Source: Periplaneta americana (lineage: Eukaryota > Arthropoda > Insecta > Blattodea > Blattidae). Taken from it: a stretch of 64,000 bases of DNA. Below are positions 1 through 64,000 of this stretch, piece by piece. The DNA lies in assembly GCF_040183065.1 (NCBI RefSeq), contig NC_091131.1, positions 101,309,330 through 101,373,329 of the forward strand. Reading direction: 5' to 3'. Every line of letters begins with the position of its first letter. Positions within the stretch are counted from its first letter, which is position 1. Made by a program: the position numbers and the translations under genes. The notes below the pieces were generated by a model that searched no databases, had not been told where the DNA came from, and saw only the letters and a list, made by a program, of their open reading frames with translations.

Positions 1-479
1 TGTATAAAATGCACATTATGTTTATTGCCCTGCACACAAATTAAGCAACGTACTGAAAAAGGCTGCATCTCACATTTCCTTTGTAATTTTTTTCGCAAAT
101 CTTAAATGGATTCCAGCATTCTTTTTTAATTCCCTGATAGGACAACCCCATTTGACGGATGATCCAGCGTAATATTACCAAGGCCGTGCGAGACCAATGG
201 AATGTAAGTTCGATTTTGACACATTACTTACCAAAATAAAGATTGAATTTTGGAATGTTTTAAAAGTATTCAGTCTGGAGTGCCAAAAACATACAACGTA
301 GAAACAGTGAGCCAATCTGCTCGGTTTATAAAGTGGCTGAATGATGACATACCTTCATATTTTTATTTCGGCTGAATTTCTTCAACAATATTATGCCTGA
401 CGTAGCATATTATAGTATGTTCAATAATTACAAAAGATTGAAACATATGTAAAAATACAATGTTTTGTGGCCGCGTTAT
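1..479. other. No gene recognised
   Basis: AT-rich sequence with no supported coding region, tRNA-like box or terminal repeat. It may belong to the decayed element whose coding trace starts near 480. Confidence 0.4.
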
Positions 480-800
480 TGGATATCAGGAGGAACTTTC
501 TTTCTTTGTTGCAAGAGATACAAGAAGAACCTGCTGCTAAAAGACGACGTGGAAGCTCTTCACCAGATTTAAATAGGCCTACTGCTGCAAGAGAGATCTG
601 TGACTGCATTCTCACTGAAGCAAAGATCGTTTTGAAATAAAAGTAATTTTTGTGGAGAAAAATGTTTTTTGATTGAAAACTAATAATATAAAAAAGGATA
701 CCTGTTGAAGATGTAAATAATTTTTGTAATGCTTTCACAATGATTGACAGAGGAGCAATGAAGACTCTATTACGAGCTTTCTTTGAAAGTTCATAGTCTG
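480..800 (+). pseudogene. Possible hAT-type transposase remnant
   Basis: A plus-strand frame near 500-635 reads QEEPAAKRRRGSS followed by a segment containing AAREICDCILTEAK. A later frame near 720-790 contains KTLLRAFFESS. The acidic and basic linker followed by a helical 'REICD..L' segment resembles the middle of insect hAT-like transposases. Stops and frameshifts interrupt it and no terminal repeats were found. The longer open frame on the opposite strand is probably a shadow. The family call is tentative. Confidence 0.3.
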
Positions 801-837
801 ACATAGAAATTAAACTCTGATTACTCTAAAACAATCC

Positions 838-2163
838 TCATGTCTCAACATAACTCCCCCTGAGATTTACACACTTGATCCACCGGTGCTGCAATGCTGC
901 TATACCCTCCTTGCACGCAGATTCCTCGAGGTCTGCAAAAAAGTCTTCTGCTGCTGCGAAAACCTCTTCATTTGAAGAAAATTTCTTCCCAGCCAAGTAA
1001 GTTTTAAGCTTTGGGAAAGGAAAGAAATCTGAGTATGCGAGATCTGATGAATAGGGGGGCGTGGGGAAACAATTCAAACCGCACGCAGTTCGTGTAGGTG
1101 AATTGACTGCTGAAAAACACTTTCTTCTTTGCTGTACCCAATCTCTTCTCGCAAATTTTCTTTTTCAGTTGCTGCAGAAGATTTGAATAATGTTCTCCCT
1201 TTTGCTATATAATCAATCATGATTATTCCCTTAGAAGTATACCATTGTGGAATAACGGTTAGCATATCTGACCGTGGACGAGCGGGCCCGGGTTCAAATC
1301 CCGGCTGGGGTTTTTCCGAGATTTTCCCTCAACCAACTGAAGCAGAATTGCTGGGTAACTTTCAGCGTTGGACCCCGAACTCATTTCGTCATTAATTCAC
1401 ATGTCGTCATCATCATCCATACCTTAACATGGATTAAGTTCATGGTTCGGCGTGCTGTACTTGTGTAACAGTCCTGCCATTTTGCTACCCAATCATTAAC
1501 AGAATAGCAGTGGTAAGCACAATAAGCCTCAGGCTTCAGTGTAACCCTTCGGGTCCTCCTCCGTACAAGGAGAAAGAAAATTCCTTTAGAATCGCAGAAC
1601 ACGGACACCATGACGTTCCCAGCCGATTCAACAGCTTTTGCTTTCTTTGGAGGCGGAGAATCACTGTGCTTCCATTGTTTCGACTGCTGTTTTGTCTCTG
1701 GTATGTAGTAGTGGATCCAGGTCCAGGTTCAGTGGTCACATACTGCCTAAAAATCGGGCGTATTTTCCTGGACTCAAGCCAGGCAATCCCTCGAAATTTG
1801 ACATCGGACGTGCTTTTGTTCCGGTGTTAACGAACGCGAAACACACCTTGCGGAGACCTTCAACATAGCCAAGACATTGTTTAAGATGTGGCTCACCCGT
1901 TCAGTTGAGATACGCATAACCTCGCTAACTTCTCGAACTTTCAGTCTTCACTTGTTGCTGTTACTGGATGTCCACTGCGGAGTCGTCTTCCACACTGTCT
2001 CTACCATGTTTGAATAGTGACGCCCATTTTTTCACAGTCGAAAACGCTGGAGCGGGTTTCCCCAGTGTAGCATCCATGTTTGTTTAATTTCTTTTGGACT
2101 CGTTTGCTTTTTTTACGAAATATTTAATGACAGCACGAAGTTCGATATTTTCCATTTCTGCCA
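838..2163 (-). pseudogene. Mariner transposase relic (broken)
   Basis: Transposase of a mariner-type cut-and-paste element, which would bind terminal repeats and excise DNA with a DD34D catalytic site. On the minus strand the start near 2163 reads MENIELRAVIKYFVKK. It is followed by a helix-turn-helix region (TVKKWASLFKHGRDS, STERVSHILNN), a middle segment (PPPKKAKAVESAG, VMVSVFCDSKGI), IDYIAKGRT, and a C-terminal block with PPYSSDLAYSDFFPFPKLK ending near LRGSYVET. The usual 'HDNA' catalytic segment is poorly preserved. There are several frameshifts and one SINE insertion at 1237-1579. The order and spacing fit a full-length mariner protein of about 340 residues. It is inactive. Flanking inverted repeats were not identified. 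Confidence 0.85.
1237..1579 (+). mobile_element. SINE (family A) inserted in mariner
   Basis: A tRNA-derived SINE. A B-box-like segment, GGGTTCAAATCCC, lies at about 1291, followed by the family body (pyrimidine-rich TTTTTCCGAG, then CTGGGTAACTTTCAGCG). It interrupts the mariner reading frame. A near-perfect 12-bp target duplication flanks it (ATTCCCTTAGAA at 1225-1236, ATTCCTTTAGAA at 1580-1591). Related copies lie at 13008, 19824 and 44690. Confidence 0.8.
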
Positions 2164-2908
2164 ATCTGTTCGACGCACGAACTTCAAAATTAAACTATAT
2201 AAAATGTAGTCAACAGAAAAATGATTTTTCATGCTTGAACTAATGTAAAATGGTAGCTAAAAATGGCAGCATTGCGGCCCAAATTGTGTCGAAATGGTGA
2301 CATATCTGACTGTCTGAAAACACGTAATTTTCTTCTTTCGACTCGACACAACTATTTTAAAGACACAACAGAAACTCTGAAAATTTTAGTGACGATGCCT
2401 ATGACTATCTATGAAACCGAAAGTTTTTTTTTTTTTTTTCAATTTTAAAATTGGTAAAATCGTACTTAAGAAATTCTATGGTGAAGGACAGGTTAATAGC
2501 TTTAGGAACGTTTAGGAATGCGAGACATATGTGTTTGAGATTCTACTTTCATTCACTATAGATCACGGTGAAATTTCTATGACTAGCAAATCTGTGAGCA
2601 GTTTGCTTATGTCGAGATTGTATCATCCAGGCTGTCATGCGGTTGTGTGGTTATGTTCATGTAATGAGAACACCCATAATAGAACTGTTTTAAGTCGAGA
2701 GATGAGTCATTTACAATTATACCATAATTATGTTTCGTCTATTGTGACCAAGCAGTAACAATGGTTGCTCTATAATGGGTTTCAAATTATGAGGTTCAGG
2801 AACTACTTATTATATCGCAAGACTGAGATATTGGGATTATCGAATGTGAAACTGAACTAATCAAAATTTTCAATTCATTTTGAGTGTGTTCGGATAAGTC
2901 TCTAACCG
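2164..2908. other. No gene recognised
   Basis: This should include the 5' end of the mariner element, but no clear terminal repeat was seen. It contains a poly-T run near 2425-2440. The open frames are short and look like chance. Confidence 0.4.
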
Positions 2909-3918
2909 GTATTCATAGTCAGTGACTTATTTGTTCAATAAGTTTGACTTTGTTAAGTTATACTTATTGGAAAATCTTAACTTATATGATTACGGTATTC
3001 ATAGTCGGCTAATAAGTTGTACTTTGTTAAGTTTCATTCAATAAGTGTAACTCATGTGTATACAAATAAGTCGAACTTACTGGTATGAGAAATTGCAAGG
3101 TCATTGTCACGACAATGTAAATCAGACAGTCGATTTTCTTTTGTCTCTAAATTTGTATGCATAGCTTCTGTACGATACAATAAAATGATTGATGTAATGT
3201 ACGGAAAGAAGAAAAGAAAATATTTCAGTTATGTACAGAAAGATGATTGTATTGAAGGAGATTATTCTAAAATATTCAAAGATTGTAGAGAATAAGAAGA
3301 CAGACGCAGTTTTTTGAAAACAGAAGATTGCAGAAGAATTCAATTCGTCGATACATATTGTGGAACATGTAAGTAAGCCTAATACAATATTTTCTTTGAA
3401 AAGTGTATATTATAACATAACGAAAGAAATTATGAAGTTCGTTTACGCGAAGTTGGAAATTTTATTATAATTTGGTTATAATGATTACAGAGATTTGTTA
3501 AACAACTACGGATAGGCTACTATGGACGAACATCAAATGTCACCAACCGAATGTTTTGACCAATGAACGTCAAACAGTCATGGCTACACGAGGTAGTCTT
3601 CTAGTAAAAATATGAAGGACATTGATCCACCTGTAGCGCAAATAATCCCTCTCACAATGGTCCAAGTTCCGGGAGCGGTTGACTGCGATATGATTGCGAA
3701 CTAAAAGGTAAGCAGTATTACATTCAACATTCTTTCTTGAACATTTAATTTGTTTCTTAGCCTATTAGGTGTTATTTATTAATAAAGAAAATTATCAAAT
3801 CATATTTATTTACATGAAGCGAGTCCGTAATAGGTAACTATACCTAACAAGTGATAGAATGAGGAAAAATAAATTCTTCACAAATAATTAGCCAGTTGAC
3901 ATAGTGTACATATTGTTT

Positions 3919-4582
3919 ACATTGCAGTTGTGTTTGCAGAGGAAGTAGAGGGAGCACGTATTGCACCAAATCCTTCCGATGATGTATCCCCCTCTACTGC
4001 TGGTCCATCCAACTCAATTGCAGCTCAAACAACAGCGACGGCAACTCTAGCAGCATAAGCAGATCACACAAGAAAGCGCAGGAACAGAGTGAATTTATTA
4101 TTATTTTTACAGGTCAATAATGCAACTGAGTTCGGAAGCTCACAAACAAATACCGCTTGTCCATAATGAAATCCAGATAAATTACTTCAATCGATTATTG
4201 TATAAAACTTCATAGTATTCATTGTTGATATTACAAATCATCTAAATTTTAAATGTTTTGGTAAATCACATAAAAGAATAAATATTTTGCTTCAGTGAAA
4301 TACATTAAAACTAATTGTGAAATCTACATTTTATCATCATGCCTCCTAAACACTATGTTAATCAGTTCTCCCTGAAAGCCAAACCGAAGATTGCTGTGCA
4401 GATGATGCAACAGGCACAGATTCATGTAGAAGAGTCATTACGTTTGGATCATCTTCTGGTAAGTTGTCATTTCCTCCGAACTCGAATTGTGAAGCACTGC
4501 ACAGAAAACAATAAATTATGTTTGGGACATTGTCGAGTTTGTTTTTAAACCAACCGACAGATAAGGAAATCTTACCTTCCAT
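3919..4582. pseudogene. Possible coding scraps of the enclosing DNA transposon
   Basis: On the plus strand, an acceptor-like ACATTGCAG near 3927 precedes an open segment rich in Ser, Thr, Pro and acidic residues (VFAEEVEGARIAPNPSDD) that stops near 4057. On the minus strand, 4358-4500 encodes NLPEDDPNVMTLLHES and ends in a short polar tail. PIF/Harbinger elements carry two divergent genes, so this could be the remains of both, but no catalytic motif was seen. Confidence 0.25.
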
Positions 4583-4739
4583 ACCTCAAACATTCTCTCC
4601 ACTACATTAATTTTCGTCCTTTTGTCGGCTCTATTGTACCTATAAATTTTAAAGTATCAAGCCGATATTTCCACAACTGCTTACATGTGACAATTTAGCT
4701 ACTTTCATTATGACAGTAAGAAAACTTAATTGGTTACTG

Positions 4740-5110
4740 TGGTTGCATGTTCGCTGAGCTCTACGCTCGTGTGAAGCAATGAACCACCGGGAAGGGTAGC
4801 TGTGAATATATTGAATAAGCAGTCGTGGACAGCCGATAAAGGGTGGTCCTCCAGCTTGAGGGTTGGGCGAAGGACTAACAACCCATCACAGTAAAAAAGA
4901 GCTTGTTACGAAATCCCAACATAAGCCTCGAAATGGTACTCATTCTTTGGCAAAGGAATAAGATTATGAGATTTGGTACTTGGAGTGGCACCAGTCTTTA
5001 CAGAACTAGCTAGATATAGAATAGACTTTCTGGGAGTACAGGGGGTTAGATTAGATGAGAACGACCTAACACCAATTTGGAACAGGATTCTTTATTCATA
5101 AAAAGAGAAA
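4740..5110 (+). pseudogene. LINE 5' fragment: leader and start of endonuclease
   Basis: The segment near 4845-4890 has the leader-like TTGAGGGTTGGGCGAAGG. A decayed frame then resembles the beginning of an APE-type endonuclease: a 'WSGTSLYR'-like stretch, then ELARYR-like and a VQ.VR-like segment near 5000-5070. This matches the 5' part of the element whose 3' end lies at 5181, so the two are probably one copy with its middle lost. Confidence rests on pattern similarity. Confidence 0.5.
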
Positions 5111-5126
5111 AATTTAAAATTTTTAA

Positions 5127-5180
5127 ATTGTGGTTTAGTTAACGACGCTCGCAACTGCAGAGGTTATATCAGCGTCGCCT
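5127..5180 (-). mobile_element. SINE (family E) tail fragment
   Basis: The piece GTTAACGACGCTCGCAACTG matches the start of the fuller copy at 5565. It sits exactly between the 5' and 3' pieces of a LINE, so it marks a rearrangement or a SINE insertion followed by deletion. Confidence 0.6.
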
Positions 5181-5410
5181 GGGCAGGGCATGTAACACGT
5201 ATGGAATCCAGAAATGTGTATAGAGTGTTAATTGGGAGATCTGGGGGAAAAAACCTAGTTGGGAGGATAATACTAAAATGGATTTGAGAGAGTTGGGATA
5301 TGATGCTAGGGACTGGATTAATCTTGCTCAGGATAGGGATCGATGTCGGGCTTATGTGAGGGCGGAAATGAACTTCCGCGTTCTCTTAAAGCCAATTGTA
5401 AGTAAGTATG
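5181..5410 (+). pseudogene. LINE 3' end (family 1)
   Basis: The C-terminal tail of the non-LTR reverse transcriptase also found at 17195, 23855, 31655 and 54392. Recognisable traces are WAGHVTRM-like, RVLIGR, and [19 protein letters not shown], ending with AAAGCC followed by TAAGTAAG. Frameshifts and stops are present. It is a dead 5'-truncated copy. Confidence 0.85.
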
Positions 5411-5564
5411 ACAGCAAGAAGGCTTTGTTTTAAATTCATTTTATTAACACATAATAATTTAATTTAAATTGACTGGATAAGGGTGTTTAATCTTACTAAT
5501 ACTGAAATTTCATGTATATTAAAGAAACCTAACCTCACCGATATATTTAATACCTCATATAAAT

Positions 5565-5785
5565 TAAATTATGGTTTATTTAACGACGCTCGCAACTGCA
5601 GCGTCGCCGGTGTACCGGAATTTTGTCCCGCAGGAGTTCTTTTACTTGCCAGTAAATCTATTGACATGAGCCTGTCGCATTTAAACACACTTAAACGCCA
5701 TCGACCTAGGCCGGGATCGAACCCGCAACCTCGAGCACAGAAGGCCAGCGCTATTCCAACTACGCTACCTAGGCAGACAAATACC
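5565..5785 (-). mobile_element. SINE (family E)
   Basis: The tRNA-like head is at the right end on the minus strand: B-box complement GGGATCGAACCC at about 5713, ending near CTACGCTACCTAGG. The body runs left to TTTAACGACGCTCGCAACTG. A more diverged copy lies at 18086-18335. Confidence 0.75.
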
Positions 5786-6470
5786 TCATATATTTATAAA
5801 CTACGGTTATGGCTATATTTTAAGAACATTAAACGTATTTCAAAAATTTCCGTGGCATAAAATCTCAAGCGAACAAGAAGTAGTAATCTATAAGAACTGG
5901 CAAACCTCGCTATCTCGGTTTTGCAAGAGTTCTTTCCACTTTCGGAAGTATTGATTCCAAAACCTTTTGCAAAAACGAAACCTCCTTTTGAATTCAAGAT
6001 CATTATAAAATTCAAAGCGAACCATTACGTTTCGCAAGTAACGCTTTTGGGCGCAAATTTCCTGCATTTCAATAAATTCCTTGGCCAGTTCTTTATAAAC
6101 GTTATTAATTTTTAGGTTAAAACTGACATAAGTCAGGGGTTCCCTTGACTTGATAAAGTTTAACTTATTTCATAACATAAGTCGCACTTGAGTCACTATG
6201 AATTGCAATAAGTTCAACTTCATGAAGTCAGACTTTGTAAAGTAAAGCTTATAAAAGAATCACGACTTATAATAAGTACGACTTATTTGGACCGAAATCT
6301 GCAATTGACACGAGATTTAAGTTCGACTTATATATAAGTATGACTTATCTCGACTATGAATACAAGTAATACCAAATAAATAAATGTTTTGTTATATTTC
6401 CGTCACTGACTTATGTAATATCATGGAGTGGGACTCTTCATATTACATATTTTACAATATGTACGAACGT

Positions 6471-6496
6471 TTTCGTTACTATAGTAACATCATCAG
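6471..6496 (-). ncRNA. Hammerhead-ribozyme-like motif, left arm
   Basis: Minus strand: CTGATGA, one extra T, stem II GTTAC with loop TATA and GTAAC, then GAAA. The following AACGTT is a palindromic stem III. Stem I can form between ATGTAT before the core and GTACAT after it. Relative to the right-arm copy (7874), stem II differs by a T-to-C plus A-to-G change that keeps the pair. Confidence 0.55.
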
Positions 6497-7029
6497 ATAC
6501 ATGTAATTTTCAATATGGTAACCTCATTTGTGTGGCATTTGACTGTAATATAGTAGAATGGAATTGTTAACACAATATTAAAGGTGAATGTTAAAAGACT
6601 TAAATTAAATTAAACAATTAAAAACATTATAAAAGACACACCATGAGCCTTCACTTACTAGTAAAGCCAACATTTTTGTGTTTTATATTCATAATTAAAA
6701 TCGTGCAATATTGTTGTATAAATCATTAACTTTATAAATATGGTTATATGCGAGTGAAAACTCGTTCACAATTTTTTCTTTGTTTGTATTATGTAGAACA
6801 ATATGCATTTTATATAAACTACATTACATGCCGTACCATAACTGTAATCAGTAATGTTTGTATTGTGTACATGTTTATATGATGTGAAGTTTTTGTTTGA
6901 TAATGCCTTTCCATACATAAAATTAATTTCTGTTTTGATCCACATAAATAGAAATATAATCTATGATCATGTACATGCAGATTCCTTATTTATTACATTT
7001 ATAACTGCATTAAATAAGTTCAATTTCAT

Positions 7030-7373
7030 AATACTAATAAAACATACCTCTCCTTTTATTTTAGATAATGCTGAATTCACTTTGCAACTTAAATGCACGA
7101 TAATATCGTTGTGAACCACTTAAAAACAACAACGTAAGTTTCATTTGCACATCATTGAACACATTTCAATCTACATAACATACTTACAATAATTTTCATT
7201 TTAGATAACCATCGACAAAGTTCTACAATATACACCACTACTTCCAAATTATGTATTATAACATCATTATAAGAACTACGTAAAACTAACCACGTAAGTC
7301 TACCGCACAATCAGTCTACTTAGACATCTCTCTAACAATTAATATATCTCTACAATAATCTTTCTCTTTTTAG
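7030..7373 (+). other. Regularly spaced splice-site-like signals in the palindrome core
   Basis: Three acceptors (TTTTAG ending at 7064, 7204 and 7373) alternate with two donors (CGTAAGT, G at 7134 and 7294). They define putative introns of 71 and 80 nt and exon-like pieces of 69 and 89 nt. A branch-like TACTAAT precedes the first acceptor (about 7031). The pieces share similar starts (AGATAA, AGATAA, AGATTA), so the array may have arisen by tandem duplication. No continuous reading frame joins them. Confidence 0.4.
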
Positions 7374-7873
7374 ATTATATTTCAACAATAGTTCCACAGT
7401 TCGCATCATCAAATTACACAAGACTGGAACACGAGAACAACTACATATATTGAAATTTTATCTATCAAACGAAAACTTCACATTACATAAAATACGTAAA
7501 CAATACAAACATCAATTACTGATTACAGGTGCGGCATGTAATAATTATAGTCTATATAAAATGCAAATTGTTCTACATGATACAAACAAAGAAAAAATTG
7601 TGAACGAGTTTTCATTCACATATAACCATATAAAGTTAATGATTCATACAACAATATTACAAGATTTTAATTATGAACATAAAACACAAAAATGTTGGCT
7701 TTACTAGTAAGTGAAGGCTCGTAGTGTCTCTTTTACATTGTTTTTATTATTTTTTTTTTACTTAATTTAAGTCTTTTAACATTCACATTTAATATTGTAT
7801 TAACAATTCCACTCTACTATATTACAGTTAAATTCCACACAAATGAGGTTATCATATTGAAAATTACATGTAT

Positions 7874-7899
7874 CTGATGATGTCACAGTAGTGACGAAA
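7874..7899 (+). ncRNA. Hammerhead-ribozyme-like motif, right arm
   Basis: CTGATGA, extra T, stem II GTCAC/loop AGTA/GTGAC, GAAA, then palindromic AACGTT and C (a UUC cleavage triplet). Stem I can pair TGTAT before the core with ATACA after the C. All invariant core positions of the hammerhead are present. The unpaired T between the core and stem II is unusual. Confidence 0.6.
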
Positions 7900-7982
7900 A
7901 CGTTCATACAAATTGTAAAATATGTAATACAAAGAGTTCAACTCTATGATATAGGCTATGATAAACGTCAATGGCGGAAATG

Positions 7983-9045
7983 CAGGGTGTAAGAGGTATA
8001 AGTGCCGTCCTTTTCACAATCGTCGGGGACGGTCTATAAGGATCAAAAAATGTCCACACAACATAGGATCAAAACTTGATAATTTTCCAGGAAAAATATT
8101 TTTCTTATTTTATTTGCGTTACACTGCTTATATCATTAGTAAAATTACGAAAACAATATCAGTAGGTATATCTAGCAAAGAGTTAATATTAGTTTAAATA
8201 AATATGTGTGTGTTCTATGTTTTCGTGAAATTAAATAAAAATGCATGTTAATATTTTGGCGTGAGACGTGGCAACGTGTTCAGCAGGCATCATTCTGCAC
8301 AGACTTAAGTACGAGTCAGCTTAGTTCAAGCTCCCTGTCCATAGTTCTACTGCAGAGCGGATGACAGTTCAGTACAGGGTATTCGATAAACAATTTATAA
8401 TGTCATTTACAGTTTAGGAATATCATATGTTATTAATTTATTGAGAAATTCGTCGTAATTCAAGTGAGGCAAGAAGGATGTACCGTCAACGTTTTCCTCA
8501 AAGAAGATTACATGTCATAATCGGCGAAATTTTGTAGCAGTTTCTCAACGATTTTTAGAAACTAGGAGTCTCACACAACCAGAAATTTGTTTTAAAATGA
8601 TACTTCTTTATGGAAGTGCGAGAGATCAAAATTTTGCATTAGAAAAAAAAGTTCGTGAGATTTTGTGCAGAAAACATTATTATTTATTTTTTAGACGTAC
8701 AATAAAAAAGAAGCAATACTGTTACATAAAATGTAAACTTACCATAATGTTCTATTAAAGAGATTGAAAGTTTGTATTTGCTGCTCGTTTTATGTAAACA
8801 ACAGTGTCCTGGTCCGCTCCTGCATTAGAAGAGAGCATCTGTTGTGTACCAGTATGTCTGTACCCCTTGAGCTGTACTGTGTAAAACCCCCTCCTCCCAT
8901 CCAGCAACGTTGCAAAATGTCTAATATTGTAAACTTTAATAATTAGTTAAATATTGCAATTAGAAAATTTGTAAGGACATTTTTCTTCCTTATGACATGA
9001 ATAATCATCAGTTAAAATAATGACACTTATACCCCTTACACCCTG
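7983..9045 (+). mobile_element. Non-autonomous TIR element with DUF4817-like fragment
   Basis: The left end CAGGGTGTAAGAGGTATAAG mirrors the right end, whose complement reads CAGGGTGTAAGGGGTATAAG. A TA follows the right end. The element is 1063 bp, too short for a full transposase, and carries only the N-terminal fragment at 8400-8590. It is probably an internally deleted Tc1/mariner-superfamily element. Confidence 0.7.
8400..8590 (+). pseudogene. Transposase N-terminal helix-turn-helix remnant
   Basis: The frame starts MSFTV and continues with MLLIY and a decayed arginine-rich stretch to ARRMYRQRFPQRR. It then shifts frame to AVSQRFLETRSLTQP. The 'R.YR.RFP.RR...F..V.Q.L.ETGS' pattern is that of the DUF4817 DNA-binding domain at the start of some insect mariner-like transposases. 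The DDE catalytic part is absent. Confidence 0.6.
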
Positions 9046-10071
9046 TATAACAAAACATTTATTTATATGGAACTAATCAAATCAAACACTAAATTCTAGA
9101 TCACAAAGACAAAAGCCAATCATATCTGCGTAAAAATAATTTCTTGTCTCTATACTATATTAGTATTGCAGAGTGAAATTACACGACAAAAAGGTAAATG
9201 TATTTACAACGAAATATTCACCTTTGTAGATCGAAAAGGAACAAAACTGGCTAAGCATTCAAAACAACAGAAGGACACTGGCACTATCTTTAGTATCCTG
9301 AAAATATTCTTTCTAAACAGTACCGACACGAAAACGAAAAGAAGGGAATGGACATGAAATTTCAACAGCAACTAAATTTAAAGAATTATGTTTTAAATTT
9401 CAGTTAAGACTTGGTTGGAATTTTGAAGAACAAACATGATGATGAATCAATTTCCTCTAGATAATCACGTTCCATTTTCGTTCGATATCATTTATCCATG
9501 TACTAATATTGAAGTTGAAGGGGAGGAAGAAGAAAAGTATTCTCTCTGCAATCGAATAATTAGTTTCAGGGGCTCCACAACTGATTTGACAGTAACGCTG
9601 TTAACTGCATCAAGTAATAACGACGAGTTCAGGAAAATTGGAACGATGCAAAGTCGGAAATAAAGGCAAGGTTTTATAACCACAAATCAAGACTAATGAT
9701 TCTTAGATTCTACGGGACAATAATCAGTATAGAAGTGAAAAAGAACATCAAGAAGACTAGTCTATTTTGTACATGGCTGACTGACTGAACTAGAGATTTG
9801 CTTTTCAAAGTGAACTGGCACAGAAATAGAAACTACTGTTTACCCTATTTACAAAGCTATTGTTAAACTATAGTATATAGCAAATTTGATTTTTTTTCCT
9901 CAATATTACCAATAGAACTGGCGTGGTATCACCATTCAGATAAAAGAAAGTCTATCAACTATTGCAGGCTACAATATTTTCTCATCATATTGTTACCAAT
10001 AGTCTCTGACATTACTGATTTCGTAAGTGGTAGGCCCTACTGGTATATAAGGAAACAAATTACAGTAGCAG
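9046..10071. other. No gene recognised
   Basis: AT-rich sequence. Open frames at 9166-9357 and 9436-9663 (the latter with a run of glutamates) match nothing known to me and overlap antisense frames of similar length. Confidence 0.4.
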
Positions 10072-10095
10072 CACAGTCTAATATACTAGACTGTG
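10072..10095. repeat. 24-bp palindrome with 7-bp flanking repeat
   Basis: CACAGTCTA joined to its near-complement TAGACTGTG, bounded on both sides by GTAGCAG (10065-10071 and 10096-10102). The ends match those of the MITE at 46711-46870. It looks like two terminal repeats fused after loss of the whole interior. Confidence 0.5.
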
Positions 10096-10383
10096 GTAGC
10101 AGAGTGATTGGAAATGATCTAAATACTTTGTAGACGCGAGTGATTGAAATTACTAAATACATATAATTTCTACGTAAGAAAATATTATTTCATACATTTA
10201 AGTGGAATATTTAAAGTGAACGGATCGTACAATAGTTTATTTTTCTATGCCAGTAACATTTTCCCACCTTCCTCTTAAAATGTAATATCTACAGTCCGGA
10301 TTTTTAGGTGATTGACAAACCTCGCTAAATAACGATCTCATGTCACCTCACCCCACGACATAAAGGCAGCTCAACTTTTATCC

Positions 10384-10887
10384 TTGTCTTGGGTATTTCC
10401 TGCGACTGGAGGAGGTATGTTTTGTTATAATAAGCGGTGGCTTTACCTTTCCAATATTCATTTAACTGCTTCGCAACGTGTCTTACAAATTTATAAAATT
10501 TCGTGTAAAGAGGTGGAGTATATCGACTGCAACTTTGGCTGGATTTCAGAAAGAATTGAAAAGTTGAAAACTATCATACTTTCACTTATGAAATTAATAG
10601 ACATCATTTGTAACACAAAAAATACACTCAAAATTGTCCGTGGAACTGCAGGTAATAAAGTTGTGAAAAAATTCCAAGCATTTCTTGAAATAAATTGGGG
10701 TTACGCAAGTTTATTTACTGTTAGCCAGATCCTCAGCCGAGAATCGTGGAACCATCCAGAATTCATTGCTGTCAGCCACATTAATTTATTTAAATATGTA
10801 CCAGTAACCGCGATGTCGAGAGGTCGTTTTCGGCATATAAGAACACACTTTCCAATCGTCGCACAGTGTGCAATAACGGAAAACTAG
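10384..10887 (+). pseudogene. hAT transposase C-terminal region
   Basis: A 167-codon open frame. The segment IERLKTIILSLMKLIDIIC-like, then NKVVKKFQAFLEINWG, then LFKYVPVTAMSRGRFRHIR resembles the end of hAT proteins of the CGGBP1-like type, where 'FKYAPVTSCDVERSFS.YK' is the dimerisation region. Here that motif has lost most key residues (SCDVERSF replaced by AMSRGRF). The frame has no N-terminal zinc finger or catalytic core. It is a relic despite being open. Confidence 0.6.
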
Positions 10888-11662
10888 CTGGACAAAATTA
10901 ATAACTTCTCTGCATTCCAATGGATTGTTATGAAACTTTGTACAGACATAAATAGCACATATTTTTTGCATACAAACTCTGACTACATTTGTGTACGAGG
11001 AACTACCCTTTATAGAGGATGGCTTTAGACTAAAATAATAACTTCTCTCCTATCTAACAGATTTTTGTGAAACAGTGTACGGAAGTTACAGAGAGAATAT
11101 ATTTTTTGTTTACACACTATATTTACAATTCCACAAGAGGAAGTACCCCTTTACAGAGAGAGCATTTACGCAAAATTAACTTCTCTCCTACAAAACAGAT
11201 TTTTATGAAACTTTGTACAGGAGTTACAGGTAGCATATATTTTTTGTACAAATTCTGATTACATCTGTATGCTATCTCTAGGCCTAATTGTACAAAGTTT
11301 CATAAAAATATATTATATAGGAGAGCAGTTATTAATTTTGTATAAATGCACCACTATAAAGGGTCAGTTTCTATTACGAAATATAAACAGACTTTCTAGA
11401 CAAAAAATAAAATATTCCACCTGTAACTTCTACCGTATATATAGTTTCATAAAACTCTGTTAGATAGGAGACCAGTTATTAACTTTGTTTAAATGCACCT
11501 GCTATAAAGGGGTAATTTTTCTTGTGTAAACGTAATCAGAATTTGTACACAAAACGTGTGTCACCTGTAAGGGATGTACAAAGTTTCATAACAATCCGTT
11601 GGAATGTAGAGACGTTATTAATTTTGTCCAGCTAGTGATTTGCGTTCTGATTCACTGTGCGT
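10859..11662. mobile_element. Nested palindromic element of six iterated units
   Basis: The ends are inverted: CTAGCTGGACAAAATTAATA at about 10886 against its complement ending near 11637, extended outward by CGCACAGTG and CACTGTGCG. Inside, units with AACTTCTCTC...ATGAAACTTTGTAC recur near 10886, 11036 and 11180. Their complements (GTACAAAGTTTCATAA...) recur near 11288, 11445 and 11577. Three forward and three reverse copies therefore form a near-symmetric array inside the hAT element. Confidence 0.7.
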
Positions 11663-12599
11663 TTGTTAAGCTTAGATAAAAATGTATCCAATGTATTTTT
11701 AACCTGATGTGAATAATTTTGCAGGCCTAAAACACTTGCAAGTAATTAAAAACTTCCTTATTCCATGATTCTTTTCTGCTGTTTAAGCCAAATATGGAAC
11801 AGTTACCGTATGCCCCATCACTGAAAAAAAATTAATTACTGATAAATGCGCAAAAACGCGCAAACTTTAAAACAGGGATTCAACACTCTAAATGATGCTG
11901 GATTAAATGGTAAAGAATTGTAACCGGACGTGATCGGATGTACTAAAATTCACATTATATTTGGAGAACGTTAAAAGAATATTTTTTTCAATTGTAATGT
12001 TTAAACCCTTCTGTAAGAAGAATAATACTTTACAAACTTGCAATTGAAGTTACATTAGTAAGAACGTACCTATCTGAACAGATTCCATGTCTCGCAACAC
12101 AATAAATCACTAACAATTGTCTCTTTTTCACGCATATAGTAACTTCTCTGTCTACGACTGAACATGAGCGAGAAGTATTAGGAAGAATTTATTGTTCATA
12201 TCCTTCTAAATATACCTTGTTCCTCACAAAACAGTAAAAGCTATTTCTCACAACATTCTCCAAATGTTAAAGAACATGAATCCATATTACCTATGCCTAA
12301 CTAAACAAGTCGAAATTTGATTTTTGTCCACCTAGATTGGAAAAATTGCACACTGTACGCCAATGGTACTTAACTCCTAAAATATGAAGAAATGTCTTGT
12401 GGCACATCGTACTTGATGCCTTTATTAACTTTAGAATCGCAACAAAAATTATATCGCGTGTGAGATTTGTATTAAATTAATCTTATTTATCTTTGCTTGA
12501 ATTTTTCAACTTTCTGTGAAATGTTTATATTACATATTATTATTTAGACATTTTTTGGATCAATATTACATAAAAATCCGGACTCTAGTAGTAATATCT

Positions 12600-13007
12600 A
12601 ATTGGTAATTACTTGCGCAGTTGTAAACCTATATGCGTATATATCAGTCAGTACTGGTTATGTCTACGGTACCTGTTTCTTTAACTGATACGTTCGATTG
12701 AGGGGTCCAGGCCAAAGCCGAAGATGCAGCTTCTCCTTGTGCCACACACCAATATCTCTTATACTGCTTCACAAGAGTCACATTTAGATGCTCTAGAATG
12801 AAGAAGAAAAACATCACTTAAATAATCGCTCGTAACAAGACCAATTATAATACTGAACATATTTTATATGTTAATTTATGCTACATTTCATTATCGTGTC
12901 TGCAGTGTTATATTCTGCTCCAAAACTTGATATAACTCACATATTTTATAGATATATTTGTGTATCTAATATAAAAGCTTTGTAAGTTACTGATCTTTTT
13001 AAATTGT
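12600..13007. other. No gene recognised
   Basis: A short moderately GC-rich stretch at 12690-12750, otherwise AT-rich. No repeat end or coding pattern seen. Confidence 0.4.
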
Positions 13008-13265
13008 TATGTTACGACGCTTTATCAACTGCTATGGTTAGGCTATCTAGCGCCTGAATGAGATGGAGGTGATAATGCCAGCGAAATGAGTTCAGGGTCC
13101 AGCGCCGAAAGTTACCCAGCATTTGCTCCTGATGGGCTGACGGAAAACCCCGGAAGAAACCTCAACCAGGTAATTTGTTCCAACCAGGATTTGAACTCGG
13201 ACCCGCTCGTTGCACAGTCAGGCTTGTTGTTACTCCATAGCGGCGGACATAAGTTACTCGTACAC
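13008..13265 (-). mobile_element. SINE (family A)
   Basis: Minus-strand copy: the tail at left (TTACGACGCTTTATCAACTG), the body AGTTACCCAGCATTTGCTC, and a decayed tRNA head at right near 13185-13240. More diverged than the copies at 19824 and 44690. Confidence 0.8.
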
Positions 13266-13739
13266 TAAAATTTTTAGTCCTTTATTGTTGTTACAAAGAT
13301 GATGATGTAATGATTGGCTTTCATTAGTGATTAGCGTTTTGCAAAGAGGTATAAAGAGTTTCAGTTTGCAAACAGTGCAGTTTCATACTCGGGAGGTCTG
13401 TTTCCAATCTGCAATTGCCAAAACCGAGAGTGAAAGCTATACAACGATGGAATATAGTGTTAGAAAATTTGCATTTTAGATGTTTAAATACCATAATCTT
13501 AATTTATCAATTTAACTTTGTAATAAATAAGGAAGTAAGAGACTGGCTACTGCCTTTTAGAGGATCGTAACCCGGTTGAATAAATGGACTTCCGCTATAT
13601 TACAATGCACGCCTTATATACGATGATTGTTCCAGTCTGACCTGTGGCACGGGTGTCATCCGTGAATCCGATGCTGACAAACAGGCCATCCTGTCTCAGA
13701 CCTGACACAGCCAGCTCCCTGATAAACTCCAGGACCTGA
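13266..13739. other. No gene recognised
   Basis: No supported feature. A region near 13620-13740 is GC-richer than its surroundings and leads into the SINE that follows, so it may be part of that repeat. Confidence 0.35.
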
Positions 13740-13995
13740 AGCACCAAGCCCTTAAATCCTACATCAGCATCGGAAACCTGCACTACTCTCCAAGACTTCG
13801 CCCCAGCTTATTTTTAACTATTGCAGATGATAAAGTGAAGAAGAGGTGAACAATGTTAGCAGGATGAAAGTGGGAATTGAGAGTACTCCGAGAGAAATAG
13901 TCTACAACGTCTGCTTTATTCACAACAAATACCATGACGACAAGGCCGAGGATCGAACCCAGACCACAGACACGGCACGAGAGATTATTATTTGA
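13740..13995 (-). mobile_element. SINE (family C)
   Basis: The B-box complement GAGGATCGAACCCAG at about 13948 marks a tRNA-like head on the minus strand. The body (AAGACTTCGCCCCAG, then GATGATAAAGTGAAGAAGAG, then TACAACGTCTGCTTTATTC) matches 27950-28135 and 30885-31075 in the duplicated segment and 53225-53490. Confidence 0.6.
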
Positions 13996-14873
13996 CATTT
14001 AAATTTCGTTTATTTTGATGAAGGCTTTCACCTCATGCCATTTTTGCTGTGGATTCCGACAATAGTGTATTTTGAAAGCACTTCCTTATTGAAAACGTTT
14101 GTTTTATTCTTACTGAAAGTTTTTCATTATTTCGTGTTAAAACTGGAAGAACGAAGTCATGTACAGATGGAAGTAAATGGAAATTTAAACATTCTGGCAG
14201 CATTAAATACAGGTTGAGTGACCATAATGCAAATTTTATGCCCGAGAGGGATCATAAGTAATAAACATAGAAACCTACGCCTGGAAACCCATTAGTTGCG
14301 AGTTATGACCAAAAATATGCTTCAATATTATGATAAGAACTCCTGTAAACCTTACTCAGAAACTTCAGTAGTGGACAGGTAATAATGCTTCCACGAACCG
14401 GAGACAAGCCAGCAATAGAAGCCAACATTTCGCTAGTGCGACAGGCATTCCAGCATGCCTGAATGCCGGACGTTTTCCTGTGATTACTGACTTCATTTAT
14501 TATATTTCAACAGTGAGGCCTTTCCGGACGTACTTAAGGCCCGCTCTTCTAGTCAAAAAAATATTAAGACGGTCATTGAAACATCTGTATATTAAAACTT
14601 AAAGCATGTGTCCCTATCAAAATACCACAATTAATTCTCAGAAAGTTATCAGTACTTTCCGTAGGCAGTCAATATCACTAAACTCAAATACAATTAAAAT
14701 ATCTTCACTAATCCCTACATCTGTTTTCTCCCAAGAATTTTTCATTGTCCATTACGTGCAATACAACTCTCATCTTTAAACTGTGATTTTCAATTAGACT
14801 TCAGTTTATGAATTTAAAAATTTCTATGTAAAGATTAATTTTTGGTCCTAGAGAATTTATCTGTTACAGGAAC
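13996..14873. other. No gene recognised
   Basis: Short open frame at 14035-14217 without recognisable features. No terminal repeats or tRNA-like boxes seen. Confidence 0.4.
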
Positions 14874-15034
14874 AATGGTTATTAGAGGAGAAAAATTCGT
14901 TCCGGCGTCGGGGATCGAACCCGGGTACTTAGTTCTACAGCGTAGCTCAGTGCTTAGAGGACTTGGTACGTAGAACCAAATACCCGGGTTCAATCCCTAA
15001 CGCCGGAGCGAATTTTTCTTCTCTAATAACCATT
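14874..15034. repeat. Inverted dimer of a tRNA-like sequence
   Basis: Two arms of about 62 nt (GGTTATTAGAGGAGAAAAAT at left, its near-complement at right) enclose a ~35-nt centre. The right half holds an A-box-like GTAGCTCAGTGCTTAGAGG and a B-box GGGTTCAATCCC on the plus strand. The left half holds the complementary B-box GGGATCGAACCC. Each strand could therefore present a pol III-type promoter. No acceptor stem or anticodon arm of a functional tRNA is evident. Confidence 0.65.
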
Positions 15035-15799
15035 AAAAAATTTCATACAATTTTAATATCAACAGCATTTCTTTAACTATTTAATTTATAAAAATATTAC
15101 ATTATAATTTTTTTCATATAATTTTAAAATAATTCTATACTGTTGTATTGACAATTGGTTATAATTAAGGAGCGTATTCCTATGTAATTAAATATTTTTC
15201 TTACGTGTGATAAAACACAATTAACAAAGCTAAAAATTCCGAATGTCAAGTTTCAAGTTTAAAACCCGAATTTTATTTCACATAAAAACACATGTTTTCA
15301 CAAAAAATTTATGTAAATACATATTTTCAGGAAATCTATTATAAACACATAAATCTTGGAGTTTTTTTTTTACTTAAATAATTTTTTTCCAATAACTTTT
15401 ATATATTTTAAAACTAAATCAATTATATCACTCAGAAATACGTTATCTTTTTAAGAATTCTTGGTTGCTTCGTATTTCTATGGGCTGTGTGGTGTATCCG
15501 TGATCCATTTTTGTAATAGTATCACCTCAAGTTCTGAGGATTGCTAGGTAGCATATCAGTGTTATTATATGAGAATAAATTAACATGGACAAGAAGAAGA
15601 GATTTTGCAACACATAATTAGGAATGTTTATTGTTGCTGAAGATGATTTCATTCCGCGCTTTGTTTGTGAAACACAACGGATAAGAGCTCGAGTATAAAC
15701 ATTATTTAATTTAAACAAATCTCTCGCCTATCGTTCATGCATATGAAGTGAGGAAATACATCTTATTGTGATTCCCCGTTATCGGGCCATAAGCATAAG
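15035..15799. other. AT-rich stretch without gene
   Basis: Strongly AT-rich from 15035 to 15450 with homopolymer runs. Nothing coding was recognised. The 5' terminal repeat of the hAT element that follows should lie here but was not found. Confidence 0.35.
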
Positions 15800-15912
15800 C
15801 TGCGTAGTGTAGACGTGATGGCGTCGCTATAGGAAGCTTTTCTCCGACATTGTCAGTCAGTAGCTAGAAACATTTTTTTTACGTTAACACGTGTGTATAT
15901 TAGCCTCTTAAG

Positions 15913-16146
15913 ATGATGCCTAAAATCAACTCGAGTTTAATATCGCGTCTACAGCAATATGTAGATGAATTTAAAAAAAATTTTACTACCGACGGAAAAG
16001 TGTTATTTTGCCAACCATGTGGTAAATCAGTAACTACAGATCAGAGCTCTCAGGTAACCCAACATTTTTCTGGAAACAAGCACATTGCCGCTGCTTCACG
16101 TGATTTGTGCATTCACGGCAAAACAGTGGATATAAAAAATGTGTAA
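15913..16146 (+). pseudogene. hAT N-terminal BED-like zinc finger, 77 aa
   Basis: Starts MMPKINSSL. The segment VLFCQPCGKSV (CxxC) followed by QHFSGNKHIAAASR (HxxxxxH) is a BED/CGGBP1-type zinc-binding fold that would bind DNA ends. It ends at TAA just after overlapping the next start by 8 nt. In full-length relatives about 500 residues follow. Here they are deleted. Confidence 0.7.
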
Positions 16147-16357
16147 AATTGCTCAAGTATTGGAGGGTGAGCTTGTAGGTGAAATTGACGGTGTAGGTGT
16201 TTGTGACATTCCTCTCTTTAAATATGCACGTCTAACGTCCTGTGATGTGGAAAGATTGTTTTCACAGTATAAGTCGTTGTTCAGAGATAATGAGATTTGT
16301 GATGGAGAATTTGGAAATGACCTTTGTTGTTCACTGCAATTCTCGGACAACTACTAG
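16139..16357 (+). pseudogene. hAT C-terminal dimerisation region, 72 aa
   Basis: Reads LEGELVGEIDGVG, then IPLFKYARLTSCDVERLFSQ and YKSLFRDNEI. The 'FKYA.LTSCDVERSFS.YKSL' pattern is the hAT dimerisation block, here better preserved than at 10384. It is in a different frame from the zinc finger, with ATG overlapping the upstream stop, as left by the internal deletion. No promoter-like signal of its own is seen. Confidence 0.75.
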
Positions 16358-16436
16358 CAACTGATACTCAAGTGTGATTGGTGAGTACCTAGTAACATTT
16401 TTTTTTCAAACTAAGTAAGGTATTTTTGTCATATTT

Positions 16437-16438
<2 letters not shown>

Positions 16439-16472
<34 letters not shown>

Positions 16473-16765
16473 GCAAATATTTTCGTATTCTTTAGCATAT
16501 GGAAAATAAATATATTTAAATTTTTAGCACATAAAAATCCGCTCCCTAGTTATAATATTAACTGTAATACATTCTAGCATCTATTATCTATTCTTCTTTC
16601 TTGTTTTCTTTTCCATTCTTAGATAGACAGAAAGACGGACGTACGGATGAATGAATAAATACATTTGTGATGGTGGGTGGATAGATCGGCGGACGGACGG
16701 ACGGACAGACAGACAGACAGGGATGGATGGATGACTGAATGAATTAATTAATTAATTAATTAGTG
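16439..16765. repeat. Microsatellites (TA)n and mixed tetranucleotides
   Basis: (TA)n at 16439-16470. At 16620-16765 there are imperfect runs of GGAC, AGAC, GGAT, TGAA and AATT, shading one into the next, suggesting point mutation and expansion from one original motif. Confidence 0.9.
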
Positions 16766-17194
16766 TTACATTAACCGAATCATGATCATAGCTTGTTTCG
16801 AAAAGAAAATGTTTCAATGCCCTCTGTTGCCACATATTTCACTTACGATGTTTCTCTTTGGCAAAACAAGAAGCACCAATGAGGAAGAAAATTAAGTGTC
16901 CCTATCTACCAGTCTGCACGCCACTGAAAATAAACACAGTACACACCTAATATCATCAAAATTTACGCAAAATGTAAGTTTTTACTATCATGGCAGTTCC
17001 TTTTCCTAATCCATCAAGGACAAATTTCGTACATTAATGTGACCAATAGGCTAATTAGCGGTTTTTAAACAACGAAGAAACAAAGAGGGAACATAAACTG
17101 ATAAGTATGTACTGATTTAATTCCTCAAGAATTATTTGACTTAATATAAGAAAATTCACAAACTAATAGTGAAAACATGAAAATTTTATTTTAA
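16766..17194. other. No gene recognised
   Basis: No coding pattern or repeat ends seen. Confidence 0.4.
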
Positions 17195-17670
17195 GGAAGT
17201 AAGGAGATAGGTTTGAAAGTAAATCCCAAAGGTTGTCTTTATGGGTATGAAACTTGAACTCTCATTTTGAGAGACGAACAGAGAAGTTAGAGTGTTTGAG
17301 AATAAGGTGCATAGAAAAATATTTGTAGCTAAGAGGGATGAAGTTACAGGAGAATGGAGAAAGTTGCATAACGTAGAACTTCATGCATTATATTCTTCAC
17401 CTAACTTAATTAGAAGCATTAAATCCAAGCGTTTGAGATGGACAGAGCATATAGCACATATGGGCGAATCCAGACATGTATATAGTGTGTTAGTTGGGAG
17501 GCCAGATGGAAAAAGACCTTTGGGGAGGCCGAGACTTAGATGGGAGGATATTAAAATGAATTTGAGGGATGTAGGATGTGATGGTAGGGAATGGATTAAT
17601 CTTACTCAGGGGCTTATGTGAGGGCGGCAATGAACATCCGGGTTCTCTAAAAGCCATTGTAAGTAAATAA
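17195..17670 (+). pseudogene. LINE 3' end (family 1)
   Basis: Begins with traces of YGYET.TLILRDEQR near 17240. The open frame at 17292-17621 then contains AKRDEVTGEWRKLHNVELHA, LRWTEHIAHMGESRH and LVGRPDGKRPLGRPRLRWED. This is the C-terminal, post-reverse-transcriptase tail of a non-LTR element. Copy ends AAAAGCCATTGTAAGTAAAT. It lacks catalytic motifs and is 5'-truncated. Confidence 0.85.
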
Positions 17671-17965
17671 TGTAGACTGTTCAAAGAGGAGTTAAAATAT
17701 CTGCTTTGTCTTGTTAATTACTCCAATACATTATCAGTCAATCTAATTGTTTTTACTCAGCATACTCTTAAATAAACATTCTATACATTAAAAGCATAGG
17801 CAGAATTACTAACACAAACGTATAAACGAAGATTATTCAATTACAGAAATCTTACCTGTACTGCCCCGAGAGTAGAAAAATCTGAAACAGAAATGGCAAC
17901 ATTAGGAAAGTGAAGTTACATACTGTATATACAAACTGCTTGATATGTTAATCTGCCCCCATTCG
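17671..17965. other. No gene recognised
   Basis: No feature seen between the LINE end and the microsatellite. Confidence 0.4.
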
Positions 17966-18009
17966 GCAGTAGCAGTATCAGTAGCAGTAGCAGTAGCAGT
18001 AGCAGCAGC

Positions 18010-18085
<76 letters not shown>
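17966..18085. repeat. (AGT)n microsatellite
   Basis: Starts with mixed CAGTAG units and becomes a pure AGT run to 18084. It generates meaningless poly-Val and poly-Leu frames. Confidence 0.95.
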
Positions 18086-18335
18086 ATATATTTAACAACG
18101 CTTTCAACTGATGATTATTTGGTGTTGAAATTCAACGTGGATAAGAAATGGCTAACAAATTTTTCCTACAGTCCTCCATCAGGGATAGGATGCTTTTACG
18201 TACCATAAATCTACGACAGGGGTCAAAATTTTACTTCCCTCCCATTTAAACTACATCGCCTAGGCCTGGTTTGAACCCACACATCTCGAATTCTATTACT
18301 AGCATGGTAACCACTAGCAGTGTTCCGCTTCGTTA
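18086..18335 (-). mobile_element. SINE (family E), diverged
   Basis: TATATTTAACAACGCTTTCA at left matches the family tail seen at 5565. GCCTAGGCCTGGTTTGAACC and a decayed tRNA head (TACTAGCATGGTAACCACT) lie at right. It adjoins the (AGT)n run, which may have grown from its 3' tail. Confidence 0.6.
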
Positions 18336-19740
18336 CTTTTATACCAGTACGCTGGAGCTAATGTTCTCCGCCGACAAAGGAAATTCCAGGCTGCAAAGAA
18401 GGGTGTGTTCCCAAAGATCAAAAGATGTAAAGAATATTAACGGTATTATATTATTGCCCCGCAGCGTTTTATTTCAGAGCAACGTTCACCCCACAAAATT
18501 TTAGACTTGATAACAATTTATTATTTATGGTAATATGTTGTCCTTCGCCCAAATGAGTAGGTGTAACAGAAGTTCAAAAAAGTACAGTGTTATTAAAGTT
18601 GTTTTAAACATATTCCTATGACGGATAAATTTGTCATGAAACGATCAGGAAAAAACACAATTGAAACAAAAATAAACCGGTGTGCTATAAATATATTGAG
18701 ATTTAATCGTCTTTCAGGCTCACTTGGTCTGATAATCCAGTGAGCAATTTTCCAACGAAAGCATGGTACCAAGTAAATTAGAACTTTTTCTAGTAAAAAA
18801 ACCTCATATACGAGTAGCTTACTTTCATCATATGATGGACCAAAAGAAATAACAGGCAAAATTTACTCGTATATCTTCGGATATTAAATATTGTGAAGAA
18901 GCACAAGACGCTAGTTACAGCGTAATCGAACTTATTGAAATATTCTTCACACAGCAGCCGAAACGCTGTTAAAGGCAGCTTGTTTGGCTGTAGTGAAAAG
19001 GCTTCACAAATAATAGTCACGTATGTACCAGTACAACAAAGCAAATCCAGATAACTCAGTGACACTTTTGAGGTGTCATAATTTGGTTTAGCAATCTTAC
19101 TTTCATCATTTCTATATTTTAATACAAAATATAACTCATCATGTTTTAAATTCATGTCTCCCCCAATTTGTGAGGTTGCCATATGACAAAGAATAATGGC
19201 AGTAGATTTAATATCGAATAAAACAGCATAAGAAATAAGGAATTTTATAATATAGTGATCAATGAGCGATTTATATCCTACGCGATTCTGAGGTTTCGAG
19301 GTCAAGTACATCCCTTGTAAGTACAGACATAATAGTAAAGGAGTGTATGTAGGGGTTCAAGGAACAATAGAAACGCTGAAATCAATCATGTAATCATGAT
19401 TCACAAAATTATTCCAATAGTTGGGAGAAAGAGTTGTACACATACAAAAGGGCAGATAAAGTTACAACGAGAAAGAAAGATGGTGAAACAACGTGTTTTT
19501 GTATGAGTAAGTGGTATTACTTGCTTCAGAACGATATTTTCTATTCGTATCTGCAGTGGTGAAATTACGTCAAGATTTCGTTGTTAACTGTAACGCGCAA
19601 ATATTACTTTGCGGTTTATCGTTAGTCGCTACTGTATATTGTCATGAATATTATTACTGGTCCCCAATAGCTTCACAAAAATATACAATTGACAAGCTGC
19701 TGCAGTGCAGACTTTCTTAGTTTCCTTCGGATTTTTCTGC
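18336..19740. other. No clear feature; one unusually long open frame
   Basis: The minus strand has a 173-codon open frame at 18790-19311 (starts MYLTSKPQNR, Leu- and Phe-rich end with CFFTIFN and LLFLLVHHMM). I do not recognise it. No splice context or partner exon was found. Its length is notable in AT-rich DNA but within chance for 64 kb. Confidence 0.3.
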
Positions 19741-19823
19741 TACATACATACATACATACATACATACATACATACATACATACATACATACATACATACA
19801 TACATACATACATACATACATAC
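19741..19823. repeat. (CATA)n microsatellite
   Basis: About 20 units. The same motif reappears at 20080-20092 and 21722-21731, where the minus-strand LINE ends. It is best read as that LINE's expanded 3' tail, later split by a SINE and a hAT element. Confidence 0.9.
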
Positions 19824-20075
19824 ATGCCACACTGTGGAGTAACGGTTAACGCGTCTAACCGCGAAACCGGGTGGCCTGGGTTCGAATCCCGGTCTGGGCA
19901 AGTTACCCGGGAGGTTTTTCTCCGGGCTTTCCCCTCAATCCAATACGAGTAAATGCTGGGTAACTTTCAGTGTTGGACTCCGGACTCATTTCACCAGCAT
20001 TATCACCTTCATTTCATTCAGACTAAATAACCGAGATGTTGATACAGCGTCGTAAAATAACCCAATACTACATAG
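19824..20075 (+). mobile_element. SINE (family A), best copy
   Basis: tRNA-like head: A-box region GTGGAGTAACGGTTAACGCG, B-box GGGTTCGAATCCCGG. The body includes GGGTAACTTTCAGTGTTGG, and the tail runs to CGTCGTAAAATAACCC. It sits inside the (CATA)n tract. Confidence 0.9.
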
Positions 20076-20092
20076 GCCTACACACATACATA

Positions 20093-21721
20093 CAGGGGCG
20101 GCTCGTCCATAAGAGCTGCGGAGCTGCAGCACTCCCTGCTTTGACAGGAAAATAAAAATAATATTTATTTTAATTTTTAGAAGAATTGTTACAGCTTTTA
20201 TTGGTAAATTGCTTTATATTTCATCTGGCCGGGAATATGTACTGTTATCTTATGCATAATCTTTTTGCGCGTCGACTGTATTGGAATTGACACTGCATTC
20301 AAAGTCGTCCTGGGATCTGCAGGGTGGTCAGCTCATAGAGAGTGTCTCTTGCTTGGTCAGGGGGTAGAGAGATGAAGGGAAGCAGAGGAAAACTGCTGCT
20401 GTTTGAAACCCATATTTAGCTGCAGTGGTTGCAGAGCCAGGCAACAAGAGATCTTTTCTCTCCTCCCACACAGCTATTGTAATGCTGCGTCAAATGGATT
20501 CTCTATTCCCTTGAAACTTAATGACAAAATTTTTATTTTCTTTTCACATACTTATTGTTTTAGAATCTTATCGAGTTAATATAACGAAATTAATATTCTC
20601 TTTTGCCTTATTATTACGTATATATCCAGCCTCCAGCAGAACCTAATATTTGCCTTAACTCAAAATGATTGCACAAGTAGAATCCTTTTTGATATAGCAC
20701 GTAAAATACGAAAGAGACTTCTTTTCCAGTTTTAGAAAATTGTTGACCATCAGTATATCTGAGTGTTGCTTTGGTGTGACGTCTTAATACCGTAACTTAA
20801 CCAGTGCAAATGTGCAAGCATGAGTGTGTGTGAATTACAGAATATTAATTTTATTCTTCTCAACTTTCCCTTGCGGAGAATATTGATGTAATGAAGTTAA
20901 ATTAAAGGGTCGTCCTTTACCCGTCTTAAATCTTACTTAAGCTTCATCCAGCCGAAATAGTGCATATATGTAAGGAAGTATAACAATGAAATTCACGCTA
21001 AGCATTTGTGGTTACGTGGATGTGAACAAAAAAAAATCTGTATTTTGTTTTCCTTGCCTCCTCTTCGGTGGTGATACTGCATGGACTAGGAGTGGTGTGA
21101 CAGATTTAGGACATTTTCCCCTAAAAAGCAAAATGCACGAATCTTCGCAATCTCACCTGAAAAATGTTGTTTCATTGGCTATGTTACGCAACTCATACTG
21201 CTGTGCAATTAAGTGAAACGAACAGAACAAACATTCTCAAACATAATCAAGAAGTGATAAAAAAAATCGTGAAATTATTTAAAAAAAAATGATTGTATCA
21301 AATTTTGTGGCCAATATGAACTTCCCCTTAGGGGACATGATGAAAAAACGATTCGAAGAACCCTGATGTGTTTCGTGGGTTGCTACAGTTCGTGAGTAAT
21401 CTAAACGAGCCTCTCAAAAATCATTTGGAACATGTCACTGTTTAAAGTTATTCTAAGACAATTCAGAATGAACTGGTAGATTGTAAGTTGAGTGTCTGCC
21501 GATCTGAAATTCAGACTGAAATCGATGGTATTAGTTTTTCTTAGGGATTAGCAAATGGTCCTACAGACATCTCCCAACTAAGTCAGGAAGTTTTGGTTTT
21601 TCGATATGTAGTGCATTTATTTTTGTCCTATACTTATTAGTAATGGTATCAAGAAGTGAAATTTGTATGTACCGAAATCTACTGCAGCTCTCCCAATCCA
21701 CAAGTTCACGAGCCGCTACTG
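20093..21721 (+). mobile_element. hAT element, TTF/ZMYM1-like type
   Basis: Ends CAGGGGCGGCTCGT and, as complement at right, CAGTAGCGGCTCGTGA. Flanking CATACATA at 20085-20092 and 21722-21729 is an exact 8-bp duplication, although the surrounding repeat weakens its weight. It contains a zinc-finger frame and decayed downstream transposase. Short for a full element (1629 bp). Confidence 0.85.
20986..21680 (+). pseudogene. hAT transposase fragment with TTF zinc finger
   Basis: The open frame at 20986-21216 has VFCFPCLLFGGDTAWTRSGV, DLGHFPLKSK, then HESSQSHLKN. This is the TTF-type zinc finger of ZMYM1-like hAT proteins (CxxC...H....H). Further traces in other frames are CGQYELPLRGHDE near 21305-21350 and MVSRSEI near 21643. 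Multiple stops; catalytic residues not identifiable. Confidence 0.75.
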
Positions 21722-22640
21722 CATACATACATAAGTGTTCTGCCCAAGGGCAGGCCTTTCACTGCAAACCCAGCTTTCTCCAATCTTTCCTATTTTCTGC
21801 CTTACTCTTAGTCTCCGCATATGATCCATAGATCTTAATGTCGTCTATCATTTGAAGGGTTTGCGGGAAAAACGATGAATGTCACAATTCTGTTAAGGTT
21901 GGTGTCATTATCTAATCCAATGGATCACTACGAAATTTAGTGTTGTTCTTATGAAAACGGGTAAAAAGGAGAATTATCACCACGAATACAGTAATCCTTT
22001 CCTTTATTTTCTATAGAAACAGCAATATATCTTGCAATTATAGACTCAATTAGATCATTATCTAATCCTTAACATAAAATGTGACATTCACCGTTTTTCC
22101 CGCAAACCCTTCATTTGATATCTTCTTCTGCCCTGAACTCTTTTCCCGTTCACCATTCCTTCCAGTGCATCCTTCAGAAGGCAGTTTCTTCTCAGCCAGT
22201 GACCCAACCAATTTCCTTTTTCTCTTTCTGATCAGTTTCAGTATCATTCTTTCTTCACCCACTCTTTACAACACAGCTTCATATCTTATTCTGTCTGTCC
22301 ATTTCACATGTTCCATTCTTCTACATATCCACATTTCAAATGCTTCTATTCGTTTCTCTTCACTTCTTCGTAATGTCTATGTTTCTGCCACATACAATGC
22401 CACACTCCACACAAAGCACTTCACTAGTCTCTTCCTTAGTTTTTTTTTTCCAGAGGTCCGCAGAAGATGCTCCTTTATCTATTAAAAGCTTCCTTTGCCA
22501 TTGCTATCCTTTCGACTTCCTAGCAGCAGCTCATGTTACTGCTTATAGTATACTCCAAGTATTTGAAGCTGCCCACTTGCTCTACCGCCTCATTTAGAAT
22601 TCGCAAGTTTACCTCCTTTATGTTTCTGCTAATATCCATG
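21722..22640 (-). pseudogene. LINE 3' end (family 2), split by a MITE
   Basis: Minus-strand relic of a second non-LTR family. Traces in shifted frames are FEMWIYRRMEHVKWTDRI, RVGEERMILKLIRKRKR, then GSYAETKRKAENRKDW-like and CPWAEHLCM. The 3' end merges into (TATG)n. Interrupted at 21856-22110. A plus-strand relative lies at 52750-53160. Confidence 0.8.
21856..22110. mobile_element. MITE with 8-bp target duplication
   Basis: A 255-bp element with inverted ends AGGGTTTGCGGGAAAAACG, continuing into TGAATGTCACA. Exact duplication TCATTTGA at 21848-21855 and 22111-22118. Non-coding. The 8-bp duplication points to hAT-type transposase. Confidence 0.92.
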
Positions 22641-23571
22641 AATTATTAATCACCAAAACTGCATTGCCATTGAGTGCTACAGGTGTATTATACAAAACGT
22701 TACATAAAACGACGTCCTGTGAATAAAACGACGAAGACACCAATTTTATTCGATCCCTTTCTGGAAGAATATGCCCATTAGCTTTGTTCACAATGAAGAC
22801 TGTATACGCCAGGGTTGCCAGGCGTCCCGGATTTTGAGGGACATTCCCTTATTTGAGTAAAATGTCCCGCTTCTCGTAACATTCTTCCCCGGGACGTCAG
22901 TATTTCAAAACTACATCTTTTCTTCGACGGTATCCAAGTTTTCAAGTGGCCTCTACACCGCGGAAATGAGCAATCAACTTTTCACAGGTGTATTATGGAA
23001 CCGAGAACCGATTACAGTTCGATTCCGCACCTTTTAACAATTCATTTCATCTCCTGCATTCTTTCCGTTTTCTTCTCACCGAGTGTGATGTATGAAGCAG
23101 AGTCGTGTAGATTGGCCCTCCGCGCAGCACTGTCAGTCCTAATGCATAAGCAGGCCAGACCACCCAAGACCAACACTGCTTGGCGCGGCCTATTCCTAGT
23201 CCGTTGCGGTGGGCTTCGCAGCCCAGCTTAGCCCACCGCACTCCTCAGCACTCGTCTCAGCACTGCAGTGACGTCATCCCACCAGTTGATTGCATTCTAC
23301 TGTTTTCCTGCTTGTGCGCTAGTTGTGCTTTCGCTTGATGTGTGGCATGAGCATACCGGACACAGTACAAAATTAAAATATTTTCCACTGCTGTCGAACA
23401 CAGATTTAAAAACTGTCCCTATGGTACTTTTTAAAATTGTCATCCGACTCTGTATTTTTTAACTTTCTTACTGCGATTTTCTCCTTCACTACTTCTTCTC
23501 TAGAGAGACTGTATTTTAGAATGTACCGTATGTTTTAACGGCCGGTGTCTGTGATAGTTTTTTTTTTTCCG
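22641..23571. other. Unassigned; GC-rich patch
   Basis: A single hAT-like start CAGGGTTGCCAGGCGTCCCG at about 22809 has no partner end that I could find. 23130-23270 is GC-rich with GCCCACCGCACTCC-like sequence. Open frames there are not convincing. Confidence 0.35.
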
Positions 23572-23751
23572 GGCTGCTCTTACACTATCAAAATTTTTTT
23601 GGCAAAGATCTTTTTATAAAATATATATTATACAATATATGACAGTGTAATGGGTTTTCTTTTATAAAAGTTCCTTTCATAAAAGATCTTTTATTAAATG
23701 TGAGTGCAGCTTGTTATCTTTGATAAAATATTTATATACCGTGAAACAAAT

Positions 23752-23829
23752 ATGGCGGCACGCAAATATAACTGGACTGTTGCTACCACAAAAATTCTGA
23801 CATCGGAGTATGAAGCAAATGAAATGTAA
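23752..23829 (+). pseudogene. Truncated Myb/SANT-like N-terminus, 25 aa
   Basis: Reads MAARKYNWTVATTKILTSEY and stops after 25 codons. A Trp-centred 'W..ETTK.L...Y' start is typical of trihelix or MADF DNA-binding proteins that accompany Harbinger transposases. No downstream continuation was seen before the LINE insertion. Confidence 0.35.
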
Positions 23830-23854
23830 ATAAATAATTTTTATAATATAATAT

Positions 23855-24090
23855 TAATATTATATGGACAAATCCAGAAATGCATATAGAGTGTTAGTTG
23901 GGAGGCCGGAGGGAAAAATATCTTTGGGGAGGCCGAGACGTAGATGGGAGGATAATATTAAAATGGATTTGAGGAAAGTGGGATATGATGATAGAGACTG
24001 GATTAATCTTGCACAGGATAGGGACCGATGGCGGGGTTATGTAGGGCGGCAATGAACCTGCGGGTTTGTTAAAAGCCATTTGTAAGTAAA
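23855..24090 (+). pseudogene. LINE 3' end (family 1)
   Basis: The frame 23864-24055 reads [20 protein letters not shown], then [20 protein letters not shown]. Ends AAAAGCCATTTGTAAGTAAA. One of five family-1 3' ends in the window, here only ~235 bp. Confidence 0.88.
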
Positions 24091-24537
24091 TAATATGTTA
24101 TAATAATTTGTATAACTTTTCAATTCCTCTCATTGTAGCTCCTTCCATAAGTTTAGATGTATACCTCTCTTATCACGTGTTGCAATCCATGGTTTACCCC
24201 TGACCAGATATTTATTCGTGGTGTTATAAACTTAACACGTAAATAACAGTATAAACAAATCGTAAACTTAACGCGTAAATATTAGTATCAACAAATCCAC
24301 GGAACGCGTGTTCATTGTTGTGGAACAAGTGTTAGGAGAGATTTGTTCCTAATTTTAGGTCATGTTTGATAAAATCTTCTGAAAAGGTTTCATGTAGTGT
24401 AATATACCCCAAATCCTATCTTTTATCAAAGATCTTTGATGTAATATTTTATCATAACATTCTTTGTCAAAGATCTTTGATGTAATATTTTATCATAATA
24501 TTCTTTGTCAAAGAACTTTGATAGTGTAATAGCAGCC

Positions 24538-25083
24538 TCACAGAGACTGCATTTTCTTTGCGATGCACCATTATTTGGACTCATCTTGAAAAACAGAAAT
24601 CAAATGTTTGAAACAGTAGCTGATCGTTGATCGAACCGTACACACAAGCACAAACCCGCGCCAACTCAATTCATAAGTAACTGATAGAAGCGGAAGCTTG
24701 GGCTCATGCTTTGATACAAACAAGTTCACCGCACTAAACCGCTCCACAAGCAGTCCGCCGCGACTCGTGCGGTGGTGCAGGGTGACGGCACGGGCTAGTT
24801 CCGTGCGACATTGCTTAGCCCAGCGATGTCAGACAGGGACTAAACGGAGCGGAGCGCTCCACTAGACTGGTTTCGTGCTCCGGTGTTTCCACAGACATAA
24901 GCAAGTTCAAGCTCCACAACCGGTATTGGAGCTTACAACTCTGAGACTATTGCCTTAGCCCGTTGAGGTCAGCGGAGGACAAGCCCTTGGGCTTGGACCA
25001 ATCTGCACGACTCTGGTATGCAGTGTGGTCGTGGTGTTATAAGTTGGATTCAAGATGAGTACTAAACTTAAACTAGTATGGCC
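24538..25083. other. Unassigned; GC-rich core
   Basis: 24700-24990 is GC-rich (GAGCGGAGCGCTCC palindrome near 24849). No tRNA-like box or coding frame. It may be the remnant of another mobile element. Confidence 0.35.
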
Positions 25084-25379
25084 ATATTCATAGATTCTTA
25101 GCGCGGGCTTCCGGTGGATGATCAGCGAACTAACGTTTTTCGTATTCATAAACCAGTGTTAGCGATATGATATGATATGATACGATACGATACGATATGA
25201 TATGATATGATATATGATATGATATGATATGATATGATATGATATGATATGATATGATATGATATGATATGATATGATATGATATGATATGATATATGAA
25301 TCCTGTACAAGTAATCAGTCGATAGCCGGGGCTAGTTTAGCACGCTCGTAGCGCGGGCAAGCGAAATGTCTATGAATAG
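25084..25379. mobile_element. Small TIR element carrying (GATAT)n
   Basis: Left ATATTCATAGATTCTTAGCG and right complement GCTATTCATAGACATTTCGC, both continuing with GCGGGC-type sequence (GCGCGGGC and CCCGCGCT). The central 25153-25297 is a GATAT pentanucleotide array with GATAC and ATAT variants. The outer TATTCATAG resembles the ends of the 2909-6363 element. Confidence 0.55.
25153..25297. repeat. (GATAT)n microsatellite
   Basis: About 28 units with GATAC variants clustered near the left and two phase breaks (ATATAT). Confidence 0.95.
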
Positions 25380-25544
25380 CACCCGTAGATTTTGATGATA
25401 TGAGTTCTAAGAGATTGTGTGTATTTCGCGAGTCATGATTGGAAGAGGAAGATTTTCGCCAATTAAGAGCTGTATAAATAAATACAAAGCATGCTGCAAA
25501 TACTGTAACAAAGAATTTTCGATAGGACATGGCGGTTTAATGTT

Positions 25545-25990
25545 AAAAATTCGTATGCAGAAACCATTGCTGCAGTTGCTAAACTAACATTCGTATATCA
25601 TCCTGTAACGGTTCACCAAAGCTATTTTTCTACAGACTGTGAAATAAAACTGGCGAGTTGAGCATTTAAAGATTATAAATTACACTGTGACAGCACCAAA
25701 TGTGAAATGCTTGTGCAAAATATTTTAGCTACATATTTGGTTGAAATAGTATCGAATGGTTTAAATCAAAACAGAACATTCTTCTCAGTTGCGACTGATG
25801 CTTCGAATAAGGGAAACCTGATATGTTATGCTATTGTTACAAAATAATTTTCGGAGAAACGTGGCGTTGGTTGTCTTTGTTTCTGCTGTTGATCTTTTGT
25901 TAAAAAAAACTGGAATTCTATTACGCGTAGATCGTATTTTCTTTTGCAAGGAGAGGAAGACACCAATCCTTTAATTTGGCCTTTTATTGA
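25545..25990 (+). pseudogene. hAT transposase central fragment
   Basis: Successive frames read AETIAAVAKLTFVYHPVTVH, STDCEIKLAS, STKCEMLVQNILATYLVEIV, and TFFSVATDASNKGN. The 'FFSVATDASNKGN' stretch corresponds to the first catalytic aspartate region of a hAT subfamily of insects and fish. Frameshifts follow. No terminal repeats identified. Confidence 0.65.
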
Positions 25991-26165
25991 AGATCAGGAT
26001 AAACTAAATGATATGATGGCGAGTTAACATATTCTTCTGTTGTATTTATTTCTTATATAACTAAATGAGCTTTGTAACAAAACAATTCCACAACTGGAAC
26101 ATCATTAAACACAATCAACAGATATGTTTGAAATGTTAAATAAAGTACGAGAGTAGTCGGAATTG

Positions 26166-26440
26166 TTGTTCAGTCAGCTGCCCAAAGACAAGTCTGAACC
26201 TCATCAGTGACACTAATTAGGCATTGCTCATGAGGCAACTAAGCCAGTAGATAATGGACTAGGATTCCCCTTCCTTTACTTCTCCATTGCATACATCGCT
26301 AACTAGTAACATATTAAGTTAATCAAACTTCAGATGTAAACAAACAATATGTTCTTTCCCTGACACGTTACATCAAGTAAGTACTGTCTGATATAATAGA
26401 TGTATGTATCAGCCAGAACCTCAATCACAGGTAATAGTCT
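26166..26440 (+). repeat. Dispersed repeat F, copy 1
   Basis: Runs from TTGTTGTTCAGTCAGCTGCC to CAGCCAGAACCTCAATCACA. Same order of blocks in the copy at 40648-40945 and, inverted and split, at 36665-36510 plus 35147-35035. No tRNA-like boxes; class unknown. Confidence 0.75.
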
Positions 26441-26456
26441 AAATTAAGAATTCATA

Positions 26457-26726
26457 ATGGGTTTTGTGGTTAAAGTACACGAAAGTTTAAGGAAATTATG
26501 TCCATCAGGTCAGGAGTTTTTAAAAATTATGTGTCAAGGATATATCAAAGAAGTTAGCTTATCTGGAAAAGTAGTTAGACTTTCTCCCTCTTCTTTCAAG
26601 CACTTCACCGCTTTACTTTTCCAGAAACCAGTAAAACTTGAAGGCCCCACAAATATCGTGAAAGCAAATAAACTGACAAAATTATTGATGAGTAACTATA
26701 CAATAAATATACCGCACTATATGTAG
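26457..26726 (+). CDS. Unrecognised 89-codon open frame
   Basis: Starts MGFVVKVHESLRKLCPSGQE and ends with NYTINIPHYM. Balanced composition with no low-complexity, but I recognise no domain. No splice signals were found around it. It lies just upstream of segment A of the duplication and is not present before segment B. Confidence 0.2.
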   Translation: MGFVVKVHESLRKLCPSGQEFLKIMCQGYIKEVSLSGKVVRLSPSSFKHFTALLFQKPVKLEGPTNIVKANKLTKLLMSNYTINIPHYM

Positions 26727-26964
26727 TATTTCAACTAATAAAGAAGGATGTACCGATGATCAGAAATTGATGGAATTTTTAGTACATCCAGCAGCACCCC
26801 CAATTTACTTAAAACAGTGAGACATGTACCTTCGAAAGACCGCCGCAACATCATCAGAAAAAGTAAAGGTAATTTAATGTTTAAGTATTGTAAGCCCTCC
26901 ACCACAAAATATGTAGTTATACTTGTCCAGGTATTTCGACTTCAAAAGATGACAACCATAAGTT

Positions 26965-27222
26965 TTTTTTAGTTCGTTATTTAAAGACGCTGTATCGACT
27001 ACTAGGTTATTTAGCGTCGATGAGGCTGGTGATAGCGAGAAGGTATTTGGCGAGATGAGGCCGAGGATTCGCCATAGGTTACTTGGCATTCACCTTACGG
27101 TTGGGAAAAACCTCGGAAAAACCCCAAACAGGTAATCAGCCCAAGCGGGGATCGAACCCGCCCAAGCGCAACTTCAGACCGGCAGGCAAGCGCCTTAACC
27201 GACTGAGCCACACCGGTGGCTT
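26965..27222 (-). mobile_element. SINE (family B) with target duplication
   Basis: tRNA-like head at right on the minus strand (CCTTAACCGACTGAGCCAC; B-box complement GGGATCGAACCC). Body GGTTGGGAAAAACCTCGG; tail at left. Flanked by CAACCATAAGTT (26953-26964) and CAACCGTAAGTT (27223-27234). Segment B lacks it, giving an empty site. Confidence 0.92.
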
Positions 27223-27949
27223 CAACCGTAAGTTGTTAGCAACTCCTCCACAAGATAAAGTTACACTAAGCCTCTGCTTTTGGCAATGATTATTGTGCTA
27301 AGAATTAATGCACGTTTAAGGAAAAGTGGTTATTTGCGACATGCTTGAACACTAATTGCACTGTATAAACTGTTAACTGATGTAATCAGCAGACACTTAC
27401 ATCAAAGCAAGTATAATCGCTAGCCCCTTCATGTTGCGATGCTCCTCACAACACTCTCATCTTCGATCAGCATTCATTGCAAAACGAGTTGCTGGCTCCG
27501 TTTCATTGTTAGTGTAAAAGATGATGACGAATGTCTTATCAGTCAGTATACATTCCCACTTCCTCTGCTGAGTCTGCAGCAGAAATTTCCTCATAAAAAA
27601 AGTCTTGAAACACAAAAGGAAAAAAATTCCTTTTATTTTAATTTAATAGAACGATAGTGGGGTGTTGCGTCGCCGGGAATTAATTATTACCCCCCCCCCT
27701 TTATCAGAAGACTCATCGCAAATATTGTCTCTGAACAAAAATTTTAACAAACTAGCCGAACTTCCTCATCACAGGTGCATCAACCTTTCCGCGTTGCTTC
27801 TTATCTAGTATAAATACAGGATAACATTGCAAGTAAATAATTCAGTGGCAGAGAAGCTCATATTTTCTATTGGATAAAGTACCGACGAGGAAAAATAAAT
27901 TCCGCAGCAAACTAAGAACGAATTCTTCATTAATCCTTATTCAGAAGAC

Positions 27950-28135
27950 CCCAAGCTCTTCCTACTTCATCGGGAGCCCTTAATACTCCGAACACTTCAC
28001 CCCAGCCTATTTTCACTTTCGCAGATGGATGAAATAAAAGCGAGGTGGAGAATTTTGGTGGAACGATAGAGAGAAATGTGAGTAATTCGAGAAAAACCCT
28101 CCGCAACGTCTATCTGGGCCGCCTGAATGGAAGAC
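27950..28135 (-). mobile_element. SINE (family C) portion within copy A
   Basis: CCCCAGCCTATTTTCACTTT, then GATGAAATAAAAGCGAGGTG, matches 13740-13995 and 53225-53490. The tRNA head is missing. It predates the duplication because copy B has it at 30885-31075. Confidence 0.6.
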
Positions 28136-28188
28136 ACGGACAAGATCATTGTTAACATTATTAAATATATGGCATTCAAGTCTATGTA

Positions 28189-28461
28189 GGGTAAAGGTTG
28201 GTAATATTGTGACACTAATAATATTACGATAGTACTTTCTGAGAATTTTATATATATACATATATATATATTTATTTTATTATTTTTTTTACTGAGCGCG
28301 AGAAGGATCGGTTTTGTGCAGAAACTTGTCCATGAACATCCTCTTAATATGTTGACGCAAAAAACTGATCTTCCTCTCGCTCAGTAAAATTGGAAAAAAA
28401 AATTCTCAAAAAGTACTATCGTAATATTATTAGTATCACAATATTACCAATCTTTACCCTT
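28189..28461. mobile_element. Palindromic MITE in copy A
   Basis: Arms GGGTAAAGGTTGGTAATATT and its complement, with a 44-nt loop (28316-28359) between GGATCGGTTTT and AAAAACTGATC. Inserted after TA in CTATGTA. The relative in copy B (31101-31337) sits about 20 bp away and has the loop inverted. Confidence 0.82.
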
Positions 28462-28647
28462 TATACAGTAATGCATTAGCAAGTCAGAGCGGATTTCAAA
28501 TATAATATAAACCAACTCGTAGGAAGATTTGTTACAAAAAATGAACACTCATGGTTGGGAAGTTACGCGTAAAAATGCATAGTTTATGTCATAAATGTAA
28601 GAAGAAATGTAATAAATTAAAACTTGCTCCAATGCACTAAATAAAGT

Positions 28648-29007
28648 TTGACTATAATTATGTGTGTGTATTCCGCCTTTGCTTATCATACAATATGAAT
28701 GAATTAATTAGTCATATTTTCTCATTAACGTTTTCGGTACGTAAATTGTACCATCTTCAGATGTTTGTATATGATGCTAATTGTTAACCAAGCCTGTGGG
28801 TGCATGTATCTGGACTTAAATGGTCAGTGTTAACAATTAGCATCATATACAAACATCTGAAGATGGTACAATTTACGTACCGAAAACGTTAATGAGAAAA
28901 TATGACTAATTAATTCATTCATATTGTATGATAAGCAAAGGCGGAATACACACACATAATTATAGTCAAATTGTGACAGCTTATCGGTATATCTTCAACA
29001 TGAAATT
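28648..29007 (+). mobile_element. Hairpin element with perfect 142-bp arms and 13-bp duplication
   Basis: Arms 28647-28788 and 28829-28970 appear identical in complement over the stretches compared, around a 40-nt loop, followed by a 37-nt tail. The target duplication CACTAAATAAAGT lies at 28635-28647 and 29008-29020. Copy B shows the empty site (GCTAAATAAACAAAGTG near 31552). The long duplication points to a retroelement mechanism. Each arm has a hammerhead-like motif, suggesting a Penelope-like terminal unit. Confidence 0.88.
28857..28885 (+). ncRNA. Hammerhead-like motif (mirror copy at 28732-28760 on minus)
   Basis: CTGAAGA, extra T, stem II GGTAC/loop AATTTAC/GTACC, GAAA, palindromic AACGTT and A (UUA triplet). 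Stem I: CAT before the core with ATG after the A. Identical in both arms. Confidence 0.55.
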
Positions 29008-29201
29008 CACTAAATAAAGTGTTAAATTGTTACTCGAGTTCCCAGGTTGCCAGCGTGCTTTACTTGCTATAATTCATCCGAGCTCTTCAAATTAAGTAAT
29101 TTCTTCTATCTTTTGAAATGATACGTCAACACAACACGGTGTTTCCCACGGTTCCCATCCACATCTTTTGTTGCCGAACTCTTCATACCATTGTAGTAGA
29201 G

Positions 29202-29280
29202 CAGTGGTTCCCAACATTTTTTGACTGACGACACACTTTACTGAACGCCCATGATATCGCGGCACACTTATTTGATTTTA

Positions 29281-29337
<57 letters not shown>

Positions 29338-30064
29338 TAACAATAACCAGTCCTTTTCTTCTGGCGAAAAAGGTGGTGAAACTCTGGGTAGAATATTTTA
29401 TAGCGGACGGGGAGATGATTACTTTCACTGCACGGGAATTTTGTCGTTTCTGACCTCCTTTTCTTCCAACTAAGACTTTCAAGATCTAAACGGAATTCAA
29501 AGAAAAATTATGTTAAAACATCGCTATTCACATATATTTCGGTTCCACGATGAAATATGCAACAAAAAGTTGCCGGAACGCCGTTCTAACACGTTCCGCC
29601 AGAAACAAAGCACTGATAACTTCTATATAGTGTCGGACATCCAGTGATGTTAACACGTAATAGAAAATTCTAAAAGAACAAACAGCAACTTGAGTGACAT
29701 TAGAAAAAAACAAAGGTATGTGTAAAATTTCTCAACCTATCTATGCTGGATGTCCAATAAAAGATTTCTATTATCGTTTTTGAAAATTCGCCTACTTAAA
29801 TTAATGTGAAATCTGCGCTTGGTGGATTGCACAGAGTTCCTTTATACGTAGCCTTATGTGTTGAAAAACTGAACTGAGCATAGTTGCAGATGTTCAAGTT
29901 TCATTGGTAAAGTCTGTCTCAAAATATATCATATCAAAGACTTCGTTGCAAATAAAAAATGCGTCGTAAAGAGATTTTCTGGATGGCATAAAATTTATTT
30001 TTCAATTCCAAAATTTCGCGACACACTCCATAGAGATGCGCGACACACCGGTTGGGAACCCCTG
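29202..30064. mobile_element. Non-autonomous hAT-like element
   Basis: Ends CAGTGGTTCCCAAC and, at right, GTTGGGAACCCCTG. Terminal regions continue as GACGACACAC and GCGACACACC. Flanking octamers TAGTAGAG and TGATAGTG match at only 5 of 8, so the duplication is decayed or absent. Contains (AAT)n at 29284-29336. It separates duplicated copies A and B. Confidence 0.85.
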
Positions 30065-30072
30065 TGATAGTG

Positions 30073-31637
30073 TGTACAGATGGATCACAAATTTATGGAA
30101 TTTTAGTATATCCAGCAGCATCCCAATTTACTTAAAATAGTGAGACATGTACCTTCAAAAGACCGCAGCAACATCCTCAGAAAAACTGAAGGTAAATTAA
30201 TGTTTAAGTATTTTAAGCCCCCCACCACAAAATATGTAGTCATATGTGTCCAAGCATTTCGACTTCAAAAAGTGACAACCATATTAGCAACTCCTCCACA
30301 AGATGAAGTTACACTGCGCCTCTCCTTTTGGCAATGATTATTAACTGCTAAGAATTAATGCACGTTTAAGGGAAAAGGTTATTTGCAATATTATGGTTGA
30401 ACACTAATTGCACGGTATAAACTGTTAACTGGTGTAATCAGCAGACACTTACGTCAAAGCAAGTATAATCGCTAGTCCCTTCATGTTGAGCTGCCCCACA
30501 CACAGCAGCTCACGCAAGTCTTGAAACATAATAGGAAATAATTTCCTTTTATTTTCCTTTAATAGAAAGACGGTGGGCTGACGCGACGCCGGTGATTATA
30601 TTATCCTCATTAACAGAAGACACATCGCAAATATTGTCTCTGAACAAAAATTAACAAACTAGTCGTAACTTCGCGACTTTTTCACTACAGGTACACATCA
30701 ACCTTTCCGCGTTGCTTCTTATCTAGTATAAATACGGGACAACATCGGAAGCAAACAATGCAGTGGCAGAGAAGCCTATATTTCCTATTGGATAAAGTAC
30801 CGACGAGGAAGAATAAATTATCATCGCACTGCAGCAAACTAAGACTGAATTCTTCATTAATTCTTATTCAGAAGACCCCCAAGACTTTCCTACATCAACA
30901 TCGGAAACCCTTACTACTCCGAAGACTTCATCCCATTAAAGTTTTACTTTTGCAGATGGATGAAATAAAGGCGAGATGGACAGTGTTGGTAAAACGACAG
31001 AGGGAAATGTGAGTACCTTGAGAAAAACCCTCTGCAACGTCTACCTGGGCCGCCTGGATGGAATACGCGGTCAAGATCATTCTTAACATTATTAAATATA
31101 GGTTAAAGTTAGGTAATACTGTGATACGAGTAATATTGTGATAGATCTTTTAGAGAATTTATTACAATTTTATTGAGCGAGAGAAAAATTGGTTTTTTGC
31201 GTCAACGTATTAAGGGAATGTTCGTGGACAAGTTCCTGCACAAAACCGGTCCTTCTCTCGCTCAGTAAAACTGTAATATATTCTCAAAAAGAACTTTAAC
31301 AATATTACTGTTATTACAGTATTACCAACCTTTACTTTATAGCATTCAATTCTGTGTATATAATGCATTGGTAAATCAGAGTAAGTTTGAAATAAATAAA
31401 CCGTCTCGTAAGAAGATTTGTTATAAAACATGAACACTCATGGTTGGGAAGTTATGCGTAAAAAATTAACTTCAATAAAACGCGTAAAAATGCATAATTT
31501 GTCTTAAATGTAAAAAAATAAAATAAAATAAATTTAAAACTTGCTCCAAAGCGCTAAATAAACAAAGTGTTAAATTGTTATTAGAGTTCCCAGGCTATCA
31601 GCGTCCTTTACTTACGGTAATTCAATCGGGCTCTTCA
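30073..31637 (+). repeat. Segmental duplication, copy B
   Basis: Shorter counterpart of 26749-29100. It lacks the SINE and the 142-bp-arm hairpin and includes family C SINE sequence at 30885-31075. Adjacent to the hAT element at left and to a LINE at right. Confidence 0.9.
31101..31337. mobile_element. Palindromic MITE in copy B
   Basis: Arms GGTTAAAGTTAGGTAATACT and complement near 31310-31337, flanked by TATA on both sides (31097-31100 and 31338-31341). The 44-nt loop (31198-31241) is the reverse complement, with few changes, of that in copy A. Confidence 0.82.
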
Positions 31638-31654
31638 TTTTCATTTATTGAATT

Positions 31655-33222
31655 CCATAAATCTTATGTCACAACCGAACCCACACTTTCAAAAGTCGAA
31701 ATTGCGATAGGAAATCTGAAAAGTACAAGTCTTCAGGTATCGATAAAATTCCAGCAGAATTAATACAAGAGGGTGGAAACGCATTATCTAGCGAAATTTA
31801 TAAATTTTACTTGCTATTTGGTAAAAGAAAATCGTACCAAAACAATGGAAGGAGTCCATAATTCTATCTATTTTTAAGAAGGGGGACAAGACTAACTTTC
31901 GAGGAATATCACTTTTGTTGACGTCGTACAAAATGTTGTCCAATATTCTTTTGGGAAGATTAACTCCATGCGTAGATGAAATTATTGGGGATCATCAGTG
32001 CGGTTTTAGGCGTAATAGATCGACTATTGATCAGATTTTTGTATTCGAAGATATTGGAGAAAAAATGGGAGTATAAGGGTACAGTACATCAGTTATTCAT
32101 GGATTTCAAAAAGGCGTATGACTCGGTTAAGACAGAAGTTTTATATAATATTCTTATTGAATTTGGTATTCCCAATAAACTAGTTCGATTAATTAAAATG
32201 TGTCTCAGTCAAACTTACAGCAGAGTCCGTATAGGCCAGTTTCTATCTGATGCTTTTCCAATTCACTGTGGGCTAAAGCAAGGAGATGCACTATCGCCTT
32301 TACTTTTTAACTTTGCTCTAGAATATGCCATTAGGAAAGTTCACGATAACAGAGTTTGGAATTGAACGGGTTACATCAGCTTCTTGTCTATGCGGATGAT
32401 GTGAATGTATTAGAAGAAAATCCACAAACAATTAGGGAAAACACGGAAATTTTACTTGAAGCAAGTAAAGCAATTGGTTTGGAAGTAAATCCCGAAAATA
32501 CGAAGTATATGATTATGTCTCGTGACCAGAATATTATGCGAAATGAAAACATAAAAATTGGAGATTTATCCTTCGAAGAAGTGGAAAAATTAAAATATCT
32601 TGGAGCAATAGTAACAAATATAAATGACACTCGGGAGGAAATTAAACGCAGAATAAATATGGGAATTGCCTGTTATTATTCGGTTAAGAAGCTTTTGTCA
32701 TCTAGTCTGCTGTCAAAAAATCTTGAAAGTTAGAATTTATAAAACAGTTATATTACCTGTTGTTCTGTATGGTTGTGAAACTTGAACTCTCACTTTGATA
32801 GAGGAACAGAGATTAAGGGTGTTTGAGAATATGATTTTTAAGAAAATATTTGGGGCTAAGAGGGATGAAGTTACAGGAGAATGGAGAAAGTTACACAACG
32901 CAAAAGTGCACGCATTGTATTCTTCACTGACATAATTAGGAACATTTAATCCAGACGTTTGAGATGGGCAGGACATGTTGCACGTATGGACGAATCCAGA
33001 AATGCATATAGAGTGTTAGTTGGGAGACTGGAGGGAAAAGGGCCTTTGGGGAGCCGAGACGTAGATGGGAGGATAATATTAAAATGGATTTGAGGGAGGT
33101 GGGATATGATGGTAGAGACTGGATTAATCTTGCACAGGATATGGACCGATGGCAGGCTTATGTGAGGGCGGAAATGAACCTGCGGGTTCCTTAAAAGCCA
33201 TTTGTAAGTAAGGAAGTAAGAT
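31655..33222 (+). pseudogene. LINE family 1, longest copy (reverse transcriptase)
   Basis: Non-LTR retrotransposon, 5'-truncated. Visible order: EPTLSKVEIAIGNLK (31680), GIDKIPAELIQEG, IFKKGDKTNFRGISLL, GDHQCGFRRNRSTIDQI, MDFKKAYDSVKTEVLYN, GLKQGDALSPLLFNFALEYA, then the catalytic [14 protein letters not shown] (32386) and [20 protein letters not shown]. The tail has AKRDEVTGEWRKL and WINLAQD-like. A one-base shift near 32355 separates palm subdomains, and there are stops near 31860, 32080 and in the tail. The end is AAAGCCATTTGTAAGTAAGG. It would copy RNA into DNA at a nicked target; this copy is dead. Confidence 0.92.
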
Positions 33223-33269
33223 CTTATGTCAGCATTGAAGCTTTAAAATGTGAAAAAAATCAAGAGTTA

Positions 33270-33345
33270 CACAATTTCTTGGTGAGATGAGGCGAAGCCG
33301 AGACAAGTGAGTCTGCCGACCGAGCTACGCTGATGGCTCTACAAG
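33270..33345 (-). mobile_element. SINE (family B), internally deleted
   Basis: Tail-proximal GGTGAGATGAGGCGAAGCCG joined directly to the head complement GTCTGCCGACCGAGCTACGC. A separate body piece, GGGGAAAATCTCGGTAAAAA, lies at 34125-34160. Confidence 0.6.
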
Positions 33346-33382
33346 AATGTATAATGCATAACAAGTAGTTGAACTATACAAA

Positions 33383-33885
33383 AGAATATACAATACATAG
33401 CAACTACCAAAACACTACACACAGCAGATTAATTTCATTTACAGGCTGAACAATTTATCAGCCGAGCCATACAAAATTATGCAATATACATAATGAACCG
33501 TAAGTAATGTTATTCATTTCAGGGAGTTCTTCTTTGAGATATTTCAAACAAAAAAGCGAAATATAATTTCGCTTTTTTCCCTTCCTTTTCGAGATAAAAA
33601 TAGTTTTATATGAAATATTTCATTGCGTGTTTTAGGAAAGACATTGATTTAATTTCCAATATGTTCAGTGAATTTAAGAGAGCAGCGTATTATTCAACGA
33701 ATTTTAATTTTGTCCTTTAAATATGCAGAAATTTGATCATAACAAGTGTAGCATTGTAAAATTCTTTTTTTGGAACGAAAAGTTATATTTATTGAGATTA
33801 AATTTCTGTAAATTTAAAGGACAAAACTAAAATTCTTTCAATCATTTCTTAGAATTATTCTGGATTCGAAGCTGTCAAAACATTG
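33383..33885 (+). repeat. Duplicated AT-rich segment, copy 1
   Basis: Collinear with 34655-35022: AGCAACTACCAAAACACTAC, AACAATTTATCAGCC, GAGATATTTCAAACAAAA and TTTATATGAAATATTTCATT in both. Copy 1 has about 130 bp extra (33640-33775), part of which pairs inversely (TTTTGTCCTTTAAAT with AAATTTAAAGGACAAAA), so a small inverted-repeat element may have been inserted or lost. Confidence 0.8.
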
Positions 33886-33944
33886 TGTCAAAAAAATATC
33901 TCATTAAATCATATTATTCTTTCTTTCATAATCTCTTATCTTAT

Positions 33945-34080
33945 GGTATCCATATTTGGGCAATCGAGCAAACGTGGACAAAATACTTATTTTGCAGAAA
34001 AAGATCCTAAGAATTATGAATAGCTCGCTCATCTTATGACGCTCATTGTCGAACCTTGTTTCGAAATCTTAAAATACTTA
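33945..34080 (+). pseudogene. Jockey-like LINE fragment
   Basis: In shifting frames: YGIHIW, then ANVDKILILQKKILRIMNSS, matching the 'W.NSS....LQKKA.RIM' region seen intact at 38560-38625. About 130 bp only. Confidence 0.55.
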
Positions 34081-34176
34081 CTGTTATGTAGGCCTACCTA
34101 TACATAACAGTAAGTATTATAAGATTGGGGAAAATCTCGGTAAAAACCCAACCAAGTAATAAATCAAAGAATATAC

Positions 34177-34643
34177 TTCGGAAAACGTATTATTTGTCTT
34201 TCTTGTGTTTAATTTTATATTACCTTGTTAACATGTTTCAGCCTGCTATTGGCCATCATCAGAACTGGTTGTTGCTGGTCTTGATGCCTTTTGTTTTGTT
34301 TCCTGTGGGGGAGTGTTTGTGTAGTGTAATGTGGAGTCGAAGAGTGTGTGTGTTCTGAAATTGAGTTGTGTGTTGAGAATTTCATTTGGATGTGGTGTTG
34401 AAATTCTCAACACACAACTCAATTTCAGAACACACACACTCTTCGACTCCACATTACACTACACAAACACAACCCCAAAGGAAACAAAACAAAAGGCGCC
34501 AAGGCCAGCAACAACCAGTTCTGATGATGGCCAATAGCAGGCTGAAACATGTTAACAAGGTAATATAAATTGTAACACAAGAAAAACAAATAATACGTTT
34601 TCCGAAGTGATATAGTGTTAAAAGTTGTGTAATCAAGATGTAT
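34177..34643. mobile_element. Hairpin element with 210-bp arms and 14-nt loop
   Basis: Arms 34175-34384 and 34399-34608 are near-perfect complements. AAAGAATATAC flanks it at 34166-34176 and 34644-34654. Each arm carries the hammerhead-like motif. Frames on opposite strands repeat the same peptides (KSVCVLKLSCVLRIS) because of symmetry; they are not genes. Proposed Penelope-like terminal unit. Confidence 0.88.
34521..34548 (+). ncRNA. Hammerhead-like motif (mirror copy at 34236-34262 on minus)
   Basis: CTGATGA, extra T, stem II GGCC/loop AATAGCA/GGCT (closing G-U pair), GAAAC, palindromic ACATGT then T. Stem I: GTT before the core with AAC after it. Confidence 0.5.
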
Positions 34644-34654
34644 AAAGAATATAC

Positions 34655-35022
34655 ATTACATAGCAACTATACCAAAACACTATATACAGCAAATTAATTC
34701 AATTTACAGGCCTGAACAATTTATCAGCCCAGCTATACAAAATTATGCAATATACATGGTGTACAGTAAATAATGTCATTAATTTCAAGGAGTTATCTTT
34801 GAGATATTTCAAACAAAAGAGCTAAATATAATTTTGCTCTTTTTTGCTTCCTTTTCGAGATAAAAATTGTTTTATATGAAATATTTCATTGCGTGTTTTG
34901 TAAAATTCTTTTTCGGAATGAAAAGTTATATTTGTTCGAATCAAATTTCTGCACATTTAAAGGACAAAACTAAAATTCTTTCAATCATTTCTTAAAATTA
35001 TTCTGGATTCAAAGCTGTCCTG
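34655..35022 (+). repeat. Duplicated AT-rich segment, copy 2
   Basis: Counterpart of 33383-33885 without the ~130-bp inverted-repeat-bearing piece. The hairpin element at 34177-34643 lies directly before it. Confidence 0.8.
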
Positions 35023-35149
35023 AGTAGGCCATATATCCATATATATCTACATCACATATGTCCTCTGATTGAGGTTCTGGCTGATATGTACATTTATTAT
35101 CAGGCAGTACATCTTCACTTGACGATATGTGTCAGAGGAAGAACCGAAG

Positions 35150-36492
35150 CCATGAATTTAAAAAAAGCACAGGTCCATTTATCAAACATTTGAGATAAAC
35201 AGTTTTTTTTTTTTTTGTAAACTATATCTTAAACCTATTAAAGATATTTCTTTCATTTTTTTCTATGTATAGATATTATAATGACTTCGTAACTTGCAAA
35301 GTATTACATCAAATCAATGAAGAGCTTAAGTCCAAAAGGATGATAAAAATTGTGTTTTTGTGCTGTTTTGGAAATCACTTGAACTCTTTTTGACTATGAA
35401 ATGTTAACTTTTGTTTTATTTAATAAAAAAATTTAATTTTTGTGATATCATATTTACAAAGATTTCAAAAGATACTTGACACTAAAAACGTTCACTCTGA
35501 GTTCCAGGCTTCACTTTCTGAGGCAGCATTATCATTGCCTGAGTTTCCATAATGAAATAGACGCTCAAATTATGGCCGATGCAGTGCATCAATGGAAGAT
35601 CTATACTTCAAAATGTCTCTTGCTTTCGCAGGTTTCAAACTAATTTCACTGTTGTAAGCTTTCTTCAAAGCTGTCAAATTAGAAACACTTTTTTGTTTGA
35701 ATCTAGTCCACTAGATGATGTGCTAACAGTCAGATCACTGTTGCGACACTGAATAATCTTGTATGATGTTACTTTCTACTGTTCATGTTTCGACAGTGAC
35801 ACAGGTTCTTTCACTTTTGCAAGGAGGTTTTGTAATCCATAATCATGGATTGATCGACGTGAACAATGTTTATATTACTTGCACTCTTCTCCATTATATC
35901 GATCCATTACTGAGGAATGTGTACAGTATCCTGCTTCCTCTTCTTTAACTCTATTCGAGCAAAATTCCTGTCGCAGGGTATATAGAAGTGAACTTTTGTA
36001 GGATAAACGTGTCTCATGTGTTGAAAACGTCCACTTTCAAATAATTATTGAATATGTAAGTGATATTTGAGAACTGTGTTATTTCGGTTTGAGCTGCACA
36101 TGCCACAGTGAAAAAATACAACTTTTTCACACTCGGGGCAACGTAATGTTTGATAAAATGATCCAGAAAAGAAACAGTTTTCGCGGGAATACAAAGTAAC
36201 AGCTGATGCCGAGACAGTTCTGCTCAGTGAGAGCGGGTAGCGGTATGTATACTTGTGTTGTTTTGGAAGTCAGTTGCTCTCACTACAAGTATCTGCATTC
36301 AAAGTCAGAACAACATTTATTCATGCCTTTGTGATGTTTTGATTATCATCATTCAAGAAACATGTTTGAAAATGAGAATTTTGTGCTGTTTTGAATGTCA
36401 TGTGAAAGCTTATGACAAAACGATTCCACTGACACCCATAACTCATATAGCATCAAAATGTGGACTTGTGCTGTTTTGGAATTCATGACTTC
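35150..36492 (-). mobile_element. TIR DNA transposon inserted in repeat F
   Basis: Left CCGAAGCCATGAATTTAAAA; right complement TGAAGTCATGAATTCCAAAA, both then AGCACA(G/A)GTCC. A motif GTGCTGTTTTGGAA-like recurs near 35360, 36255, 36375 and 36465. It contains a minus-strand coding relic. Target duplication not resolved. Confidence 0.7.
35800..36210 (-). pseudogene. DUF7869-like protein fragment of a transposon
   Basis: Minus-strand frames read CPECEKVVFFHCG, then ESGRFQHMRHVYPTKVHFYI, PCDRNFARIELKKRKQDTVH and VHVDQSMIMDYKTS. The 'H.YP..GHS.MPCDR.F..IE...RK.D.V..P..W' order belongs to a protein family common in insect genomes, usually annotated as DUF7869. I recall it from memory and could not check it. 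The catalytic role is not established. Several stops. Confidence 0.5.
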
Positions 36493-36673
36493 AATTATTG
36501 TTTGTATGCAAGTGTGACTAGTGTAATAGCCTATGTAGCTACTCGGCAATGTATGGAATGGTGGGGGAAAGGAACTGGTCACCCTACCCTATTATCGCTT
36601 GGCCTAGTTGCCTCATAAGTGGTGCCCTCTTGGTATCAATTGAGAGGTTCAGACCTGTCTTTAATATACCATA

Positions 36674-37597
36674 CAAGGTGATGCACGAGGAAAGGTAAAA
36701 AATTTAGGATGTGAATTCTGAAGTCATTCTGAGTGAAAAAGTTCATATGAATATAGGTCCGTTTTTGAACGATTACGGAGATATGGCTCTTCGATTTCAC
36801 AAAAACTTCTGAGATTCCATTGTACTAACTCGCATTTAGAGACAGAGAACGAACAAATTTAAAGTTTATATTCACGTATGAATACATACCTAATACTCTA
36901 GAAGTCGGGGTCGATGTTTTCGCACATTTTCAAGGGTACCTCCTTCTGCTTCTATGCACTGTTGTGCTCGAGCGTGAATCGCGCTCATCGCTCGGGAGAG
37001 TTGCACGTGGCTGTCTTTATGCTGCATCTGGTCGATTAGTGCCTCTCTCGTTTCCCCGTTCCTTTTCTATACCAAGTCTTTCATCCAACCCCATAGACAG
37101 TAAATACAATTCGATATGGTACCCTTCTGTTCGCAAAGCGTCATTCGTATTCAGAGATGGCACACAAGCAACTTCCATCGCACAAACCATAAACATACAC
37201 AACATCGGCGTATTCTGCAGTCGAAAATTTATAAGGCATCTTGAAAAACACAACTTAACACTTCCGATAACTGTACCTGTACAACTACTGTACTGTAGGT
37301 AGCTGACTGAACTGCTGTGAACCGATAAGTGATAGCGTATTTGTTGTGACATTTGTAATGCCCCACCACCCGGTTTGTTTCTCTTCTCTTATCTGCATCG
37401 CTCACAATGCGACCTTGTCTCACGTCAGCAGCATATGGTAACGTCTGATTCACATTGGGGCGAGATGTTTTACCAAAAAAATGCATCTAGCTCCGCCATC
37501 ATTCAAAAACGGACCTATGTTCATATGAACTTTTTCACCCGAAATGGCCTAAGATATCGTATCCTAAATGTTTTACATTTCCTCGTGAATCACCATG
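36674..37597 (-). mobile_element. DUF4817-type mariner-like element, internally deleted
   Basis: Long inverted ends (~110 bp): CAAGGTGATGCACGAGGAAA at left and complement CATGGTGATTCACGAGGAAA at right, both continuing to AAAAAGTTCATATGAA and TAGGTCCGTTTTTGAA. TA flanks both sides. 924 bp; carries a fused N- and C-terminal transposase relic. Confidence 0.82.
36900..37265 (-). pseudogene. Transposase relic: helix-turn-helix joined to C-terminal tail
   Basis: Minus strand starts MPYKFSTAEYADVVYVYGLC, then CAISEYE and (one frame over) RCFANRRVPYRIVFTVYG: a DUF4817 DNA-binding domain. Without any DDE core it passes to QLSRAMSAIHARAQQCIEAE and GGTLENV, the typical C-terminal end of these transposases ('R...C.EA.GG..E'). 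The internal deletion removed roughly 250 residues. Confidence 0.7.
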
Positions 37598-37605
37598 TAT
37601 ATATA

Positions 37606-38054
37606 ATTGCCTCATATTCACGAAGATGAACTTAAATAACTGATTTACAGCGTCAACAACATAATTACTCTATCAGGTATAACCATTTAATAGTCACTTC
37701 TAATGTAAGGTTGACTGAAAGAAAAAAATAGTTCAATATTATTGCAATTGATATGTTTTATAGATTGCCGAGCAATGCCCATTCCACTAACTCAAAGATA
37801 TTCAAATCAGTTTAATAAAAATTGGCTTACTGCCAATTCATTTTACAACATTAATGAGTTCTTTAATTCAACACTCAACATTGTACTTTAATGTGTTTTA
37901 TTTATGCATGTATTGATTGTGACTTTGCCTATAACTTCAGTAAACTGTAGTTGTTCGACAATGAAACTGATTAATTGCAAGTACGACGAACTTTGTTTTG
38001 TTACCACAATGCTTGAAAATAAAAACTGAACAAAGTTACTTATTCAGAATTTAG
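37606..38054. other. No gene recognised
   Basis: AT-rich, no recognised feature. Confidence 0.4.
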
Positions 38055-38069
38055 AAATATTAAGCTGGA

Positions 38070-38991
38070 GTTACCCAGGAGTCAATTTTAGGTCCATTGT
38101 TGTTTCTAATTTATATTAATGATTTAGACTTAACCATAAACAATTTATCCCATGTAATTTTCTTTGCAGATGATACAAGTGTGATTATTTCAAGCAAACA
38201 ATAGATAATTTTATAAACACTTCCAATACAGTGCTGAATCTAATGAATGAATGGTTCCATGCAAATAAACTAGCACTTAATATTGATAAAACCAGTGCAG
38301 TCAAATTTAGTATACACAATAGTGCTCAGATTTCTACAGTATTCGATTAAATGGAACTCATCTCAAAGAATCTATAAGCACAAAGTTTCTTGGTTTAGAG
38401 TTGGATAATCACTTGAATTGGAAAACGCACATAGAATGTATTACTTCTAAATTGAGCTCTCCCTGTTATGCATTAAGATCCTTATCTGCTACTGGTGATA
38501 TAAACTTACTTAAAATGTCATACTTTGCATATTTTCACTTTGTAATGAAATATGGATTAATATTCTGGGATAACTCGTCTGAAGCTAAACACATTTTTGT
38601 TTTACAAAAGAAAGCTATAAGAATAATGGCTGATGTGCATAAAAGGACATCATGTAAAAATATTTTCCAAAATTTAGGAATCTTGATCTTACCTTGTGAA
38701 TACATTCTTTACCTAATGATGATGCATATTAAAAACCAAGATACATTTAGTACTAATCGAGACATTCATCATTTTAATACAAGACATAAATCAGATCTTC
38801 ATCTACTCTATCCTAGTCTAAGCTGTTATGAAAAAGGAGTTCGCTATTCATATATTACAGTCTTCAATGCACTGCCTAATTACCTTAAAGATTTGAAGGA
38901 CCATGAGAAAAGGTTTAGAAAAGAATTAACCAAATTTCTACATACTCATACCTTCTACACAACTGTTGAATTGTTTTTGCTTGTGAATTGA
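38070..38991 (+). pseudogene. Reverse transcriptase, palm end and thumb (Jockey-like)
   Basis: Early frame: [20 protein letters not shown], then [12 protein letters not shown] with the FADD catalytic pair (about 38162). Frameshifts follow near 38200 and 38350. From 38401 a clean 196-codon frame runs: DNHLNWKTHIECI, LRSLSATGDINLLKMSYFAY, LIFWDNSSEAKHIFVLQKKA, FNTRHKSDLHL, VFNALPNYLKDLKDHEKRF. This is the usual end of Jockey-clade ORF2. No finger domain or endonuclease remains, so it is inactive. Confidence 0.9.
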
Positions 38992-39089
38992 ATTATTCTA
39001 ATTAATTTGAAAGTATAATCTTATATAGCTCATCTAAAATATGTTTTTATATTGACTTAATCTGTTTACTACGTACAGTACTGTACTGT

Positions 39090-40030
39090 ATATTTTTGTT
39101 TAGCTTAACTGATGAATTGTATATGCTGTAAATTGAATAGTAGTCTGTATAGCTCAACTGATGAATTGTTTAAGCTTATAAATTGAGTTAATCTACTTGA
39201 TATTAATTGTACAATTTTGTATAGCTTAACGAAAATATGTTTGTAAATTGAATTAATTTGTTTACTATGTATTGTATATGTTTGTATAGTTTGGCTGATA
39301 AATTGTAGGCCTATATGCTTTTAAAATGAATAGTAGTCTGTATAGCTCTACTGATGAATATTGTATATGCTGTAAATTGAATAGTAGTCTGTATAGCTCA
39401 ATTGATGAATTGTATATGCTGTAAATTGAATAGTAGTCTGTATAATTCAACTGATGAATTGTTTATGACTATAAATTGAATTAATCTACTTGACATGAAT
39501 TTTACAAATTTGTATAGCTTAACGAAAGTATGCTTGTAATTGAATTAATCTGTTTACTTTGTATTGTGTATGTTTGTATAGTTTGGCTGATGAATTGTAT
39601 ATGCTTTAGATTGAATAGTAATCTGTATAGCTTAACTCAGGGGTCGTCAGCACAGAGCATGCTGGAGCTAATCTCTCTTACCCGCGGAAAACGCAGTGCA
39701 CTAGGGTGCACTCAGTAGCTGCTAGCGGGTATGCTCTCTATCTCTCCCTGTTGCACGACAGAGCACACGGGACAGCACCACATACCCTTTGCACATTTCA
39801 GCGAGTGCTGACGACCACTGGCTTAACTGATTAATTGTTTATGCTTGTAATTTGAAGTAATTTGCATGATATGTATTACCAATTTCTGTATATCTCAACT
39901 GATTGAAATGTTTATGCCTTTAAATTTAATTAACATACTTGCTATGTATTATATTTTATAGCTCAACTGATAAATAATCGTTTGGGTTTGTAAATTTAAT
40001 AATCAGATTGGCTGTGTACTGTATATTTTA
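39090..40030. repeat. Minisatellite-like 3' UTR of the LINE
   Basis: Units of about 50-70 bp built on CTGATGAATTGTATATGCTG and AATTGAATAGTAGTCTGTAT, with alternating longer variants (GTTTACT-TGTATTG). At least eight units to 39630, weaker beyond. Superunits of about 290 bp seem to repeat. Confidence 0.85.
39638..39820. mobile_element. hAT MITE in LINE 3' UTR
   Basis: 183 bp. Ends CAGGGGTCGTCAGCAC and complement CAGTGGTCGTCAGCAC. Exact 8-bp duplication GCTTAACT at 39630-39637 and 39821-39828. Non-coding. Confidence 0.93.
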
Positions 40031-40039
40031 GTAGAGCCA

Positions 40040-40300
40040 TTGATGTAGCTCGTAGCTCAGTCGGCAGACTCGCTGGCCCCGGTTTGGTCTGATTGATTGG
40101 TTTCTTCCGAGGTTTTCTCCAGCCATGGGACATGCCGGATGGTTTATAGCGAGTCCTCGGCCTCACTTCACTTGGTTTGGTCTGATTACCTGGTTGGGAT
40201 TTTTCCGAGGTTTTCCCCAACCATAAGGCAAATGCCAGGTAATCTTTTGGCGAATCCTTGGTCTCACCTCATCTCACTACATCTCGCCAAAAAATTGTAA
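40040..40300 (+). mobile_element. SINE (family B) with duplicated body
   Basis: Head GTAGCTCGTAGCTCAGTCGG. The body block (GGTTTGGTCTGATT...TTCCGAGGTTTTCTCC) occurs twice in tandem (about 40080-40165 and 40170-40250), then the tail CTCACCTCATCTCACTACAT. B-box is degraded. Confidence 0.85.
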
Positions 40301-40435
40301 AAGAATTGTAGAAAATTGTAAAAATGTGAAAATTGTAAAAATGTGTAAAATTGTAATTGTAATCTTGTAAAAATTTGACTTGTTCCACATCTTAAAGCTT
40401 CATTGCTAATGTAAGATCTATGGAATGAAAAAAAA

Positions 40436-40647
40436 AATGGAAATGAAACTTCATTAATTTGGCTTGAAATTATGAGTCGAGTTTGTTAAGAGTTTTATTT
40501 AGTTTATTTAGTGGCCATAAGGAGTCGGTCCTAGATTCTTACTCTCAACCACGACTTAACAGTCTATAGTAAACAGTACTTGTACTTATACTGTAACTGT
40601 AATAAAATAAATATGTGAGTGATATTATAAATTACACATTAATATTA
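40436..40647. other. No gene recognised
   Basis: AT-rich interval between the LINE end and repeat F. Confidence 0.4.
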
Positions 40648-40945
40648 CTGTTGTTGTTTAGTCAACTGTCCAAAGACAGATTCAACCTCACAAGTGATGC
40701 CAAGAAGGCACCACTTATGAGGCAACTAGGCCAGGAGATAATGGAGTAGGGTGCCAGTTCCTTTGCCTCTCCATTACATACATCGCTGACTAGCTACATA
40801 TTACACTAGTCAAACTTCAGATATATACAAACAATTTTATTGTTCTTCCTCAGACACATATTGTCAAGTGAGATGTACTGGCTTGATAATAGATATAATA
40901 TATCAGCCAGAACCTCAATCATAGGATAATATCACTGTAAAGAGT
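40648..40945 (+). repeat. Dispersed repeat F, copy 2
   Basis: Blocks GTCCAAAGACAGATTCAACC, ATGAGGCAACTAGGCCAG and CAGCCAGAACCTCAATCATA in the same order as 26166-26440. Confidence 0.8.
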
Positions 40946-41098
40946 GAAATTAAATTTCTAGTAGTTGCGGTGTGTCATGTCTAGTAAACGTTCCAAATCA
41001 AATTACTTTTCACAATCATAAAAAAACTCGGTAATATGTGTGATAATGTGTTAGATTCGAGCTCGCTAAGCAGCGGTACCAGTATCTAATTGAGGACC

Positions 41099-41196
41099 GT
41101 TTTTGCAAACCTTGCTAACTGCAAAATTTGCAAAATTGAAATTTTGGTGGATTCGTTAACATAAAGCAGGTCTCTACACGATGTTAAAGTTATCTT

Positions 41197-41227
<31 letters not shown>

Positions 41228-41666
41228 TATCCTGTTGTTCCTAGGTGGAACATAGGGCAGCAGTAAAGTTCCTCCAGCATACTCTGTCGCCAGCCATCTG
41301 TTTCACCTCTTTCCAGCTTTTCCCACGTCTCTCTACTTCCTCCTCTATTGATCGTTTCCATGTTTTTCTAGGCCGTCCTCTCTTCCTTACTCCTTGTGGA
41401 TTCCGGTCAATTGCAGTCTTCTCAATAGCTCCATCTGGCTTTCTCAGCGTGTGGCCTATCCAATTCCATTTTCTTTGTTTTATTTGGTAACATATTTGTG
41501 ATTGGTTAGTAAAGTTATCTTAGTAAAATTGAATTATTTCTCTTCATTATAGTGTGTCAAAGTGTGATGGTTGCACCTATAACCTATTTCTCTTCATTCA
41601 GTTTTTTGTCTCTCCTGTAAAATTTAGTTTTTTCAGTTAGCAAGTTTTGCAAAATCGGTCCTCAAT
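41099..41666. mobile_element. TA-flanked TIR element split by a LINE
   Basis: Left ATTGAGGACCGTTTTTGCAA, right complement ATTGAGGACCGATTTTGCAA, both then ACCTTGCTAACTG/AACTTGCTAACTG. TA at 41097-41098 and 41667-41668. Removing the LINE insertion leaves about 240 bp, a Tc1/mariner-type MITE. Confidence 0.85.
41197..41509 (-). pseudogene. LINE 3' end (family 3) with 12-bp duplication
   Basis: Minus strand reads WNWIGHTLRKPDGAIEKTAI, PQGVRKRGRPRKTWKRSIEE and GDRVCWRNFTAALCST, then ends in (GAA)n. TAAAGTTATCTT flanks it at 41185-41196 and 41510-41521. This is the C-terminal tail of an RTE/BovB-like or related reverse transcriptase. Confidence 0.82.
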
Positions 41667-41889
41667 TACAAAGTGAAACAGAAGAGAATGAAAAATGTTC
41701 AATAGTATGCCAAGAAGAATAGAATCATAATAAAAGAAGAATGTCACAGTGACGTTAGTAAATATGATCAGGATACCTGCAGTTTCAATAGATAAGCCAG
41801 TTGATACACGTTCACATAAAGACTTCGAATGTGATATAAGGCAAGAACAAATACAATATATTACGATTTCAGATATTCCATCAACACCA

Positions 41890-42795
41890 ACTGATGGACC
41901 AAAACAACCAGCGGGCGATGATGAAAACTCTCTTTGACCGGGCCAAATGGGTCTCCTACCCACAACATCTAAAACAGGAAATTGGCCACCTCATGTCTAC
42001 ACTGGAGGCCAATGGCTACTCTACAGCAAAAATTAAAAGAGCCTTAAAACCAAGACGGCAAACACCACCTGATCTGAGACAAGGCCAAACCAAGAGAGGC
42101 ATGGTTTTTCTCCCGTACTACAGACAAGTTACAGACCGGATCAGCAAGATATTACAACAACACAAAGTGGAGACAATTTTCACTCCTACTAGGCAGACTC
42201 GTAACTGCTTACGGTCTGTCAAGGACAAACGTGACTGACTTTCATCAGTTGCAGTATGCAGAATCCCGTGTTCCTGTGGGTCAGTGTACATAGGTACAAC
42301 ACAGCGTAGCTTCAAGATCCAAATCACCGAGCATAGAAGGAACTACCGTCTAGGTCCACGTGGACAAGTCAGCTGTAGCCGAGCATGCTTTTAATGATGG
42401 GGATCACAACATCAGGTTCCAGGACACCGACATCCTAAGCAGTACGCCAAACTTCTATGCCAGGTTACATTGGGAAGCTATTGAAATTCATAAACACAAA
42501 AACAACTTTAACCGTAAGGAGGAAGGACTCAAGGTCAACAAAGCTTGGTATCCGGCCCTCAGAAGCACACACATCAAACCCTTTCTCCGACAATTAGACA
42601 CTATGACAAACAATCAGAACACCGAAGCCACTGGTGCAGAGCGCGGCGACAACGACAGGGAACAACAGTCCCACATCTTAAATATCGACATGCTATCAGT
42701 CTCAATGCCAGGTCCTGATACACACAGCAGATCTCTCCACACACGTGTACCGCGCCACTGAAGATATCCACCAGAGTAGTGGACGAAACATTTGG
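41890..42795 (+). pseudogene. Penelope-like element: linker and GIY-YIG endonuclease
   Basis: The first frame has NQRAMMKTLFDRAKWVSYP, SNGYS-like (EANGYSTAKIKRALKPRR) and VFLPYYRQVTDRISKILQQH, ending KPTR-like and RSVKDKRD. After a frameshift near 42236 the endonuclease starts: RIPCSCGSVYIGTTQRSFK, then ITEHRRNYRLG and, after another shift, KSAVAEHAFNDGDHNIRFQD, EAIEIHKHKNNFNRKEEGLK. SCGSVYIG and the R..EH..N..L.....SAVAEH order are those of Penelope-type GIY-YIG domains. The reverse transcriptase is missing (5'-truncated). The TGA stop lies within the hammerhead-like motif at 42758. Confidence 0.9.
42758..42789 (+). ncRNA. Hammerhead-like motif at end of Penelope-like gene
   Basis: CTGAAGA, T, then A-TCCAC/loop CAGAGTA/GTGGA-C (closing pair degraded to A-C), GAAAC, and ATTTGG. 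Stem I: CCA before with TGG after. It overlaps the stop codon (TGA at 42759-42761). Confidence 0.5.
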
Positions 42796-42929
42796 TTGTA
42801 ACACCGACAGACCATGGCCCTCTAGCCCGGAAAATATGCATCCTTCCAACCTGTGTTATATCTTTTTCCAGAGACATCGTTTGCAAATCCGAAAAGAACC
42901 TTTCAAACCAACTGGTTCAGAATATTCAC

Positions 42930-43460
42930 TCAGTATATAGTATACTAGTAGCCTGCTGTATGGGAAAAGATTTCATGTTTTGCTTACCATGCAGATTTTT
43001 TTTTTACCAGGCAGCAAACTTGTCCCTACATTCACCAGAACAGGATATAATAATTGGAAGAAAGTTCTGGACAAGGACTCGGGTTTCCAGAAATATAGTA
43101 ACAGCCAGAGACATAAAACTGTCCAGGTATCATAGAAATCATTAAAATCCATGAAAACAATGAGAGAGGAAGCTTTAGTACCGGTATTCACCATCATTAG
43201 TCACACGCAGTTCAAGTGAAAGAAAATAAACATTTGACACCGATAGTTGAAACTTCACAATACACAGCTTTGCAAGATATGGTATAGCTCAAAGGGACCA
43301 TGATGAATCTAAACGCAGTGATAATAAGGGACATTTTGTTGAACTTTTGGAACTTACTGGGAACTTGGATTCTGTACTGAAAGCAAGAATATAAAATGAA
43401 AGCCAAAATGCCAAGTATATTACACCACACCATTCAAAATGAAATATAGTACATAATATA
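42930..43460 (+). pseudogene. ZMYM1/TTF-type hAT fragment
   Basis: FCLPCRFFF (zinc-finger CxxC), then one frame over YNNWKKVLDKDSGFQKYSN and SQRHKTVQV (HxxxH-like end), a degraded middle, then HFVELLELTGNLDSVLKARI and NAKYITPHHSK. These are consecutive markers of TTF-type hAT proteins. It abuts the Penelope relic. Confidence 0.7.
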
Positions 43461-44689
43461 AATTAATTGCTTAATGTACCACAGCTATTTTCAAGCGGTC
43501 AGCCAGATCGGGCAGTATTATTCCAGTACTTACAGATGCCTCAAACTAGCAAGCTGTCTCGTTCGCGCAGGCGCATAGAGCACTTCTCCCCTACCACTGT
43601 CCGCTTACTGCTGTGCACTGTGGATTATAACGGTACAGCTCAGTTCTAATAACAGTTGAGAAGGCTGCATAGGGAGGGTACATCTTGAATACATTGTCAA
43701 GAGGTCAACTTTTCTGATAATATGACTATACCTGGGTATCGGAACCTAGGTGGGCCCCCTCCGTTAGCTCTACTACTTCCCCTATCCAGGCAGCTTCCTA
43801 GTTTGAGGCCTCTGTACTTCCAATACTTCCTAAAACTTGCACACTAATATTATGAGGAACATGCTCGTATACATGCGCCAGTATGTATTAATTTTATGCA
43901 AACACTCTAATGCTACAACAACAAGGTAGAATCAAAGGAGGAGTCGCTGTTTTCCCGATCAATAAGTTGAATGACGTAAGAGACTTATACGAAGTCACGT
44001 ATATCTAGGCCCTACACATTACATTGCAAGTACGAAAAATTGTTTTCATAAAATTTCGGCAATTTAACTTACCTCTTTGTTGTTGCTCTGTGTAGGTTAA
44101 GTTCTGGATGTTAATGGTGTTTGTCCGTAGCACAGATATGCTTTTTTAATGTTGTTTATGAAGTCTAGGAACATTTGATAAGCTTGTTTTCTTTCGTTTG
44201 CACTCTGTGTCGATAGCTTTACATAATTCGCAAAAGTTAATGGTATTTTGTGATGCGTTAGATTTGATGCACTAGCCATTGTAAGATTACTAGAATGCTA
44301 AAGGAGTAGTGTAGTGAATCGATTTAATATACGTATAATAAGACAATTGATAAGTCGATAAGTGTAGTAACGCCATCTTTCGGATACTTATTATATTAGT
44401 TTATACTTGTATAATACAAGTTACACAATTTGTAATCTATTTCTTATATTAAATGTACGGTATATTCTTAATGATCTCTCGAGTGCAACTCCTGTTATTA
44501 TATTAAATGTATCGGTAAATAATAAGGTTAATAGCAGTTTTATTATATAATAATGGAGTTACGTACTGGTACATATAATGCGTTGGAAATATTTTATGTT
44601 AATTGTGACTAAGTATAATGTTCAAGGGTTTGTTCATCAACCAATGCGTATCATAGTGGCTTTTTTTATTTTAGTAGGTTCTTTTACGA
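43461..44689. other. No gene recognised
   Basis: 43540-43700 is GC-richer than its surroundings without a recognisable feature. 44097-44279 has a 60-codon minus frame (MASASNLTHHKIPLTF...) unrecognised. No repeat ends identified. Confidence 0.35.
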
Positions 44690-44920
44690 CTCTTTATCAA
44701 CATCTTAGGTTATTTAGCGTCTGAATGAGATGATGATAATGCCGGTGAAATGAGTCTGGGGTCCAGCACCTATAGTTACCCAGCATTTGCTCATATTGGG
44801 TTGAGGGAAAACCCCGGAAAAAACCTCAACCAGATAACTTGCTCCCACCGGGAATCGAACCCGGGCCACCTGGTTTCGCGGCCAGACGCGCTAACCGTTA
44901 CTCCACAGGTGTGGACCTCA
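44690..44920 (-). mobile_element. SINE (family A)
   Basis: Tail at left TTACGACTCTTTATCAACAT. Body AGTTACCCAGCATTTGCTCA, GGGAATCGAACCCGGGCCAC (B-box complement), and head end CGCTAACCGTTACTCCACAG. Confidence 0.9.
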
Positions 44921-45303
44921 TAGTGGCTTTGATGGTGGTTCACTAGACGAAAAGTCATATTTAAAAATAAGACATGTAGTCTGTAGAATAAAGTAGGTAC
45001 GTAGAAGGTGAAAGAGGAAAATATGTGAGAAAGATAGTGCAGTGAAGTGGTATACAGTAGGTAGGGAGAAAGAAAAGCGGGGGCGTAAGCCCCCGATTTA
45101 ATTCATGTTTTCAAATATTGCCATTGATGTCATATATTGCGTCATAGATCTCCAATTGGTCTGGGAAAATAGCGACTGATTCTTCGATTTTACCGAAAAT
45201 AATAATATACGCAATACTATAGGTCGTTTGGTTGTGCAGTAGCAGTGTAGGTCCTACAATAATACAAATAAGCTTATGATTGAACTTTTATGTCTTCTTG
45301 TGA

Positions 45304-45365
<62 letters not shown>

Positions 45366-46442
45366 TAAGTTAGGTACGGTAGCGTGCATTTTTTCAGTTA
45401 CATTGTCTTCCCTATTTTTTGGTGCGACCACCCCACCATTCTTCCCCTATCTGAAAGTTCTAGTGCCGTCACTGTATTTGATGTACAGTAAATTTCTCTA
45501 AAATATTACTTTAGGTCTCAAAATTAAAGATACCGGTAGCCTGTAAGCCTACATACCGGTATTATGTTTATAGTTCCATACAAACTACTCGTGAAAACTC
45601 CATCAATGAAATAGTAAGTTATAAAATTCTTGTAGGTTACTGCAATATGAATATTGAACATAGCCTAATCTTTCAACTTGATATTCAAGCATCAACACGT
45701 TCTTTTGTAGCCTACTTCAAAATGTACAATAGGTCTGTAAATGTTCTAGACATCTTCCTTAAATATGGCAGCCGAACCTTAAACATGTAACTTACTTTTC
45801 CTTAACAAGGTTCGAATTCTTTCCTACTCTAATAATATCGTAATTAATTATGTAATTTACATTTATTTATACTTACGAAGACACTGCAACTTTCCACAGT
45901 TTTATATATGACAGCTAGACAAACGCGATCACAAAACACAGAACTGAACACAATCATGCCATACCAGTCTCACCCCCACTAATAACAGGCCATAGCAAAT
46001 GCATTAGAAACAATCTGCATTTACACGCTAGATTTCGCTGTCACCCAAATCCATGTAGAATGTCCGTCATTTATACTATAGGTCAATAGTTGAGAGTAGA
46101 GAAACTCAAGAGGCAGAGATTTCATGATGACCCAGAAATTATTTCTATACGAAACGGAGATAGCCTACTCAGTATATGTCAATGCAGGCTTGCGTTGTCC
46201 AAACTCTTACCTCTTTATGTACGTAGGCTTAGGCCTATATAGGCCTAAATACAAGAACTCTACATCCAATCTTCCTTTATTTTTTTTTATTGCTTTCTAC
46301 ACCGCCAGGCAATTCTACGACTTCTTAGGACAAGAGCAGTAGTTATCTATGTAGATGCTCTTTTAAGATCCGAAAAAGAATATTGTTACAAAGAAGTACA
46401 CCTAATTAATGCGCAATTAATAATATAGGAGTTCAACGGAGT
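44921..46442. other. No gene; hairpin and (TA)n
   Basis: A short perfect hairpin GGGGGC-GTAA-GCCCCC at 45079-45094 and a (TA)n run at 45311-45361. A hAT-like end (complement CAGTGACGGCACTAGAACTT at about 45473) has no partner I could find. No coding pattern. Confidence 0.4.
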
Positions 46443-46645
46443 AACCATCGGCTTACCTCAGGCGGTAGGCACGCTTGCCTGCTGATCCATAGTTCCGTTC
46501 GGGCATGGGTTCGATTCCCAGTCGGGTTTTTTCCACAAGGTCGTAGGATTTAATGAGGAGTCGGATTAGTGACAAGCAGCCCCATTGTCATTGATAAGGT
46601 TAGGTGGGATGTGGTGAGGAGACAGATTGGTGAAATTATCGCACA
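46443..46645 (+). mobile_element. SINE-like element (family D)
   Basis: tRNA-like head: TACCTCAGGCGGTAGGCACG, B-box GGGTTCGATTCCC, then TAATGAGGAGTCGGATTAGT, GACAAGCAGCCCCATTGTCA, GGTTAGGTGGGATGTGGTGA. Headless copies of the body occur at 47525-47625 and 48337-48430. Confidence 0.75.
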
Positions 46646-46710
46646 ATATTAATTCTGGTGATTTCCGAAGTGAAAATCCGCCATTAGACTATCTTATTAC
46701 ATACTAGTAC

Positions 46711-46870
46711 CACAGTCTAGTATATACTACAGTCACGAAGCTTGAATTGTGAGGATACTGTTTCGCATTGTCTGTGATGAGCCGATAGTAGCGTCCCTAG
46801 CGGTTAGCAACTATCTATGAATGCGTATTTCCTACACATTGAGTTTCGTGACTGTATATACTAGACTGTG
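46711..46870. mobile_element. MITE with CACAGTCTAG ends
   Basis: CACAGTCTAGTATATACTAC and complement CACAGTCTAGTATATACAGT, then AGTCACGAA on both sides. Flanks CTAGTAC and TTAGTAC suggest a 7-bp duplication. Same outer end as the 24-bp palindrome at 10072. Confidence 0.8.
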
Positions 46871-47310
46871 TTAGTACTAAGAACATCACAAAACAAAAAA
46901 TCACCAGCCTTTGTCCAGCGCCTGAAAATCTTGTACTGATTTGTATTGTACTCCGACCACGAGAAAGTCTCCAGGGAATGAGACGCAGCGGGGTGATGCT
47001 GTAAATGAATGTTGATGTCATAAGGTCACACACGTGGGTACTCGTATCTCTATTGGCTAACAAACCATAACACTGATACACACATATTTGTACTACCCTA
47101 GTTACAAAATTAGATCATGTTAATCTCCTGGTCTTTTAACCCCTCCATACAGAAAATAACATATGCAGGAGAGCGCATGGTTTTTAAACTGACGTTATAA
47201 CGATAATATTATCTATCTACTTCGCTCCAATAGATGACGCAATAGTAAGCACATTCCTTTCACGGTTGATCTCCTGGTTGGAGACCAGTATATGCAAGGC
47301 AGAACAAAAG
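46871..47310. other. No gene recognised
   Basis: No supported feature. Confidence 0.4.
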
Positions 47311-47341
47311 CCTAACCTGACCTGACCTGACCTAACCTAAC
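47311..47341 (-). repeat. Short interstitial telomere-like array
   Basis: Six CCTAA/CCTGA pentamers (complement of the insect TTAGG unit). A second short run, ACTAACCTAAC, is at 47372. Both lie in a tandem duplication of about 55-60 bp beginning ATATGCAAGGC / ATATACAAGGC. Confidence 0.6.
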
Positions 47342-47524
47342 ACAGATTCGTATATACAAGGCATAACAAAAGCCTAAACTAACCTAACACGTGACAGATT
47401 CGTATATGCAAGGCTTAGCTTGAGTTTATTTTAGCGTGAAACTTTCGTAATGTCACCACAGGTATGTTGATATGAAGGTGTATAAATGGAGTGCGTCAGT
47501 ACAAAAGGAACTACCTCAGCGCTA

Positions 47525-48014
47525 GTTTAGCCGTGATAAGGTTAGGTAGGATTTAATGATGAGACAGATTAGTGACAAGTAGCTCTACTGTCAGTGATAA
47601 GTTTAGGTAGCGAGGAGCAGTGGTGTATTTCTAAATAAAAATGTCCTGGCTCTGGGATTTTGGTAGTACTGGCAGTAGTTGTACTGGTCGTCGCTGTCGT
47701 CTTCATAATCATTAATATATCATCCATCATCATCATCATCATCATCATCACTACCCCATCAACACCCCACAATTTCCACAGAAATACTTGTGGAATGTCA
47801 GACGAAAATACATGAGTTAGAATCCAGATAAAGAGTTAGTATTGGTATAGACTTCACTATGAAAATGTTCAAATATGAATATGACTTTTTATTATAATTG
47901 CAAAATTTGACAATAATATGAAAATCAGTATAGTGCTCTGGCTCCACTCATCCTCGAAAAATAGCACCTTGATGCCACCAGGGCCCACCACGCCTGAAAT
48001 ATACTCCTGGTGAG
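47525..48014. other. SINE-D fragment, (CAT)n and unassigned sequence
   Basis: 47525-47625 repeats the family D body (GTGATAAGGTTAGGTAGG, GACAAGTAGCTCTACTGTCA). (CAT)n at 47727-47757. 47770-48014 has no recognised feature. Confidence 0.6.
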
Positions 48015-48328
48015 CAGAGTGCGAATTTAATATTTTCTCCAGGGTGGGATATTAAAATGTTAATAACCAATAAAAATGCTGTCCATAATAGTTAGAAATG
48101 TTGGTCTACTCGTAATATTGTCGCACTCAACTTATATTAAAAGAAAAAATGAGAATAATTGTTATGTATTGCATTAATAACATATAAAATATGGAAACTA
48201 AAAATTATGCAACTAAAGGGGATCAATGTTATCACTGGCAGAGACAAATTAATACCTTTTCAGCAGGGGACATCAGATTCTCCAGGGAAGGACGATCCCC
48301 GGCATCCTCTCCATCAATTTTTACCCTG
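48015..48328. mobile_element. MITE with exact 8-bp duplication
   Basis: Left CAGAGTGCGAATTTAA; right complement CAGGGTAAAAATTGAT. CTGGTGAG at 48007-48014 and 48329-48336. The left end is like CAGGGTGCGAATTAA of the elements at 51668 and 56695. Confidence 0.82.
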
Positions 48329-48439
48329 CTGGTGAGGAGATACATTAATGACAAGTAGCCTCACTGTCAATGATACCTACTGATAAGATTAGATAGAGTG
48401 TGCTGAAGAGATACATTAGTAATGAGTAAGGCGGCTTTC

Positions 48440-49718
48440 ACACCGAAGTTACATGCCAGAAAAAAAAATGTTTAATGATGTTCGAAATCAAACTGAAGTG
48501 ACTTGTTATCAATGAAGCTACCTTCGAATCTTGAAAGACACTCATTGGACTCGTGCACAGATGATGCACTTTTAGGAGAAAATGTTTCCACTACTGACTT
48601 CACTGCCTCAAAATGTTCGTTAAAGAAGTTCATACCTTCTATCCTCGTTTCCCATCTAGTAATCACAAGCTGTGGAGGTAAAGGCACATTCAGTAACAAT
48701 TTCTTGCAGCACTACATGCGATATGGAAATTTGTAGAATATATAATTTTTCAAACCATTCACTTCAGGAAATTTCTATCTTATGGTCTCAGCCAACTGGT
48801 GTAGTCCATGTGCCAAACACGTGAAGTGAACCATTTTGAGTAAAACACAGAAAGGGCACCCGCAGCTTTTAGCATATAACATGCAACATCTGAGTAGAGC
48901 ACCAACACCTTTTCTCCATTAATTCCTAATTCCTTAAGTTCATTGTTGACAAATCGAGAAACTGTAGCATGATTTATCTGTTCCAGTGGTTTACTGTAAA
49001 TTAAAAAGACTTGGATGAAGTCTCTGGGTCCAATTTACCTGTGATGAGATTTGCGATAAAACGACCCAAGGTCTAGATTGTCTCGTCAATGGTAACCCAT
49101 AGCCTACATTGGAATCACCAAGTTCAGCTCTAATCGTTTCCATTGTGTCAGTAAGGAAGGAATTCAAATAATTTTTCTAGAGTGTTGATTCATCAGGAAT
49201 ATTGAAGTCTTAATATTTGAGTAGGAATGCTTGAAAGTTTGCTACTCCAAGTTTATACCACTAATTGTTTGCAGCAATCATGCACAAATCTTTATTAAAT
49301 TCATTGGTAGAAGATGAAGAAGGTTCCAGCACCACTTGTGTAAGAAGAAGTTATTTTTATTATGGAACACACGTTTTATTTCTCACATGAATTTCATTTT
49401 TTAAATGCTGTTCTAATTGTGACATCATTCAGCAGCCAACAAGTTCGCCACATGCTTTGCACAGCACGATTTTACCATCACTAGTAAAGACATCATCAAT
49501 TGAAATCCAATCTTTTAACTGGATGCTACTGGCGCCAAAGCAGTAGACTGGCTAGTTGTATCACTTGATGTCAGAATAAGCTTCTTAAGTAGCGTTGTCA
49601 ACCTCAGAACTATCTTTCCAGCTACATTTATGTAAACATCCAGCTTCTTTACTCTAAAATTATCTATGAAATTTTATTACTTACCATAATTGATTTATAA
49701 TTTACAAAAAATATGAAT

Positions 49719-49759
<41 letters not shown>

Positions 49760-50056
49760 TTGTAAGAATTTTGTATTTTAATGATCAAAATAACTGAACA
49801 GAGAAGTAAACAAACAATGAAAGTGAAGTTCCCTTCAGAAATGAGCACCATATTGGTGTAAGAAAATGTGTAATCTTTCAAAACGTACAATATCCTTCAA
49901 AATATGTAATATATACCTAAATACTTATTACGTATCAATATATGTAACTTAAAACTTCGGAATAATTATCCCTTTGGTGTAATTCACCGACATTTTAGCT
50001 TTTCTTATAGCTACATATAGGAAAAAATATGTAATTACATAAAATCCGGGCTCTAG
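48440..50056 (-). pseudogene. hAT transposase, CGGBP1-like, near full length
   Basis: Minus strand from about 49580: DVFTSDGKIVLCKACGELVG (zinc finger CxxC) and QLEQHLKNEIHVRNK, DLCMIAANN, NIPDESTL and KNYLNSFLTDTMETIRAELG, then a decayed catalytic middle (GALLRCCMLYA), LKMVHFTCLAHGLHQLAETI, and open frame 48472-48699: PLPPQLVITRWETRIEGMNF and NEHFEAVKSVVETFS. The C-terminal dimerisation block is missing. The 5' terminal repeat complement is CTAGAGCCCGGATTTTATGT at about 50035-50056. Interrupted by (TTA)n at 49717-49760 and many frameshifts. Confidence 0.82.
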
Positions 50057-50125
50057 TTATGACATTTTGTCTTCACCAAACCTTTTTCTTTTTGTTATGG
50101 TAGGACTTTCAACTTCATTGTTAGC

Positions 50126-50126
<1 letters not shown>

Positions 50127-50189
<63 letters not shown>

Positions 50190-50311
50190 GCAATAATAAT
50201 AATAATAATAATAATAACAATAATAATAATAATAATAATAACAATAATAATAATAGCAATAATAATAACAATAATAATAATAGCAATAATAATAATAATA
50301 ATAATAATAGC

Positions 50312-50385
<74 letters not shown>
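50127..50385. repeat. (AAT)n microsatellite
   Basis: About 86 units with scattered AGC and AAC variants. Gives poly-Ile, poly-Leu and poly-Tyr frames without meaning. It interrupts the minus-strand transposase fragment. Confidence 0.97.
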
Positions 50386-50387
<2 letters not shown>

Positions 50388-50900
50388 GCAATGCAATTGA
50401 AGTTAAAAAATTCGAGAAATGAGATTGGATTTCCATTGACCAATATTCGGCAGTTTTGCTTGTTGGCGATTCCATTCAAGTAGAAATGGGTTTCATCTCT
50501 CATTATCAGTTTCTGAAGAAAGTCATGTTGTTCCATCGCCAAACTGTTGGAAGCAAAGTGCATCTCAGAGCTGCACAGTCTACAGTCTTACAGTTTGCAT
50601 GGAAAAAAAGCGCAGCTCTGTTTTTAAAATTCTCTGCAGTGACTTTCATTTCATTACAAGCTGAGCAGCACATCTTTGGTTTTATGTTTCAGGGTTGTCA
50701 CTAATGATGCCCTCTACCAGTTGAATGTTTTTGTGAATTCGAACTGAACATCTTCTGGGTGGTTGCTGACTGCATCATGTTTCCAGAAGCATGCTACCAG
50801 ACAGAGAATCGTGGTCAGATCAAGGCATTGTCGTATTTATAAATGATCGGTGCTCAATGTATCCATGATTACTTTTTCAAGTGACTTTCAAAAACCTGTA
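50386..50900 (-). pseudogene. Mariner-like DDE transposase fragment
   Basis: Minus strand: DAVSNHPEDVQFEFTKTFN-like start near 50770, a degraded middle, then EQHDFLQKLIMRDETHFYLN and GIANKQNCRI. The 'F.Q.LI.SDEAHF.LNG.VNKQN.R.W' pattern contains the first catalytic Asp of DUF4817-type mariner-like transposases. The rest is lost in the (AAT)n run. Confidence 0.65.
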
Positions 50901-51659
50901 AAAAAATATAAAAATAATAAATAAATAAAATAAAAGATTCTCTCTCGAGTCTTTCTTGGTCCCTTCATTTTTCACACAAATCCTACTCTTAAGATTATTC
51001 CTGATGTGATTAACTTGTAGAAGATGTAACTGTAATATATTGAAAGAAACAGGTACTGGTACTTATTATTATAATACTTTCTTAATTTTTAAGATGTACT
51101 GTACATAAAATGTTGTAGTAACTTCAGTATTAATAGTCAGGTTTCGTAGAAAATAGTCCTTTCCTTTTCAGACTGTAATTTTCGGTAGACAAAGAAGAAA
51201 ATAGTGCTTTTTTCCTTAGAGTGCACCATTTCCCTTACAATATGTCCATCAATTCAATATTAATATTGATGAGGAAGTATTCGACCATCAGCCAGGACTA
51301 CAGCATATATTGTTAAAGTAGGCTGCATAGTAGTGGCTTCGTATCTTACCATTCACTTCAACTAATAAATAGATTAAGAGAGGGAAAGGAAACTCAGTGT
51401 AGTTCAGTGTTTCACATCATAATACATATAATAAGCAGTAGGTAGCGAGGAATTTGAGAGGGAGGGGAGCCAAGTTTTGGAAACATCACTTGGAAAATTT
51501 GTCCATAAGTTACATGCAACATATTCAAAAGACAATAATTATTTTTTGATATTAAGAAATTTAAAATCAGATTAGACTCACCAAAGTTGTTATAAAGCAA
51601 AATCCATTTTCTGTCGCAAAGTGAATCAATAGATGCCGACCGTAAATAATTATTTAATA
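50901..51659. other. No gene recognised
   Basis: No coding or repeat ends recognised. Confidence 0.4.
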
Positions 51660-51667
51660 ATTCTAGT

Positions 51668-51927
51668 CAGGGTGTGAATTAACGGGGGGGGGGGGGATGT
51701 CCTCCCCTGTTGGAAAGTTATCCCTCTCTCATAAATTCATATTAACATCCCTGCCAGGGATAACTTCTATCCCCCTCACAAAATATAATTGTTTTAATAC
51801 GAGTATAATTATAAAGTATAAAGTACCAGTGAGTAAAGAAAAAATATTGATGTATTATCATCACCGGCAAGCTGACAACAATCAATAACTTAGGAAGTAC
51901 ACATCTTATCTTAAATCTGGCGATAGA

Positions 51928-51981
<54 letters not shown>

Positions 51982-52107
51982 GATCAAGATGCAAGACAAG
52001 GAACTCAGTGCGACCAAGGGATGACCCATAATAATAATAATTTTATGTATTGTATTCTACATCTACTATTCTAACCCCCTCTTACCAGAAATCTTAATTC
52101 GACCCTG
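51668..52107. mobile_element. G-tract MITE, copy 1
   Basis: CAGGGTGTGAATTAAC then a G run. Right complement CAGGGTCGAATTAAG. Near-exact duplication ATTCTAGT/ATTCTACT (51660-51667, 52108-52115). Interior matches 56695-57085 over most of its length. Contains (ATT)n at 51930-51980. Confidence 0.9.
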
Positions 52108-52115
52108 ATTCTACT

Positions 52116-52749
52116 TATTGTGTTGAGAATGGCAGCTTTATAATCTCTTTGAAAGAAGTGATTAGTTTAAACTGTCAGCTGAAATAGGATATAAAGGATT
52201 TGTTATTCTAAATAATGGTCATTGTCGAGAGAAACAGCCAAACAATATATTTTTTTTCTTTTATTGTTGCACTCGCATGTTTCTTCATGCTTTAAATATC
52301 GGTATAATTTAAAATATGAAAATGTTTATTGGTAATAATAGGGACGGATTCAGCTGGGTGAGCCTCCTCCCTGCCTATGCTATTGATAATAGCAACTTCA
52401 TCCCTTTTATCTTAAAACATGTAGACTCAATGGAAGTTCGATCAAATATTTCCCAAAAAGGAGACTATAGTTCTATCCCCGAAATATGTCAAAATGTATG
52501 ATTGACAAAACGGCTGTATACCAGGTTTTCCTCATGTATCTACCTAAAGTCGTTTTGGAATTACATAAATTTATAGTTAGTGGCATAAAAATAAAGACAT
52601 TATATAGAAACTGTTATATGAGAATGATAAAGGAAGTCGAGGAAACCCGCTATTCATTCCAAGTCTCATAGGAACTTGGTGATGTAAGAGAGAATATTTT
52701 CCAATAGATTACAAATCACGATTTTATATTCGTTTTTTGTTCTCTTCAC
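52116..52749. other. No gene recognised
   Basis: Short frames at 52316-52501 and 52486-52671, neither recognised. Confidence 0.35.
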
Positions 52750-53160
52750 CTCAATTCTAGTTAATAGCAGAAACAGAGATACTAGAAAGAATGAGATCAA
52801 TTGTTTGAACTATATTAAAGAACGGAAAAAGAACTAAGGAAGAGATTAGTAAAGTGCTTTGTGAGAGATGTAGCAATGTATGGGGCAGAAACATGGATAT
52901 TACGACGAAGTGAAGAAAAACGACTAGAAGCACTTGAGATATGGATATGGACACTGTCTAGGAAGAAACTGCCTACGGAAGAAATGATGAAAGGGAGAAA
53001 AGTTCGGGGCAGATCTATCAGATGATAGACAACACTAAGACATATATGGATTGTATGTGCAAACTAAGAAGAACATGGAAAATAGGGAAGAGTGGTGAAT
53101 GCTGGGTTTGGAGTGAAAAACCTGCCCTTGGGCAGGAAACTATAGATGAATGAATATAAA
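52750..53160 (+). pseudogene. LINE 3' end (family 2)
   Basis: VKCFVRDVAMYGAETWILRR, SEEKRLEALEIWIW, then shifted KVRGRSIR and LPLGRKL. Same family as the minus-strand relic at 21722-22640. Ends near CTATAGATGAATGAAT. Confidence 0.8.
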
Positions 53161-53224
53161 TAACTGAAGAAGAAGTTTGGGTAACTACTGCTACATTTGT
53201 AATAATAATCTTTATTAAACACAA

Positions 53225-53490
53225 ATGTGTACAACTTTAGCAATTTTTTATTTGTTCTGGAGGTCTGGCTCGGGATTTTGCAGGTTGAGGGTGATTGTGG
53301 AATGTTGGTGGAATGAAGATGACAATGAAGAGGGGAAATGGGAGAACCCCGAGAAATATCCCTGGCGCCTGTTTTGTCCACTGCAAATTCCTTCATGATC
53401 CAGATGAGGATCGAACCTGTATCATCACTGTGGAAGGCAGAGAGACTAAGTGGCAAAGGGCGAGACTGCTACATTTATGGTGACCATAAA
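53225..53490 (-). mobile_element. SINE (family C)
   Basis: Body AATGTTGGTGGAATGAAGAT, GGGAGAACCCCGAGAAATAT, GTCCACTGCAAATTCC, with B-box complement GAGGATCGAACC at about 53407. Confidence 0.65.
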
Positions 53491-54300
53491 ATTCTACATG
53501 TCAGTACTCACATTAAGTTATACATCTTTCTAAGCCAAATTCTCAGCAGGTCTTGATGTTATTTTAATCTCCAACATTAAATTTTCAGATATGCGATGCA
53601 CTAGTATTGCAATCGCTGTGCCCACAAATTTTAACCCATGTGTAAAATATACATTTACACATTACATATTGATTTACATTTTTAAAATTCGAAAAACTGT
53701 ATTATTTCATTCTTGAAGTCTGAATTTAAAAAAGCTTAGCATTAGCATTTTAAATTATCCCAGGCATAAACTTTAAATAACTTATTTCTGTTAACAGCAC
53801 TTAGAAAAACTCACATTTGCCAAAAACTAATCAGATCTAAAAAGATCAATACCAACTCAAACATGTAGACATGCATGCACACATACATATATGCACACAC
53901 ACTCACACAGACATCATTGCAAAACTGGTGAAAATGTGATCAATAAAGAAAAATATGTAATGATAATAACGATATTTACTGTACAGTCAGAGCAGATTGA
54001 GCACATGGAAAGACTTATTTAGAGAAATTCAGAGGGGATTGTTCCATTGCCAATATATTGTACTATAGTGGGTGTTATATTCACATTTATCTCGGTTTTC
54101 CCTTCCCTCTTTTGTCAGTAATGTTGTCAGTCAGTGCTGGCTTCTCAGTGCGAAAATAAATATGTGGCCTTTTACTAACATACTCAATGAAAGCGAGTCA
54201 TTATTTTGTGTATTTATAGTACACTTATGCCTGAAAAACAGTAATTACCTTGCCTTCCTAATATGTACCATACAGTACTGGTACTATGGAAATACGTACC
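53491..54300. other. No gene recognised
   Basis: AT-rich; imperfect CA-rich run at 53870-53910. Nothing else seen. Confidence 0.4.
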
Positions 54301-54391
54301 TACAGTAAAACCTCGTTAATCCGGACTAATTGGAGGGATAAGTTGACTGGTTTAACATAAGTCCGGATTAACTGAAATAACGTAAAAGAAC

Positions 54392-54740
54392 ACTAAGAGG
54401 GATGAAGTTACAGGAGAATGAAGAAAGTAACACAACATGGATTATATTCTTCACCTGACATAATTAGAAACACTAAATCCAGATGTTTGAGTTGGGCAGG
54501 GCATGTAGCACGTATGGGCGAATCCAGAAATGCATATAGAGTGTTAGTTGGGAGGTCAGAGGAAAAAGATCTTTGGGGAGGCCGAGACATAGATGGGAGA
54601 ATAATATTAAAATACATTTGAGGAAGGTGGGATATGATGATAGAGACTGGATTAATCTTGCTCAGGATAGGGACCGATGGTGGGCTTATGTGAGGGCAGC
54701 AATGAACCTCCAGGTTCCTTAAAAGCCGTAGGTAAGTAAT
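54392..54740 (+). pseudogene. LINE 3' end (family 1)
   Basis: KRDEVTGE, then [40 protein letters not shown], and WINLAQDRDRWWAYVRAAMN-like; ends AAAAGCCGTAGGTAAGTAAT. Nested in Tigger, so younger than it. Confidence 0.88.
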
Positions 54741-54894
54741 CTAAAAGAATAGTAAAAAGTGCATTAAAACTCCGTATATAGCAACAAAACACGTTTATTA
54801 TGTTGTATTTAAAGGACACAAGTCTAAATACACTATACAGTATAGTAAAATGTAAAGCAATGTATACAATGCAGCACATATGTGATACCCTTAA

Positions 54895-56510
54895 TTATGA
54901 TGATGTGCCCGACCAACCTGGCTCTGCATCACTCGAAACTCTTGCTGCGGAAGTTGGCCTGAAGTACAGTACATGTCTATATTCGTACGCAGATATGTTT
55001 TCATTGTCACTTTCTTCAACAAACTGGATTACGTGGCTTAAATGTTCTTTCACATCACTCAGCTTTACTTTGGACAAATTGCTGGCCTCACCTTCTCCTT
55101 CTCCTTCTTCGTCCTCAGAGCTCTCAGCTACTGTCACTGTCCACAATCTGCTCTTCTGTTAAAATATGTTAACCTGGGTCATCTTCATCAGCTTCCAGCC
55201 ATGTCTCAACATTCTCCAATAGAACTTTCTTTTCACCTCCTCAAAGCATGGCTTCATGAAAATCTTGCATCTGACACCATTTTCGTTTGGGTCCATATCT
55301 TCATCCAATAAAAGTTTCTTCCATGCATTCATTAACGTTAAAGTTTTTATATCTTTTACTGCATCAGCGAAATTGTAGATCATGGACCACATGTTATAAT
55401 TCTTTAAATTCTGCAGTTTGTTGCCCCCTTTTGTCTTCTCCATCGGTAGTCTCTTCAACTTTCGGACTTCATTAAGAAATCTCTTTTTATACAATCTCTT
55501 GGCCATGTATATGACACCTTGGTCCATCAGTTGTATCAAGGATGTCATATTATGCGGCAGGTCATGCATTTTATCTTCCCATCTTTGCTAAAAAGATTCT
55601 CTGCATCTGGATGAGCTGGAGCATTGTCCAGTACAATTATTGCTCTCACTTCATCTGCGGGTATCTTTAAGTCTTCCATTTTATATTTTCTGATTTCAGG
55701 CACTGCTTTGTTGTGAAACCAATCTAGCGTAATTTCTCTTGTAAACCAAGCATTTTTTTAATGGTAATACTGCACAGGCAATTTCTGCATTGTCTTTGAT
55801 TGCTCACGGTTGGTTACTTTTCCCTACAATAATGGATTTTAGTATTTGGTTTCCATTGGCATTTGTGCACAATAAAGCGGACACTCATTCTTTACCCATT
55901 TTTCTTCTAGGAGTGTTTTTTTCAGCCTTACATGCTTGAGTATTCTCAGCAAAGCTCGTCAATAAAGGCCCGTTTCATCTGCATTGTACAGTTGGTTTAG
56001 TTGTATACCTTGCTACTTGATAAGTTCATTCAATTTTTTTCTGAACGGTTCAACAACTTCCACATTGACACTGAGACTCTCACCATTTTTTTTTAACTAT
56101 GTTATGGCGCCTTCGAAATCTAAAAAGCCAGCCTGAACTCGCTGAAAAGTTTATTCATAACTGCTTTGCCAGTCTCTCTGTGGCAGCTTGAATTTCAGTT
56201 CCTCCGACTGCCAATGCACTTGAACATATGAAAACCACTTGTATATAGGATTATCTAGGGTTTGTTCTGCAGGCATTCTCATTCATTTCACTTCACATTT
56301 TTTTCTTTCACATCACAAAAGTTAACAGTTTACTCTTTTTCTTCCTAATGCCAGAGACAGTTTGTTTTGCGATTCTGTACTCTGTACAAATATTAGCCAC
56401 AGATGCACCCTTTTCAAGTTTTTCCTATTACAGTAATTTTTTGTGTATAGAAAGACTCGTATGTTTGCGTTTCTGTTCCGAAAAGGGCTTACTCAGTGAC
56501 ATTCTGTAAT
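54895..56510 (-). pseudogene. Tigger/jerky-like transposase
   Basis: Minus strand from about 56505: MSLSKPFSEQKRKHTSLSIQ, KLEKGASVANICTEYRIAKQ (pogo-type helix-turn-helix), SYVQVHWQ (CENP-B-like), then FRKKLNELIK, QLYNADETGLY (first catalytic Asp), KIPADEVRAIIVLDNAPAHP (second Asp), and 55569-55159: MTSLIQLMDQGVIYMAKRLY, KNYNMWSMIYNFADAVKDIK, LMNAWKKLLLDEDMDP. Order and spacing match pogo transposases. Multiple frameshifts make it inactive. Confidence 0.9.
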
Positions 56511-56694
56511 GATAACACTTCAAAACACAGACACAATACAAAGAACTAGATGGGTTTGACACAATAGCTTAGTTTTAACTTGTCACAATTTCTACTGACA
56601 CTAACTTAAAACTTACGGACTGTAATAGAAATTGACTGCATTGAATGTCCACAACAATGGGCAAATATTCTTAGCCATACTGAACAGGATGCGA

Positions 56695-57085
56695 ATTAAT
56701 GGGGGGGGGGGGGATGGAGGGGATTTCCCCCCTGTTGGAAAGTTATCCCCCTCTCATAAATTTATATTAACATCCCTGCTAGGGATAACTTCTATCCTCC
56801 CCTCACAAAATGTAATTGTTTTAATACGAGTATACTTTATAATATTGATGTATTATCACCAGCAAGCTGACAACAATCAATAACTTAGGAATTACACATC
56901 TTATCTTAAAAATTCTCATGGATATAATTATTTTTATTATTATAATCAAGATTCAAGACAAGTAGCTCAGTGCAACCAAGCGTTGAGCTGTATTCAATGA
57001 GGGTACGGTAATAATAATTTTATGTTTGGTATTTTCTATCTAGGATTCTATCCCTCCCTCATCAGAAATCTTAATTCGCACCCTG
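56695..57085. mobile_element. G-tract MITE, copy 2
   Basis: CAGGATGCGAATTAAT, G run, and right complement CAGGGTGCGAATTAAG. Collinear with 51668-52107. No clear target duplication. Nested in Tigger. Confidence 0.88.
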
Positions 57086-57539
57086 ATTACGGAGCTATAA
57101 TGATGAATGTGATTGTTGACTTCTAGCCACATTTAAAACCTTGCATTCTCGTTTTGCCTCTTACTTACACCACAGTTCTTCTTATAGTGTGCTTATACTT
57201 TAAACCTTTGTTTGTGTAATCGATAATAATATCTGTTTGTATACTTTAATTACTTTAATTTAAACTTGATGGATTTTCTTTATTTTTAACACTATAGGTG
57301 TAATATTGATAATATTGTAATTCTATAGTTCTAATGTATAAAAGTAAGCCAAACATGGTTATTTAATTTTTCCAAACTCACTTTTTTTTTTTTGCATGTC
57401 CGGATTAAACAAATTCCAGCCTTTGGGGTCTGGATTAACAAGGTTTTACTGTATAGGTATCATCAGTGTATTTGATTCAGTGCTTCAGTATGAATGTCTG
57501 TATTTGTTAACGCAATTAATATTTAATGCATAGCCTACA

Positions 57540-58137
57540 TCATTTTATCTTATACAGTTTCAGTTGCTAGAAATTGGAACTCGCTTCCGAGTGATGTAAG
57601 GGATTGTTGGACAATAACTTCATTTAGGTCAAAATTACATAAATTCTTACTTAACAGATTAACTACTGATTAATATATTTTGTTACTTATAATGAAACTA
57701 ACATCTGTCCATTCTTATTATTATCATCATTAATTTCTCTAAATATAATACAAAACTTCTAATGGCAAAATTTCGTTACATTAATATTCTCATTATATAA
57801 ATATATTTTAGATTCATATTTTTTTTCCCCTATGACATAGTTCTAGTAAACTTATATTAAGTTAATTATCATCATTTTACTGGCTATCTCAACTTAATTA
57901 TAATTGACTGAATTAAATCGTGGTACCTGTAGTGGTTACAGGAAGAAATAAATAAATAAAAATAAATTTTAATAAACATGTACTAGTCGTTAAAATTTAA
58001 CTGAAGAATCTTTTAAGTGTAGTGTAAATATTCATAATTTAAATATGTATTGTATTGATTAAGGCTGGTTTGGAAGAGAAGGCCTTATGACCTTAACTCT
58101 ACCAGCGAAAATAAATCATTATATTCTATTCTATTCT
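57540..58137 (+). pseudogene. LINE 3' end (Jockey-like), with (TATTC)n tail
   Basis: VARNWNSLPSDVRDCWTITS and FRSKLHKFLLNRLTTD at 57558-57672 are the last coding residues. The 3' UTR runs to GCCTTATGACCTTAACTCTA and CCAGCGAAAATAAATC, then a TATTC tail. Confidence 0.82.
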
Positions 58138-58610
58138 ATACATAAAAATTATATAATTTATATAATGCAGGAATAGATTTATTAGAAATCTCTCGAGTTA
58201 CTGTGCTTAACAAGAATACAATAAAATTAGATGTTAGTAAAAAAAAAGTGCTACAAACTAGGAGAATCTTCGAACAAAATAAGTAAATAAATAAGAAGAC
58301 AAACTCGTTTTTAACTTGATGATGTTGATGCGAGATTACTGTAGTAGATGTACTAAATTTATTTTGTGACAAAGGTGTTTATGATAGAACAGCAGAAACT
58401 ATAGTTAGGAATACTTTACACCATAACTTTATGAAATGACAGATGGGAAATATTCTCTGTCTCTTTTCAATAGGACATTACAACCACACACACTATTACT
58501 TATTCAACGTACCAGTATGTGTTGAAATAGGTATTTGATGACCGAAAGACAAACCATAATTTCTAGCCACAGAGATTTTCTGATCTTAAACTTTGTTATT
58601 GTAGGAAGGT
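58138..58610. other. No gene recognised
   Basis: No supported feature between the LINE tail and the SINE. Confidence 0.4.
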
Positions 58611-58625
58611 CTTAAAGACAGAGTA

Positions 58626-58960
58626 ATGCAATCTATGACACGACAGCCCATGAAGGGCGGAGGCCAACCAGTCGACTGCTGGCCTCACGACCACATGCTT
58701 TGACAGAGGTGAACGATCATCCAACCAATACGGGAGCAATGTGTGGTAATCACAATGATTCCACTATCTGTTATTGGTGTTTTTCAAAACCGGATTTCAA
58801 TATCTACTATAGCTCTCCAAATTAATCACGATATTGGGTGAACATCAGTTTCATACACTGACCGAAATTTCATGAGAAAATTCCTTCTTCATGAGTACTC
58901 GAACCAGCACTTATTCCATAATGTGAATGCAGACATTATGCCTTAGACCACAACACAGGA
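58626..58960 (-). mobile_element. SINE (family G) with perfect 15-bp duplication
   Basis: tRNA-like head at right on the minus strand: TTGTGGTCTAAGGCATAATG (A-box) and GGTTCGAGTACTC (B-box complement at about 58900). CTTAAAGACAGAGTA lies at 58611-58625 and 58961-58975. The sharp duplication suggests a recent insertion. Confidence 0.9.
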
Positions 58961-59236
58961 CTTAAAGACAGAGTATATTATGAGACAAATCCTCGTACAT
59001 AGTATGCTCTGGGAAACAAAATCTCACAAATAATCAGACTAAATATAATTATGTGATTACCTGCAATGTATGTCTCAGAATTTATTCAAGAGTTATGAGG
59101 CATACATTCGATAAGATGATAAACATTTTTATATAACAATACGTGTAATGGTAAGTGAAGATTTTAAAGAAATTAGATTGTTTTGTGTGAATTGAAACTG
59201 TTAGAACGTTATGTTTTTATTATTTTTTTTAACTAG

Positions 59237-59493
59237 GAACTCACTATTCACTTTCTGACAGTGCTAAGGATTCTGATTACAATGAGGGAATTTTTTTAAT
59301 GGAATGTCCTACATCAACAATGTACGAAATTTTGAAGTTTGCTTTTACTTCATCAGGTCTAGAGAAGAAGAAAGAGAAAACTTACCTATTGGGGTGGTTA
59401 CAATGTTTAGCCAATTGGACAGCCTCGATGAGTCAGATTACTCCTCCTCCTCCTGAATTTAAAATCAACCTTCAAATCATCATACTTTCATAA
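59237..59493 (+). CDS. Probable last coding exon of an unrecognised host gene
   Basis: A strong acceptor (T-rich tract then AACTAG, AG at 59235-59236) opens a frame that runs without stops to TAA at 59491-59493, about 85 codons. It reads THYSLSDSAKDSDYNEGIFL, MECPTSTMYEILKFAFTSSG, LEKKKEKTYLLGWLQCLANW and TASMSQITPPPPEFKINLQ. Phase at the junction is 1 (two bases GA complete the split codon). The composition is ordinary cellular protein: an acidic Ser/Asp start, amphipathic helix, proline run. I do not recognise the family. The internal ATG at 59299 is not needed if it is spliced. No upstream exon is visible in the window, so it could be chance or a long upstream intron. Confidence 0.45.
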
Positions 59494-62400
59494 CATATTC
59501 CGAGCAATAGAAGAAGTCAAATGAAATCTTTTTCTTAGTGCTAAGCCACAATTACTTCCAACCTTCAATTTTATGATAGAAAAGCATTTATATAGGTAGC
59601 AAAAGAAACTGAAGGACTTAAAAAGACTTTTTTTAATGAAACAGATTGATATTAATATTATAAATCTCAGACTACTTAAAAGGGAAAAAATTAACTACAA
59701 TTTCCAAATCGTCATCTTTTTTATTTTTTTTTTCATAAACCTCTACCACAGTCATCATGAGGTTATTTCTTTTCAACATCCATCTTTGATTTTTTCTTCC
59801 TTTCAACAGTACACCTACATAACCATCATTATTCATTTTTTATAATATATAACATTTGTATGGTTTTACTTATGCCAACCTTTAAGTTAAATTTTTACAT
59901 CATAACTATTACAGTAGATTTGTAGAGCTGTTAAACACTTTGCTTTCGTTTTCTGTGTTGCAAGCAACGAGTATATGCAATATTATATCTAAACAAACTG
60001 TACAATGTATCTCTTTAAGTGTGAAAATTAACCATTACTTTACAATACAACAAACAATGAAGTGTCAACATTTTCATATATATATATATTAGTACAATAT
60101 TATATTCTCTGTAGCAATAATGCGAACAACCTTTTTGTTTATATAAAAACCTCTCATCTTGCTTATTCTAAAATAACATTCTTTTAATGTATATCTGTTA
60201 GATCAACAACAATTAATAGCTTATACCAATACCACTTTAACATACCCATTTTATATCACAATTTAAGGTCAATTTTTATCGAAGTGTTGCACATTTGTGG
60301 AAAATACATTTGAAACTGTCTCCTTGATTTAATGTGCTAAGAACAAATGAAAACGAGATTTTTTTCTGGAATAAAATGTGTAAGCTTACTTTGAAAGATT
60401 GAGAAACAAACTTTAATATAATAATAATATTGGGTACCATACTGTTAAGACAAGTGTCCAATTTTTGTATTCTTGTTCAGCAACATGACTAGATGCTGAA
60501 GAAGGCACACCAAGGAATGCACTTCCAATTCTAATAAATAATATGAATATTAAATGTTAGACAATGCATTAAGTGATGGAAAGATTATTAATCAGTACGG
60601 GCTGCACTTTCATTGCATGAAAGATACAGCCTACAGAAAGATGTGATTATGAAGTGAGTGAGCTAAACAGAAAACATAGCAAAAATATTTATTGGTTTTA
60701 ATTTGATAATTATTAATGAAATCAACAAATGCGATCATAATTATGATAGGAACAAATTTAAGTTTAAGTAATCGGTCTGCGAGGTTCACATTTCTCCATC
60801 TTAAACGATAATCTATTATTTCCAATTTATTATTCACTGTGTACAATAGTAGTTCAAACCTGTGTTAAAATGCATTTCAAAATGTATATCACCAGAATAA
60901 GTGTTTGTAATAAAAGCAGCATATGAGGCATATGACAAAATTGAGGAAAAACAAATATTCAGTTTGAACTTCTTTGTTGTCCTAATCTTCTTATATGCAA
61001 CATTTACCATAAGGACCCACTAAAATTTTTAGACAGAGAGAAAATCACAACCCGAATAAGTAACATATTATAACTGGTAAACATGTCAAAATGCGTTCAA
61101 GGACATTACACATAATTTCAGATCCTTTGTATAATTTTGTGGATACCGTAAATTTATTTTCACACAAATTTGCAAAATGAGACAATGACCTTAAATCCAT
61201 CAGTTGAATTGTTTTGTTTAGGACATGTTTAAGGGGTTGACAAACACATGTTACATAAGGCTTTCTATTGCCTTACTTGCTTTGTTTTTGTATTTTTGTT
61301 TCCCATTTCTTTACCTTTATATTATATGGTATTTATGCCATGTTTTATAATACTAAAACCATATATAGTTGCAAGTTAATCATACGAGGCTGTTTGGTAA
61401 TCTCAATATATATTTTTACATTAACATTTTCCTTTTTGAGGTTCCGACTGTTAAAGTGAAGGAAATGTTACAGCTTTTTGTGGCAACTGATCACAATACT
61501 ATTCAAGCAATGAGGTAGGACTCCGCATAATCTCAATCTCGGCATCATACAAAGAGAGATTTCAGGAATGAGTGTTGAATAATGATACTTAACAAAAGAA
61601 TAATGATTCATAATATAAATTTAATCGTTATTGACAGGAACTCTATTAGACATGATGGGGAATTAAAAATTCCTTATACTGGTAATATACTCGCTCATAA
61701 TAACAAATGCTAATCACAGAAGCAATTGGGTATTTCAGACTGAGGATAATGAAGAATGCTGAGGTTCAGTTCTCCTGAATTCATGCAGGAAAAAAAGTCA
61801 TTTATGTATTTAGAAATAATATATGATGCAATGATGTTTGTAAAGTCTCGTGACTATTTTCATTTTCTTATGAAATTGTAATTTTTGTACAAATACAGTA
61901 AACTTCACGGACATGAAGAATAAAAAAAATGAAAACATGTCTACAAACGAAGAATGGTTTCCACTGGCATATTTGTTTAAATGAAAATATGCTCAGGTTC
62001 CTAGGCACTAATGGATTTTTAGGCCACCACTGGTTCTAAAGTTTGCATAATTTCTCAATTGAAAATTTTTTTCAGACTTCAGCACACAGTAAGCGCACTT
62101 TTGCTTAATATGCCAGACAAGTTAAAGAAAAGAAGTGTATACCAGAATTGCAATATACTTGTATTCAGTGACTTTACAATTCAGTACTACTTGGTCATTT
62201 GCCAAATTTCTTCACTCTTTTCCCACTTCCACTGGCTGATAAGTACCAGACGATAAGATAAAAGTCATTATTGTTTATTAACTTTATAAACACACATTTT
62301 TCCCACGTTTACAAGGTTTTTCCATTGATTTTTATATATTACATCACCGGTCCCATTTTAATGCTGTGTGAAACGTGTATCGTATGTATGATCTAAAATA

Positions 62401-64000
62401 TATATTTTACATATATCCATACATGGTCACAAAATTAAATCCTTACGCTTCCTGTCATCACATTAAACTTCAATGGCAACTTTAATTATCCACATTAAGA
62501 TTTTACTGCATAAGATTTAAACTATAACTTGAAGTAAACCTATTTGCTCCATTCTTATTATATTAAGAGATTAAATTGCGTATAAAAAAGATACGATCTC
62601 ATCTATTAGTCTTTCCGAGCGTGAAGATTGGTTTCTGGTCTCAATGAAACAAGATACGGAAAAATTGTATTACTTGGGTAAAAATTAGAATTACGATAAA
62701 CAATCAGCAATGGATTCCATTGAACTGAAGTTGTAACCTTTCATATAAGAACTGCCAATAAAATGAAATTTCTGTCAACGATCTGCAGCCATTTATGAAG
62801 TCTAATCCTACCTACAGTTCACTATCTCCCCCCTCATCCAATGAAGGAGTCCCAAACTATTTCCAAAATAAATCTATGCTTCTGAGTAATGGTCAGTGAA
62901 TAAGAAACTGTAAAGAAGTATGTAATTTTTTTTTTTAAATAATGTCTCAAAAAATTTGCATAAAATAATTAACAAATAATAATATGTACAAGTAGATACA
63001 ACACAAGGAATATTAATGTGTTAACTTTCCAAAGACAGGAATTATACTTTATCTTCAATTACATGTTAAAAGCACATGTAAAAGTTTTTTTTAATCTATT
63101 TGGGATATCAGTTCTTTAAAATTTAATGAATTCTGAGTGTAGTGACCCATGCAAACAAAAATAATTTAAACTTTTGACACCAATCAACCTCATATAAGTA
63201 ACTGCTACACACCCATGCACACCACAGCCAATTCTTTACAGTTACTGCCACAAGCAAACATTTCCATTCTCTTCAAATAATTATATTATACCCATAATTA
63301 AATCTAAACATCATTCACTCATAAGCAGAAATAATACATTCTAAACGCTACTGGAACTACACTCTGATCATGTGTAGAATAACACGTGCTGTTCTCATAC
63401 CGAATGACATCGATCTATAAAAATAGCCACATGTTTTGAAATTACAACTGCTACTGAAACATAAATCAAAATTATTAAAGAGCACTACACATAATATACA
63501 TTCAACATATTAGCTTTCAAATCAAATACTTTGTTTTCTATTCTTCCTCAAATGGAAATTTATTTACTTACTTACTGAAATGGAAATAAGAGGAAAATTA
63601 TTTCTTTGGACCAGAACAATTGAGGATTTAAACAAACATGGTTTAAAGATACCTACATTTTCGATGATATAAACAAATTACAAGTAAAATTGTGTAATCA
63701 ATGTAAAATATACTTTCTCTTAGGGTAACTACTTCATAAAGTTCATAGATAAAAGTATATTAAGTGTATGTATTTATATTGAATTAAATATAGTCCATGA
63801 ATGAGAAATTTAATAATATTTTTAGTCCTGTTCTTGTAGTAGGTTTAATTTTGTCATTAGATTGCTAATTCGGACAGAAAACTACCATACTTAGAAATAT
63901 GATTTGTAATTTTAATCCAAATCAATATAATTCAACTAGTAGCTTACACACCAGTATCTCAATAAACTGATGGATAATCTATCGACCACAAATTTTAGAT
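59494..64000. other. TE-free 4.5 kb; possible long 3' UTR
   Basis: No SINE, LINE, TIR element or coding relic was recognised, in contrast to the preceding 59 kb. AT-rich throughout with poly(A)-signal-like AATAAA at 60534, 62758 and 63962. This would fit a long 3' untranslated region of the exon at 59237 or simply a conserved intergenic interval. A (TA)n-like run is at 60078-60088. Confidence 0.35.

Follow-up and report, generated by a model that had tools for sequence, protein, structure and literature searches.

We found that the window (the whole 64-kb stretch of DNA that was analysed) carries six hammerhead-like motifs in three palindromic elements, named E1, E2 and E3, and a seventh, decayed motif beside the relic of a Penelope-like element (PLE). 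In our judgement it is highly probable that the motifs are minimal type I hammerheads of endonuclease-bearing PLEs and that E1-E3 are ORF-less head-to-head pLTR insertions. The motifs are genuine and beyond chance. The motif class is the minimal type I hammerhead-like one already known from PLEs, so that the find is mostly ordinary in this respect.

Hammerhead-like motifs in the window

By motif search of the 64-kb window, CTGANGA...GAAA cores were located for 7 of the 7 motifs at the coordinates and strands given in the initial annotation, except that the ends of the motifs at 34521 and 42758 overshot GAAA by 1 base and were corrected to 34547 and 42788. The structural rule used here consists of CTGANGA, one T, a stem II of 4–5 bp, GAAA, a palindromic stem III, a UH site and a stem I of at least 3 bp. 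All three stems of this rule are present in six motifs (6496-, 7874+, 28760-, 28857+, 34262- and 34521+), in which a 6-nt palindrome (AACGTT or ACATGT) starts at A15.1 and is followed by A, C or T, giving a short stem III and then UH. Stem II closes onto the core with 4–5 bp and one extra T in the same 6 of 7, the exception being 42758, where stem III is also degraded. A stem I had been claimed for each motif; it forms with 3–6 bp at a fixed register in 6 of 7, while the 42758 motif fails the rule. The six motifs represent three independent families, as the left and right arms of each element are copies of each other.

In 2000 simulated 64-kb windows (first-order Markov), the core pattern occurred at 0.249 motifs per window with a maximum of 3; the palindrome followed by H was found in 9 motifs in total, and with a stem I of at least 3 bp in 0. 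An earlier run of 60 windows gave 0.13 motifs per window and the palindrome in none. The sole additional core match in the real window, 18108+, lacks the palindrome.

Covariance models and predicted folds

The covariance-model search proposed for these motifs was run with the Rfam hammerhead models and gave no match to E=10, neither in the whole 64-kb window (gathering and relaxed thresholds were tried) nor in two 121-nt stretches from the right arms of E2 and E1. Rfam recognition is not taken as defining the PLE kind of hammerhead, because such hammerheads are described in PMC7761336 as lacking helix III or loop-loop contacts. Thus a simple structural rule can find PLE-type hammerhead motifs that Rfam misses. 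A covariance model of the motifs themselves was dropped, since MAFFT alignments put the stems out of place.

In the predicted minimum-energy folds, stem II appears in 3 of 5 isolated motif stretches (E1 right, E2 and 42758), and stems I and II appear together in 1 of 5, that of 42758 (stem I GCCA/TGGT, stem II TCCAC/GTGGA). The complete hammerhead is absent from the predicted minimum-energy folds of the isolated E1, E2 and E3 stretches, and the double hammerhead register is predicted in none of the self-dimers of the motif stretches. The entire E2 and E3 strands are predicted to fold as hairpins in which the motif would be buried.

The lack of Rfam matches and of full hammerheads in the E1-E3 folds would agree with the motifs being a product of chance in AT-rich DNA that happens to contain coincidental inverted repeats. 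We regard this as almost certainly wrong, as sites with the full rule number 0 in 2000 Markov windows versus six, from three families, in the real window.

Three palindromic elements

E1 (6397..7979, unstranded) is a palindrome whose inverted repeats (arms at about 6397–6905 and 7465–7979) surround a centre of about 560 nt and are identical at 449 of 493 aligned bases. The left-arm core (6471..6496, minus strand) has a stem II of GTTAC/GTAAC and a stem I of 6 bp, and the right-arm core (7874..7899, plus strand) has GTCAC/GTGAC and 5 bp. The arms therefore differ by a two-sided change in stem II, which we count in favour of the PLE hammerhead reading; as a single event it also weakly hints that each end may derive from a different RNA template. 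E1 is flush and symmetric at both ends, with no one-sided tail, and its flanks contain no clear TSD (longest common word 7 nt). Its empty site is found at 9011–9075, within the opposite inverted repeat of the element surrounding E1.

E2 (28648..28970, unstranded) is a putative head-to-head palindromic pLTR pair with arms at 28648–28788 and 28829–28970, which are identical at 141 of 141 aligned bases and separated by a spacer of 40 nt. Its left-arm core (28732..28760, minus strand) and right-arm core (28857..28885, plus strand) each have a stem I of 3 bp. By flank comparison, E2 is bounded by a 13-bp TSD, CACTAAATAAAGT, with the left copy at 28635..28647 and the right copy at 29008..29020 (both plus strand), and a one-sided tail of 37 nt (28971..29007, plus strand) lies between the right arm and the TSD. 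With identical arms, a clear TSD and a tail, E2 is the best compact natural test case for PLE head-to-head insertion.

E3 (34177..34607, unstranded) is likewise a putative head-to-head palindromic pLTR pair, with a spacer of 14 nt and inverted repeats identical at 198 of 208 aligned bases. The cores in its left arm (34236..34262, minus strand) and right arm (34521..34547, plus strand) both have a stem I of 3 bp. The TSD of 11 bp, AAAGAATATAC, has its left copy at 34166..34176, into which the inverted repeat extends by 2 bases, and its right copy, by flank comparison, at 34644..34654 (both plus strand). The one-sided tail measures 36 nt (34608..34643, plus strand), although its first nucleotide could still be part of the arm. 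As a control for the TSDs, random flanks shared a common word of at least 11 bp in 3 of 400 pairs. The tails of E2 and E3 have only an 8-nt patch in common.

In summary, the motifs point outward in 3 of 3 elements, as in head-to-head pLTRs with their 3' sides out, and a TSD with a one-sided tail of 30–40 nt is found in 2 of 3 (E2 and E3). The distance from the ATG to the arm end is 94/100 nt in E1, 107/108 nt in E2 and 80/81 nt in E3, and that to the tail end is 145 nt in E2 and 117 nt in E3. Long inverted arms, and the ends of E1 being flush on both sides, are also what foldback or MITE DNA transposons that captured hammerhead-like motifs would present. This origin is very unlikely: the tails of E2 and E3 (36–37 nt) are one-sided, the TSD length is not fixed (13 and 11 bp), and three elements of unrelated sequence carry the same motif at 80–108 nt from the outer end of the arm.

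The PLE relic and the decayed motif

The stretch at 41918..42584 (plus strand) is the remnant of a PLE protein, namely its decayed C-terminal part through and beyond the GIY-YIG region, with a frameshift and a stop. Of 83 candidates scored with this stretch as the query, 43 reached E<=1e-3, the best of them 1.4e-75; among these 43 matches, PF01541 was found in 7 and PF00078 in 3. The top match with a name comes from Periplaneta americana. Five Periplaneta entries have 55–76% identity over 49–87% of the query, and a sixth has 75% identity over 14%. The relic itself gave no match to Pfam and none to PDB by sequence, and no direct repeat longer than 8 bp was found in its flanks. The sequence near 40100 presumably resembles cockroach SINEs.

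The decayed core at 42758..42788 (plus strand) lies 3' of this relic, which bears out the link between hammerheads and PLEs made in the initial annotation. It has ATA in place of ATG, and its 5-bp stem II (TCCAC/GTGGA) has an A.C mismatch beside the core. In the ATG frame it reads (I)STRVVDETF, a peptide without significant match to the fetched PLE proteins (best phmmer E 0.11, P0162). The motif appears to be part of a decayed PLE, and probably lies in the pLTR/ORF start following that PLE's ORF, i.e. in a tandem copy.

The extra T and the start codon

The additional T between core and stem II had been suggested to define a new subtype of hammerhead. This suggestion was not borne out, and there is probably no such subtype, while the U may have a structural role. 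By analogy, the T is most plausibly the U in an AUG overlapping the hammerhead core, as is described for the PLE of Anolis, whose hammerhead overlaps the start codon with the AUG within the core (PMC11167929).

In order to examine this reading in proteins, 110 M...E[IMTNKSR] placements were compiled from 234 best-match proteins; all of the following counts hold among the matches listed. A stem II of at least 5 bp is allowed in 6 placements, including that of the Anolis carolinensis protein P0162, and exactly six residues separate M from E(T/S) in 6 of these 6. For M...ET, 5 of 28 cases are positive versus a shuffle mean of 1.71, a level reached in 5 of 300 shuffles. Among E(T/S) placements with spacing six, 4 of 10 allow 1–2 bp only (P0042, P0093, P0117 and P0185), and the pattern is absent in 45 of 52 proteins of at least 740 aa. 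This N-terminal test lends modest support to the AUG reading. Vertebrate PLE-like sequences carry an extra A at the same core position.

In E1, E2 and E3 the frames from the ATG close after 3, 9 and 13 codons, so that none of the three has an ORF starting there. PLE proteins were also aligned to genome contigs and viral contigs, the aim being DNA upstream of a PLE ORF: the viral contigs gave none, and the only match among the genome contigs was in a likely contaminant contig (L041), where the motif was not found. Matches to the core pattern in viral contigs are due to chance, with a stem II of at least 4 bp in 0 of 40 stretches.

Origin of the palindromic elements

No ORF for RT and GIY-YIG is found inside E1-E3, the only PLE protein match of the window being the relic at 41918–42584, and for this reason we file them as PLE-derived and not as PLEs. 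Nor is there blastn similarity at E<=0.01 among E1, E2 and E3 or between them and the relic, so the case for their apparent PLE origin is built on architecture and motif instead of sequence homology. The published tails support this reading: an optional tail of 30–40 bp is explained by two internal RT start sites in PMC11167929, and PMC3846280 describes a pair of inverted pLTRs with a 9-bp TSD in which a single pLTR carries a 31-bp tail. E2 and E3, whose one-sided tails measure 37 and 36 nt, agree with both descriptions. In the Anolis element the RT start region lies 111–118 nt into the ORF (PMC11167929), and the distances in E1-E3 are of the same order.

The hairpins had been proposed to be terminal units of PLEs that spread without coding capacity. 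The terminal architecture stands, with outward motifs in 3 of 3 and TSD plus tail in 2 of 3, while no sign of spreading was seen in the window, where E1-E3 have no mutual blastn similarity. As no sequence common to the hairpins is detectable, they look like recurrent products of different PLEs and not like one spreading family, and judging from sequence each could have arisen as a one-time product of its own PLE.

We consider it unlikely that the palindromes belong to non-autonomous hairpin families that spread by themselves, their RNA, perhaps as dimeric ribozymes, being repeatedly reverse transcribed by PLE enzymes. E2, which is complete, bounded by a TSD and identical in its two arms, would suit such families, and a palindromic stem III would allow intermolecular double hammerheads, which were reported for PLE motifs in work cited by PMC6466107 and PMC7761336. 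However, the three elements are unrelated in sequence, the self-dimers are not predicted in hammerhead register, and the tails reach +145 and +117 nt, short of the first 172 nt of the ORF that the Anolis PLE is described as needing for its template (PMC11167929). A related proposal, that palindromic pairs of pLTRs behave as stable elements with a mobility of their own, reused by PLE enzymes in trans and released as RNA by an intermolecular double hammerhead paired through stem III, seems quite unlikely; if true, ORF-less pLTR pairs would be the hairpin, non-circular counterpart of retrozymes.

For the preferred origin, head-to-head insertion by PLEs, we propose that the motif lies where pLTR and ORF meet, with the AUG overlapping the core (A9 as A, the extra U as U, G10.1 as G). 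A PLE protein in trans most likely cut both target strands, and reverse transcription would then be primed at both ends with PLE RNA as template, from internal start sites that are already known. One end stopping at the first RT start site would be flush and the other, stopping at the second, would carry the tail; these different stop sites could account for the tail being one-sided and for the TSD. The ribozyme would be carried along because it adjoins the template start; it is probably dispensable for insertion and, from the predicted folds, probably masked in hairpin transcripts. The priming steps are inferred, and so is cleavage by any copy at any time. E1-E3 bear on how PLEs insert head-to-head, by two-ended target priming or by self-priming on an antisense template, the latter having been proposed for such insertions (PMC3846280).

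Comparison with known systems

Metazoan retrozymes (PMC7229834) share with the palindromes a type I hammerhead, a non-coding nature, small size and low GC, and the presence of TSDs of more than 4 bp also fits the published description. It is nevertheless highly improbable that the palindromes are animal retrozymes moving via ribozyme-made RNA circles, since retrozymes are described in that source as direct tandem repeats of about 150–450 bp with canonical type I motifs and RNA circles, whereas the copies here are inverted; each transcript would hold one sense and one antisense motif, so no double cut into a monomer is available.

The minimal type I hammerheads of PLEs (Cervera and De la Pena 2014; Lunse et al. 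2017; both as cited in PMC7761336, PMC6466107 and PMC11167929) are described with the same type I order (stem I open), the same very short or palindromic stem III, the pLTR location and the capacity to dimerize. They are described as a tandem dimer in one RNA, whereas 6 of the 7 copies here stand in inverted ORF-less pairs, so a tandem dimer in a single RNA is closed to them.

The inverted pLTRs of Adineta vaga Penelope, as described in PMC3846280, are likewise head-to-head with an optional 31-bp tail on one pLTR, and TSDs of 8–10 bp (absent from some insertions), junction palindromes and solo pLTRs are reported as well. They keep the ORF, a partial ORF or captured DNA, while all that E2 and E3 have between their arms is a spacer, of 40 and 14 nt respectively.

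In the description of PMC11167929, the Poseidon PLE of Anolis carolinensis (PAc) differs in having tandem repeats, in a hammerhead that cut only with added protein, and in catalytic mutants that still inserted. It resembles the elements of the window in a hammerhead over the start codon, which lies at stem II, in two internal RT start sites, and in a protein that cuts and extends both target strands.

Hammerhead-like motifs in the window

All seven CTGANGA...GAAA motifs claimed by the initial annotation were recovered in place. A hammerhead rule was derived from the general consensus (CTGANGA, 0–1 inserted base, a stem II with 4 or more pairs, then GAAA), with the extra base allowed following that annotation. 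A pattern search of the whole window gave 7 matches, namely the six motifs borne by the palindromic elements E1, E2 and E3 and a further match, at 18108, that lacks a palindrome. The decayed motif at 42758 has A.C as the first pair of stem II and therefore fails the rule.

Across 2000 simulated Markov windows, each 64 kb long, the average was 0.249 matches per window, and at least 3 matches (maximum 3) were reached in six windows. In nine matches in total, a 6-nt palindrome started at A15.1, with A, C or T as the next base. None of these nine has a stem I of at least 3 bp; stem I is 3 to 6 bp in all six hairpin-borne motifs. A smaller run of 60 windows gave 0.13 matches per window, none with a palindrome. 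Since the arms are copies, the six hairpin-borne motifs represent three independent families, and the independent occurrences are E1, E2, E3 and the decayed 42758 motif. Stem II of E1 is GTTAC/GTAAC in one arm and GTCAC/GTGAC in the other, with both sides changed, which is a single event only.

Structure of the hairpin elements

The motifs face outward in all three elements. The arms are identical at 449 of 493 aligned bases in E1 (6397–7979), 141 of 141 in E2 (28648–28970) and 198 of 208 in E3 (34177–34607), and blastn (E<=0.01) found no similarity among the arms of different elements or to the Penelope-like element (PLE) relic. E2 is flanked by the target-site duplication (TSD) CACTAAATAAAGT (28635–28647 and 29008–29020) and E3 by AAAGAATATAC (34166–34176 and 34644–34654); among 400 randomly drawn flank pairs of comparable size, 3 shared at least 11 bp. 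The left arm adjoins the TSD directly, with the inverted repeat running 1 (E2) and 2 (E3) bases into it, and a gap of 37 nt (E2) and 36 nt (E3) separates the right arm from the TSD.

E1 interrupts one of the terminal inverted repeats of a different element (6367–9075), and the second of these repeats (9011–9075) preserves the empty site. The longest common word of the E1 flanks is 7 bp, and the joined flanks are 3 bases longer than 9011–9075, without a clear duplication.

Other repeats lie nearby. Just left of E2, a second inverted-repeat structure (28183–28465; arms of 67 nt with 93% and 33 nt with 85% complementarity) contains no match of the hammerhead rule. Direct repeats of 48, 60 and 118 nt (88–95% identical, ~1.1–1.3 kb apart) flank E3 at 33531–33876 and 34796–35019, and a near-perfect palindrome (26-nt arms, 96%) lies shortly left of it at 34065–34126. 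The E3 centre (34324–34459) matches the plant microRNA precursor models MIR5998 and MIR862 (E 1e-13 to 7e-12, below gathering scores), probably only through its long hairpin shape. A short frame in E3 (34527–34568), MANSRLKHVNKVI, includes AAG|GTAATA, which resembles a 5' splice site. Elsewhere, tRNA-like matches on the minus strand at 5703–5774 and 44840–44912 (31.6 and 31.9 bits; gathering score 29) are possibly tRNA-derived SINEs, and 55159–55587 (minus strand) is a DDE_1 transposase fragment (PF03184, E 7.5e-07).

Rfam search and predicted folds

Rfam release 15 detected no hammerhead up to E=10 in the window or in separate 121-nt stretches containing the right-arm motifs of E2 and E1 (E3 and 42758 being covered by the whole-window scan). 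The initial annotation had listed background scores in a hammerhead-model search among the results that would speak against the motifs, and by that measure the Rfam result counts against them. The miss is understandable because PLE motifs, in the available text of PMC7761336, are minimal variants without helix III or without loop-loop contacts.

When the stretches around five motifs (E1 left, E1 right, E2 right, E3 right and 42758) were folded in isolation by minimum energy, stem II was predicted in three and stems I and II together in 42758 only; the double-hammerhead register appeared in 0 of 5 self-dimer folds. The predicted whole-strand folds of E2 (-241.8 kcal/mol) and E3 (-351.6 kcal/mol) are long hairpins burying the motif, and the whole-strand energy of E1 is -659.8 kcal/mol. 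We regard it as very probable that E1–E3 are head-to-head insertions of two pseudo-LTRs (pLTRs) with PLE-type hammerhead motifs, a reading slightly weakened because the isolated E1–E3 motifs and the dimers form no full hammerhead by minimum energy.

The PLE relic and the AUG

With a broken reading of 41918–42584 (+) as query, the relic matched PLE proteins, 43 of 83 scored candidates passing E<=1e-3 (best 1.4e-75), and the best match bearing a name is from Periplaneta americana. Identity is 55–76% over 49–87% of the query for five Periplaneta entries, while one more entry reaches 75% over 14%. Judged by these matches, the host would probably be an insect, perhaps a cockroach. PF01541 (GIY-YIG) occurs in 7 and PF00078 (RT) in 3 of the 43 proteins; the relic itself has no Pfam match. 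A decayed PLE coding region also lies at 2353–3551 of contig L041, binned as a Pseudogulbenkiania MAG and likely eukaryotic contamination, and one PLE-like protein (P0062, among the best 120 of 1379) is labelled Escherichia coli.

GATG is present in six motifs and GATA in the seventh. By analogy with the Anolis PLE layout in the available part of PMC11167929, A9 would fall at the A of AUG, with U unpaired before G10.1. The protein test set (234) comprised all 43 relic matches together with the best 120 matches from each of two further searches (1379 and 2198 matches, respectively). N-terminal placements of M...E[IMTNKSR] (spacing 4–9, first 90 residues) were scored solely in the frame with GAA as codon, and stem II was counted between the G of ATG and the base that precedes GAAA. 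In six of 110 placements in these 234 fetched proteins, stem II can be 5 bp or longer (P0162 from Anolis carolinensis, P0164, P0165, P0177, P0187 and P0188), and in each of the six, M and E(T/S) are separated by six residues. This spacing with E(T/S) occurs in 10 placements, four of which permit just 1–2 bp (P0042, P0093, P0117, P0185). For the 28 M...ET cases, 5 were observed against a shuffle mean of 1.71, and 5 of 300 shuffles gave at least this many. Among the matches listed, 45 of 52 proteins of at least 740 aa lack the M...E pattern.

Translated in the ATG frame, the 42758 motif gives (I)STRVVDETF, spaced as in the 6 placements, and this peptide has no significant match among the fetched proteins. 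The frame from the ATG closes after 3 (E1), 9 (E2) and 13 (E3) codons, and therefore the ATG there is a relic or has another role.

Proposed insertion mechanism and comparison with known PLEs

The component parts are already in print. A literature search found no ORF-less, hammerhead-bearing palindromic pLTR pairs, with Cervera and De la Pena 2014 and Lunse et al. 2017 outside its scope, and we do not claim that such pairs are absent from print.

In the Penelope insertions described in the available text of PMC3846280, pLTRs can lie inverted and head to head, and one of the two may carry a 31-bp tail; TSDs are 8–10 bp long or absent, and solo pLTRs also occur. According to the accessible part of PMC11167929, the PLE protein cuts and extends both strands, and reverse transcription begins at two internal sites, which accounts for the PLE tail. 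From coordinates, the ATG lies 107/108 nt (E2) and 80/81 nt (E3) from the arm ends, and 145 nt (E2) and 117 nt (E3) from the tail end. Two-ended priming, one end at each internal start site, would be the simplest account. The main alternative concerns the priming step only, namely self-priming on an antisense template, as presented in the available text of PMC3846280. The hammerhead is likely a passenger in insertion, because, according to the accessible part of PMC11167929, the Anolis element retains insertion in vitro when its hammerhead carries catalytic mutations.

PLE motifs are described as tandem dimers in one RNA, a form that the inverted copies of E1–E3 cannot yield. The geometry of E2 and E3 agrees with the PLE insertions described in the available portions of PMC3846280 and PMC11167929.
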